Below are positions 1-64,000 of a DNA stretch of 64,000 bases, in pieces (positions within the stretch are counted from its first letter, which is position 1; the number at the start of each line of letters is the position of its first letter). The translations under genes were made by a program, and so were the position numbers. The stretch comes from Sipunculus nudus (Eukaryota; Annelida; Sipuncula; Golfingiida; Sipunculidae). The DNA is taken from the NCBI GenBank assembly GCA_026874595.1, contig CM049309.1:48406079-48470078 (forward strand), read 5' to 3'. Under the pieces are notes generated by a model. That model was not told the origin of the DNA. It ran no database searches and was given only the letters and a program-made list of their open reading frames with translations.

Positions 1-708
1 CGTTTTAGCTTAAATAATGTTTCAGCTGCAGGTGAAAATCTGACCAGTGGCGCCATACCTTCTCCGGCCAATATGTCAATAACTCAACAGGTGTGGATAT
101 TATATGTCATACTTGATTGAAATTGATACCCTCAAGTTCATAGTAAGAATGTTTGAAAGATGTGGAGCAAAATGTGATATCAATGAACAAAGTATATTTA
201 TTAAATGATTGATAGAGGAACACCACAAGATTGCGTACTAACGGAAACAAAACATATTGAGGGAGCTGGGGAGTTGTTTTCCTTTCTTTGCCCCTTTTAT
301 CTCATTTATATCATTATAGATTTAGAAATATGTTTTGTATTTTGCCAGTCTACAGAAAAAAATACATAAAGCATCCTTTAATGGTTGAACCGGTCCATAT
401 GAACCCCAAGAGGGGATATAATTTTCCGTCATACCTTCATGAATCCTTTAATCAGACAAGTTTAAAAGAATTGTCTAACTAGGAACAGCGATCCAGTTAA
501 CAGTTTGTTTTATTTCCCAATGGAAGTTTTTATTCTGTCTAAAATATTAGCAATGACAAATTACTAACATGTAAAATGTACGAGATCAATAGAAGGGCAC
601 TTATTCATGCACAATGAGAGGGTGTCAATATTAACTTGACTGATGGTGAAACATTAAATGAAGCAAGAATGAATACCACAATTGTGATATGGTAATTAAG
701 TTTATATT

Positions 709-743
<35 letters not shown>

Positions 744-837
744 TGTGAGGTACGGTCAGAAAATATATGATTAATAGTGTTCTATGTATTGTCATATATT
801 TGCAACGGGAATTGATTCATGGCTGATTATGATATCC

Positions 838-878
<41 letters not shown>

Positions 879-3394
879 AGCTTATGATAGTTTTAATAAG
901 ACTGGCAGTCTAACAGAGCAAAAAAAAATCTAGATAGAGTCAGTAAAAGCGATCTGAGTATCGATATTGAAAGTGCGATATAGTAAGCCGTAGGCTAAAA
1001 ACAAATGCTTGAAACAGCAAATACCTGAAACAAACCTTACAGACCCATGCTTATAAATGAAAAATAAATGAAAAAGGAGCAATATTCTAAGAAATATCAG
1101 TTTCACAGTAGTCAAAGAATTATGGACAGCTCTCTACAACAGCCGTTTGAGTTTGAACTCATTCGAGGTAGTTGGATACAATGTGACTAGAAAGTCTGAA
1201 ACAGTCACGTTGATACCTATGTAATCGCACCATCATAATTCTGTTTCCGGCTACAGAGGCCTGCTTTGATCTTTTGAGATACAAAACATGTGACTTTCTC
1301 GCCCCCCCCCCCCCACACACACAAACACATATACACACTCCTATCTTCTTGCCCCGTTGTTTCCTTACTGATGGAAGGTTGATTATCTGCTTGGTGTCAC
1401 GACTTACAATGGGTCGTTCAAAATGTTTTAGTTCTATCTCTTTGTCAAGTAGGGAAATTGGTTGGACGTCGAATCTGTGTCCACCACAAGAAATCATTTA
1501 TTCATTATATATATACATTCATCATCATGTGGCAAGCCCAGTGTAACATTATAGCCATTTGACATATTTATTAGTTTTTCATATGATAAAATCTTTAGAG
1601 AATTCTTGAATGATTTTTATTGACTATTTTTATGGGGGGGGGGGGGCGATTACATTAAACATTTAAATATTTCCTAATTTCATTTATTGAATGTCAGTTA
1701 ATCAGAACAATTCATAATCCAAGTTTTGGGCATACCTGGAGGCGGATACAGGCATGCACTGACTGCAGTTATTTAATTTATTAAATTTGAATGTCTGAAT
1801 ATATATAATACAAATGAATTCATAGTTCCTGTAACCCTAGTATAGTTGTGTTGTCCTTGGACTGTCTTGTTCCTTTTCCGGTACTATATTTTGCAACTGG
1901 AAAATATAGCTAGCACTTGCAGCTGTCTTCTTAACCGCATCACCTAGAAAAAAAGAATAAATAAAAGATTTTGATCGCCAAGTATCACGTAGATTACACG
2001 AGTACACCTGTCCCGGAAGCAGATATGATGAAATCTAAAGAGTCTAAAGAGTTTCGGTAACAAAGCCGGGCACTTGAAGTTTTCCGTGTGAGATCCAGCT
2101 TTCTCTGCCCCTTTATGCTGCGCACGGCAACTGGACCGCACCAAATAAGGTCACCGCATGCGCATACCGCATCAAAGACAATGGATCTACTGAAGTCTAC
2201 TACATCATCGTCAACGGAAGAAACGTACGGTTTTTACAAAACGCCATATACGGGAACAAACAACGTACCCACACCGTCGTGACATCTGCTAGATTCCGGG
2301 GCCTGGTTTACTTCAGGGAATCAGCTGTTTTCCAGTGCATGTTGATCATTGATCTTTACATTCCCAAAACATCACAAGAGCACGGCTCTTTGTTCCAAGT
2401 TGGCTGATTTAATAAAAAATTTAGGAACCTATAAACCAATATACTATCCTAAAATTCCATTTCTAGCTAAATTTCCGGGTTGGAGAGCAATACTTGTCCT
2501 CCGTCTCCATACTTTATAGCACATGATAAATATGACAAATAGGAGGGCCTGTATGGCCGTGCATCCAAAAATTGTCATATTTAGTACAAGACTTTCCATA
2601 TCTGATAATTATAAGTAATATGATTATCTAATATGCGCTGGCCTTGGTTACCAAACAACTACTTAACAGCTAGATTACTCAAAGCTTAAACTTTTGTACT
2701 CTTACGTGATTTTGTCCATTGCATTAATACAGTCAAGATCCAGCTGGTCAAAAGTTATGGTCTCACTCTCTACTATCTGTTTCTATGGAATGATTAAAAT
2801 ACTTTTTGTTTTAATATGCAACGCGTTGCATATAATGTCGTAAACCGTTAATTATTAGGTTATCAACGAATCGACAGTGTTAGTCATATGTTTGTGCAGT
2901 ATGGCTTTAACACTCTTGAGGCTGTGTTGAGACAGCGCATCTTTGCTTTTATTAGACGAATCAAATGTCAGTCAATTCTCTAATATGCTCTCTTGCAAAT
3001 AACCTGCTCGTGCAAGCCGGTAGAATACAGATATGTTGGAATGATAGTCAATACCTTATCTATATGTGTAAATTTGTAATAATGTATCATAATGCTATTG
3101 CTGTACCTTAATGTATTTTATAACTGTACTATTTTATATATCTTGCGACCTGAAATAAAACCCCCTAAATCTGTCATACAGGAGGGCGGTCATTCCCGCG
3201 TACTGCCTCTCGATACGTACGCTACTGGGAATACCTGAATAATGTATAGACAAAACAATTTTACTCGTATAAAAATGCATCAAATAACTGTAAACAGCTG
3301 CATGTCGATGTGTATACGAGTAAATAAATATGCATGTTTCATCAATGTATCACGTGTTTATCTTTCATACAGTATTGGTTAAACAAATACCGGG

Positions 3395-3580
3395 CCGCAG
3401 AAGTCAGCCCTCCCCATATTTAAAACCATGTGCGCCCCATCTGTTTAGTTATTGTAGGCCTGGTATGGAAAGAACTTACGGGTAGTCTGCAGACCCCCCA
3501 AACCGGTCTGAAATAGTTAACTGATCATCCATATACTTTTCGGCATAGATATCAAATGTATCACCGTACTTGATACGGCA
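3395..3580 (+). promoter_or_regulatory. Upstream block shared by all three receptor genes, copy A
   Basis: This stretch (CTGGTATGGAAAGAAC, then TAGTCTGCAGAC) is also found at 28765-28950 upstream of gene B and at 38320-38480 upstream of gene C. The distance to the start codon is about 2.2 kb in B and 1.8 kb in C. In A it is about 4.7 kb, but a LINE remnant of roughly 3.3 kb lies between. Retention in all three copies while the surrounding DNA has diverged suggests a promoter, enhancer or untranslated exon. The function is inferred only. Confidence 0.35.
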
Positions 3581-3639
3581 TTAGCAAACAACATGGACTG
3601 AATGGACTTTGTAGCTAAAATATAAACACATGCACCTGT

Positions 3640-3775
3640 CATATAAACGCATTGTTGCGTGACCGCCTGATTAGTAGATATATGTTATTCTCCAGTAACT
3701 GGTTATACATCGGAAGGCGTGTGCATGTTCAACACATTTCGTCTGAGTTCTCATCAGCGGTAAGCTATATCTTTT
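3640..3775 (+). promoter_or_regulatory. Possible core promoter and non-coding first exon for gene A
   Basis: A TATAAA-like string (in CATATAAACGC) lies about 110 bp before a good splice donor (CAGCG|GTAAGC near 3760). The segment between aligns with 29030-29145 upstream of gene B, and the donor (CAGCG|GTAAGC) is retained there. Gene B lacks a clear TATA box at the matching place. A capped 5' untranslated exon spliced to the signal-peptide exon would fit, but only the donor context and the cross-copy similarity support it. Confidence 0.25.
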
Positions 3776-5995
3776 ATGTTAACTTTTTTTCAGACACCTG
3801 GTCAAAGTGGGAAAAAACTTATATTTGCAATGTACATGTATAAGTGACTGCCTTTCTAAAATGTATGGTAATCACAATCACGGAATCCTTAAACTATGGG
3901 ACATTTGATCAGTTCATCAAAATTTGATGCACTTCTTTCACCTATGTTTAAATCATTATACCTGCAATACATATTGTATTTTAATATTGCATATGATATT
4001 ACTGATATAAATGAATTAACCTTCTTCAAAATATTACCTTCACATGTCTACCTGTATCCTGTTAATAGTGATTTCCACTGAAGTTCAATATTTAAATATT
4101 TGACAGTTATTTGCCATATTTTTCATACTGCTTTACATTTAACAATCATGTTCTGAATTTTCTTTTTCACAGCAAAGGGGACATGTTATATTTACATCTT
4201 TTTTTCCATTTATATATATTATTACGAGTTGGTAATATATTATGTAATAATTTAAAGTTAAAATCAGATAACTTATTGGTTGGCACATTTATAATTTTGC
4301 ATTTGTATGCTTTTTGCAAACTTATAAACTCATCTTTGTATTTCTGTTTATAATATACTTGGTGATTTCGGGACTGTTAGATTTTTTTTAAACAAGTATG
4401 TTGTAATAAAAATCATGATTTGAGATAACGTATACAAAATAAACTTTTTACTGCATAAAGAGAAGAAATTAATGAGATGTTTACATTCAATTTTATTAGC
4501 CTCTTTTCAAATCCGTGCGGTATTGGTAAACAAAGGCATAAAGTGTTATATAAGAAAAAAAGTAGTGTTTTAATAATTAAAATTTTTCCAAAAAAAGCTT
4601 AAATTTCTAGTTTTCCCCATTTTAATTTTTCCTTCTATAATATCAATCTTTGCATTCGAATTTAAGTTTTCAATTATATTCTCATCATGTCCTAGTCATA
4701 GTCCTAAACATTTAACTAGTCCTTTTGTCCAGTTTAACCCTGGTGTTAATGTTTCGTCTATAATATTTCCAAGGTAAAGTGCATGTTTTTCTTAAATTTA
4801 AGTTTAGGAATAATTTATTGATTTTTTCTTGCTAGGCAAAAAGCTGAAATTTTTTTAGTCTGTATTGCATAAACTAATAGGTCTATAACTATTTGGAGTG
4901 TGTTTGTCACCCTTTTTAAATAATAATGTAATTGTCGCTGTGCGCATAGAAGTGCATATTTTCTTTTGATCATATGATTCTTTTATTGAATTATAGAGTG
5001 GTATTTTATTTCTTTCCAGAAGCATAAGTAAAATTCGGTAGGGATAACATCTTCCTTGGAGCTTTATTTTTTTATATGTTTCAATGCATCATATTAATCT
5101 GCAATTTCAAGTTCTTTATCACAAAATTCTTTTTCTTCATCATTTAATGTATCATTATGTTCTATATCATCGAAGAACCTTTCCATATCATTAATATCTA
5201 GATTTTCAGTTGTATAAAGTTTTTTCTATAATAATATTTTATTGCTTTCAAAATTCCTGTGACCTTGTCTATCAATTTATAGTTTTCAAATAATCTGTAT
5301 ATAGTATTATTCGACTGAATTTTGCCTTCTAATAAAAAAAATACCTTGTATTTTTTCTCCTTTCTCAACCCAGATTGCCCTGTTTCTTTTTTGTGCACCT
5401 CTGGCTTTATGTGTAATGATTTCATACATTTCTGACTCTAATTGTTGTTTCTCCTTTTGTAACTGTTATTATTAAGTGTATCTGAGTAAATTCATAAATT
5501 CATTGATTCTTTTCTCAACAAAATGTATTCTATTTTTATTTTGTATAACTTTTTTTAGAGGCAATTCTTATACTTGTTTCCTTTATGTTTATCTTCATTA
5601 TCTCCCATATTAATATCGAGGATTTGCATCGTTTGTATTGTTCACAGCTTTTTTCAATACATTGCTTTATTGTTTTGACATAATCCTCATTAAAAAAACT
5701 TATATTCAAATCAGACAGTCGGTTCTCAGGTTCCGTGGATATTGCATACTCTGTATAAAAGTTACATGCATTCCATAACTCAGATTTCCCTCTAACCAAG
5801 TAAATCTGTCATGTTTATTTCCAGAATGAATACAGGCGTCTTCTAGCTCTCAATAGATACCATTTTTTTAAATATTTTTCTGCTTTTTTCTTAATTATGC
5901 GAGTCTTTATTTCTAACAAGATCCTCTAAAAACAGTTAAAGTCTCCTGCAATAATGATATTTTCTGATGACTCACTTTTCTGTTATTCATGATTC

Positions 5996-6441
5996 TTAAT
6001 TTTCAAAAAATGCTATTCTGTCTCTCACGTTATTCGGTGCATAAACACAAACAAGACATAATTTCCTGCCCTGGTATTCTACATTTACAAGTAGTTTTTG
6101 CCCATCACAGCACCTATGTATATGAAACACCTTTCCCATCCAAGAACTATTAAATATTTTTTTCAATTTTTTCGGTACAATAAGTCTCTTGTAGAAAAAC
6201 AATATTATTTTTTTTTCTGTTTCAACCATAAAAATATTCTTTTCCGTATTTCCTATTTATGAAGTCCTCTTATATTATATGAACAAAACCTAATTCTTTT
6301 CAGTATCCTTTCACCAACATAGTTCTTCACTATATCAGCTGAATGTTTCTTGTTCAATAATACTCCCTCTAAAATTTTACTCTCCAAATAGTGTTTGTTT
6401 ACATCCAAAAATGGGCTTTGTCCACATCTTGATTGTTTCAC
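5996..6441 (-). pseudogene. Endonuclease N-terminal fragment of the Tx1/L1-like LINE
   Basis: Two minus-strand frames, 6253-6441 and 5996-6229, together give the start of an apurinic-type endonuclease. The first ends in RIRFCSYNIRGLHK, the usual opening beta strand of LINE endonucleases. The second contains a LVNVEYQGRKLCLVCVYAPN-type strand followed by NVRDRIAFFE. A stop and frame change separate them. The catalytic regions beyond (GDFN, SDH) are not recognisable, so this is a decayed fragment. Confidence 0.6.
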
Positions 6442-6644
6442 TCATCCCTGTCTCCTTGGGATATATGTATTCGTTTCCTCTTGGTTGTTTCTAGTTCCAA
6501 GCTGTCCTCTTTTTTTTTCTTGTGTGCCTGAATGTTCATGGCCATACATAGACCGTACCTTTTCTACCTTGAGCCAAGCAATTTTTTTACCTTGCCTGAA
6601 ATAACCCTTGTCACTTTTGTTAAACAGTTTGACAACCCTGCAAC

Positions 6645-7163
6645 CTATTGTTTATCAGGAAAGGAATGTACAATTGGTAAAGATCCTGTTGCTAACAGAG
6701 CATCTTTGTATTCTGATATTTGTTCAGCTTTTTCAATCAGAATGTGTTCCATGATATCTGTTTCATTTCTGCTAACAGTTTCTGTCGAATGTAAATTTTT
6801 TCCTAAATTTCTAGCAATACCTGCATATTTAGCATTAAAGATTCCCTCTGCCAGTTTATCCTGCCCATGCTTGTATGCACACCTACATTGAAAGGCATGC
6901 TCCGCACTTTTAAATGTCTGTCCATACTTTTCCAAATTACATGGGAAGACATTGGAAAGTATATCTGTGTGTCCTTCAACATTTATCATCAGTGTTTTCA
7001 TAACGTAACACTCACATTGCTTGCTACCTGCCTTGTGGCTATTTTTATTACAAGCAGCACAGATCTCACGGAACTGGTCTTCATGGAAGAATGTACATTG
7101 GAAACTGCCGATCTTACCTTTTCTTGGCAGAGGGAGCCTTAACAAATAGAAATTTATTTCCAT
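6645..7163 (-). pseudogene. LINE ORF1-like protein with zinc knuckle and NADAR-like domain
   Basis: This open frame has 172 residues. Residues about 35-51 form a cysteine/histidine cluster (CAACNKNSHKAGSKQC), a variant CX2CX4HX6C knuckle of the kind found in LINE nucleic-acid-binding proteins. Residues about 63-170 match the NADAR (YbiA-like N-glycosidase) pattern: GHTDILSNVFPC, then TFKSAEHAFQ with the conserved glutamate, an A-rich helix, and LLATGSLPIVHSFPDK near the end. The expected tryptophan two residues after PDK is replaced by a stop (TAG, a one-base change from TGG), and similarity to the family continues beyond it (VAGLSNCLTK). NADAR proteins are linked to cleavage of glycosidic bonds in NAD/ADP-ribose or riboflavin-precursor chemistry. 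The LINE endonuclease starts about 350 bp downstream on the same strand, so the domain appears to belong to the retroelement. Confidence 0.65.
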
Positions 7164-7437
7164 TTTTATAGTTGGTCAAAAGACCTTATTTGGTTCTCTC
7201 ATACTGATATTTCACCTCTGAGCAAATTTCTAGTTTGTTTTCTGCTTGCAAGTACTCTGCAGTGCATTGATTGCATAACCACTTAGCTAAGCAAGATTTC
7301 TGTGAATGCTCCGACCTTTCTGTGAATACCATTTCTATCTATATACAGCATGGCTGTTCATACATCTATATATAATATATGCCGCACACTTCGCTGGTTC
7401 CTATAAAAGTGTGCCGATTTTTCTGTGTATACCATTT

Positions 7438-7440
<3 letters not shown>

Positions 7441-7502
<62 letters not shown>
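7441..7502. repeat. (TA)n microsatellite
   Basis: About 31 uninterrupted TA units, lying at the 5' edge of the LINE remnant. ORFs predicted through it (poly-YI) are artefacts. Confidence 0.95.
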
Positions 7503-7505
<3 letters not shown>

Positions 7506-8212
7506 TACTGAAAGGGTTGATTGCCATTCCAGGATCACAGAAACCTGCAGGTTTCATGCTCACTGCGTGACACTCATCAAGTGACTCTGATAAATTACAC
7601 ACAAGCACACACATCTGAGCATTTCACATATAAGGTCATTAACACTATGATAAAACATAATATGATTTGTTAAAATGACACGTCAGCTCGTAGTTCCTCT
7701 TTTCCGCTGCCTCTAAAACTATTGACCGTCACGCTCTGTCTCCGTCCTGAAGGTTTCCGTACATTAGAAACATCCACTTTTCTGAGAATAAAAAGGGATG
7801 TTACAACACACATTCTGGTCCGTGAAACATAATATGACGTGAGCTTTTTATCCATGAGCGGTTTGCTTAGTCTGCTTGATCCTGTCTTCAAATATAATAT
7901 TGCGTACACCTAATCTCCAAGTACAACTTTATTATGAGAGTCCTACAATGTTCTTCCGTCATTCTGATGAGCTAAATTTTCTCTCACGCTTGTGGAATAT
8001 AGGAGTACTAAAGGCTATGAATTCCCATAAAATGTCTTAAGTTTACTTTCTAAATTTGGTTAACATTGTATAAAGCATTATAGAATATAATTAGGATTTT
8101 AAAAAATCGAAATATAATCGTTTGTGTTTTTTTTGGGGTTTCAGGTTATGCTGGTCTGGTCAAGTTACGATTGTGTGATAATTTCTTAAGATACGTATTA
8201 CATTGAAACAGC

Positions 8213-10508
8213 ATGATGTATATTCTTGTCTGTTTTGCCTCCACATTCATAGCAGGTGCGAACGAAGTTGAAGCAGTTTTTTTTTAAAAAGTTCAAAGAA
8301 AAATATTTTACAATCAGTTCAAGCTTTTAAATGTACTAGCTTACCCGTCTATCGCAATGTAATGAGTACCTTCTTATTAACACTAACACATTATGGAAGA
8401 TAAACAAGTAAGAATGTAAAGAAAGGTTATTGATAGAGACTTTCTTCAGACTCCGTTATACAAGGTTTTTTCTTCTTTTGTGTATCTACTCCTGATTCAT
8501 TACTTTAATTTGGTAATTAGAGAAACTTATGTTTTGTATTCTGACTGTAGTTTCAGCATTGATAAAAATTACAAACATCGCCCTTTTTAAGCCAGCTTAT
8601 CAGTCCAGTACGGCTGGATATGGTGGTAGATATGTGAACCACGCAGGGCTGGCCGTTGATGGAATGGTGACACATCCGGGAATACCTCTCAATGGATGTG
8701 CTTCAACATTCGACGACCGTAGGCCGGAGGAGTGGTGGACAGTTGACCTCCGGGAAATCCATGTTATTTTCAATATTTCACTCTATGTAATGGAAACAAG
8801 TGAGTTTACGAATTTCATTTTTCTTATTTCCGTCAAATAATCTGTCCCTAAAACTAGATGAAAGAGAAAAAAAACTATTTAGCACATGACATCACTATGG
8901 TCGGTTCTCCTCAGAGAGACCCATCAATGTGGAGATACTGGCTACAATTTTGATATCAAGCAATAACCCCTCATTAACTCTGGCATTTTTTTAGAAGGAA
9001 TTAATAACCCTGCATTGCAAAATCTATTGGGAAATAAACTCAATTTAATATATGAAAAAAAAAACACTCATTCCTGTCATGATGTGGTTAATGACACTTA
9101 ACATTGTATGTTGCAAAACATGATATTATGATTATGAACACCTTTTCAGCTTAATAAAGCCTTGTCACTTCATGAAGAGCAGGGAAGTATAATATTCAGA
9201 AGTTTGAAGATTCCACTCTCTATCACTCTTAATGTTCAGACTCTTCTTTTATTAGCTCACTTGTGAGCTTTAGCTATGGTGCGGCATCCGTATGTCACCT
9301 GGGGTATGTCGTCTGTCTGTTAACACTAGCAACTTTCCTGATTAAAGCTTGGGCAGATACTCTTGAATCTTTTGTTTGTAAGTGTAAACTGGACAAAGTA
9401 GGTCGCACACCATTTGGTATGTTTACAAGTTTGTTGATTAAGTTGCGTGTCTGTGTGCAATGTGCCTATAAGGAATTGCACGCTTTTGAACATTGTGGGC
9501 TATTATGCAGTCATAGAGAAACTATTAAAAAAATGAAAATACGTGCATCATCCTGTCAAGTTCGTGTATAGTCCTGATCTATATCCCTGTCCTCATGCAA
9601 AATTTAAGAAAATTGCCCCAGTTTTTTAGAAGCATGTCAGATACATTGGTACTTTGGCCCTTGTTCATGTCCTTTTCCATTAACCTCAGACACAACGGAT
9701 GACTTTTCTCAGCAAAGGCTGCATGAAATACCACTTTATCTCGCACATATATTGAACACAGTAAAACATTTTCACTTGGTTAATTTTTTTTACCTCTTTG
9801 TGAGGGTTTTTCTTGAGTTCTCAGCACTTAACAGACATGTGAATGAATTCATTTTTTACTAGCATCTTTGATAATTTAATTTAAGTAAAATAATGTGCAC
9901 CCTCCTAAAATGTAACTTCATATAATGCAAAATTTGAAGACAATTGGATGAACCATGGAGTTCTTCCGAATCATTTCGGAGTACTCTTAAAATGGTTAGT
10001 AAGAAGGTTCGGCGCTTTATTGTACGTGTAGCCAATAATACACACAATTAATACTGTCAATTCATGTCAGGTATTCGGACAATTATGTCAACACAGTATT
10101 AACAAATAATAGAAGTTTTTCGTAGCTTAAGGTGATGTCGCCCATACCAGCCTTGACACATAACCCCCGTAATCTGCTATGTGTTGCTTTGTTCTATACT
10201 TCTTATAAATACCAGATTATGGCGACTAATAACACTCTGTGAAAAAAGAAGTATTTTATTGTTTCCATTTCCCAGCTTTTCCAGTTCGTACATTTATATA
10301 CATTGGGGACAACTTCACTGATCTAAACTGGCGAAGGTGTCTTCCGGAAGGCATCAACGACCGTGACCAGATTAGAGTTTATAACTTTACATGTGCTCCA
10401 CAAACAACTGGGCAATGGCTTCGAGTGGACGCATGGCATATTGTGCATCGTGGTAGCTTACAACTCTGCGAGACCAAGGTGTTTGGGTATAGCTATGAAG
10501 GTACACAC

Positions 10509-10599
<91 letters not shown>

Positions 10600-13500
10600 G
10601 ACCAGTGAACCTCAACCAAGGTAAGAATAAGCTCTTTGTTATTAAGGAGAATCAAGTGAATAAATTTAGTGGACATGGTTACAATGCATTGAAGTAAATA
10701 TCCGAACTAGGTAAATCTATTTAGAATGGTTTTCACAAACAAAGTCTAAAGTTAAGTGTGAGTCTGATTGTTAATAATACATACAGAAAAGAGAGTTCTT
10801 TAACCCTTTTTATGGAAACAGTTTAAATACAGTGAAAATCAATCACTTGAAACTGCATAATATCAAATTGGAAAACATAATCTAGCTGTAAATTGTATGT
10901 CAAAAAACTGTGCTGTTTTCAAATCGTGAGCTCTTTGACTACATTAATACGCAAAATAAATACATTAACAGGTAGGTGATTTTATTTTATTTTGTAAACT
11001 ATTGCTGACTTATTTCTCTCATTATCAGCACAAAGTATGAATTATTAGATAAAAAAACAGTTGGTCACGAGTATGTTATACAGATTATACAGATCCGCTG
11101 CTTTCCATCATTTAAATACTAAAACAACGTCTGTCGTATCATTAAGGAAGTATATCCCACTATAATATGTTATCTTTCCTCTGGGTTATTCATTCGATAG
11201 CTCTTCCCCTGCTGTTCAAATTGCAGTGGAACTCTCTCGGCAGATAACATTCTTGCCTTTGCACTATATTCGGAAGATCTTAGTGGCGTATTCCTCCGTC
11301 TTAAAAAATACGCCCTACGGGAATCATTAAGCATTAAGTTTGTTTCGTACATTCTTCGCCTCGTGCCGTATATCGGATGTCGATACGGACAGACCCCTGA
11401 TATCGCGTGTCTGATGTAGGAAGAGTAGACCACTTCTGAATAAAATTCACATTTTGTGTCTTCAGGACTGAAGGAACACTATGTAAACCCTATGAATTTG
11501 GTAGTGGGAGAGACGTCGGTGAGTTTCCAGTTCCGTTTGTTCATGAACAATTCTGAATCTGACCTGCTTATGAATGGAAATAATGTGACCGAGTACACGG
11601 TGGAAATGCGAAAACGAAGCTCTTCTAGATGGGTCGTCAAAAATACGATACAACAACGTGAGGCAGTTATAGTAGAAAACGTCACTCTGGATGGATTAAA
11701 GCCAAACACTTCTTACACTGTGAGAATTGTTCCATGGTACATGAAAAACAAGGAAATGTTACGGAAGACTATGGGGAATGAGATAATATTCCGGACCTCG
11801 TGTACAAGTAAATATAATTGTTATAACTAATTTTTATCATGTTCTAGAAATTTCAATTGCGCTTGTAGAACATTTTTGCCCAAGCATATTGAGAGGTTAC
11901 GCGGGTATAATATTTCTTCGCTTTTGGGTAAAGGAAAATAAAACCATAATGTCGCCCAGGAGTTACACGAAAAGTTTAAATAGGTTTGAGTAAATAAAAA
12001 AAAAAAACATTTTCTTTTAAACATTTCTGTTTTTAAATAAATATGAAAGCACATGGCTATTGAGAAAGTATCCGTGTTTTGAACAACCTTCTTATGAATA
12101 ATTTTATGTTAATAAGAACAAGAAATTTATCGATTGCCCTGTGCTGAATACGCATTTTTGCGACGGTATTTGACGTGTTTGTACTGTGTAAACGGCTTCA
12201 GTTATAATATTTTAGTTAATACCCACCAAACTGAGGCATAATTTCATTCTTGTATAATTTATACGTTTTCCAAATTAGACTCTCCAGAGTTTTCTGGAAA
12301 AAAAAGTTTATTTGAATATATCACTTCACTGAGTAAACCGTTATCGTTTTAAAATATTTGCTAACTGCCTTGTACTACATTCGCGCATAATTTAAACACT
12401 TAAAATCAGAAATCTACTTAATTTAGGTCACTTAACTGAGCCAAATGCAGGAATTGGCCCTGGAGGTATTGCTGCGGCTATCCTTGGAACACTTTTGATC
12501 TTGCTCTCCATCGTTGGGATTGTTATGCTTTACTTTTATTTCAGGTAACTGGCACACCAAGCTGTATTATATGTTGTGGCATTTGCTTTAATAATTATAA
12601 GATTTATTAGGTCGCTGCATGTAATGTGTACTAGCTATTAACTACCTAATAAGTTGAATAATGCCGTCAAATGCGATCAGTTTTTACCTTTCTACCTAAT
12701 TACGGTATAACTGCAGCCTAAACGAGAGACAATGGTTACCGTTGATCTAACCAGCAACAAAACCAATATACAATTTGGATATATCCAGATTTGAACTGGC
12801 CCGAAACAGATCTTAATTGAACAGTCGAGCTCCCAAATGACTTTAACCTGCCCTGGTTATTACCTTTCCATAATCATATTTACCTTCAAGTAGTAAGCAG
12901 GAATTAAATTCTAATTACTATCGTTTTCTTTAACAAGGGGAATTCTCCAAATTGAACACAGAGATGCTTCTTTCAATGAACACAAAGGTAATGCTTTATT
13001 TTTCCAACAAAATAATTTATTTTACTGATATTCATCAATGCATTGAAATACCATTGAGATGAAAAATGCCCAAAGCAATCCATTTTACTACAATAATTTT
13101 GATAGATGGAAAGCAAATTTGATATATCTAATCTGAGATATTTAAATTCAAACATGTCTGCCATACCAGATGAAACAAGAATTTGTAGAGAGTATGTCTT
13201 AGGGACCTGAAAAGTCGAGTAATAAAACATTCGGCCTGCTCAGTTGGGTTCGATCCCATATTATATTGTTTAAACAATATAACAAGGTAACATAGTTGGT
13301 CATTGGAGACCTATGACAATTTTGATGATCTTTCGGATAAATCGGAGAGGTTGTATTGGGCAAAAATGGAATCAATCTTCGCTCAAGCTAATCCTGCTGC
13401 AAAACTTGTATTTGGTCACAGAGTGAGGTTTTTAATTTTGCAGTCAGATCCGTTGAGGTGAAATAGATCAGTTCTTGTTATTCTGTCGGCAGGTTGGAAA

Positions 13501-13947
13501 AAAAATTAGTTTCCTCCCTAGTATCTGATGATTCTCCGAGCAACTTCCTCGTTTTATCATGCTATGTAATCATATGTGACGAAGGGGCGTTTAAACAAGT
13601 GTTGTTGATAATTGTTGTCTGTTTTAGTGATGTATAGTTAATATGTTTCATGGTAACATTTGTATGCTTCTAAGTGAAATATGTTCCGTTTCCCATCCGA
13701 TGTTACAGACCAAACAAATGAAGTGTATGTTAACTCTAACGCCATCCCGGATCTGTCTTCAATCGCCACAGGAGACGCAACCTGCGCAACCATGGCAACA
13801 AGCGATGAAAACTACGAAGATTTAACGCTGACTCAAATTCCTCCTGCAGAGCAACCAGCTAAAGGCGCTAATTATGAACCATTACATAAGAACCAACCTG
13901 GCAGTAATAATCTGTCGGCATTCGAGGAGAATGCTACAAACATTTAA
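8213..13947 (+). CDS. Receptor gene A: FTP (F5/8-like) + fibronectin III + TM + tyrosine tail
   Basis: Seven exons are supported by GT-AG sites, matching phases and paralogues: 8213-8255, 8551-8799, 10276-10500, 11466-11807, 12427-12544, 12938-12987 and 13709-13947. They give 421 residues. Residues 1-17 are a signal peptide (MMYILVCFASTF then AVSA). Residues 22-172 form an F5/8-type C / fucolectin-like domain: NIALFKPAYQSS start, AVDG at 49-52, WWTVDL at 76-81, GQWLRV at 143-148, LQLCETKVFGYS at its end, cysteines 64, 119, 137 and 162. Residues about 178-286 are one fibronectin III domain (TEYTVEM, LKPNTSYTVRIVPW) with several N-X-S/T sites. Residues 299-325 are the membrane helix, followed by an Arg. 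The tail has Tyr349 (YVNS, a Grb2-type YxN), Tyr378 (SDENYEDL) and Tyr398 (NYEPL). A surface recognition receptor signalling through phosphotyrosine is inferred. An in-frame ATG at 8529 before exon 2 offers another start. A possible polyadenylation signal AATAAA lies at 14441. Confidence 0.82.
9250..9570. repeat. Interspersed repeat fragment in intron 2 of gene A
   Basis: It begins with a short inverted motif (AGCTCACTTGTGAGCT) and runs into CATCCGTATGTCACC-type text, resembling the AGCTCAC..GTGAGC repeats that are common in molluscan genomes. It is absent from the matching introns of B and C. The 102-residue open frame across it (9263-9571) has no recognisable domain and is not called. Confidence 0.35.
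10512..10599. repeat. (TA)n tract just inside intron 3 of gene A
   Basis: An interrupted (TA)n run begins 12 bases after the exon 3 donor (GTACACACAC). Gene B has (CA)n then (TA)n at the same place, and gene C has (TA)45. Confidence 0.95.
13195..13265 (+). repeat. tRNA-derived SINE remnant, intron 6 of gene A
   Basis: Contains a GGGTTCGATCCC box B (13246-13257) with a degraded box A-like stretch (AAAGTCGAGTAATAA) before it. It is orthologous to better-preserved copies in intron 6 of B (34791) and C (44525), so the insertion predates the gene duplications. Confidence 0.5.
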
Positions 13948-14724
13948 TGTAAATGCGGATCCCATATCTGTCTGTAATGTTCCAGGTGTTGCTCATGTGG
14001 GTGTCCATGACAGAATATCTAAGGAAAAATACACAGGATTACATGGAATTCGGTGGCATCTCAGCAACAGTTTAAAATGCTTGGGCTTATCTATCATTTG
14101 CATACAACTGAATAACATGGACCAATATACCTGTTGTATGGATTGAAAGGTTTCCAACTCCACATGTAAAATACATGAACAGTAAATAGGCTGTTATGGT
14201 GGCAAGAGATTCTGTACCAGATGTATCATACAAGAACATTTATGCAGGTTATATGGGTTGCAAGGGATTATATACAATATGTATAGTACATGAACAATGG
14301 TAGAGTCTATTTTGATTTCAAGAGTTTCCATACCATGTGTGTGACACATCAATTATTATGTCTATATTGGATGAAACCACATTAATTAGGCGATGTCATA
14401 TGAATAACATGGTTGATAGTGACAACTACACAAGATGACTAATAAATGTTTATCAACTAACCAACATAATATTCACTTTATCTTTGTATTCTACTTTCAA
14501 TGTCGTCCCTTGATTGTTGTCGAAAGTGTTATTTCTTTGACTTTTCCTACTATCCTCTGTTTCAAAACAACCCTTTATTGCAAAGTTTGAGGCTGCGGGT
14601 GCAAAGATATTCTCTTCTGGTACAACCCAAACGTTATATATAACCACTTTAAAATGTTCTCAATATGCAGTAATACTTTGCAAACAACCAGGGGATATTT
14701 TTACTTCATTAAGCTAAAAGCTCG

Positions 14725-14726
<2 letters not shown>
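13948..14726. other. 3' flank of gene A
   Basis: A-T-rich DNA without a convincing ORF. It contains repeated pentad-like text (CATGTGT..ACATGAACA) that also occurs 3' of B and C, plus AATAAA at 14441-14446, which could end the gene A transcript. Confidence 0.4.

Positions 14727-14773
<47 letters not shown>
14727..14773. repeat. (TA)n microsatellite
   Basis: About 23 TA units directly abutting the left arm of the palindrome at 14771-14946. Confidence 0.9.
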
Positions 14774-14775
<2 letters not shown>

Positions 14776-14946
14776 GTATCATATACAGTTAGTTTTACTT
14801 CATGTACTACATAACTGTTTCGTGAGTACAGCTAACTAGCCGGCTCACTCTTCAGGAGTACCTGAAGAGTGAGCCGGCTAGTTAGCTGTACTCGCGAAAC
14901 AGTTCTGTAGTACATGAAGTAAAACTAACTGTATATGATACATTAT
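14771..14946. repeat. Near-perfect long palindrome, 86-bp arms with 4-bp loop
   Basis: The left arm 14771-14856 is the reverse complement of 14861-14946, with two mismatches seen by eye (ACATAACTG against ACAGAACTG, and CGTGAG against CGCGAG). The spacer is AGTA. Single-stranded DNA or RNA from here would fold into one long hairpin. It lies between (TA)n tracts at 14727-14773 and 15014-15075. It may be a foldback element or a recent inverted duplication at a fragile AT site. It encodes no protein. Confidence 0.9.
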
Positions 14947-15012
14947 TAATGCTCCCCTGCATGGTCGAGCACTTTCACTATGATGTATTGAATTTCTGTG
15001 TGTATTACTTTG

Positions 15013-15013
<1 letters not shown>

Positions 15014-15070
<57 letters not shown>

Positions 15071-15075
15071 TATAT
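15014..15075. repeat. (TA)n microsatellite
   Basis: About 26 TA units followed by AAATATATATT, downstream of the palindrome. Confidence 0.9.
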
Positions 15076-15279
15076 TCATAAGAGATGACGTTTGAGATAA
15101 GTTCGGTCTTAATTTTGAGGTTAGTATCCTTTTTTGAGGTTGTCGGTGTGAACCGCACCATGTGGAGCCGCATGAAGGGACAGATGTGCTATATTTATTT
15201 TGGGTGGGCTCCGTAGAACCTATTCTGTATATCTTGTACACCTGTTATATATTTGTATTCACAAAAGGCAAAGGCCATT

Positions 15280-16110
15280 GTGCCATTCTGATTGTCACGC
15301 TCTGCCGAAGAATTCAAACACCCACTGTGTTAAAACATTATTGGTTCTAAGAACCATGTCAGTAAATCACGACTCATGAAATAATTTGTAGTATTATACG
15401 AGAAAGGATTTCCTAATATCCAGGCTGGTACTGGCCTGTCCCGTTCGTGATGCGTGAATAATGAACTATTTATTGAATCCCACTTCGTCGGACAGGCGGA
15501 TATAATGATCAGGTCTGTCAGTCTATCTGTCTTCCCATGCGTAAAATTCTAATAAGACCCGATATCTAGAAAAAATATTCATTTATGTATTTCTAAAAAG
15601 ATGGGATTTAAAGGTTATGGGTCTATCGAACTGTAGGTTTTTTTTTAGCCCAATTTGCTGAATTTTGGATTTTATGAATGACTAATTCTTAAAAATGTGA
15701 CATGCTATGTAATATATGAAAAGGCGTTAGCCATATTCACGTCTGATTATGATGGCTGGCGTATATTATTGGTCTCTTTGTCTGATCAAGGTGTTTTGTA
15801 GTACTTGAAGATCTGCCCAGTGATGCGTGTATGATATAATATTTTATTGATAGCTGACGCTGAAATTTATTCCGTAAAGCTACCGTTTCAGTGAGGTTTC
15901 TTCGTATACTTCAGGCCCAAGGGCTGCAGATTCACATGGAGCAACTTTTATGAATAAAAGTACATATTTAGGATTCTACATTACACATGTTTTTTGCGGG
16001 GCATTTAGAAATATCAGCTCTTCCAGGGTTTATATAATATATAAACAAACTGCGTCGTTAAGAATAATACAAAGTGAATAATTTATAATACAAATTTACA
16101 ACATTGTTTA
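15280..16110. repeat. Duplicated downstream block, copy 1
   Basis: Aligns by eye with 46845-47790: the CACGCTCTGC opening, a GATGGGAT.TAAAGGTTAT motif, TGATGGCTGGCGTATATTAT, and GTGATGCGTGTA are all shared. No coding frame is conserved. It marks the segmental duplication downstream of receptor units. A related fragment (CATGATGCGTGATGAATTTA) occurs near 30000. Confidence 0.6.
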
Positions 16111-17347
16111 TGTTACAGGTCCAAATAGAGGAGCCTAGGAGAGAGTCACTCCTAAAAAACACAAGAAAGAATAAAAAAAACATGATGTCTTCAGCGAGCG
16201 AGAACCGAAACATCAGCTGAATTCTTCAAGTACAAATACACGTCACATAAGCATCCCTCAATTATCGTTTCCAAGCATAATCAATGCCGTGCAACCATGA
16301 GTATGACAATACTGGCCTTTGAACTCGAAGTTATACTCAAAGTCTATCATTGCAATATTCATAGTCTTATCTCAATGCATGATGTTGATACATTTCAAAC
16401 ACAAGTCTGTCATATAAAAAATATTAGAGAACTGAGTTTGCCATATATCATCATAAGCTAGTCTAGGTTTACATGCAACAATTTCCAACTAATGATTATC
16501 ATCATCTATGTAAACAACTACTGGTCTGGATTCGAACCTAACAATCTCAGGTACTGGTGTTCAATATGTGTTCTCATTAAACAAAGCTCATTAAATAATG
16601 CTATATGTCAACTCCATTCAAAATATAGGACAGGTAAGTGGCTCTTTCACAATAAATCCCATTTATAAATATAATCAATATTTTTCTTATAACTTTATAA
16701 CACGGCACTGTTTCTTACTTAAGTTTTAATCTTTTACTGTTGAAGGCACATGTTTTAGGAGAGGAGTGGATGGAGGACTTCTTTATCTAAGTAACTAACT
16801 CTTCCATGTAAATATTACATTAATTACATTTCCAATTTAGCATCTAAAATAAAGATAATCAGGATGACCCATATTCGGCCATATATGCTGTGATTCAATA
16901 TACACAAAATCCTGCTCACAACTGTGTCATATAAAATGTGTTTTTCACAGAATTTTTCTTTTTTATTTTGTATTTGCAGACACTCTATTTTCAGAAAACA
17001 TTTGAGTTAAAAAAATGTAAACTTGAGTATAAGGAGTGACCAGGGTAAGACTTTTTTTAAAAGTGCAGAAGCAGAAAATAAAACAGAGACCTATATGATC
17101 GTCACGTTCGTAGCCGTCATATCAACCTTGGAGTGTTAACCGTTAACTACTTGCTAGAGAGGAAGCCAGGGTGGATGCCGATACAATAAAGCCACACATT
17201 CACTTTTTATGTGAACACTGAAACATTGTCGGACAAAACCCTGTCCTTACAATCAGTCCTAAGACTGATGCAGACAAATGCACGTATCACAAGTTACACG
17301 ACCAATTGATTTTTTTATAAATAAATATTCTACTTTAGATTATCTGT

Positions 17348-17352
<5 letters not shown>

Positions 17353-17411
<59 letters not shown>
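17353..17411. repeat. (TA)n then (GA)n microsatellite
   Basis: About 29 TA units followed by GGAGAGAGAGAGGGAGA up to about 17427. Confidence 0.95.
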
Positions 17412-17413
<2 letters not shown>

Positions 17414-17470
17414 AGAGAGAGAGGGAGAATTATATACGGATTAACCTGACAGGACAATGACAAACCCATA

Positions 17471-17600
17471 GGTTGTCATAGCAAAATTTTGACAACCATT
17501 TTGACAGCCCTTAAGGGTTGTCAGATTGATATTTTGACAACCTGGGTTGTTGTTTGAGGTACTCCCATCTGACAATCCTAATGTTGTCGACTTGACAACC
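17471..17600. repeat. Cluster of TTGACAACC / GGTTGTCA motifs in both orientations
   Basis: Within 130 bases there are exact or near copies at 17471 (GGTTGTCA), 17489 (TTGACAACC), 17501 (TTGACAGCCC), 17515 (GGGTTGTCAG), 17534 (TTGACAACC), 17544 (GGGTTGTT), 17569 (CTGACAATCC), 17583 (GTTGTCGAC) and 17592 (TTGACAACC). Pairs are arranged as inverted repeats. It could be a binding-site cluster or the end of a foldback transposon. The identity is unknown. Confidence 0.6.
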
Positions 17601-18143
17601 CTATGTTTCCATTGTATTAAACTTTCAAATCATTTGATCACTAGACTTAAAGAATGCACTTCCGTTTCACAAGCTACGAAACATATAATATGTAGTCAGG
17701 TGGCTTAGACCCTAATTTTGGCAGGATAGGGACATGCCAGACATAAGGCACCCAACATTTTTCATGCAATATTCATGCCCTTAACCATCAATCTTTGATA
17801 TGGCCACCTCCTCCGAATGCATTATGGAATCCATTTCAAGATTGGCGTTATGTGGGCACACATATGTGCTAATATATCGGCTTCTTGGTAACTTAGGAAA
17901 ATAATCTTAATGTCTAAACACACATTTTCGTGGATGAGGAATACAATTATGCAATCCAATTATCAAAAAATTTGTTATTCATTAAAATGCATTGTTTATA
18001 GTCTGTTATTGGTCTGCACACTTTGCATTCGTTTTCTTCAGGCATGTCCATTCTGAATAGCTTTTCTCGGCCTTCCCAGAGCATACAACGAAGGAGTTTC
18101 TAGAAAAAAAACAAGTCCCAGCGGCCCAGGCTAGCCCCGACAC

Positions 18144-18157
18144 TTAATTGCAATTAA
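18144..18157. promoter_or_regulatory. Perfect palindrome TTAATTGCAATTAA
   Basis: Contains TAAT-N4-ATTA, the spacing bound by paired-class homeodomain dimers (P4 type). It sits in an unusually GC-balanced, non-repetitive zone. In AT-rich DNA such a site can occur by chance, so a role is only possible. Confidence 0.2.
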
Positions 18158-20011
18158 CACGCGATAACCCCATCAAACCTATTGTGCGCCCACTGTGTGG
18201 AGGTGTCACGCGCGGCACTTGCACTGCTATTGATCCTGCCTGCGCGTCCCATATAACTGACGGTCACCACGACAGGCATTGCCAGCCAGGGCGATAAATC
18301 GAGTTGTTCCGTGGCAAATTCCTGGAGTTACATCGACTTGAACATGTATGCGCAGAGAGTTTGTGTTATTTAGAATTATGCGCACGATATATAATCAGGT
18401 GGAGCACGTGTCAGGAACTCACTTGAGCAACGTTGGAACGAATGCAGCCACTCATCGTCAATTTTTGCTGTCATATACGATGCATCGTTCGTATAAAAAA
18501 AAGACATTCTTCGAATAAATGCTGATTCTTCCTTAGTTCACATCAGTTTACACACTGTACACCAATATTGCTCATTCATGAGGTGTATAATAATCCTCTG
18601 ATGCTGATATTTAAGAGCTCATTGGCGGATGACCGTGAATTTAAGTGATTATTGGCGGCTGTCACTGGCGGTGTCATTTCAGGTGCTTAAGACGTATTAT
18701 CGCCCGTGTGCTCCGTCGCCAAGCGATTGTTCTGTTGTCTTTGGCAAAGAAGCGGTCTCATGCAGAGATATGCACATTGTTTGTAAGAAACTGGTAAATC
18801 CTTAAGTTGAAATTCGATACTCATAAGTCGATAGCCAAATGTTTAATTTACTTTGTTGGAAAATTGATGGATCATCACAGGTAAAATGGCATATATTGTT
18901 GAGTGTTTTATGTGTCAATCGAGGGGTGCCGACCTTCTCTATTTACATCTCGCGGTATATTTAATGCGCCAACTTTTGTCATGCACTTACATTATTATCA
19001 AAATAAAATCATTAATGTGTTATGGTAATTTTTAGTGTTACGGAATGATAGGTAATCGCAGCCAACTGTGTGAACAGGAGAAAGTTCCTGAGAAGTATCC
19101 CCAGGACAAGGCGCCCAAGAGAGTTCACTCCGCAGAGTTCCGGAAACGATGGTTCAGAAGGGCGGTAATTCACGGTCCGTTTGTCTTATCAGCGGCATCT
19201 CTTTGTGCCACGGATAAACTAGTTTTATGGCCCCATCAGGCACATGACCGGGCTTGGACTTGTTACTCCAGTCCTATAAACTCCGTGAGACAACCGAGCA
19301 GCCATAATAGGTAACACAAATGTTTTCTTTCTACATAGCATGCTGCCGATTACCAACAACCCATTCACTTCTGGTTGTAGAGGGCCTACCCTTGTGGCAA
19401 AGACTTTTGTCAGGAATCTTAGCACAGAAGGCGGTCAGATCGGAATCCGAAACGACAACCTTATTGTGGTCACGAGTCCAGCGCATAAACCAATACACCA
19501 CCACTAAACAGAAATGACAAGAACCTCGCCAGCCTTTTTAAAAGAGCTCATGTGTACTCTACCAAGAACAGGATGGTTATCTTCATGACTTCAGGTCTCT
19601 TTGGACAATTGTAATGCAAAGAACAAAGCCAAATATCTGGAAGAAACATATTTATTGTCCAGCATAGAGCACGGCGACCTAGTTGCTTTATATCATCTAT
19701 GCTTCCTGGCCAGATTTTGCTCCATGAGGCAAAGTCAAAACTCTCATCATTCTGCACACATTTAACAGCCTCAGAATCATTAAATCGCCATAATCACAAT
19801 GCATGTCATCTTTAAGCATTTATTGCATGACTTGTTAAAAACTGATGCAAAGATCATGTAGGTAGCTTTCAAACATTTGATGTTGCCAAGAAAAATTGAA
19901 CTAGAAATTTGTGTCCTCAACGCATGTTTTATGTTCAATTGAGCTCTGCAGCACCTCTTCTTTGATTTGTTTCTCTTCTTTATAGTTCTTAGACGATTGT
20001 TCATTTAGGGT

Positions 20012-20589
20012 CCCATCACACTAGATGAAGACGTAACGGCACTTAGCAGATCGCAGTTGGATGCCATTAACATAAGAAAAAAACCCTCCAAGTGTGACTG
20101 CAATGCCGCTCTTACCCTGCTGCCAAGACGTGTGCGGTCGCTGCGAGATATTCATAGAGCTTCGTCAGATCAGACGATCGGCAGCACCGTGCAAAGCGCG
20201 TAAAGAGCCCCTAAGAGTCGCCGAGGTTTCAGTAGCAGCGTGGTAAGTGCGCCTGGCCAGTGCCGTGGAACGGGAAGGTCTATGATGCCCCGTTCACTGG
20301 CGCTCGACCTGCACTGTCAGGAAGCTGGAAGTCCGCTGCTAGGACGCTGATGGCGATCCCATTTTGATCCAACAGTCCTTTTCTATCCACATCGACCCAG
20401 CGGCGTAAATTGAGTCAATGTTCAAAATTGATCGCCGCACATTGTGCTAATTGTGATCATATGACGACCCAAAGTGAAACTACCTCGCTATTACGAAGCT
20501 GATGGAGACCTTAGGGCATTCAAATTGCGCTCTACGGCGATCTGACCCATTTTTAAGAGCGCAGCGAGATTGCCTTCTAGTGTGATGGG
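20012..20589. mobile_element. Non-autonomous DNA element with 14-bp terminal inverted repeats
   Basis: CCCATCACACTAGA at 20012-20025 is matched exactly in inverse orientation by TCTAGTGTGATGGG at 20576-20589. The 550-bp interior is clearly more GC-rich than its surroundings (GCGAGATT, CGGTCGCTGCGAG, CGACGAC-like words) and has no long ORF. Flanks read TTTAGGGT on the left and GTTTTTAT on the right, so no clear target-site duplication is visible. It fits a MITE-like element, but the superfamily is not identifiable from this alone. Confidence 0.65.
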
Positions 20590-22465
20590 GTTTTTATAAC
20601 GATGTCGTTTTTCATGTCCATTCATGCAGGCAAGGTGTGAATGTTTAGAAACAATCTTTTGTTAAAAACATCTGGAAGGAAGTATTAATCCGAAGTAATC
20701 CGCTGCTATGCGCAAAATGTGAACCCGACTTGTAAGGAAGGTCCTTTCCAGTGACTCTAAACATGATATAGTTAAAGACCCTTGTGCTCACATCTACTGC
20801 TCCAAAGGATTAAGTTGGCTCTGAGGTCTATGTTTGCTGTTAATCAAACTACAGGCACAGGATGCCATTAATTGCCCGAGGTCAATTAACATTTCAAGAA
20901 ATCTCAGTGCCGGGGCACATGAGCTGACTGATACACATTCCAGACAGAAGAGAATGAAGTGGTCTGTGTTTGGTCACTCTGACTGTGTATGTTAATATGA
21001 AGTTTCTTGTTTCATGTATAGTAGGCACAGTGTGACACACACACACACACACCAAAACACTTTGGCAGTACGCAGCTGAAACTGCCATTATGAAGTCATT
21101 AACGTATAAAGTTAAGATGAAACATTTCTGCTTCTGTGTGATAGGTAAAAGTGTTCTGAAATGAAATTATAAAAAGTTTTCTATTTACATGCCTTTTAAA
21201 AGTATAAATATAGGTATGCTGTATCTATTATCAAAAATAAACCATAGAAAATACACTGTATTTTTATAGTGGCATAAATAACACATAGCTCTCAAGTAAC
21301 CATACCATGCCACAGGTCATTTAAAACGGAAATCCCTCCTCAATGGATAGTGATATCATGCGTTTCCGCGCATGGCCAGGATAATTTTAATATTAATAAT
21401 ATTAAAAATCATTGTTCTGAAATTGTTTTTCATTTACTTATTTGGAACAAATATATGAAACAGCCGATTAAACCAGAAACATATGAACACACAATCACAA
21501 TGAGTCCCTCCGACTCCCTCGTCCAGATTTATGACTTAATTATTACTATCCACTATTTTTTTCTTCCTGGATTACTAATGAAAACTTGCATCTGATGTAC
21601 GATTAGTAAATGAGTATCATTAAGGAACAGAAAAGGCTGTGACACAACCTTCCATGCTGAGCTAAACTGTATCAGCACATATGTTTCTTGTATGACAAGT
21701 GAGCACGTGTCTTTGTTATTCCCTACAAACCTCGCTTTGGCCTCTGGTATATGTGGCATGCAGAGAATTTAAGTGGAAGAATAAGGACAGACCAAATTCT
21801 GACTTTTGTTTCTTGTTAATGGTTATATTTAAATAAATAATCATTTTTATATATTAATTTATCTATTATTTAGATAGCATATTTGTATTCCTTACTCATG
21901 AAATGTATGTTTAGACACTAAGATTGTTTTTCTAAGTCACTAAGAAGCCGAGATATTAGCATAAATGTGTTTCTACATGGCGGCGATCTCGGGATCAAAG
22001 ATGCCATGATGCATTTTGAGGAAGTGGTTCCTGTCAAAAATTAAATGATGAGGCCATGAAAAATACATGAAAAAGACTGGTGCTTTTGTCCGGCATGTCC
22101 TCATCATGCTAAGCCATCGAATGCAAATTATATGGGCGCACTTCTGTAAAAGTGAAATGTAAAAGTCATAGATTAATGATAAACCTCATAAAGGGAACGT
22201 TACAAAAGTGAATATAATAAACGTTTACAAAACAATAAGTAGGACTGGGTGAATTTTCAAAAGTGTTACAGTCAGTTGTAAAGAACACATGAAATAGTAA
22301 AAACTTCTCCCTCGAAGTTCTCTTTTTTATGAAAACTATACGCTCCAAGGGGATCGCATATAGACAGGTCGCTTCAAGTAATCAAACATAAACGTCAGTG
22401 TGCCACCTAAACGTCGATAATCCAGATGTGGAGCAGGTAGCAGAAAAAACCAACTAAACTAAACT
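20590..22465. other. Non-coding stretch
   Basis: No supported gene. Holds an (AC)n run at 21035-21052 and scattered short ORFs without domain signatures. Nothing else stood out. Confidence 0.4.
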
Positions 22466-25400
22466 AAACTTAAATCATTGATAGAGAAACAGCACAAGAT
22501 ACCATACTAACGAGAACAAAACGTACGGAGGGGCTGGGGACATTTTTCATTTGTTCCATTTAATTTCCCCCTTTTTTACTTAATTATTGATTTAGAGAAG
22601 AATGTTTTGGATTTTGCAAGTCTACAGAAATAATACAGATAACATCCTTTACTTATTGAACCGGTGCATATGTACACAAAGAAGGGATACCATTTTCCGT
22701 CATACGTTCATGAATCCTTTTAATCGATTCAAAGCAATTTCAAAAGTAATGTCTATCCAAGAGCTACAAACAGCTATTCCGTACACAGTGTTTTATGTCC
22801 CAATGGTAGCTTTATTTTGTCTAAAATATAAACAAAGATAAATTACCAACATGTAAAATGATCGAGCTCAATAGAAGGCACTTATTCGTGCACAAGGAGA
22901 GGGAGTAAAAATATTAATTTGACTGATTGTGTAAAATTTAATGAAGCAAGAATGAATTATATCTTTTTTATTACTGAGGCAGCATTCATGTGAAAAACAA
23001 ATGACGTTGACAGCGAAAGGCACTAACATATGACATTTTAAGTTGTCTCAAATCGATCATAAAATTGCCATTAAGGTTTTAAAAGTTGTCCGTCCTTAAT
23101 TTCAGCTTCACAACTGACCGTTTTCTTGACTCTTTGACAGTTAAAACTAAACTTAAATGATTTGCTTTAAAACACAAATCAATATTACTCTGGCAAATAA
23201 CGGTACCAATACAGAAATATTTGTAACTCATCACGTGTTACTTATTAGTTTAAAAATAGAATTTTTTATGTAGGACGACCAATGCGCCCTCAGTTTATTC
23301 GCAAAATCCTTGTCCTGTGAAGTCATGTATCGGAAGTAGTTAAATTAGAGGTTCAGCAAAATTTTTCGAAAACAGGATTTATCTGGTGACAATGAGGAAA
23401 ATTATGGTTAGAGCGGTTTTGGGTAGGCCAAAAACAAATGTTTTACACAACATATACCTGAAACAAAACTGATGAAATATATTACTGAAATAACATACCA
23501 TCCGGTAAAGCAAATAAGCTATTACAGCTTGTACATAAAACAAATTTCACGTCCTGTGAGCAAGCCATCTTTTGTTTCGACTTATATTTTATTACTTTAT
23601 TTTGACGCACGAAAACATACCCAGTACAATCAGAAGTCTTCTTGGCCGCAACACCGCCAAGAAGAAACGAATAAACAACAGTTTTGAATCGCTACGTATC
23701 ACTTTGATGACACACTTTTCCACCTGACCCGGAAGCAGAGATGATGAAATCTAAAGGGGCTCAAGAGTTTCTGAAAGAAAGCCAAGCACTGGAAAAAGGT
23801 TTTCCCGTGTGAGATCCTTCGTTCTCTGTCCCTTTTTTGCGGCCCACGGCAGCTTGACCGTATCAAATAACGCCACCGCATGCGCATATACCGCAACAAT
23901 GACGATGGCTCTTCTGAAATCTACTAAATTATCTTCATCGGAAGTGTCGTACGGTTCTACTAAATACCATACACGGGAACAGACGTTACCACAGCGGTCG
24001 TGACATCTGCTAGATTCCAGGGCCTGGTTTACATCATTGAGATATATCCGATTTTCCAGCAGTTCAGTTAACCAGCAGAAAACAACCTCAGACAATATAT
24101 GGTAGTTTCAGCATGTTTATACTTGATCATTATGTTCCTAAAACATAACAAGACCCTACCTCTTTATTCTGGTTAATGTTTAAATAAAATAAATGAAACC
24201 GTGTAAAAAAAATAAGCCACCAAGTGGAAGTTGGGTAACTCGGAATGTTGTCATTGTTAGTAACGGCCTTTTAATGTTTCTTCGTGCCATCTAGTAACTT
24301 TATCTGATCTTGTTTTGATTTTGAAAATGTCTTGTTTACATGAAAAAGTGGCGACAGTTCGTTGCTCAGAAAATACTCTTAACCACGTTTGTAACAAATC
24401 CAAATGGTGATATTTTAAGTACATATCATGGACATGGTTAACATGGATGAATGCATACTACCAATGTCAGACATGGATGAGCAGCAAAACTAAATGTTCA
24501 CAATAGTTTGCTAAACATCTTAACCATCTGATCATATTCATCTGGTCTGAAAGCTGATCCTCTCACACAGTCTGACAATTATGTGGATGAGAGACTAGAG
24601 GATTATTACTAGATGAAAAGCTTAATTAAAGAACAATTGTTTTTTGGTCTTCAACAAAACGACATGCCTTTAACGTACATCAAAAGAAAGAGAAGGTACC
24701 TTTCACAATTCATGAGAAATATGTGAGACACTAGGCCGAAATGATAGAGGTGGTAACATACGATTGGTTTAGTACTTTAAAAACAAAGCAGTGTGTTCAG
24801 AGGGACAATGCCGGCCGGTGTCACATAAAAACTTGCCCACTTTGTATCTTGGGTTTGAATTAATATCTTACAATCCTCCCCTGAGACTTTTATCTGAGCT
24901 AATAAGGAAACAGTTATATAACTGTCAGTCACTAATACAAGTCTTATATATACTAAACAAAGTGTAATACAATAAACGTACAGCAATCAAATTACTCCTT
25001 GAAACTAATATGAAGGATGAAGTATAGGATAGCAGTTGTCCCTTGTTTACAGATTAAAGTGCGAGCTGGTCAACTTCATCTTATATTCCTAAATCTAATT
25101 AACAGGAATATCTTATGGTGTGTATGATACTGTATCAAAGTTTATGCGACTAGCGCTGGCTAGTATGAACAGGTCAATACCATAATAAATTGTCTGTATC
25201 CTAAATAAAATGTTTTCTTAACAAATAAGGTAGGGTCTAGTATATCATTGGGAAAGTCATATATCCATTCTTTTGGTTGGGTTTCGCTTTTTCCAAGGAG
25301 ATTGTATTTTTCGTTAGATCATTTTCCTACACAGCACTAACAGATAATCCAGAATCATGAGCTACACAAGGTCTATCTTGCACAATTTCATTTTTTATCC

Positions 25401-28400
25401 TTGTGCGTGTTAACTGTAGGCCTATTTACACTTTCACTTCCCTAAATATTGTGTGTTTGAATCAAATAAGGAATTTCAGGTACCCCGTCATAGTGTGGTT
25501 TCTTGATCGACATCATGATAATCAAAAATTTTTCCAATATGGCGATGTCCGTTTTTCCAGAACCCATTGTCAATTCAATCAATACAGGTTTTGCCACATT
25601 GTTCAATTTGCTCATCCACATATGACCATCGCCTTCATCTTGTAACTGAATCGCTGTATTTTGGCTTGAACCAGAACACGTTAGCCCCATAACAAGCAGT
25701 CTTGCCTTACAGAAACCTCCCGTCTCCGAAGATAGTAGGAAGCAACTTCTTATCAATGGTACACTTGGAGGGTCATCCTCATAGTTGTTAAATAAAATTC
25801 TTATGATCGTCTCAAAGATCTATTTATACAAAATAAGAATAATTTAATTTGGCCTCGAGGAGGTTGAACTTAGACTCGTACAGCAAGACTTGTGTAATGT
25901 GGACATGGCTATATCATTGCATTCTTTACGGTTCTATACGTGTTCAACACGGCAAAATGTCAGTTTCAAGTTCTAACGTTAAAGTTTACAGCTGAACAGT
26001 TTAATTTACGTCTACTCTTCCCAGTTTATAATACAGCTTCACTTGGGGTAATCGTTACATGATCACTCTGTATTTTTTCAGTTTAACTTTCGAACTGAAG
26101 GAACGTTTTCTAATGCCAGCTCATCTATATATTGTTTCAAAAGCTGTTTAATCTTGAACCGAAGCTTCTCTTTGGGTAATCCTTACATGAACCCTCTGTA
26201 TTTTCCCCTTTTAGACTGAGATACGTTTTAATTATGTCAATTTGTCTGTACATGGGTTCATAATTTGTTCATTATAGTGAATAGCTAGATCTCTCAGTGT
26301 CAAAAACAAGCATGATACAAGGGCTCATCAGAATGCTCATCAGAATACTCGAGTAAATTTTGTTTAACAATTATGATTTCGGAGAAAAATCACATCAACT
26401 CACGTGTGTAATTGACCATGTGTTTTAATAGATTGTTGAATTCAGACCGATGACATGGGTCTGTAATAAAAAAACCCCCACAAATCTACATGCAATAAGG
26501 GATAGGTTTCACAAAAGTATGACATTTCGGCCTATTTCACTTTGATGGTGAAAGACGTCCGAGACATTGGTAGAACCAATTTTATGACAAAAAATATTGG
26601 GTTGACACATATGAAGACGATGCCGACAACGGCAGACGACGATACGAGAGACAAAACAGAAACCCTTGTAGGAGGGCTGACTTAATTCTCCTCGAAGTAT
26701 TTCCATTCATATCGGGCAAGTCTGCGAAGGTTAATGTTAAATCATAAGTACAATTTTCTAGGGAAAAAAAACACACCTATTGTAATGAACAACCTCATAC
26801 ATTTGAGAAATGAGCCTTATATGTGTGTTTCAGCATAACTAATCAAACATGTTGTATTCTTATAACCTGAAGTAATATCCTAAAATTGAATTACTAATTA
26901 AAAATAAAGGGTAGACATAAAGGCTAACAGAGCCATCCTTCTCCTCCCTCTCTATACTTCAAAGCACATGATAAATTTGACAAATGGGAGGGCATGCGAG
27001 GCTGCATCCGCGAATTGTCATATAATACTTTCCATAACTGATTATTTTAAGTGATATGATTCTGTCAAATGTCGATGGCCTTGGTTACCACTTCGCTAAA
27101 CAACTACTTAACAATTAAAGTTACTCAAAGCTTAAACTTAATTTCATAAAATTTTTATCATTCTACAATTTCACTTTCGCCTCACAAACAGAAACCTTAT
27201 CCAAGACCTGCAATTGTATGCTATATAACGAACATAATGCTAGTTCTCCTGATTGTAGTTCCCCTCAGGCCTTAAAATTTAATTTTACTAAGGTGCTTTT
27301 TTATTTTAAATCTTTATAAGCCTCACACAAAAGTCCAAACCTTAAACCTATCTGAAAATGATAACAAAGATACGTCCTTGCTACACCGTGCCGCTCCGGT
27401 ATCCATGTTAGTGGTTAGATGTTAATGTCTTGCTTTACGCGGCTCCAGAGGACCATCTATTTTTTTAGATCGAACGTGTGGTATTGCCAGATCAGCATCG
27501 GGAGTCTGACCAATCATATAAAGGCAAACCCGGTGTTGGTGTATGTGTAATTATATAGACGGCGTTTGAATGGTGTATTGTTGTGCCCTTATCTGCAAGG
27601 GGGGGGGGGGGGGGCATTGATTTGGGTTTGCCTATCTGTCCGTCTTTCAGGTTTTTATTTCCGTGTGATAACTTTCCTAAATTTTATCTGATCAAATGTT
27701 GATCATTGATTGCTCTCATGCATACCTTGGTTGGGATTGGTTTTGGAGTGTTTATCTGAAAAATAATTCTCTCCAGCTCAAAAACAAAATTATCACATTT
27801 TCGGTTCAAATTTTCAGTGTGATTTAATTTTTATGTTCACAGGCAGATGTCTCCATATGTCGTAGTTAATTAATAATTTGTCCCATTTCTCAATGCGTTT
27901 AAATTTTAATGTTCTCCTACAGATGTCTCCACATGTCATGGTAGATCTGTTTAAGATTTCATGTGCCCTCAAGATTTTCTCCACGTTATAATTTTGTTTG
28001 CTTATCGAGCATGAAAGTGACAGGGACCAAAGCGGGGACAATAATTTCAAGAATTTTTTACATATGGTTAGTTCGATTTGATATGCAATTGTGATTTCGG
28101 CCCGGTCATTATTTATAGAGATTATTTAATTGATTTTACAATTGATTTTACAAACTTTATCACTTTGATTTGATAAACAAAATGTTTCATTCAATAATGT
28201 ACATCATACATTATTAGGCTATCAACGAAACGACAGTGCTAGTCATATGTTTGTGCCTCATAGTTCTAACAATTTCGAGGATATTTTGAGACAGTGCATG
28301 TTCGCTCTTCTTAGACGAATCAAATACTCAGTCAATCTTTCGAATATGATGTCTCGCAAATGACCGGCTGGAACAAGCTGGTATCATACAAATACGACAG

Positions 28401-28764
28401 ACTTTAGTTTAAAAAGAATTGTTAATCACTAATAATGTAATATAAAGCAATCCCTGTACCTTATTGTTTTTATAACATTACTATTCTATATGTTCTACGA
28501 CCTGAAATAAACCTATGTCGCTCTCTATCCCGGGGGGGGGGGGTAATCCCTCGTACCCCATCTAGATCCGCTACTTGGAAAAGTTGAATAGTTAATAGAC
28601 GTGATCAGTCAAATTATTTTTTTTCGTATAAAAAAATGCATCAAATAACTGTAGACAGCTGCATGTCAATGTGTATATGAGTAAATAAATATATATGTTT
28701 CATCACTATATAATGTTTTTTTTTCCTTTTATAAAGTAATATTTGTTACTATATGATAAACATA

Positions 28765-28950
28765 CACCAGGCCATAGAAGTCAACTCTCCCTATATTTAA
28801 CACCATGTGCGTACCATCTGTTTAGTCAGTGTAAGCCTGGTATGGAAAGACCTTACGGATAATCTGCAGAACCCCAAAACCAGTCTGCCATGGTAAACTG
28901 AACATCTTCATACTTTGCGGCGTAGATACCTCATGAATCACCGTACACAA
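28765..28950 (+). promoter_or_regulatory. Upstream block shared by all three receptor genes, copy B
   Basis: Shares CTGGTATGGAAAGACC, ATCTGCAGA and CACCATGTGCG with 3395-3580, and the CTGGTATGGAAA and GTCTGCAGA words with 38320-38480. It lies about 2.2 kb before the gene B start codon. Confidence 0.35.
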
Positions 28951-29213
28951 AACGGCATTTGCTAACAAAGTGGACTAAATGCACTTTGTAACTTAAATAT
29001 TAATCATATTCACTAGTCATAGAGACACATAGTTGCGTGACCGCCGAGCTCGAAGAGATGTGTTATTCTTCACTTATTCATCGCAAGGTGTGTGCATGTT
29101 TAACACATAACGTCTGAGTTCTCGTCAGCGGTAAGCGATATATTTCATATTATTTTTTCTTAACAAACCTAGTAAAAGCAAAAAAAATCATTTTTTTCAT
29201 GATTGCCAGGTAC

Positions 29214-29345
29214 AATAAAACCTTACCTAATGACCACCTCAGTTTAGCGACCACCTCAAAATAACGACCACATGGTCACGGTCCCGATTCATGTTTGCGC
29301 TTAATAAAACACCTAGCTTAGACGACCACCACCATAATGCGACCA
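29214..29345. repeat. Interspersed repeat fragment (GACCACCTCA..GCGACCA type)
   Basis: Repeated words GACCACCTCA, GCGACCACCTCA, ACGACCACA and GACGACCACCA resemble the widely dispersed 'TTAGCGACCACCT' repeat family of invertebrate genomes. The fragment is degraded and has no coding capacity. Confidence 0.35.
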
Positions 29346-29370
29346 ATCACGGAATCTTTGAACCAGGGGA

Positions 29371-30934
29371 TAATTGATTATGGGATACAAGTTATTGAAA
29401 TCTAAAGAGAACTTTAACAAGAACTTTTTTTTCATAATATGAGGATAACTAAAGCTAGGTATCATGGGCAGGATATTATCGATATGTTTACCCTGAGAGT
29501 GATAAATTTAGCTCCTATCGAAAATAAGTCGGTTGGTTTATTAAAGTAAGCAATTTCATATAAAAAAAATAAACTGCGTCCCGCAGCACAAGACCCGTTA
29601 AATGGTAATAAAAGTAGTATTGAATTGTTTCCATTAGGCACAGTGCAAGCAATATGTTTCCACAGCACTTAAATTACCTAGGTAGACTGACATATTAATA
29701 ATTGCAAAGGCCTCAAATTTTCATTGGACCATTAATTTTTACCAGTCGAATGTCCGCATTAAAAGGTATTTCCCTAAATATTTTTATCTGTATTGTGATT
29801 ATAAAATAAGGGAATATTAATGTCCTTGTGTCCCCCCCCCCACACACACACATATTTATATTTAAGGACCGGCTATATGCCTCTTGAAATGTATACCGGC
29901 ACGTGCTGTTTATATACATTATACCATCGCAAACCTTCTTTGAATTATTACTCCGAACATCTTAGAATTACGTGCTATTCTTGTTCTGACCGTTCTGGGC
30001 CATGATGCGTGATGAATTTATTCTGGTTTATAGCTTGTGCTGAAATTCATATTTCATATATTTTCTGCATCCTGACGCTTGTGTCTGTTGCTCTGGCTAA
30101 TTGGCATTACACGTAACGGCTTCTGCTAGCTTAAATTTGACCGTGACCCATTCAGGGACATGATATTCAAGAGTTCAGATAAGTTGTATAATATTCTGCA
30201 CAATGATAAATTCGTCGAATTATATTTGCCATGACTCCTGCTCTAAAACCGATACCAAAGGATCATGATTATAAAACATTTCAAATTTATGGATATAATA
30301 CATTTAAATATTTAAGTTAAACGTGGCACTCATCATGTGACTCCGATAAATTACACACAAGCACACACATCTGACCCTTATACATATAAGGTAATTAACA
30401 CTGAAAAAAAATATGATTTGTTTATATGACATGACCTTGTTTCCTCTTTACAGCTGCCTCTCAAACAACTGACCGTCACGCTCTGTTCCCGTACATTAGA
30501 AACATCCTCTTTTCTTTGAATAAAAAAGGAATGTTACAACACACGTTCTGGTCGGTGAAACATAATAAGACGTAAGCTTTTCATTAATATGCTGTTTGCT
30601 TAGTCTACTTGATCTTGTCTTTAAATATAATATTGCGTACACCTAATTTCCAAATAAACCTTTATTATGAGAGTCATACAATGTTCTACACTCATTCTAA
30701 TGAGCTTAATTTTCTCCTACGCTTGTAGATTATGATTTCTAAAGGCTATGGATTCCTATCAAAATGTCTATTATTAACCCTTTACATTTTGCTTACATTG
30801 TATAAAACACTATTGAATATAATAAGAATTAAAAAAAATATATAATCCGGTGTTTTTCTCAGTTTTAGGTAATGCAGGTCGGGTCAAGATTGTGAGATAA
30901 TTTCTTGAGATACGTATTACATTGAAACAGCAGG
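29371..30934. other. Upstream region of gene B
   Basis: The part at 30330-30930 aligns with 7560-8210 upstream of gene A (CACTCATCATGTGACTCCGA, CACACAAGCACACACATCTGA, TAATATTGCGTACACCTAAT). The last 60 bases before the start codon (GAGATACGTATTACATTGAAACAG) are conserved in A, B and C. A C run followed by (CA)n is at 29832-29850. Confidence 0.5.
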
Positions 30935-33900
30935 ATGTTTGTTCTTCTATGTTTGGCCTCCAGATTCATAGCAGGTGCGAACGAAGATGACGTATGCTAT
31001 AATTTAAAGAAGAAGAATTTAAAATCTAAAAGAAAAAAATATTTTATAATCTGTTCAAGCTTTTAGATATTCTAACATACCCGTCTATCGCAATTTAATG
31101 AGTGGCTTTTTTTATTAACACTAACACATTATAGAAGAACTAAAAGTGAGAATGTAATGAAAGTTTATCGGTAGAGACTTTTTGAAGACTCTGTTATATA
31201 AGATATTTCGTTCTGTGTTTATCTTACACTGCATTATTACTTTAATTTGGTAATTAGAGAAACTTTTGTTTTGTATTCTGATTGTAGTTTCAGCATTGAT
31301 GAAAGTTACAAACATCGCCCTTTTTAAGCCAGCTTATCAGTCCAGCACGGCTGGGTTGGGCCGTGGATACGTGAACTACGCAGGGCTGGCTGTTGATGGA
31401 ATTGTGACACACCCGGGAAAACCTCTCAATGGATGTGCATCAACAATAGATTGGCCGGAGAATTGGTGGACTGTTGACCTTCAGGAAATCCATGTTATTT
31501 TTTATATTTTACTCTTTGTAAAGAAAACAAGTGAGTTCACAATTTAACTTTTTTTCGTCACATCAGATTTTGCCACTGCAACTAGTTGGAAGAAAAATAA
31601 TTATCAAGCAGCTGGTATAACTATAGTCGATTATCCTCAAAGGCGCATAATGGTTTGTAGGCTATTGTTACAATTTTATTATCAAGTAATTACCCCACAT
31701 TGAATAATTCATGTACCCCGGCAATTGTTCGGTGGCCCGGCAATTAGTGGTGTTTATGTGTACCTCCCATACCATCCCGAACCCAAAATCTGCTTTTGGT
31801 GTTTTTTCTACACTTCTTATAGATATTAGATTATGGGATCAATAACACTCTAGGAAAATATTCATTTACTATTTTTCCCTTTAAATCCAGGATTAACATC
31901 TTTACTAATTGGGGAAAACTTCACTGATGTAAACACGCGAGGATGTCGTCGGGAAGGATACAGTGATCATGACCAGATAAGAGTTTATAACTTTACATGT
32001 GCTTGGCCAACAACAGGGCAATGGGTTCGAGTGATCAGCGATTTTCATTATAATTTACAACTCTGCGAGGCAAAGGTGCTTGGGTATAGTTATGAAGGTA
32101 CACACAAACACACACACACACATATATATATAACGTAAATATGAGCTACTTATATTAATTATAATTGCGTTTTACACGAACAAGGTGGAAGAACAAACTT
32201 ATATTTAAAAGACTCAACACCTAATTATTAATTTGATCGTTATTTATACAAACAGAAAAGAAATATTCTTTATGGAACAATTTTAAACAGTGAAAACAAT
32301 CATTTAAACCTATATGATACCATATTTGGAAACATTTAAATATAAAAAAAGGCTTACTCAAAACTGTTCATTTTTCAAATCGTTAGTCTTAGTGTGTCAG
32401 CCTTAATATTGCTGACTTATTACTCCAATTATCAGCACCAAGAATTCTTAATAAGATAAAGAAACACAGATACACACGGGTGTCTGTTACAGCATATACA
32501 AATCCGTTGCTTTTCATGATTTTCATACTGAAACTACGTCGGTCGATCCAGTAAAGAGATAACTCGTACCATAATTTTATCTCTTCCGCTGAGGTTTTCG
32601 CAGATGTATCTACGGTTTCAATTCCAACTGCAGCGAGACTTCCTCCGTAGATACATTCTTGCAATTGCTATGTCACCGACAGATTTTTCTGGCGTATTTC
32701 TCCATCTTATAAAATACAGGCTTACTAATTACTCGTTGTAAGCATTTCACACGCTTTTCTGGGGCCATTATTGTTTTATCGTTCCCTCTAATCCTTGAGT
32801 TTGATATCGATACTGAGAGACCCGGATATCACAAGTATGTTGTAGGAAGGCTGGGCAGCTATTGGACAAAATTATCAAAATATGATGTATTTGCCACCTT
32901 TTATATTTGTAGGACTGAAGGAGCACTATCTAACCCCTGTAAATATTGAAGTGAGGCAGACGTCAGTGCGCTTCCAGTTCCGCACTTTCTTGAACAATCC
33001 TGAATCTGACCTGCTTTTGAATGGTAACAATGTCACAAAGTACACGGTGGAAATGCAAGAACGAGGCTCGTCTAGATGGGTCGTCAAAAATACAATACAG
33101 CAAAGTGAAGCGAGTACAGAAGAAAACGTCTCTCTGGTTGGATTACAGCCAAACACTTCTTACACCGTGAAAATTGTTGCATGGTACATGAAAAACCAGG
33201 AAATGTTACGGAAGAATATGGGGAATGGGACAAAATTCCGGACCTTGCATGCAAGTGAGTACTGTTGTAAGAACTACTCGGCGACATGTTCAATTAAGTT
33301 TACATTGAACTTTAAGAATATTAATGCCCAAAACATTATAAGATGTTATTATGGTTGATGGCTCAATTTTTAGTGTGCTAGTTTGAGAGTAATACACAGC
33401 CAAAAGGTCATCCAGGCATTCGATAAAAAATATTGATTTGGTTTATAAATATCAATATATTAGGTGAATATGTAAATAATATATGTATTTTTGTGAATAT
33501 ATCAGTTGTTTAAATGGATTAAGTATAAGAGTTTTGATGAGGGAATGTGATTATTTGAAAGGTTCCTTGTTTTGAAGAAACTTTTCATGAATGCAGTCAC
33601 CCTAATGTTTAAATGTTGCAGCCGTCTTTATTGGTTTCTTTTCTGTGGTAATGTGAGCATGATGTTTTAAATTACTCTGTGCTGAATCCTCTTAAGTGTC
33701 ACGATACTGAGGTTGGCAAACGTCTTCAGTTTATAATCAAATTCAAGTTGGTAGCCATTATGGTAGGAAATAAGCGGCAACAACTTCATTCTTGCATATT
33801 TTTATATTTCACAATGTTACTCAGTTATCAACACTTTTCCCGGAAAAAGAGTTTCATAGAAATATCATGTCACTGAGATAACCAATTGTGTAATAAAACA

Positions 33901-35465
33901 TTTTCTATCTGAATCGTACAGCTCTGCTACGTAAGTGGAAAATTTATAATTATACATATACCGATTTCAGATCACTTTATTGAGAAAGATGCAGGCCTTG
34001 GTCCTGGAGGTATTGCTGCGGCTATCCTTGGATCATTTTTGCTCTTGATCGTCATGGTTGGGGCAGTTTTGTTCATCTTGTATTTCAGGTAACTGGCATC
34101 ACAATCATTCCATTCATTTTTTTGACAATTGCTTTTAAAGGGCTAACTTTCATCATGTAATGTGTCATGTAATGCACGTAATGTGTACTAACATTTCATT
34201 ATTGAATATGTAGAATAATGAAATATAACTAATCTGACAATTTTGAATTTCTAAATATATTTTATTTCAACTTAAATGCGGTTTGTCTGCAGCTATAACA
34301 CGATTTCAAATGCAGTGATCAGATCATTAACTTAACCAAGTTAACCTTTGGATATATCCAGATTTAAAGTTAACTATTACTAGTGGACCTCCGAATAACT
34401 TATCCCTGCCTGTTTCTCTAAATATTTTGACTGTACAATTTTATATGTAGTAATTAGCAGAAACAGCTAGGGGTGTATATATTTATAGAATCATTGGATT
34501 ATTTCTTAAATTCAAATAAAAATCCGTTTCTTTAAACCAGGGGAATATTCCAGAATGAATCCAGAGATGTTTCTTTTGCCAAACGCAAAGGTAATTTTTT
34601 TCTGCAAAATTTGTTTTGCTGACAATGACCAGTACACTGCAACATCATTTAGATGGAAATTGTGCAAAAAACTTAAGTACAATTCTCTTGATTGATCGAA
34701 AGAACTTTTGATATTGCTCATCTGATATATTTAGAATCAAACATGTCGGGTCGAGCTAGATGAAACAAGATCATGCAGAAAGTATGTCTTAGAGGCCTGG
34801 TCAATCCAGTGGTAAAACACGAAACTGGTTCGATCCCCTGCGTGGCTATGAGAGAAGGTTATACTGGCCCGTCAAAAGACGGTGGTTTTCACCCGGTCCT
34901 CAGGTTATCTCTGCCCCTTCACACTACCGAACTCCTTCATCCGAGCCATGGGGAGGGTCTCGTTTTATACATTATAACGAATTGTACGTGAATGTTTTCA
35001 GGGAAGTGCAGAAACAGATAAATACAAAAGACGTGTAGGCGGCGGAATCACCAAGATTAGCCAAAAGAAAAAGTATTTAAAGAGTTATATTTCATTAAAA
35101 TGATTAAATGCATTTGGTTAAATAGTATGACAAGGTAAAAACGTTGCTTATTGGCCGACCAGTGACAAATCTGATGATCTTTCGCGTAAATCGTACAACT
35201 TGTATTCGGATGAATTGCGACAGCGACCACGTTTCAACTCTCCGCTCCAGCTTATCCAGTTGCTTAACCGGTATCTGTATAAAGGTTAAAGTCTTTAATC
35301 ATGTCCCGAGACTCGCCGACGTGAAGGAGCCAAGTTCTTAATATTCTTTCAGTGTTTGGGAAATTTCTTCACAGCAAGTTTCTCGCCGTGCCATGCTATG
35401 TAATCATATATGATTTTAATTGGTGCTATTGATGATTTCATGCGCCTCAGTTAGGGTTATGTAGT

Positions 35466-35513
<48 letters not shown>

Positions 35514-35796
35514 TGATATTATTTATATGCTATGTCCTGTTTCCCCATCAGGCGTTCCAGAACAAACAAATGATGATTATGTAAACGTAAACGCCACCAC
35601 GGATCTGCCTCCAGTCGCTACAGGAGAAGCCGACTGCTCAACCATGATAATAAGCGAAGAAAACTACGAAGATATAACTGTGACACTGCCGAACCAACTG
35701 CCTCCTGTCGCGCATCCAGGAAACATCGCTAATCACGAACCTCTAAAAAAGAACCAACCTAATACGCCAACTTTCGAGGATAATACTTCAGTCTAG
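30935..35796 (+). CDS. Receptor gene B: FTP (F5/8-like) + fibronectin III + TM + tyrosine tail
   Basis: Exons 30935-30974, 31288-31530, 31891-32097, 32913-33254, 33971-34088, 34541-34590 and 35552-35796 encode 414 residues with the same phases as gene A. Signal peptide residues 1-16 (MFVLLCLASRF then IAVSA). The FTP domain lies at about 21-165 with NIALFKPAYQSS, AVDG, WWTVDL and LQLCEAKVLGYS. It is shorter than in A by two residues in exon 2 and six in exon 3. Fibronectin III is at about 171-280 (TKYTVEM, LQPNTSYTVKIVAW). The membrane helix is at about 290-317 (GPGGIAAAILGSF). Tail: Tyr343 (YVNV) and Tyr372 (SEENYEDI) are present, but the third position is His395 (NHEPL, codon CAC 35734-35736) where A and C have tyrosine. 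It is the most diverged ectodomain of the three and fully open, so probably functional. Confidence 0.82.
32101..32130. repeat. (CA)n-(TA)n tract just inside intron 3 of gene B
   Basis: Follows the exon 3 donor directly (GTACACACAAACACACAC then TATATATATA), at the same position as the (TA)n tracts of A and C. Confidence 0.8.
34791..35030 (+). repeat. tRNA-derived SINE, intron 6 of gene B
   Basis: Opens with GGCCTGGTCAATCCAGTGG (box A-like) and has GGTTCGATCCCC (box B, 34827-34838). The tRNA-unrelated body (CTGGCCCGTCAAAAG, CACCCGGTCCTCAGGT, GAGCCATGGGGAGGGTCTC) is shared with the copy at 44525 in gene C. Confidence 0.6.
35467..35511. repeat. (TA)n microsatellite upstream of gene B exon 7
   Basis: About 22 TA units ending 40 bases before the last-exon acceptor. 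Gene C lacks it at the same place. Confidence 0.9.
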
Positions 35797-36510
35797 TATC
35801 CTTTACAGCGGATCCTTTATCTTTCTGAAATATTTCAGATGTTGCTTAAATAATATTTTTATGATGGAATATCACAGGTATAATACACATGGACACATAG
35901 GATCCCTTGGCGGGAAAGCAAAATTAAAAAAATACATGGCATGGGTTTCTGTACCATATGTACACAACTATATCACATTAACAATAGAGCTTGTATGGTT
36001 GTAAGGTTTTCTATCAGACATATATATTACAGGAACAATAATGTATAGACTATAATGGTTGCAATATTTTATATACCATGTATCATACAAGAACATTTTC
36101 ATAAATTATATGGGTTGCAAATGATTCAATAAAATATATACAGAACAGGAACAATGGTACAGGCTTTCTTGGTTGCAAAGGTTCCATACCATATGTATAA
36201 AACAAGAATAAATGTAATGGTTAAATGGGTTAATACCACATAAAACACCAGACTTATAACTGAAGACTTCTTTCCGATGAACTGTATCCATCAAGCATGG
36301 ACAGAGTGGACATAACTGACGCTTTCCATGACTGTGCTTCGTGTGACAAAACAGATTGGGCACAATAAAACAAAAGGAGGAGGCCATGTGAGGCATCAAA
36401 TCGACCTTGTTGGAAAATCCGCCGACAGAACCACGGAAACACTTATGATCCGATCCATCGACCACGTCTCAGATTAGAATTTTATGAACTTGTTAGGAAT
36501 TTGTCAGGGT

Positions 36511-36542
<32 letters not shown>

Positions 36543-38319
36543 GAAGGTAGAGTAACCCTCCGGCGTAAAGTACTCTATGGCCTTCAAACAAGGCCAGAGC
36601 GATATAACACTGTGTTATATATAATATATGTAATGAATTACATAGTGGCAGGGAAGAATTAATGTATTATGTATCACAGACAGTATTTATATCATACACT
36701 TATAATAATACAGAAAGCCACGGGCTCCGGACCTGGGTTTAATGTTGATGCTGTACCTAAATCACTTTTGATCTTATTTTCACTCTTGGGGGCTGTAGGT
36801 CGCGTTCTATTTTATAACAGCTTACGGATGTTGCCTTCATTAAAAAACTGTTAAATATATTTAAGCACTAGTTTTATTTGTTTGTCTACAAGCACATGTT
36901 AGCACATGCTAATAAAGCTTAAAAAGACACGTTTGACTTGTAAATGTGATCACACTACTCATGATTATATATCTGTTTTGTTAGAAGAAACTTTAACGTT
37001 GTAGTGTATGAGCTAAACATATACAGAATGTTAGATCATCAGGACCGTTAATCCCACTGGATGTACAAATAGGACCACAAAATGCCCTGTGGCAACTAAT
37101 ACAATCCACAATTTCACAGGATCGGGCACATTACAAGTAAAATAGTTTCCTTTCAATTTTCACAGCACACATATGATGAAGGAAACAATCATAGGACTTT
37201 AAAATATTATGACGTCTTTAGGCATTTTTTTAAATAAAGCCGGCCATACACGAGGCGACATGTCCTGCAAATCTAGATAAAATTAACATGCATCAAGCAG
37301 AACTTCCAGGAATCAATCATTATTTGGTTTGGTATTATTTTATTTATCAATATAAGTGCGTATGACGAAAATTTATTCTGCCTAGGACATGTACTGTCTT
37401 GTTTCTCTTTATTAATATAGATCTATAAGTAAAATAGGTATTTTGGGATAGCTACACAACTTCTTCTGAGTTTCCTGTTGTTCGCGCAAAACACATAGCC
37501 CCCTCATCAGACACGGTGAAACCACGGACGGTCACATCATCACAGGATAACATGATCAATCGTTATATATTAGTCGCCTTTTGCCTAATATCGCACGACA
37601 AGTCGCAGGAAAAAGAATCATTTTCCTTCTTCTGCGACATGTCACGCAACTCATGAAAACGTGCGACTAATCCCCATACGTGTGTTCTGCGACTTGTCGC
37701 GCGACATGTCGTCTCGTGTATGGCCAGCTTTAAGCATTTCCTGTGCACGTGCATGTAACATGTGGTAGGTATGCATCTTTTCAGTTCAAGAGGGTACGTT
37801 TAGTTGGATTGTTTGGTTTGAATTTTTATTGTTGCGACAAGCAGTTCCAGCAATTCTCACAATTACTGAAATGAAGAGGTATATTTTTTGGTTTTTTTTG
37901 CTATGCTACACACCTTATAGTTGTATTAACTCGCATTAGTACTGGTGTTATACCACTTGGTGTATTGGTGATATATTTATCGCAAATTCCCAAGTTTTAT
38001 TCGATTAAAATTATATGTCAACCTAGATGAAATTTACACAGATGAAGGTGTTATCCTTTCTGCGAGCAGCCTCGCTAGATTATCTATTAATTACCGAGGT
38101 CAATATGTAGAGCATAAAAACATTGTCTAGATTGACATTGGATAAATCAGAAAGCATTAACAATCCTAATTCCAGTTATATGCTCATTTTTATAAACTGC
38201 ATTTTTTAAACAACAACATGCGACATCCTTTATGAGGAAATGTTTAGGTATTTTTCAACAATATTTCATGATGTTTTTTATGTTGTACTGAAGCTCTTGA
38301 CAGATCCGTACCATTCACC
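35797..38319. other. 3' flank of gene B and intergenic DNA
   Basis: The part 35797-36500 aligns with 45493-46260 downstream of gene C (ACAGCGGATCCTTTATCTTTCTGAAAT.., CATGGCATGGGTTTCTGTACCATATGTAC, and AGGCATCAAATCGACCTTG). AATAAA at 36128 may serve as a polyadenylation signal. (CA)n is at 36510-36535. An inverted-repeat pair with GCGACATGTC/GACTTGTCGC-like words (37560-37735 against 37240-37270: GCCGGCCATACACGAGGCGACATGTC and GACATGTCGTCTCGTGTATGGCCAGC) hints at a short non-autonomous transposon spanning roughly 37240-37730. No gene is supported. Confidence 0.45.
37242..37730. mobile_element. Possible non-autonomous element with inverted ends
   Basis: GGCCATACACGAGGCGACAT near 37242 is matched in inverse orientation by ATGTCGTCTCGTGTATGGCC near 37711. 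The ends match over about 20 bases with one mismatch. The interior of about 450 bp holds further GCGACAAGTCGC-like words and no credible ORF. A MITE-type element is the simplest reading. Confidence 0.5.
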
Positions 38320-38480
38320 GCCCTGAAGAAGCCAACTCTCCATATTTAACAGCTATATACCGCCTGCAAGTGTATGTCTGGTATGGAAATATCTTCCGGG
38401 TAGTCTGCAGACTCCCTATAACCAGTCTTCAGCGGTAAACCTGACACCTACAGTCTTTGCGATATAAATATGTATTACCG
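38320..38480 (+). promoter_or_regulatory. Upstream block shared by all three receptor genes, copy C
   Basis: Third copy of the shared block (CTCTCCATATTTAACAG, TCTGGTATGGAAATATCTTC, GTAGTCTGCAGACTCCCTA), about 1.8 kb before the gene C start codon. Confidence 0.35.
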
Positions 38481-38739
38481 TTTATATATCTACGGCATGG
38501 TCGAGTAATCTTAATGGAATGAATGGACATCAGTTTTGTTTTATGGTAACTTTAATTTGTAAAACCACGGTGGGCGTACAAACAGAGTGTTGTTCTTGTC
38601 AGATATCTTGAGATTGCCAATCTAAAATGTAGGATAATTAAAATAAGGGAATCTGGCATCATTGGTTAATTTTTGTACTGTAGAACAATCCTAGGCCATC
38701 TTAAGAATTAAAATTTTCACATTTTCCCCACATATTAAT

Positions 38740-39240
38740 ACATCTTCATACGCCCATCTAAGACGGGACGTATTATGGTATACCCACGGTCCGTCTATCT
38801 CTCCGTCTAGCCGTCCGTCCATTAACTTTAAGTGTCGCCGCAATAACTTACTAAGGCTATGATGGATGTTCACGAAACTCACCAGAACTACTTACCAATA
38901 AATTTCACCCTAGTTCGATTATGCAAAAATCCACGCATATTTTATTGGACAGAGGGCACTAGGCTACTTCTTGGTGTCGCCGCGATAACTAACCAGAAAT
39001 ATGTTTGAAAAAAAAAACTAAACAGAAATATTTATCAATTTAATATATCGCCTTCACCTTCCAGTAAAATCCATGAATATTGAATGAGGTCAGAAGTCAC
39101 CAAACTTTGATGGCGCTGTTACTTACCAAAACTCTGATGGATATTCATGAATTATTATAAATGTTAACTAGAACAGTTTTTCATCTGTTACATTCTCAGC
39201 AGAATTCACGAATATTTAATAAGGTCAGAGGTCACAAGAT
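38740..39240. repeat. Interspersed repeat of the CGTCCGTCCATTAAC..GTCGCCGCAATAACTTA type
   Basis: Contains a CCGTCTA/CCGTCCGTCC run followed by repeated phrases (GTCGCCGC.ATAACT, GATGGATGTTCACGAA, AATCCACGCATATT, GGTCAGAGGTCAC). A related fragment lies at 58950-59270 next to the CR1-like LINE. This looks like a dispersed multi-copy repeat. No terminal structure was resolved. Confidence 0.45.
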
Positions 39241-40147
39241 ATGCGACCAGCGAATTATGCAATATTTGCATTGCTCTTGTGTATGATGGGGATACCTAAG
39301 GGTAGCCATCGAGAAAAAAAGAAATGCAATATTGGGAAACCCTGGATTGGATATCGATAATGAAACGCTAATGAAGAGGTATAACATTATTTCATGAGGC
39401 AATGTAAGCGCTATGTGTTTAGACTGCCCTGCAATATACGGGTAGACTCGCATTCTTCAAATTTGAAAAAGATGATAACTATCTATTATCTTCTGTTTAA
39501 CCATATGTATTTCCATGTCATCCATTATCGTATCAGCCCTCTTCCATAAAGCAATATATGTATGTATATGGCCATACTGTTTCATGTGTTATTTATTTAT
39601 AAGCTAGAAAGGAGATTCACAGAAACGTTCGTTCCTCATTATTAGGTATGTTTTCCTATCGTTTGAACCACACCTTTTCTGTCTGCATCATTCTCAACAT
39701 ATAAATATAATACAAGATTATATATACAGATAAAGAGTGACACCTACATACAGATAAAGAGTGACGCCTATTTATTGTCACACAAAGTGTTACTCTTTCT
39801 CTTTGCCTACACTTCGACTACAGACAAAGAGGAGCAAAACTCAAAATTTACAATACTTTGTTTAAATATTTAAACTTCCTGTTCATATGGTCATGTTCCG
39901 AAAGCTTTTATATTTCCAGATTGGACGACAAGTGGCAGCGACATATCATTATATAGTCCTTTTCACAAGTCTTTTACAAATGAAAGTGAAGCTTATCCTC
40001 TCACACATTCTAAAGTGGATGAGAGACTAGAGACTTAATACCAGACGAAAAACTTAATAGAAGTAACCACCGTTTTTGTTTTACAACTTCTTGGTCTTCG
40101 ACAATCTGTGTGATTATATCTTGAATTACGTATTACATTGAAACTGC
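39241..40147. other. Upstream region of gene C
   Basis: No gene. A short tandem phrase (CAGATAAAGAGTGACACCTA, then GAGTGACGCCTATTTATTG) near 39730-39775 recurs near 46655-46690. The stretch 39985-40110 is related to 24545-24650. Only the last 60 bases before the start codon match the A and B upstream DNA. Confidence 0.4.
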
Positions 40148-41797
40148 ATGATGTATGTTCTTCTCTGTTTAGCCTTCAGATTCATAGCAGGTAATAACGA
40201 AGATGACGTATGCTAAAATATAACGAAACAGAATTTAAAAATCTAAAAGAAAAAGGTTAAAAAATCTGTTAAAGCCTTTTGAATTTACTTACATCTATCG
40301 CAATGTACTGAGTGCCTTCTTATTAACATTAACACATTATAGAAGAATTATGAACACTATGTAATATATTTTGTTCTTTTGTACATCTACAACTGATCCA
40401 TTAATTTGATTTGGTAATTAGAGAAACGTATGTTTTGTATTCTGACTGTAGTTTCAGCATTGACGAAAATTACAAACATCGCCCTTTTCAAACCAGCTTA
40501 CCAGTCTAGCACGGCTGGATATGGTCTTAAATATGTAAACCACGCTGGGCTGGCCGTGGATGGAATCGTGACACACCCGGGAAAACCTCTCAATGGATGT
40601 GCTTCAACATTCGATGAACATAGGGAGGAGGAGTGGTGGACCGTTGACTTCCGGGAAATCCATGTTATTTTTTATATTTCACTCTATGTGATGAAAACAA
40701 GTGAGATTACAAATTTCATAATTCTGAATTCCGTCACATATTTTAACACTTCAAGTAGATGGGCGAGAAATAAATATAAAGCACATGACATCAATATAGT
40801 CGGTTCTCCTCAGAGAGACCCATCAATTCGGAGATATTTGGAACTATTTTATCATCAAACAATAACCACTCATTAAATCATTCAAGTACCCTTCCAACTA
40901 TTTAGGAAGAATAAATCACCCTGTTCTGCAAAATCTATTAGGGAAATAAAATCAACTAAATATCAGTGAAAGCTGTATGAATTCTAAATTTATTGTGCAC
41001 ATATATATTGAACACGGTAAAAACTTTTCATTTGGTAAAATTGGTCGGTCTATATTTATTATATTTTTTACATTTTATGAGGGCTTTAATAAGTTCTCAG
41101 CATTTTAGAAATTACAGACATGTTGGTGAATTCAAGCATTTTATTTGGCATCTTTCATTAGATTTAATAGTGTGTACCCTCCTAAGATGTATTCGTAACA
41201 TAATGCAAAATTTCAGGACAATTAGATGAACCATGGAGTTCTTCCGAATCATTGCGGAGAACTCTTGAAAGGAATAGTTCGAAGGTTTGGCGCCTTATTG
41301 TACATTTAGCCAATAATAAAAACAATACTGTCAATTTATGTCAGGCATTCGGGCAATTTTATTGACACAGTATTAATAAATAAGATCCTAGTTTATCGAA
41401 GTCTCAGATGATGTCTATGTATACATCCAGCAGGTCGTACCAGCCCTAACACATAAGCCCAGTAATCTGCTTTTTGTTGCTTTGTCCTATGCTTCTTATA
41501 AATAACAGATTAAGGCGACCAATAACACATCAAAAAGATGCATTTTATTGTTTCCCTTTCCCAGCATTTCCAGTTCATACATCTGTACACATTGGGGACA
41601 ACTTCACTGATCTAAACTGGCGAACATGTCTTCCGGAAGGCAACGATGACCGTGGCCAGATTGGAGTTTACAACTTTACATGAGCTCGGCAAACAACTGG
41701 GCAATGGCTTCTAGTGAACCAAATGCATTTTTTTCGTGGTAGTTTACAACTCTGCGAGACCAAGGTGTTTGGATATAGTTATGAAGGTACCGCACAA

Positions 41798-41801
<4 letters not shown>

Positions 41802-41846
<45 letters not shown>
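41802..41846. repeat. (TA)n tract just inside intron 3 of gene C
   Basis: About 22 TA units beginning 15 bases after the exon 3 donor. Confidence 0.95.
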
Positions 41847-41850
<4 letters not shown>

Positions 41851-44524
41851 AGTCAACCTCAAGAATAACCCCTTTGTCATAAAGGAAAATCAAGTGAATT
41901 AATTTAGTGGACGGGGTTACAATGTATTGACGTAAACATCCGAGTTAGGTAATTCTATTTAGATAAGCAAGGTCTAAAGTTAAGTGTCAGTCTGATCGTT
42001 ATTATCACATACAGAAAAGAAATTTTTAAACCCTTTTTTATGGAAACAATTTACACACAGTGAAAAACAATCTCTTGAACCTTCATAATATAAAAATGGA
42101 AATCATAATCAAGTTGTAAATAATATGTAGAAAAACCCCATGACTACACTAACACGCAAAATGGGTACATAAACAGGTAGGTGATTTTATTTTGTTTTGT
42201 AAACTATGGCTGACTGATGTCTCCCATTATCAGCACGAGTATGAATAATTAAATAAGAAACACAGTTGGACACGACTATTTGTAAAACAGAATATACAGA
42301 TCCGCTGCTTTTTATCATTTAGATACTTACACTACGTCGATCGTATCATTAAGGAAGTATATCCCACTATATTATGTTATCTCTTCCGCTGAGTCATTCA
42401 TTCGACAGTTCTTCCGCTACTGTTCCAATTGCAGCGGGACTCTCTCCGCAGATAACATTCTGTCTTTGCACTGTATTCGGTTGATCGAAGTGGCGTATTT
42501 CTCCGTCTAAAAAATCGGCCTACATGAATCATTCATCACAAGTAATACAAAAGTCTTTCCGGGGCCGCCATAGTTTGTTTCTGATATTGCAAGTCTGATG
42601 TAGGAGGAGTAGACCATTACTGAGTTAAATTCATATTTTTTCTTCAGGACTGAAGGAACACTATGTTAACCCTATGAATTTAGTAGTGGGAGAGACGTCG
42701 GTGAGTTTCCAGTTTCGTTTGCTCATGAACAATTCTGAATCTTACCTGCTTATGAATGGTAACAATGTGACAGAGTACACGGTGGAAATGCAAGAACGAA
42801 GCTCGTCTAGATGGTTCGTCAAAAATACGATACAACAACGTGAGGCGGGTTCAGTAGAAAACGTCCCACTGGATGGATTACAGCCAAACACTTCTTACAC
42901 TGTGAGAATTGTTCCATGGTACATGAGAAACAAGGAAATGTTACGGAAGAATATGAGGAATGGGACAAAATTCCGGACCTTGCGTACAAGTTAGTACTTT
43001 TGTAAGAACTACTCGTCGACATGATCAATAAAGTTTAAATTGAACTTTTAGAATATTCATGCCCCAAAAATAATAAGATGTTACGGTTACACAATTTTTC
43101 TTGTGCTAGTTTGAGAGTAAAACAAAGTCAAAAGTTCATATAGGCATTCAACAAATAATAATATCAATATATTTGGTCAATATAAAAATAATATACATAT
43201 CTTTTGTAAATATCTCAGTTGTTTAAATAAATTATAACAGTTTTGATGAAGGGACGTGGTTATTGGAAAGGTTCCTTGCTTTGAAGAAACTTTTCATAAA
43301 TGCAATCACCCTAATGTTTAATAGTTTGCAGCCATCTTCATTTTTTCAATGTGAACATGATGTTGATAGATTACTCTGTGCCGAATACCCATTAACGTCA
43401 CGGTATTGAAGATTGTAAATGCCTTCAGTTTATAATAATATTCAAGTTGACATCCATCATGGTAGGACACAAGCGGCAAAAACTTCATTCTTACATACTT
43501 TTTATATTTCCTATGTTACTCTCATAAGTTTGAGTTATTTACACTTTTCCCGGAAAAAAAGTTTAATAGAAATATTCATGTCACTGAGATAACCAATTGT
43601 GTTATTAAACATTTACTATCTGGTTCGTACTGCTTTCGCTGCTTAATTTGAACATTAACAATAAATCTACCTATTATAGATCACATTACGGAGACAAATG
43701 CAGGCCTTGGTCCTGGGGGTATTGCTGCGGCTATCCTTGGATCACTTTTGCTCTTAATCGTCATCGTTGGGGCCGTTTTGTTCTTCTTGTATTTCAGGTA
43801 ACTGGCAGCAAAATCATGACATTCATTTTTTTAACAATCGCTTTAAAAGGCTAACATTCGTCATGTAATATGTCATGTAATGCACGTAATGTGTATTAAC
43901 TTTAACATTATTAAATATATTGAATAATGAAATATGACCAATCTGACAATTTTGAATTTCTATATATGTTTTTATTTCAAACCGAAATACGGTGTGTCTA
44001 CAGGCAAAACGCGATTTCAAATGCAGTGATCAGACCATTACAAAAACCAAATTACCCTTTGGATAAATCCAGATTTGAAAGTAACTTTTACTAGTGGACC
44101 TCAGAAAATAACCCTGCCCTTGTTCTCACACATCCATAATCACATTTGCCTTCTAAATCTCTACAGATTTTGTCTGTACAGTTTTATATGCAGGAGTGAG
44201 AAGAAGAGCAGGGTTTTATATATTTATAGAATATCTAGAGTATTTCTTAAATTCTAATTACACTCTGTTTCTTTTACCAGGGGAATATTCCAGAATGAAC
44301 ACAGAGATGTTTCTTTTGCCAAACGCAAAGGTATTTTTTTTCTGCAAACTTCTGTTCGGCTGACAATAACCAGTTCAGTGCAATATCATTGAGATGAAAA
44401 TTGTGCTATTAAACCCGTACAATTCTTTTGGTAGATGGAAAGTAGTGTTTCTTATATGATATATTAAGAAATAAACATGTCTGGTCGAGCTAGATGAAAC
44501 ATGATCATGCAGATAGTATGTCTT

Positions 44525-44740
44525 AGGGGCCTGGTCAGTCGAGTGGTAAACACGACACGGGTTCGAACCCCGGCGTGGCTATGAGAGTAGGTTGTACTGG
44601 CCCGTCAAAAGTCGGTTGTTTCACCCGGTCCTCAGGTTTCCTCCACCCCTACACACACCACCGAACACCTTTATCCGAGCCATGGGGAGGGTCTCATTTT
44701 AGAAATTAATACGAGTTGTACGTGAATGTTTTCAGGGAAG
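44525..44740 (+). repeat. tRNA-derived SINE, intron 6 of gene C
   Basis: The best-preserved copy: GGCCTGGTCAGTCGAGTGG as box A region, GGGTTCGAACCCC as box B (44559-44571), then a body shared with 34791-35030. It is not a functional tRNA, because no cloverleaf closes after box B. Confidence 0.6.
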
Positions 44741-45492
44741 TGCAGAAACAGACAAATACAAAAGACGTGTAGGCGACGGAATCGCCGAGAATAGCAAACA
44801 AGAAAAAGTATTTAAAGAATTATATTTCTTTAAAATGATTACATATGTTTAAATGGTAAAAACGTTGCTGATTGAACGGCCAGTGACAAATCTAATCATC
44901 TTTCGCGTAAAACTTGTATTGGGATGAAAAGCAAAAGCGACCACGTTTTAACTCTCCACTCCAGCCAATCCGGTTGCTAAACCGGTATCTGGATAAAGGG
45001 TGAAGTCTTTAATCTTGTCGTTATACTCGCCGTCGTGAAAGAGCCCAATTCTCATTATTCTGTCAGTGTGTGGAAAATAGTTCAATTTCTTCACAGCAAG
45101 TTTCTCGCCATGCCATGCTATGTAATCATATATGATGAAGATGCCATTAAACAAGTGCTGTTGATGATTTCATGCGCCTTAGATAGGGGTGTATAGTTAT
45201 TATGTCTCATGATAATATTTATATGATATGTTCTGTTTCCCCATCAGGCGTTTCGGAACAAACAAATGATGATTATGTAAACGTTAACGCCACTACGGAC
45301 CTGTCTTCAGTCGCTACAGGAGAAGCCGACTGCTCAACCATGATAATAAGCGAAGAAAACTACGAAGATATGACTGTGACACAGCCGAAGGAACTGCCTC
45401 CTGTAGCGCATCCAGCAAACATCGTTAATTACGAACCACTAAAAAAGAACCAACCTAATACGCCAACTTTCGAGGATAATACTTCAGTCTAG

Positions 45493-46745
45493 TATCCTTT
45501 ACAGCGGATCCTTTATCTTTCTGAAATTTTCAAGATGTTGCTTATGTGGATTTATTTTTGATGGAAATTCAAAGTAATAATACACAGGCACACATACGAT
45601 CCTTGGCAGAGAAGCAAAATTTGAAAATGCATGGCATGGGTTTCTGTACCATATGTACACAACTGCATCACAGGAACAATAGAGATTATATAGTTTGTAA
45701 GGTTTTCTATCAGACATATATATAAGGGAAAAATAAAACATAGGCAATAATGGTTGCAATATATTATATACCGTATGGATCATACAAGAACATTTACAAA
45801 GGCTATATGGATGGAAAAGTATTCTATATAATATATACAGTAAAGGAACAATGGTACAGGCTTTTTTGGTTACAAAGGTTCCATACCATATGTATAAAAC
45901 AAGAATAATTATAATGGTTAAATGGGTTCATACCACATAAAACACCAGACTTACAACGTCCTTCAGTGGCGTCTCAAATGTCAGCCACGGGGCATTATCG
46001 TGGATGAAAGTGATGAAACTGAAGACTTCTCTTGGATGAACTGCATCCACCAAGCTTAGTCAGAGTGTACATTACTGACGTTTTCCTTGACTGCCATCCG
46101 TGTGACCCTCTCAACGGATAACGTCTACTTTGGTCACAATAAAATTAAACAAAAGAAGGAGGCTATGTGAGGCATCAAATCGACCTTGTTGGAAAATCTA
46201 CCGCCGGAACCACGGAGACACTTATGATCCGAACCACCGACCACGTTTAGAATGATATGAACTTAAATAAATTTGTCAGGGTCACATACACACATATTTA
46301 TGTATATGTAATGAAGAACATAGAGGCAGACATAGGGTGAATGTATTATGTATCACAAACAGTATTTATATCACACACCCCTAATTATATACAGAAAGCC
46401 ACGGGCCTCGGACCTGGATTTACTGTTGCAGCTAAACTTGAATCACTTTTGATCTTATTTTCCCTCTTGGGGGCCTGTAGGTCATGTTCTTTTATATAAC
46501 AGCTTAGGGATGTTGCTTTCATTAGAAAACTGTTAAATATATTAAAGCACTGATTTAATTTGTTTATCTACATGCACAGGTTAGCGCATGCGCATAAAGC
46601 ATACACACACTTTTTACTTGCTAAATATGTTCAATCTACATACATACATACATACAGATTAAGAGTGACGCCTATTTATTGGCACACGAGGCGTCACTCC
46701 TCGTCACTAACCTACACTTTGAATACAGACAAACACGACTACACC

Positions 46746-46752
<7 letters not shown>
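45493..46752. other. 3' flank of gene C
   Basis: Paralogous to 35797-36900 downstream of gene B over most of its length. No ORF of note. GAGTGACGCCTATTTATTGGCACACGAGGCGTCACTC near 46665-46702 is a short imperfect hairpin. Confidence 0.4.

Positions 46753-46802
<50 letters not shown>
46753..46802. repeat. (TA)n microsatellite
   Basis: About 20 TA units with one TTTA interruption. Confidence 0.9.
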
Positions 46803-46844
46803 GTGTGTCATAAAAAATAGAATCAACGGCCTCTGACTCTCAAA

Positions 46845-47790
46845 CTTAACTGACACGCTCTGCTTTTGAATTGAAGCACCCTCCATGTTAAAACATCCCT
46901 GATTCTCAGAACTCGGGTCATAAAATCATGTTCCATGAAATAAATTGTAAGTATGCCAGAGAGCGTTTTCATTGGACCAGGCATATTCGTTACTAGATGC
47001 CAGTATAACCGTCATGCTCTGCTTATATGAACATATTATACATGTATTACTCCCATTCATTACATGTATTATGTGTTATTGGTGCATGATGCAATATGTA
47101 ATATTTTATGAAACCCGCCTCTTCTGAACGGCGCATAAAACGATCAACTCAATTCGTGTCTCTGCCTGTTCCGACGCCAGTGATTTAGAAAACAATTCTT
47201 ATCACATCCGATATCTCCAAAAGTGTTATTTATATCTGTACCTCTAAAAAGATGGGATGTAAAGGTTATCGGTCTAAGATGGGATGTAAAGGTTATCGGT
47301 CTCTCGAACTGATTAGGTTTTTATCGGTATTTGCTGAATTTTTTATTTTACGAATTACTTATTCTTAAAATGTAACATGCGATGTAATTATGAAAAGCGT
47401 TAACCATATCCACGTCTAATTATGATGGCTGGCGTATATTATGGGTCTCTTTGTCTGATCAAGATGATTTTGTAGTACTTGCAGCTCTGCCCCGTGATGC
47501 GTGTACGATATGATATTCTATTAATAGCTGACACTGAAATTCATACCATGAATACGGCGTATCAGTGCGGTTTCTTTGTATGCTTCAGTTCTATGGGCTG
47601 CAGATTCACATGAAGCAAAAATTATGAAAAAAATATAAATATTTAGAATTATACATTACATATGTTTTTGGTGTGACATTTATTATTATCAGGGGATTTA
47701 TATAATATAATATTTATGACATAATTTAAAACTAACTGTAAAAAACAAACAATGAATTATTTATAATACAAATCACACCATTGTTTACAA
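46845..47790. repeat. Duplicated downstream block, copy 2
   Basis: Counterpart of 15280-16110. Includes an internal tandem duplication (AAGATGGGATGTAAAGGTTA twice, 47250-47300) that is missing from copy 1. Confidence 0.6.
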
Positions 47791-48189
47791 ATGTAAATCA
47801 CAGTTACCTTCATGCTTAAGAATATATTGATGGCTAATATAACCGGCCGGGCTGAACGATGCAATACGTGTGCATGATAGATATTCACACGCTATAGCGA
47901 TGTATCATGTCTGTATAACATTCATTCTGTATCACTGGAAGATAAAACCCGAATTCCTGGAATATGTTTTTTTTGTTCATCAGGTTTAATCTTGCGAAAA
48001 AACTCGACCATAACTCAGGTAGATAAAACATAAAAAGAAGATCGCCATTCAAAGGAGAATAAATATATATATATATTGCATATATATAGTATTTAGAAGG
48101 GCTTTTTAAATATTAATGATTACCTCAACCACGGTGTCAACAGCTATTTAAAACAATATGTGTATTTTTCTAATGAAGGTTAATCATTT

Positions 48190-48360
48190 ACAAATGAAGG
48201 TTATGTAAATTCCGTCAACATCCCGAGTGGATCTTCAGTCGCTACAACAGAAGCAACTCGCACAACCATGGCAGCAAGCGACGAAATTACAAAGATGTCA
48301 CATTGACCCAAGCGCCCCCTATCGGACGAAGAGCAAACAGCGACAACTGCTAACCGCTGC
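48190..48360 (+). pseudogene. Orphan cytoplasmic-tail exon of a fourth receptor unit
   Basis: The reading ACAAATGAAGGTTATGTAAATTC gives TNEGYVNS, and later TMAASDE and LTQAPP follow in the order seen in gene A exon 7 (TNEVYVNS, TMATSDE, LTQIPP). One base is missing in the segment matching GATGAAAACTACGAA, which shifts the frame between SDE and the YKD that would follow. The splice acceptor is damaged. No exons 1-6 were found within the 1.8 kb upstream. It is closer to A than to B or C, so it is a relic of an A-like duplicate. Confidence 0.65.
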
Positions 48361-48641
48361 ACACTCCATCAACGCACACTGCACAATATCGGACTCACAA
48401 GAATTGAGATTTAAGCCCCGCACTTGTTTGAAATGTAACCAATTTTGATCTTAAAGTGTGACAAGCAGTCCCGGCCATCCCCACAATTCCAAACTGAAAG
48501 AGGTTCGTTTTAAGTGGAAAACATACATCAGAATATATAAAATCCTGTCGCCATACATTTTAATTAAAAGGGGTCTTTTAAAAGTTTGCTATGATTTACA
48601 TGTTGTTACCACGTATAAAGTATCAAAGTGTATTGTGAAAC

Positions 48642-48885
48642 CGGCTCCTATGGCTCAGAGTTAGCGTACAGAACCCTAAGTCGGGAGGCCATTAGTTCAA
48701 ATGTCAGCCGAGGCGATGAGATTTTAAAGGTCGGCCTCCACCCAGCTAGGGTAAGCGCTCTGCAGGCTTAATGGAAATATTCACATACGAGTGCGTCTTT
48801 GGGAGTGCCACGGTGTTATTTCTCAGTTGTGGGTGATTACATAACCAGGACCCGCAGGTGCGGTAGACACCAGGATACAAAAATA
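48642..48885 (+). repeat. tRNA-derived SINE-like element
   Basis: Box A-like TGGCTCAGAGTTAGCG (48651-48666) and box B-like TTAGTTCAAATGTC (48692-48705) are followed by an unrelated body (CACCCAGCTAGGGTAAGC, ACCAGGACCCGCAGGTG) and an A-rich end (ATACAAAAATAATATG). It differs in sequence from the intron 6 SINE. Confidence 0.5.
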
Positions 48886-50477
48886 ATATGATATGAAGCG
48901 AGTGCTACGCCCGGTGATGTAGTTCCAACCGCAATAGATTTCTGCAGCTGTATATACTACGAATTAGATAAAAGAGCATGAAAAATGGAGGTCGTTACCT
49001 CTACAAATAAAAATCTTAAGGAAAAGGGTATGTGAATCGAAAGTTGAAAATGCATTTTTCATATACACACAGTGCTTCCTAAGTGATCCGTTTACTTCAG
49101 CATTAGTTATGTTCCGGATCCGCATTTGTAAGGAGTTATAAAAAAACTTTCATGAACGAAGAGAGGCGTTAGAATTGAGTTTTGCGCCCACATTTAGAAA
49201 AACAGCATTCAGGATCTAATTCCGTAACCGAAAACGACATGAAAATATGAGAGACTATGCATATGCTTTAACGCACCTAGCAACACAGGCCTACAGTATT
49301 GCTAGTTACGATGTCTTCAAGAACAAGTAACAGAGCAGTTCATACTAGGTCAGACCAGAGGCTGCGATATCTACTGCCGCAATAGCCAACAGAAATAGCA
49401 AGGATAAACACAAAAGGTAAAAGATTGCAACAGAATTTCTGTTCATATAATGACTTTTCGTAAGGTATGTTGTTTGATATACTAAAAGTCTGCCCTAATT
49501 CGACCGATGGGAAATATGAATATGTCACTTTTTTCATGAAGAAGCAATTTTTTTTTTTAATATTTTTTTTTAAATAAATAGCATTGCATATCCTCATTTC
49601 AATCAGACCTGACCTAGCTAGAATGCATTTGAAATGTTGCGCCTCCTTAAAAGCGACAAAAGGTACATTTATGTTTGCACTCAAAAGATGGTATATTGAA
49701 AGGTATTCACCTAGCATTAACGAAGGCACGCTTTGTCATGCTTTGATTTAAGCAAATAAAGAATATCCCGAATAAACAAATTGAACAGAACATATACCTA
49801 AGGGTGCTTTATACATGCATAATGGACATCGAATAATATAACGTCAACAGAACAGAAATGACAGCTGTCTGGGCATTCTATAACATTTATATTGAAATGC
49901 TTTTGTTCATAGAAATCCTTCATATAAGCTCGATATTCTGTTATTGGTATTTGTTATTGTGGATGCAGAACACAAGAATGAAAGGCTGGCGCCTGGGCCG
50001 CGTGAGTAAATGAATTCCAAACCATATACCATTTTGAACATGGGATAATCAACTGTCCATCTCGTATACATAAACAAAGTTGGAAATGTTATGTCAAGAA
50101 TCAAATGAATCTAATCGTATGTCTGGAGACACATTATGATATACAGATTAATTTTAGAACAGAAACCTGCATGTACGATTTCGGTATTTTTGTAATATAC
50201 ATCAACAAAGGTTAATGTCTCTAAATGGTGGTCTGGGCCATGAAACGTTTATTATTACCTGTGCTGTACATCAGTATTTGCAATACGTCAAATTAAAGAA
50301 GCATTTTAGGTATCAAGTGTGCACATAACAAATTGTTTAGTTACTTTTTTGTCATACAAGCAGAGGCAAAATGTATTATTAATGAAGTCTCTTGCAATGA
50401 TCAAGAGGTTGATGTGTATGATCCCGTAACCATCTTTTATGCTTTTTCTTTTTTTCAGGTGTATAGATTTTGTTAGG
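48886..50477. repeat. Upstream region of lectin locus 1
   Basis: Parts align with the upstream region of lectin locus 2, for example 49685-49740 with 56645-56700, and 49915-50010 with 56858-56945 (TTTGTTATTGTGG, then GCTGG.GCCTG.GCCGCGT). A minus-strand ORF of 129 codons (49340-49729) lies here but shows no domain and no conservation with the paralogous flank. Confidence 0.45.
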
Positions 50478-52630
50478 ATGAAGTTGTTTGTGCTGTGGGC
50501 TTTCTGTCTGTACCAAGGTAAGAATATAGCATTATCGAATCTAACAAATCAGTGTTTTTTAATCATAACTCGTTTGTTATCACCCTTGTATATAGTGGAG
50601 GTACACCAGAGAATCGGATCACATTTTACAATAGTACTCCTGTCTATACAGTATATATTATGACAATGACAGAGATGTGATCTTATGCGTGCGTCTGGGT
50701 CGAAATCGTTTTCAGCCACATAATCTGTGTTACGAATATTACTCGGTATTGAATAAATCGACAATAAAGATGACCGATTACACAACACAAAGCGACGTAG
50801 ATCTGGCTCAGGGGTCAAATTTCTGAACAATATTCCTCAAAGGCAAATTAATTGTTTTTATCAACTGATAATGACCTTATCTGCATAGCGCAAAGTAACG
50901 TATTTTTTATCTGAACTGAAAGGATATATAACACATTGTAGTGAGACTATGTCGGCTTAAAGCATTAACGTCATTTGCATTCATTGTGCACTCTTGTCTA
51001 AATAAAATGTCAATAGGTCGTTCTTATTTCATGTAAAAACCTTATAAAATTATCCATCTGATGATAAATTATATGCATTTATATCTCATGAAACACGTTC
51101 AAAATTGTGAACTAAGGTAAAAATTATTTTTTGTAAAAAAAACGAGTTGTTCCAAGATCATCGTTGCAGTTTGCACAGTTTTTGTAGGCTCATGTGAAAA
51201 TACATGCAAATATCCCCAGACAGTTGTTTGTTTTCTGACCTATCATGTACTTTTCATATTTTAAAATGCAATAACAAATTTTGCTTGCAAAAAAGTTAAC
51301 TTTCCATGTGAAAAAAAGGTCCACAACGTGTTCCCTGGTAATATTTTCGGAAAGAGAAAAAATACACTCTTAAGAAAACATATGTAACTTCGTTGTATGA
51401 AATAAGAAATGTATATGACTTGTTGTTACCGAGAAATATCCATTTAACTCATGCATCCCACTCAAATCCGATTTTCAGAAAAAAGCCAAAAAAAAAAACG
51501 TATCTAGGTGGTCCTGTTACAATATGAACCTTTACACGGGCTTATTTTGAATGACAACCTGTTGTCGTTATAACGTTTACTATGATCAATGGAATATGAT
51601 TTCATGTTATAAATTTTGTTTTCATATCGGTAAGTAAAATGTGATTTTAATGGACAATTTTACATCTGACGGCTGAGCGACAGGTTTGTGGGCGGAGCTG
51701 AGGCACGGTCAGTGAGGCATGCTGAGGTTGCTGGCTATCATGTGCTAAAAGGATTAACGCCCGCCGTGCTGACACCAGTGACCCGGTCAAACCTTCCGCT
51801 CCTCAACTCATCGAAGCAAAAATAATATCGATAATTTACTGTCTGTCTCCATATATACCTGCTAATTATTTAGCATCGTAATTGTTTACTCACTAATTAG
51901 TGTTGTTACGCCAAGGCCAATCAAAAGAGATAAGCCTGCGCAAGTCGCACAGCCCTTACTATGGTTTTCAAAGGCTACACAGCTGTCAGTCAAGTGGAGT
52001 GTGTGGTGGGTCCTCCCCTATCAGTATGGACTACCACTGTTGGTACACAGCCTCCTCGGACGTGTGTTGTATTGTGAAAAAATTATCAAGTATTTTTAAT
52101 CGGAAATTCATTTTAGCACCGGATTCACCTTCTTACAACTAGATTGAAAGGTAAATGACCTAATGGTACCCCATTAAAAAATTATAATATTAGGGTTTAC
52201 AAACGACGTTAATACCTTAATGTATATGTAATGGCCTGTTATAGGGATCAAAGCTTCACATTCCAGCAACACGCTTGTAGAGTTTAAACGTGTGCATCGA
52301 ACAGGAATCACTCGCATGCAATGTGAGGAAATTTGTCAGTGGTCAAACAAGCCTCAGTGCACAAACTCCAGAATATTTCTTCAGAAGACAACTACGAACA
52401 CGGTTGGAATAACGGGTTATGGTTTGGTGGTAGTGATCGTGACGAGGAGGGGGAGTGGCGATGGGCAGCATCTGGTGACGAGATGTTTTATGATAACTGC
52501 CTGCCTGATCAAACAGGAAACTCTGATGAAGAGGACTGTGCTGTTATGTTGTCTCTACCGTCAGTGGCGATGGAATGACATCAAATGTGACTGGAAAATG
52601 AGGGGAGGAATCTGTGAGAGGCTCGGCTAG
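50478..52630 (+). pseudogene. Lectin locus 1: signal peptide, PAN-like exon fragment, C-terminal half of a C-type lectin domain
   Basis: Exon 1 at 50478-50517 encodes a signal peptide (MKLFVLWAFCLYQ) with a GTAAGA donor in phase 1. A PAN/apple-like exon starts at 52245 (GIKASHSSNTLVEF, later CEEICQWSNKPQC) and runs without a donor to about 52370. There it fuses to what looks like intron end plus the CTLD-C exon (acceptor TTTCTTCAG, exon 52385-52630, phase 1). That exon gives WFGGSDRDEEGEWRW, NSDEEDC, WNDIKC and ICERLG then stop. A one-base frameshift falls between CAVML and YRQWRWND (about 52545-52560). The N-terminal half of the lectin domain is missing, apparently deleted together with two introns. 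The calcium/sugar EPN-QPD site reads QTGN, while WND is kept. A secreted lectin relic. Confidence 0.6.
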
Positions 52631-54922
52631 TCCATGTAAGTGAGAGCAGTCCCTGGAACAATGTTAACCTCAAGTCTGGACAGTACTTGGTTGACTGTAA
52701 TAGAATAAAGGCGACAAATAAAATATTTCAAAACTTTTATTAAAAAAAGAAAATTGCTTATCTATGTGATATTATGGTGTGCGTCATTATTTGGGCAGCT
52801 GTTTATTTGTACACTCCGTCAGTTAACTGAACTTCAGAATGAAACTGAATGCATAGACTTTCGGTTGTTCTGTGTGAGGACATTTTGATTCAGATTGGGA
52901 TACACAAATCAGCTCATCTAAGCCCAAAGGAAATGTGGCGGCGACTGCAGGTAAATTCACGTCAATTTGTCACGAACTCTTCTTGGCTGGCAGCGGACAC
53001 TTGGCCCTTTCGTATACGGTCGCCATTTTCTGACGTTGTCGTCATGATGCAAACAGCCGTGGTATGCATGCGTATATCTGACAAAAACCTTCACTTGAAG
53101 ACCGTGCAAGCTGAAATTTACTTAAGTGGGGGGATGGGGTACTTTTAAGACGCAACAATCTTTTAATCTTTTAATGGGTATTTTATGACAAGGCATCCCT
53201 TTTTCCAAACCAGAGGGCCTTTTTCTGTAGGTTTTCTTATTACTTTTTCTGGGCGTCGGCAAAAGGGGAGATTATCTTTGAAGATGATTATATAGAGTTA
53301 TATTCTTTTATCAAATCGCCCTAGCTATACACACTCTGACAGGCAAATGTTTCTTTATTCTGATACCGTGAATCTTGCATTTTTATGTAGGTTAAGTCAA
53401 AATTCAAACATTATCTATTCGCGATTTTTTTTAACTTGACTTCATAAGAAACTGAAACTTTGATTTCAATATAGGAGGTAGTGTTGCGATTAATGATATT
53501 TGTATCGTATGAAATAAATATATGGTCTTTTTATCTGGAATAGACTGAAAACAACGGCATCTTTTGAATGACTTAGCCTGTTTATCTCTTTGAATTAAAA
53601 AAGACTCCTGCGTGATTACAAATGTCGCGTGATAGTAATTAGAACATGACATTGTAACGTAATTTTTGCATTTCAACATAAAACTGACAGAATATGACTC
53701 GGTATCCCTCTGAACTTCTTAGAATACAAAGTGTAAATGAAATAGGTCTTTGAGTTTTTCATGCATCATGAGATGAAGTTAACACTTATTTGTTCGTCAC
53801 TGCTTGTGTACATTTTACATACAGGAGTTGATACCCCCTTGAACATTTGCGTGTCCTTTAAGTTTAAACATCTACCGCTCCAAAGCCTCAACAACTGTGA
53901 ACCAGAAAAGGCGATTATTGCAAGGGCCCTTTAATCGCTATAACATTCAATGTGAACAAAACACAAGTAGGCGAATACAAAGTTTCAATATGGGAAAAGA
54001 ATCTGAAGGTGACAAAACATTCTCTGCGAAGATACTCCGAATGGGTGCAGGGCAGCTTATAAGTGAGCTCTATGTGTCAAACAAGCATTTTATACTGGTT
54101 AAGTGTTCAATAAAATGAAAGGTTGTTATTTAAGTTGATAAAAAGCTCTTTAAGCCAACATTATACCAGGAGTCAACTTTTAAATACTGTTATATATATG
54201 CTGTACAAAGTGACAAAATGTGAATATTTTTTTACCTTCATAAGGTTGGCATATTACAATGAGTTCATCGAGAGTTTACAAAAACGCTCCTTTGTCATCT
54301 TTGCTAACAACAAACAAATACTTTCTCTCAATGACTAAACAAGCCCCATAATACACAAACATTAAAGGCTCATACATACACGTCATATGTTGACTCATCC
54401 ACCTGATATATCTATTTAAGAATCCTAGGTAAAAATATCTGATAATGACAAGGATAAATATATTTCCCGGCCAAGGCGTGAAAGGCGTCCCCCTGCTTAC
54501 TTAAGGTCCGGCGACTATGCGGTAGGACACACGAACCGGTAAATCGCGTTTTACTACATAATATGTCAGGCCGGTTTGCTCGCTTGTTAAGTTGAGTTAT
54601 GTCACTGCGAGTGAAAATAATCCATTGTTCATTAATAGATCTCTCAACGTCTATGCTTAGAATGTCAAGGTCTACATTTTCATAGGGGGGGGGGGGGGTG
54701 TAAGGGAGTCTGTAAACATATCTGCTTTAGATCATAGGCCAGTAAAATTTCAGTACATGCAGTTTATAGTCCGTTGTTTACTTCCGTTTTCTAATCATGC
54801 ATCGTGATAACTCTTCATTTAATTGGTACATAATGTTCCTGGTTTTTTAAAACTGTGACCTCTTTTTATTGGATATTTTTGTTTAAGTTGTAAAACCGCT
54901 TCCTATAGTTGAGTATAAAAGC
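52631..54922. other. Intergenic stretch between the lectin loci
   Basis: No supported gene. A 99-codon ORF (52849-53148) lacks any domain signature. AATAAA at about 52705 may have ended the lectin locus 1 transcript. A 14-G run lies at 54685-54698. Confidence 0.4.
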
Positions 54923-55058
54923 GTTCTGTTATGAAGACAAATTGTTCAGGGGAAAAATTCTGGGCCGATCCCGGATTCGAACCCATAACGGTGGCGCACA
55001 AGTCCGGCGTACCAACCGCTTCGCTTGAAAAGCAAGCTTTTATGTCACCCCGTAACAC
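54923..55058 (-). repeat. tRNA-derived SINE-like unit, first copy of a pair
   Basis: On the minus strand it has a box B (GGGTTCGAATCC, 54973-54984) preceded by GGTTGGTACGCCGGACTTGT, a box A-type stretch. The unit opens on the plus strand with GTTCTGTTATGAAGACAAAT and ends TATGTCACCCCGTAACAC. It matches 55174-55333 closely but lacks about 25 internal bases. Confidence 0.6.
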
Positions 55059-55173
55059 ACCCCCTCTTAAGAGCGTTCTGCTATCAGAACAAGACTAATT
55101 ATCCCAGGAGTCACACTTTGGTGAGCTTATTCCCTGGGCCACAAAGTTTACCGTCACGTTGGACATGTCCCAA

Positions 55174-55333
55174 TTTTGTTACGAAGACAAATTATTCAGG
55201 GGAAAATTCTGGGCCGATCCGGTATTCGAACCCATGTCGGTGGCGCACAAGTCCGGCGTACCAACCGCCTCCCTAGAAAAGCAGGCTTCACTAGCGAGAC
55301 AGTTCGGTCAGCTTTTATGTCACCCCGTAACAG
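55174..55333 (-). repeat. tRNA-derived SINE-like unit, second copy of a pair
   Basis: Same orientation as 54923-55058, with box B GGGTTCGAATACC (55221-55233 on the plus strand as GGTATTCGAACCC) and the same opening and closing words. The copies are separated by 115 bases that share no obvious similarity. Reading frames through both units (for example 55025-55276) are by-products. Confidence 0.6.
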
Positions 55334-57263
55334 TTCCAATGTCAGTTGACGCCACTCTGGCATTCGAAATTTGAGGATAGCACGTCCCTTAATTGTGCTT
55401 TTGTCACTTCTTGCAGGTTAGCGTGTTTATAATTTATACTTTTGTTCACCAAGTAAATATAGTATAATAAATAGTTATTCTCTGTGAACTGATTATAATT
55501 TCTAGGAACATGAGGTACATTCTATATGCCCAGTTCAGCCGTGGCGCCAGCTTATAAGTAATAATAAAGCCACGTTATTGGTAAAATTTAATTTTCCCTG
55601 TATACCCTTAACTCTCTCAGAGTATAAATAAAGTCAGCGCTTTTACAAATTAAATAAATATCAGCGCTTTTACTATTTCACTTTAGTTTTATCACTATTA
55701 CAGGATACTTCTACATTTCACTACATTTCAAATCAGGCTTTATTCTAATTAATATCTCTGACAAATATTGTTTTCTATCTTTTAACTTTTTAATTTATCA
55801 CCTTGTGATGAAAGTTTTTAAAACATATATTATAGCAATGTTAAGTCAAGTCTAAGTTCATTTGCAGCGTGAATGTCTTTGAGAGTTATGTATTATATTT
55901 ATGAAGTTGTAGTATACTTTTGTTGATGTAGGCATGAGATAACATTAATATTTATGCTTCTTTATATGCTTTTTTCTCATATTGAGGTTGATGCACCTGC
56001 TTCTTGCCGAAAAGTAAATAACTCCAGGGGCGATTTAACCATAATAGCATTAACTGTATACAAGAGAGCAGTAGACTGATAATCAGCTCAGTAAGAAGCT
56101 AATCACAAAGTTGATAAACGAGGCCTGTGTTTGCTTCTGTACAAAAGTTTCCAAAAGTGTGATATTCCATTTCAGTGTTCCATTTCATGAAGGGGTATTT
56201 GGAAAATTAACTGAAAGCTTTTTAAGTAAAAAATGTACCATAAGGGAGATAAAAGTATCAGGAACAGCGGCTCTATAAAATGACAACAGGAGAGTGCTTG
56301 TTAACGTTTATCAGATCTGATTTGTATATTACAACAATTTCATTCAGCGTTAACAAAAGAAAGGAGGTACATTTTTCTACTTTCACCAAACGAACATTAT
56401 CGCATTCATATCAATCTGAACAATAGACAAACTTTTAAGGCTAATGGATACAGGTATAATGAATACAATAAACTAACATATCCTTACAGCCATCTCAACA
56501 TTCTAAAATAATATAAAAATTTAACTTGAAACATAATCACTCAAGCAAATTAAAAACTTTGACTAAGATCTCTTCATATCCGCCTTATACAAATATGGAG
56601 AGAAATGCCTTTATCAAGGCGACAGGAAGCACATTACCGTTTGCTATCAAAAGACTGGCATGTTGAAATGAGTGCATCCCGCATTAACGAAATAAGCTTT
56701 CATGTGTTTCCCTTAAGATAAAGTACTATCCTCACTAAGGAAACCGGAGAGAACCCATTTACACATGCAGACTGAATACAAACTAATAAAATATCTTTAG
56801 CAGGAGACAAAGGAACATTCTGAAAACATCGTTTATATTGATTCCGTACATTGAATTCCTTCATATATGCTGGATATACTGGCAGTTGCATTTGTTATTG
56901 TGGTTACTAAATTGAGCTGTGAAGAGCTGGTGCCTGTGCCGCGTCAATGTAAGATTTTCAAATCACTGACATTTAGAAGACGTGTATATCCGACCATACA
57001 TTACATTTGTAGTACAATGTATGAGGAATTTTTTATAGAGTAAGATGAACCAAAGTCTATTTATATATGTACAAAAAATGAGCATCTTGTGTCTGCATAA
57101 ATAACGTTTAAGGTCTCTCAAAGATGGTTAATGATTTGTTTTGAAACTTTAATCAATACGTGTTTTGTTGATATTTTTTAAATAGGTCAAAATAAAGAAG
57201 CATATATTTCTTTTTTTATATTTTTGATGCCGTAACAGGATTATTCATATATGGCTTATTCAT
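55334..57263. other. Upstream region of lectin locus 2
   Basis: No gene. It contains a segment paralogous to 49600-50010 (56560-56950). Otherwise AT-rich unique DNA. Confidence 0.4.
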
Positions 57264-57264
57264 A

Positions 57265-57312
<48 letters not shown>

Positions 57313-57327
57313 GTAGATATATATACA

Positions 57328-57384
<57 letters not shown>
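57264..57384. repeat. Two (TA)n tracts separated by about 20 bases
   Basis: 57264-57309 and 57330-57384, ending 22 bases before the signal-peptide start codon of lectin locus 2. Confidence 0.9.
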
Positions 57385-57387
<3 letters not shown>

Positions 57388-57406
57388 GGCTTTTAGATTT
57401 GTTAAC

Positions 57407-58396
57407 ATGAAGTTCATTATGCTTTGTGCAATCGTTCTATACCAAGGTAAGCAAGTAGGATTAATGGACAAAGTCAAAAGAGTTTTATCAATTTGATCAT
57501 AGATCGTTAGATTTAATCCTTTTTGTACATTCTATTCCTGACACCGAGAATCATTCTAGATATAAAAATCTGATATCACTTTACACTTGTAATGCAAACC
57601 TACTGTCTATACATCAAAGCCCGATTAATGTCATGTCATCGATGCAGGTATACACTAGGACAATAGCCGGGCTTCCAGATGGACATCCCTTTTAGCCACA
57701 TACAGTGTGTTACGTATTACATGTTATTGGTTAAAAGAACAATAAAGACGACGCAGTTAATACCTAGCAATAAAGTCCTTGCAACCCGACTTATAATACA
57801 CTTTTAACTCTTACAATATTTGTTTTTGAGCTTTGAGAATATGTAAAACATTGACAAAGGAAGCGAGTATATGTCAGGTTAATGTAAAGTGTAATGGTAT
57901 GCTACAGGGACCAATGCTTCACATTCCAACAGCAACCTTGTGGAGTTTAAACCAGTGCATCGGACAGGATTCACCCTCATGCAATGCAAGGAAATTTGTC
58001 AGCGGTCAAATAAACCTCAATGCACTGGTGTCAAAATGGAAGAAAATATATGCGTCCTGCTAACATCCGCCCGAAACAGGGAATTTAACACTCCATCTAC
58101 ATGTAGCAATAAAAAACGCGCTAAGTTAGAGGAACGAATAACGTATCTTCCATATATAAATAATTCAAAATGATAATACAAGTATTCAATTGAGTAAGAA
58201 TGGTAAAATTTGCAACGAACCTGTAAGAGGTCCTTAGAATATGCAAGAGGCCCCTAGTTTATGAAAATTAAGAAAAGGATCGACGTTCCCACTTTATCAC
58301 GTAACTGTATCTAAATCATGACTATCCAGGATTTTCGCGGAGGGATATATATATATATTTATATATATATATATATAAATATATATACATATATAA

Positions 58397-58456
<60 letters not shown>

Positions 58457-58679
58457 GATTTCTTAGTGCTTTCTAATTCTTATATATCAAACAGGTGTCT
58501 GTCCCCCGGGGTTTAGGAAGCCGTATGGGAATCCGCGACGGATGCCAGTGTCCTGCTACCGATTTGCGATAGCAAAACTGACTTGGAATGAATCTAGAGA
58601 AACATGCCAATGGACCTCGTCACCATTGACAACAAGGAGGAAAACAATCATCTTAGGGAAATCCTTAACCAGCTACCAG
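57407..58679 (+). pseudogene. Lectin locus 2: signal peptide, PAN-like exon, N-terminal half of a C-type lectin domain
   Basis: Exon 1 at 57407-57446 encodes MKFIMLCAIVLYQ. Exon 2 at 57908-58102 (phase 1 to 1, donor GTAGCA) encodes a PAN/apple-like domain with CKEICQRSNKPQC and NICVLL. Exon 3 at 58495-58679 starts the C-type lectin domain (VCPPGFRKP, then CYRFAIAKLTWNESRETC). It is one base short: after about 58608 the expected DLVTIDNKEEN continues in the next frame up to the GTATGT donor. The C-terminal lectin exon is not present before the LINE at 59272. Its phase-1 end matches exactly the phase-1 start of the CTLD-C exon in locus 1. Frameshift plus missing exon make this a probable pseudogene, unless the last exon lies beyond the window. 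Confidence 0.62.
58345..58452. repeat. (TA)n-rich tract before the lectin exon
   Basis: Interrupted TATATATA with AAATATATACAT insertions, ending about 40 bases before the exon 3 acceptor of lectin locus 2. Confidence 0.9.
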
Positions 58680-59271
58680 GTATGTCAGAGCAAAAGACAC
58701 TCTTTAAATAAAGGAACCAGTTGCAAAATTCATATATGGATCACCCTAATTAAGCAGGTGTTCGATAAATAGCAAATTAATCTTAATTTCTCAAGAGAAT
58801 TTATATTATGTGTTTTTTTTAGAAAAGATGAATGCTTAGGTTTCTGAGGACAAGTTCCGTACAGTCATGCTTATGTTAACCCAGAAATGCGGAGAAAAAT
58901 TCACACATTGGTAAATTCTATTTAAACACGAGATTTCGGGATTTATTTTGACCCTCCGTCCTTCCGTCCGTCCATCAGAGATTTTTGTTAACAGGATAAC
59001 TTAAAAAAACCCAGAAAAATAAAACATACAGCCACCATACTAGCACCATTGATGCAACTTATGAAGTACTAGGTCAAGTTCGAATATGGATGACATTGAC
59101 GCACTATTCAATGTCACAGTGGCAAAAATGCTAAAATGATGTTAACCCAATTACTTGAAAAGAATATGAGGCAAAGGCACAAAATTGTAGCATTGATACC
59201 CCTCATTAAGGGCCAGGTCAAGTTCGATTATGGATTACCTTGATGCATGTTTCAAGATGAAAAAGGCGATA
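58680..59271. other. Stretch between lectin locus 2 and the LINE
   Basis: Contains a fragment of the CCGTCCTTCCGTCCGTCC repeat (58950-59270) with AGGTCAAGTTCGAATATGGA and AGGTCAAGTTCGATTATGGA, related to 38740-39240. No lectin C-terminal exon was found. Confidence 0.45.
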
Positions 59272-59553
59272 ATGTTATTTATTTATTTATTATAATATTG
59301 TGAAGGGTGGCCTGTACCAGAATAAGAATTCTGTTATAAGCAGGGCCCTCTTCCAAGATATACAAGATATTATAAACAATGGAACATGATAATAAAATAC
59401 ATAAAAGTACATGTACATTGCGAAATATGAGACATAATGAGACTGTAAAATCATTACAAAGGAATGATAATATCATAAAATTAATAAAAGGGACGGTACT
59501 AACAGCGGTAAGAGCAACGATTACATCTAAAACAATTTCGTGCTGTGATAAGA

Positions 59554-60921
59554 TTATGACATCATTGTAAAATCGGAGAAGTACGAACGTGATAATTTTT
59601 TAAAATGCTGCAAATTAGAAGCAAACTTAATGTGTCGAGGAAGGAAGTTCCATAGAGTTCTGCCTGCATAAAAAGAGGTAGCCTTGAAGGCTTCAATACG
59701 TGGTTTCGGAAGGATACAGTTTTTGTTTTCGGTTAACCGCGTCGAATAATTATGAATGCCCTTCGCCATATGAAAATTCTTACATAAATATGAAGGGGCT
59801 AAATCATTTATGCATTTATAGGTTAAAATAGATAGGAGGTACAAATATCGCTGTTCAATTGTCATTAAGCCTATTTCTTTCACTAAATCTAAACTTCTTT
59901 GAGTTGGGTCGTAATTTTTTGTTATTATCCTAGCCGCACAACACTGCATTCGTTGGATTGCGGCACGGAATGTGCTGGGACAGCTGCCCCATACTGTTAG
60001 GCTATAATCTATTGAGGGTTGAACAAAGGCGTGATATATAGTGACTAAAAACTTCTGTGGTAGAAATTTGCTGAGCCGATGTAAAAGTCCAATTTTGCAA
60101 CATAGCTTTTTAAAAACGGTAGAAGTGTGAGATTTCCATGTGAGATGGGCGTCAATGATCAAGCCAAGGTGAGAAAATTCATCGACATTCGGGACAATAT
60201 CTTTATCGATAATTATTTGTAATGAATTTGATTGTTTGCGTTGCTTGGAACTCACAAGCATAGTAGCTGATTTTGTGGCGTTTGCAATTAGTTTGTTTTT
60301 ATTAAGCCATTTAGTAACTTGGTCTACAGCAGCCTGTAACTTATGTTGTGCTGATTCGCGATCGATGCCATCTGCGTATAGCGTGATGTCGTCAGCATAA
60401 ATCGAGCATTTTGCGTCTGTTACATTATCGGGCAAGTCATTAAGATATAGTTGGAAAAGAATGGGTCCAAGTACAGTGCCTTGTGGTACACCTGTATCGA
60501 TGGTTTTCACCTCAGAATTATAGTTATTGAAGCAGACAAACTGCTTTCGGTCGTATAAATAATTATAAAACCAGGTGTGCGAGTTTCCATTTACGCCATA
60601 CTGTTTAAATTTACCCAATAATATATCGTGATTTAGAGAATCAAAACCTTTTTTAAGGTCGAGAAAGCATATGGAGTTTACACGTCCGCAGTTCATAACT
60701 GTCAGCCAATTATCAACTATTCTATGTAATGCAGTTTGGGTAGAGTTGTTTGCAAGAAAGGCAGTTTGTTCAGGAGATATCAAGCGTTTGTGGTTTAAGT
60801 AATTAAGGAGATGACGTTTAATGTGCTTCTCTAAGATTTTAATCACATGGCTGGTGATTGAAATTGGCCGGTAATTGTTAGTATCAGAAGGTTTCCCTTT
60901 ACCCTTATAAATGGGTACCAC
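59554..60921 (-). pseudogene. Reverse transcriptase domain of the CR1/L2-like LINE (ORF2 C-terminal part)
   Basis: An open frame of 455 residues. RT motifs appear in order: PISITSHVIKILEK, SPEQTAF, CFLDLKKGFDSLNH (the catalytic aspartate block), GVPQGTVLGPILFQLYLNDL, and IYADDITLYA with the YADD core. Thumb-like text and the family's C-terminal signature follow (RTLWNFLPRHIK). The true frame continues upstream of the first methionine through a TGA near 61017 and a TAA at 61105-61107 (text DWKCARVVPIYKG joins the two sides), so the domain is intact but cut off from its endonuclease by stops. Confidence 0.88.
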
Positions 60922-61104
60922 CCTTGCACACTTCCAGTCAGGAGGAACTATTCCTGTACTGAGTGATAAGTTAAGAATATGTGTCAGCGATGGCGCTAAG
61001 ATGACCGCGGCCTCTCAAAGTAAGAACCCCGGCATATTAAGGACATCAATTCCATGTTTATTCTTAAATGCGACTAGAAGTTTCACGACATCCTGTTGGC
61101 TCAT

Positions 61105-61473
61105 TTAAGGGATTGAAAACCGAGAATCAGTAAAATCAGGTTGGTCCTGCACAACATCTTTGGTAAATCCTTTGGTTAAAGTTTTTCCAACTGAGGCAAA
61201 GAAGTCATTTAGGTCATCCGCAGTTAGATCTGGACTATCTTGACCCCGGCTAACTGGATTGATCACGTGTTTTAAAGACTGCCAAATCTCCTTAGGAGAT
61301 TTTGATGACTGTGCCTTGTGTCTATAATAGGAACGTTTCAGTTGACGGATCATGCAAGTGACCCGATTACGTAACCGCCTAAACTGTGCCCACAGCTGTG
61401 GATCATTATTTGACACAGCAGATTTACGAATGCGTTCTCGGTTATATATTAGACGCTGGATATCAGGTGACAT
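61105..61473 (-). pseudogene. ORF2 linker between endonuclease and reverse transcriptase
   Basis: 122 residues of the LINE inter-domain linker: RLIYNRERIRKSAV, LRNRVTCMIRQLKRSYY, SPKEIWQSLKHVIN, LNDFFASVG. This basic, helical region follows the endonuclease in CR1 and jockey-like proteins. It ends at a TAA directly before MSQQDVVKLL, which reads on toward the RT. A frameshift near 61530 separates it from the endonuclease frame. Confidence 0.8.
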
Positions 61474-61528
61474 CCAGGGATTGTGTCTATTATTTCTAAC
61501 TCTAAACGTTCTAAAAGTTGCGTGATTA

Positions 61529-62493
61529 TTACATATTGGTCAGAAATTCATCACGCCATAGATTCCAGGCTGAGATGACATCATTTACATCGGGAAGACC
61601 GTGAAATGTTAATGATGACTGAATGGACCGCTTGAAGGCAAGGGGATCAAATTTCTTAAAGGACCTAACTCTCACAAATTTGGTTCCTTTTTGGCAACTG
61701 CCTCCTGAGAGCCGGGTAAAAATAATATAATGATCGCTAAGTGACCACGGAATAACGCCGGATGATGAGTGAACACCGGGTGTATTTGTAAAAATCAAAT
61801 CTATCGTACTGGATGAGGTTGCGGTGACTCGAGTTGGGGAGGTTATAAGTTGATGAAGGTTGTATGATGTGGCCATATTCACCAACTCAACATTTATAGA
61901 CGCTTTGGGGTTATTAAAATCAATATTAAAATCGCCTATGATCACTGTATGAACATGTTTAGCCATAGCAAGGCTAATGTTATCGAAGAGAAGTTGTAAA
62001 TAACTTTTGTCAGAGTGAGGCGGTCTATATATACACCCGATCAGAGAGTTACGTCTGTTCCATTGAATTTGGACCCAGATTACTTCTAGATGATCATTAG
62101 AAATAAAAGGACATACGGTAGATTGCAAGGAACTTTGTACATAAATGGCAACACCTCAACCATGTCTATTTCGGTCTTTTCGGTAGAGAGTATACCCCGG
62201 GATTTCGATTTCATGGGTTGCGATACTATCGTCCAGCCAAGTCTCAGTGAGACATACTACATGGACCGAACCAACCTTTAAGAGGAGCACTAATTCGTCG
62301 AACTTGGGAGGAAGACTTCTTACATTTAAGTGGATTATAGTTAGGCCGTTCTTCTTTCGGATACACTGTAGGAGTGTTTCATTGAGGAACCATTATCATG
62401 CGTGTTTGAGGAAGGCACGTTTTGATAATCGGGAATGAACCCGTCATTGTTGTGACCAGGTAAGTAACTCTCGTTGTAAGGGGTACTGTTCAT
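61529..62493 (-). pseudogene. ORF2 start and apurinic-like endonuclease domain
   Basis: The ATG at 62493 opens ORF2. A frame change follows about 80-100 bases later, after which LTIIHLNVRSLPPKFDEL begins the endonuclease. Key text: CLTETWLDD (catalytic glutamate), IGCIYRPPHSD, IIGDFNIDFN, STIDLIFTN and SLSDHYIIF (catalytic SDH). A stop (TGA, near 62155, GGA expected) interrupts RNRHG-GVAIYV. After WRDEFLTNM an indel (about 61530) moves the frame to the linker. All catalytic blocks are visible. Confidence 0.82.
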
Positions 62494-63982
62494 GTTAATT
62501 CTATTGCTGCTTGCTTGTGAAAATTTTTAAGAGAGGTTGCGATTTTGATTACATCACATATATTTGAACGGAATGCCTTTGAGCCTTTCTTGTTTAGATG
62601 GAGGTTGTCAGATTTTAGTGTAAATGGACCAAGGTTATCAGTCATTAGCAGAGTCCATCCGTTTTTTTCAGCGTAGATTTCTAGTGCGGCATTCAGAAGT
62701 CTTATTCTTTTAGAGTATATCTTAGAGGGTCTGCTAATCACTGTGCTAATTGTGACGTGCTTAATACTAGGATTCTGTTTTATAATTGGCACAATCTTAC
62801 GGAACTTACGAATGCTAGTGTCTGCATTTTCTTTGCTTACATGATTTGTACCGATGTGTATGAGAAGATGGTCAGATTTGACTTGCTTGATCCTATCAAT
62901 AGCATGATCAAAAGTAAACACACTTGAGTCCACATGCACATTGACTTTGGTTTTATCGGAGAGGTCAGAAGAGTTCAAGTTCTTTGTCATTGAGTCCCCC
63001 AGGACTTTTTCGTAAGAGGATTGGCAGGGCCTTGTTTTGTGTTGTTTGTGTTCGTGTGAAGGCTTGGGCGTAGAGTTCCCTGATTTCTTCTGAGCTCTGT
63101 TTACATGGCATGTTGCTGGGTTTACATTGGAGTCGTTGTGTACTTCTGTGGAAGCGTCTGTGCTAGGACACGCGTTTACGTCTCGGAAGCTGATATTTGA
63201 GGCTGTTACAGACGAATCTTCACTCGTTGAATTTGATAGTGTGGAGTTTAGAAGAGTAATGGGTGTACTGGTATTCAGCGTAGTCTGTGTTGCAGTGGTC
63301 TTGATTTTTGGAGTTGAGGGTGGATCATTTACTGGTGATGACGAAAGGCAGTTTGTTGTTACGTTACATTTGCATTGACAGCATCGTGTTGAGTTCGATG
63401 GAGTGATACGTTCCATGAGGGCATTAATCTGGGTTTGAAGGGCTATGTTTATCTCAATTAGCGACTCAAGGCGGGTAGCAAGGAGGTTGATTTTGTGTGG
63501 ATAGTTTCTGCACGTTATACACGTCCAGATGCCAAGAGTTCCACTATCCTCTCCTACACATACTGGATGGAACCAGCTCATACAGATGCAGCATCGAACC
63601 ATAGATTCATCAGCATACTTGCGATCATATACACAGTCCTTAGAGCAATATGATTCTTCTTGATCTTTGGTTTCAAGGTTACGTTTTGTTGCACTTTAAA
63701 TGATGTTCTTTTTTTTGTATTACGTGTCTGACGTTCACATGTAGCTTTATCAGGTGTTAGTTTATCACAGTTTGATTTTGTGTTCACCTCATTGTATGAA
63801 TTAGGAGAGCAATGGGTGTTATCATTCAGCTCAGCGTGTGAAATAGGGGAGCAATGGGTGTTATCATTCAGCTCAGCGTGTGACATTACACTAATATCCA
63901 GAGGTGGTGGAGGCGACGTAAAGGCTGGCGATAATGGAGAGACTTGAGGTATTGATGAGTTTATATCAGGTAATGGACTCAT
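62490..63982 (-). pseudogene. ORF1 of the CR1/L2-like LINE: PHD finger, coiled coil, esterase-like domain
   Basis: The first part (63982-63578) is proline/serine-rich with a 14-residue tandem repeat (SHAELNDNTHCSP). A frameshift in the 63660-63720 region is needed to reach the PHD finger: YCSKDC, CCICMSWFHPVC, WTCITC, giving C4HC3 spacing, although the first pair is CX3C. A short heptad-like stretch (RLESLIEINIALQTQI) follows, then a serine/threonine-rich linker. An SGNH/esterase-like domain comes next: GDSMTKNL (block I), HIGTNHV (block III) and DNLHLNKKG (block V, D-x-x-H). ORF1 ends ELT then TGA, overlapping the ORF2 start. The downstream frame (63602-62490) is fully open at 370 residues. 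Its start may lie beyond the window edge. Confidence 0.8.
63807..63892. repeat. 42-bp tandem repeat, two copies, in LINE ORF1
   Basis: GAGCAATGGGTGTTATCATT begins at 63807 and again at 63849. The period of 42 bases keeps the frame and encodes the 14-residue protein repeat. Confidence 0.9.
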
Positions 63983-64000
63983 TGAGTTGGAATTTTGAGG

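Follow-up and report, generated by a model that had tools for sequence, protein, structure and literature searches.

What kind of receptor is encoded by the array of similar genes in a 64,000-nucleotide stretch of the Sipunculus nudus genome (the window), and to which other proteins is it related?

Gene structure of the array

We found three paralogous gene sets in the window, A, B and C, all on the + strand, each with seven exons bounded by AG acceptors and GT donors. The exon-end phases are 1, 1, 1, 1, 2 and 1 in all three, which bears out the preliminary description of three same-strand genes with common phases. The exon joins are gene models derived from the DNA sequence, with predicted splicing.

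Gene A exon 1, 8213..8255, +, contains the start, its codon being uncertain, and a short hydrophobic leader
Gene A exon 2, 8557..8799, +, first half of FTP/F5-8-like domain
Gene A exon 3, 10276..10500, +, second half of FTP/F5-8-like domain
Gene A exon 4, 11466..11807, +, Fn3 domain
Gene A exon 5, 12427..12544, +, membrane helix without charged residues
Gene A exon 6, 12938..12987, +, juxtamembrane
Gene A exon 7, 13709..13947, +, tail with YVN, YEDL and YEPL; stop TAA
Gene B exon 1, 30935..30974, +
Gene B exon 2, 31294..31530, +, FTP
Gene B exon 3, 31891..32097, +, FTP
Gene B exon 4, 32913..33254, +, Fn3
Gene B exon 5, 33971..34088, +, membrane helix
Gene B exon 6, 34541..34590, +
Gene B exon 7, 35561..35796, +, tail with YVN and YEDI; His in place of the third tyrosine
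Gene C exon 1, 40148..40190, +
Gene C exon 2, 40458..40700, +, FTP
Gene C exon 3, 41565..41786, +, FTP; in-frame TGA at 41681-41683
Gene C exon 4, 42648..42989, +, Fn3; mosaic breakpoint near 42951
Gene C exon 5, 43680..43797, +, membrane helix, B-like
Gene C exon 6, 44281..44330, +
Gene C exon 7, 45248..45492, +, tail with YVN, YEDM and YEPL; acceptor 9 nt upstream of the one modelled in B

Genes A and C have a second in-frame ATG just 5′ of the exon 2 acceptor (at 8529 in A), from which translation would begin MFCILTVVSA; B has TTG at this position. The start of these genes is uncertain. Gene C is not intact: the TGA in its exon 3 aligns with a Cys codon in A and B. We rejected a selenocysteine reading of this codon: Rfam gave no match in the window at gathering scores, and hence no SECIS support.

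The cluster extends ~60 kb upstream. Here we found a further paralogue, D, which is apparently intact and more divergent than A–C; its exons 2–7 are open with usable splice sites, the exon 2 donor being GC. This upstream region also holds a broken copy, at about −27 to −31 kb, and a partial, distant relative, at about −57 to −59 kb.

The outer domains

The predicted order was confirmed: an F5/8-like domain, an Fn3 domain, a single membrane helix and a tail bearing YxN and Yxx[LIM] motifs, with F5/8 below the Pfam cut-off in A–C. Pfam fn3 exceeded its cut-off of 25 bits in A (25.5) and B (27.7); C scored 23.2 and D 18.8, both too low. F5_F8_type_C or F5_F8_type_C_2 was listed under the cut-off in A, B and C, and D passed both F5/8 cut-offs (32.8 vs 28.2; 28.8 vs 27.8). 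Structure prediction of the Fn3 domain from a three-row alignment was uninformative (pLDDT 38).

By profile, the first domain is that of F-type lectins (fucolectins, for example FBP32), matching PDB 3cqo over profile positions 35–167 with an E value of 0.0011. F-type lectins bind fucose through the motif HX24RXDX4[RK], as given in the available part of PMC5712786, whereas this motif was absent from all four cluster proteins tested. Where the cation motif h2DGx would have N, D or S as x, the proteins read AVDGM or AVDGI, in which x is not hydrophilic. The head is therefore lectin-like, as first described, in its fold and not in its sugar motif (0/4 proteins). Oyster F-type-lectin bindins work in fertilization, according to the same part of that source, which would be in keeping with gamete or shell-matrix proteins in place of immune or signalling receptors. 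The membrane helix, the tyrosine tail and the missing sugar motif argue against such a role, which we regard as very improbable.

Related receptor tyrosine phosphatases

Sequence comparison showed exon-by-exon homology between the outer part of the window genes and the outer part of FTP receptor tyrosine phosphatases encoded elsewhere in this genome. A gene on chromosome C6 has FTP exon 2, FTP exon 3 and the Fn3 exon in the same order as A–D, followed by phosphatase exons. Read by eye, 19 of 20 Fn3 exons (19 sampled from C6 and one from C4:64 Mb) have a phase-1 donor where A–D have theirs; in one Fn3 exon, L052, the phase-1 donor stands just 3′ of an in-frame TGA. FTP first exons, also read by eye, have a phase-1 NGT within 5 codons of the match end in 20/20 cases, and GT[AG]AG in 17. 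The C6 phosphatases share with the window genes the exons for FTP and Fn3, the order of these exons and their phase-1 introns, and intronless ORFs on C9 and C10 are also FTP-containing receptor tyrosine phosphatases. The C9 ORF encodes FTP–EGF–membrane–phosphatase–phosphatase, with EGF repeats and no Fn3 called, whereas the window genes have Fn3.

Four of the 21 C6 Fn3 exons sit 8.2–9.9 kb upstream of phosphatase domain-1 exons on the same strand (P = 0.00015 for random placement); for the other 17, no phosphatase belonging to them was detected at the sensitivity of this search. We followed one such copy over 30 kb (C6:22657500-22687499) and found FTP, Fn3 and further outer exons, but none that was clearly a membrane, tail or phosphatase exon; a tyrosine tail was accordingly rejected for this one copy. 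The phosphatase-bearing C6 gene has additional outer exons, and the Fn3 domains of A–D share only ~28–38% identity with the Fn3 exons of C6 and F. With midpoint rooting, A–D stand apart from all other rows in the Fn3 tree (100/100) and the FTP tree (100/99).

No phosphatase was found near the window genes. A tblastn search with phosphatase exons over the window and 100 kb on each side gave nothing better than E 0.79, and PF00102 had no match at C4:48.3–48.57 Mb in a search that scored the 150 best of 496 candidates. A regex for the phosphatase signature, run over 264 kb, was also negative, which is weak evidence because the signature spans an exon junction in the C6 gene. At E 1e-3, the only other matches of the phosphatase-exon tblastn were short ORFs outside known exons. 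With head exons common to the FTP receptor phosphatases and no phosphatase exon detected within 100 kb, the window genes form a phosphatase-less group that ends in a tyrosine-motif tail where those receptors carry phosphatase domains. The recognition-receptor reading of the preliminary description was a fair guess, made from the window alone, which missed this main relation to phosphatase-type outer exons elsewhere in the genome. An immune or allorecognition role would be conjectural.

Tyrosine motifs in the tails

Each protein has one membrane helix and a tail of two to four motifs (YxN, YED[LIM], YE[PT]L, YETM) within fewer than 100 residues. No tail tyrosine falls outside a YxN or Yxx[LIM] motif; those within motifs number 3/3 in A (shuffle P = 0.011), 2/2 in B (P = 0.050, which we count as a weak point), 3/3 in C (P = 0.006) and 4/4 in D (P = 0.0016). 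Among SH2 proteins, Grb2-like ones prefer YxN, and those of phosphatase, kinase or lipid-enzyme type prefer Yxx[LIM]. We rejected the ITAM/ITIM receptor class: the ITAM pattern (Yxx[LI]-x6-12-Yxx[LI]) occurred in none of the four proteins and the ITIM pattern ([SIVL]xYxx[ILV]) in one, that of the interrupted gene C.

Yxx(hydrophobic) is also the rule for endocytic sorting, and YEDL, YEDI, YEDM, YEPL, YETL and YETM all fit it. These proteins could then be adhesion or scavenger receptors whose motifs serve sorting and not SH2 signalling. We think this unlikely, given the crowding of two to four motifs in so short a tail and the presence of YxN and of acidic residues after most tail tyrosines, features more usual for SH2 docking than for sorting.

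Divergence and decay of the copies

The cluster had been called recently duplicated; with pairwise dS of 0.21–0.28 among A, B and C, the copies are not very recent. Their dN/dS of 0.54–0.72 is high and compatible with relaxed constraint. Comparison of D with A, B and C gave 0.32, 0.31 and 0.34, respectively, and there is purifying selection between these divergent copies. Gene C is a mosaic at the exon level, with an A-like head and a B-like membrane region and tail. As for the broken lectin genes once noted nearby, the 30 window ORFs sent to Pfam included one C-type-lectin-like ORF at 52327-52575, below the cut-off (E 0.0065); otherwise we found decayed membrane and tail exons.

36705..36815, +, decayed membrane-exon copy 3′ of B
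46383..46478, +, decayed membrane-exon copy 3′ of C
48190..48408, +, decayed, frameshifted tail-exon copy

These remnants, the stop in C, the broken and partial upstream copies, the dN/dS among A, B and C and the 17 C6 Fn3 exons with no detected phosphatase would all suit leftovers of a receptor phosphatase that lost its enzyme, with drifting copies of which A and B are merely the least damaged. This account, too, seems improbable to us: A, B and exons 2–7 of D remain open with usable splice sites, dN/dS between D and the others is 0.31–0.34, and A and D have kept their tail tyrosine motifs with only 27 of 82 tail residues identical.

Discussion

We consider it probable, with some reserve, that the window genes encode type I receptors in which a phosphatase-type FTP–Fn3 head is joined to a short SH2-docking tyrosine tail in place of the enzyme. 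We infer tail phosphorylation, SH2 binding, ligand and cell type: ligand contact would cluster the receptor, a cytoplasmic tyrosine kinase would phosphorylate the tail, and SH2 proteins would be recruited to its YxN and Yxx[LIM] motifs. Either direction of change, phosphatase loss here or gain by the others, may fit the sequences, which do not polarize it.

Several observations were counted against this docking-receptor reading. Gene C is interrupted, B has one tail tyrosine fewer, and dN/dS among A, B and C is 0.54–0.72; YEDL and YEPL also fit endocytic signals. The low Fn3 identity, the extra outer exons of the phosphatase-bearing C6 gene, the missing tyrosine tail on the C6 copy that was followed and the Fn3 prediction at pLDDT 38 were weighed likewise.

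Drosophila furrowed is membrane-bound and has CCP and C-type lectin parts; we know of no Fn3 domain in it. As far as the available source text goes, its F-type domain is part of a chimeric protein with CCP domains, like the chimeric window receptors, and transmembrane domains are among the partners of F-type lectin domains (available part of PMC5712786). Among the matches listed in a search of titles and abstract openings, the architecture of the window genes was not described, which is a weak negative. Excerpts of PMC8905726 report tyrosine phosphatases as expanded in at least one bivalve, with a phosphatase-like family of 13 genes in Mercenaria. In oyster, the transcripts that set haemocyte groups apart include those of receptor phosphatases, the direction not being clear from the available part of PMC13070813.

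Vertebrate paired immune receptors, such as those of the Siglec, FcR-like and SIRP kinds, join one outer fold to different signalling ends, in tandem arrays with exchange between paralogues, as here. Their heads are of Ig type and their tails carry ITIMs or ITAMs, whereas here an F5/8–Fn3 head is joined either to a built-in phosphatase or to a tyrosine tail of non-canonical type. It is possible, if on balance doubtful, that these genes form an invertebrate paired-receptor system of new design, in which the FTP–Fn3 module would be placed on phosphatases (C6) or on an SH2-docking-type tail (the window) and paralogues would swap heads and tails, as seen in C.

Because their outer part is that of the receptor phosphatases, the short receptors may have signals in common with them, compete with them for these signals or counteract them, and similar signals may be read by both groups with different responses. 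Whether receptors with a common head work in opposing pairs is mostly asked of the Ig-type receptors of vertebrates. A group that has the head of the phosphatases, a tyrosine tail and no phosphatase offers a concrete system in which to ask it.

Seven-exon receptor genes in the window

Direct repeats within the window (G000:C4:48406079-48470078, in a genome of 1.43 Gb and 153 contigs) mark three receptor genes on the + strand, A, B and C, which start at ~8.2, ~30.9 and ~40.1 kb. Alignment of the copies bore out the seven exons with shared phases proposed in the preliminary description: in each copy the exons are bounded by AG acceptors and GT donors, and the phases run 1-1-1-1-2-1. A and B have open frames of 419 and 409 aa, respectively. 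In this assembly, C (420 aa) carries an in-frame TGA in exon 3 (41681-41683), versus a cysteine codon in A and B, and is otherwise open; at gathering scores Rfam gave no match of any kind in the window, a SECIS element for this TGA included.

The predicted Fn3 domain exceeded the Pfam cut-off in A and B, whereas the predicted F5/8-type (FTP) domain did so in an upstream paralogue, D, but fell below it in A, B and C. The family profile matched the F-type lectin FBP32 (3cqo; profile positions 35-167, E 0.0011). The fucose motif of F-type lectins, as defined in PMC5712786, was missing from all four proteins checked. The membrane helix, read off the predicted protein sequences, has no charged residue, and partnering with a charged adaptor is therefore not suggested.

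The tails had been described as bearing YxN and Yxx[LIM] motifs, and every tyrosine in the tail exon indeed lies in one (A 3/3, B 2/2, C 3/3 and D 4/4; shuffle P = 0.011, 0.050, 0.006 and 0.0016, respectively). Among these four tails, an ITIM pattern fits C only and an ITAM pattern fits none. Judged from the motifs, the signal would most likely be passed on through SH2 proteins. Two whole-genome searches (E 0.01 and E 1) gave no tail-exon match outside this cluster among the best candidates scored.

Other features in the window:
59557-63695, - strand: LINE-like element with endonuclease and reverse transcriptase; its GDSL-like ORF scored below cut-off
6648-7175, - strand: NADAR-domain ORF (E 2.8e-9)
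52327-52575, + strand: C-type-lectin-like ORF (E 0.0065, below cut-off), perhaps the broken lectin reported earlier

Within 100 kb on either side of the window, related exons occur upstream only (kb upstream as minus values):
about -45.7 to -40.7 kb, + strand: D, exons 2-7 open, one GC donor
-27 to -31 kb, - strand: E, broken
-57 to -59.5 kb, - strand: F, FTP, EGF-like and Fn3 pieces
-10.7 kb and -2.1 kb: Fn3 relics

A head in common with receptor phosphatases

A genome search with A returned 72 matches, including the cluster itself; distant FTP and Fn3 exon matches lie at C6:22.43-23.17 Mb and at C4:63.9-64.1 Mb, and a few others occur singly. At C4:63.92-64.11 Mb, at least nine FTP exons cluster with one Fn3 exon, with no phosphatase among the matches listed. 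Phosphatase exons (PF00102; gene-derived query) are present within the C6 cluster and at many other sites. In one C6 gene, two FTP exons and an Fn3 exon are followed by additional conserved outer ORFs, an ORF with a membrane helix and then phosphatase exons. Phosphatase domain 1 sits 8.2-9.9 kb downstream of 4 of the 21 C6 Fn3 exons (positions transcribed by hand); the other 17 have no phosphatase of their own among the best 150 of 343 candidates from the gene-derived query. A lone domain-2 match lies at C6:22810725.

Two long single ORFs, perhaps retrocopies, encode FTP-headed receptor phosphatases:
L030 (a stretch of C9) 266-3730, - strand: 1154 aa, FTP-EGF-membrane-phosphatase-phosphatase (F5/8 match E 4e-5, below cut-off)
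C10:10511897-10515232: 1197 aa, FTP match (E 0.002) and phosphatase matches

Numerous additional phosphatase exons (PF00102) cluster at C2:51.6-52.3, C13:30-32 and C15:58.4-59.4 Mb. Such clusters suggest large tyrosine phosphatase expansions in this genome.

In exon trees with midpoint rooting only, A-D split from every other row for both FTP (100/99; 1 of 20 fetched rows, of ≤60 residues, omitted) and Fn3 (100/100; 4 of 20, of ≤80 residues, omitted). In the Fn3 tree, this split leaves F with the C6 rows.

Divergence and mosaicism of the copies

Across A, B and C, support at the informative sites (A 8491 to 14380) switches where the Fn3 exon ends, with the breakpoint at A 11769, B 33216 and C 42951. 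To its left, A-C is supported by 348 sites versus 109 for B-C and 106 for A-B; to its right, B-C is supported by 518 versus 160 for A-C and 115 for A-B. None of 2000 permutations equalled this signal. Gene C is a mosaic, with an A-like head and a B-like membrane helix and tail. 5' of the start, A resembles B, and C resembles neither.

Among the window copies, dN/dS is 0.72 (A-B), 0.54 (A-C) and 0.58 (B-C) at dS 0.21-0.28, values that would reflect fast evolution or relaxed constraint in these younger copies. Between D and A, B and C, dN/dS is 0.31-0.34 at dS 1.23-1.40, so the receptor has been kept through long divergence. This comparison weakens the reading of the window genes as decaying leftovers of receptor phosphatase genes, which we consider improbable, although particular copies may still be decaying. 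The window genes probably represent a phosphatase-less, tyrosine-tailed group that has its head in common with the FTP receptor phosphatases. At its boldest, this would mean a paired-receptor arrangement with those phosphatases, a possibility we put forward only tentatively.
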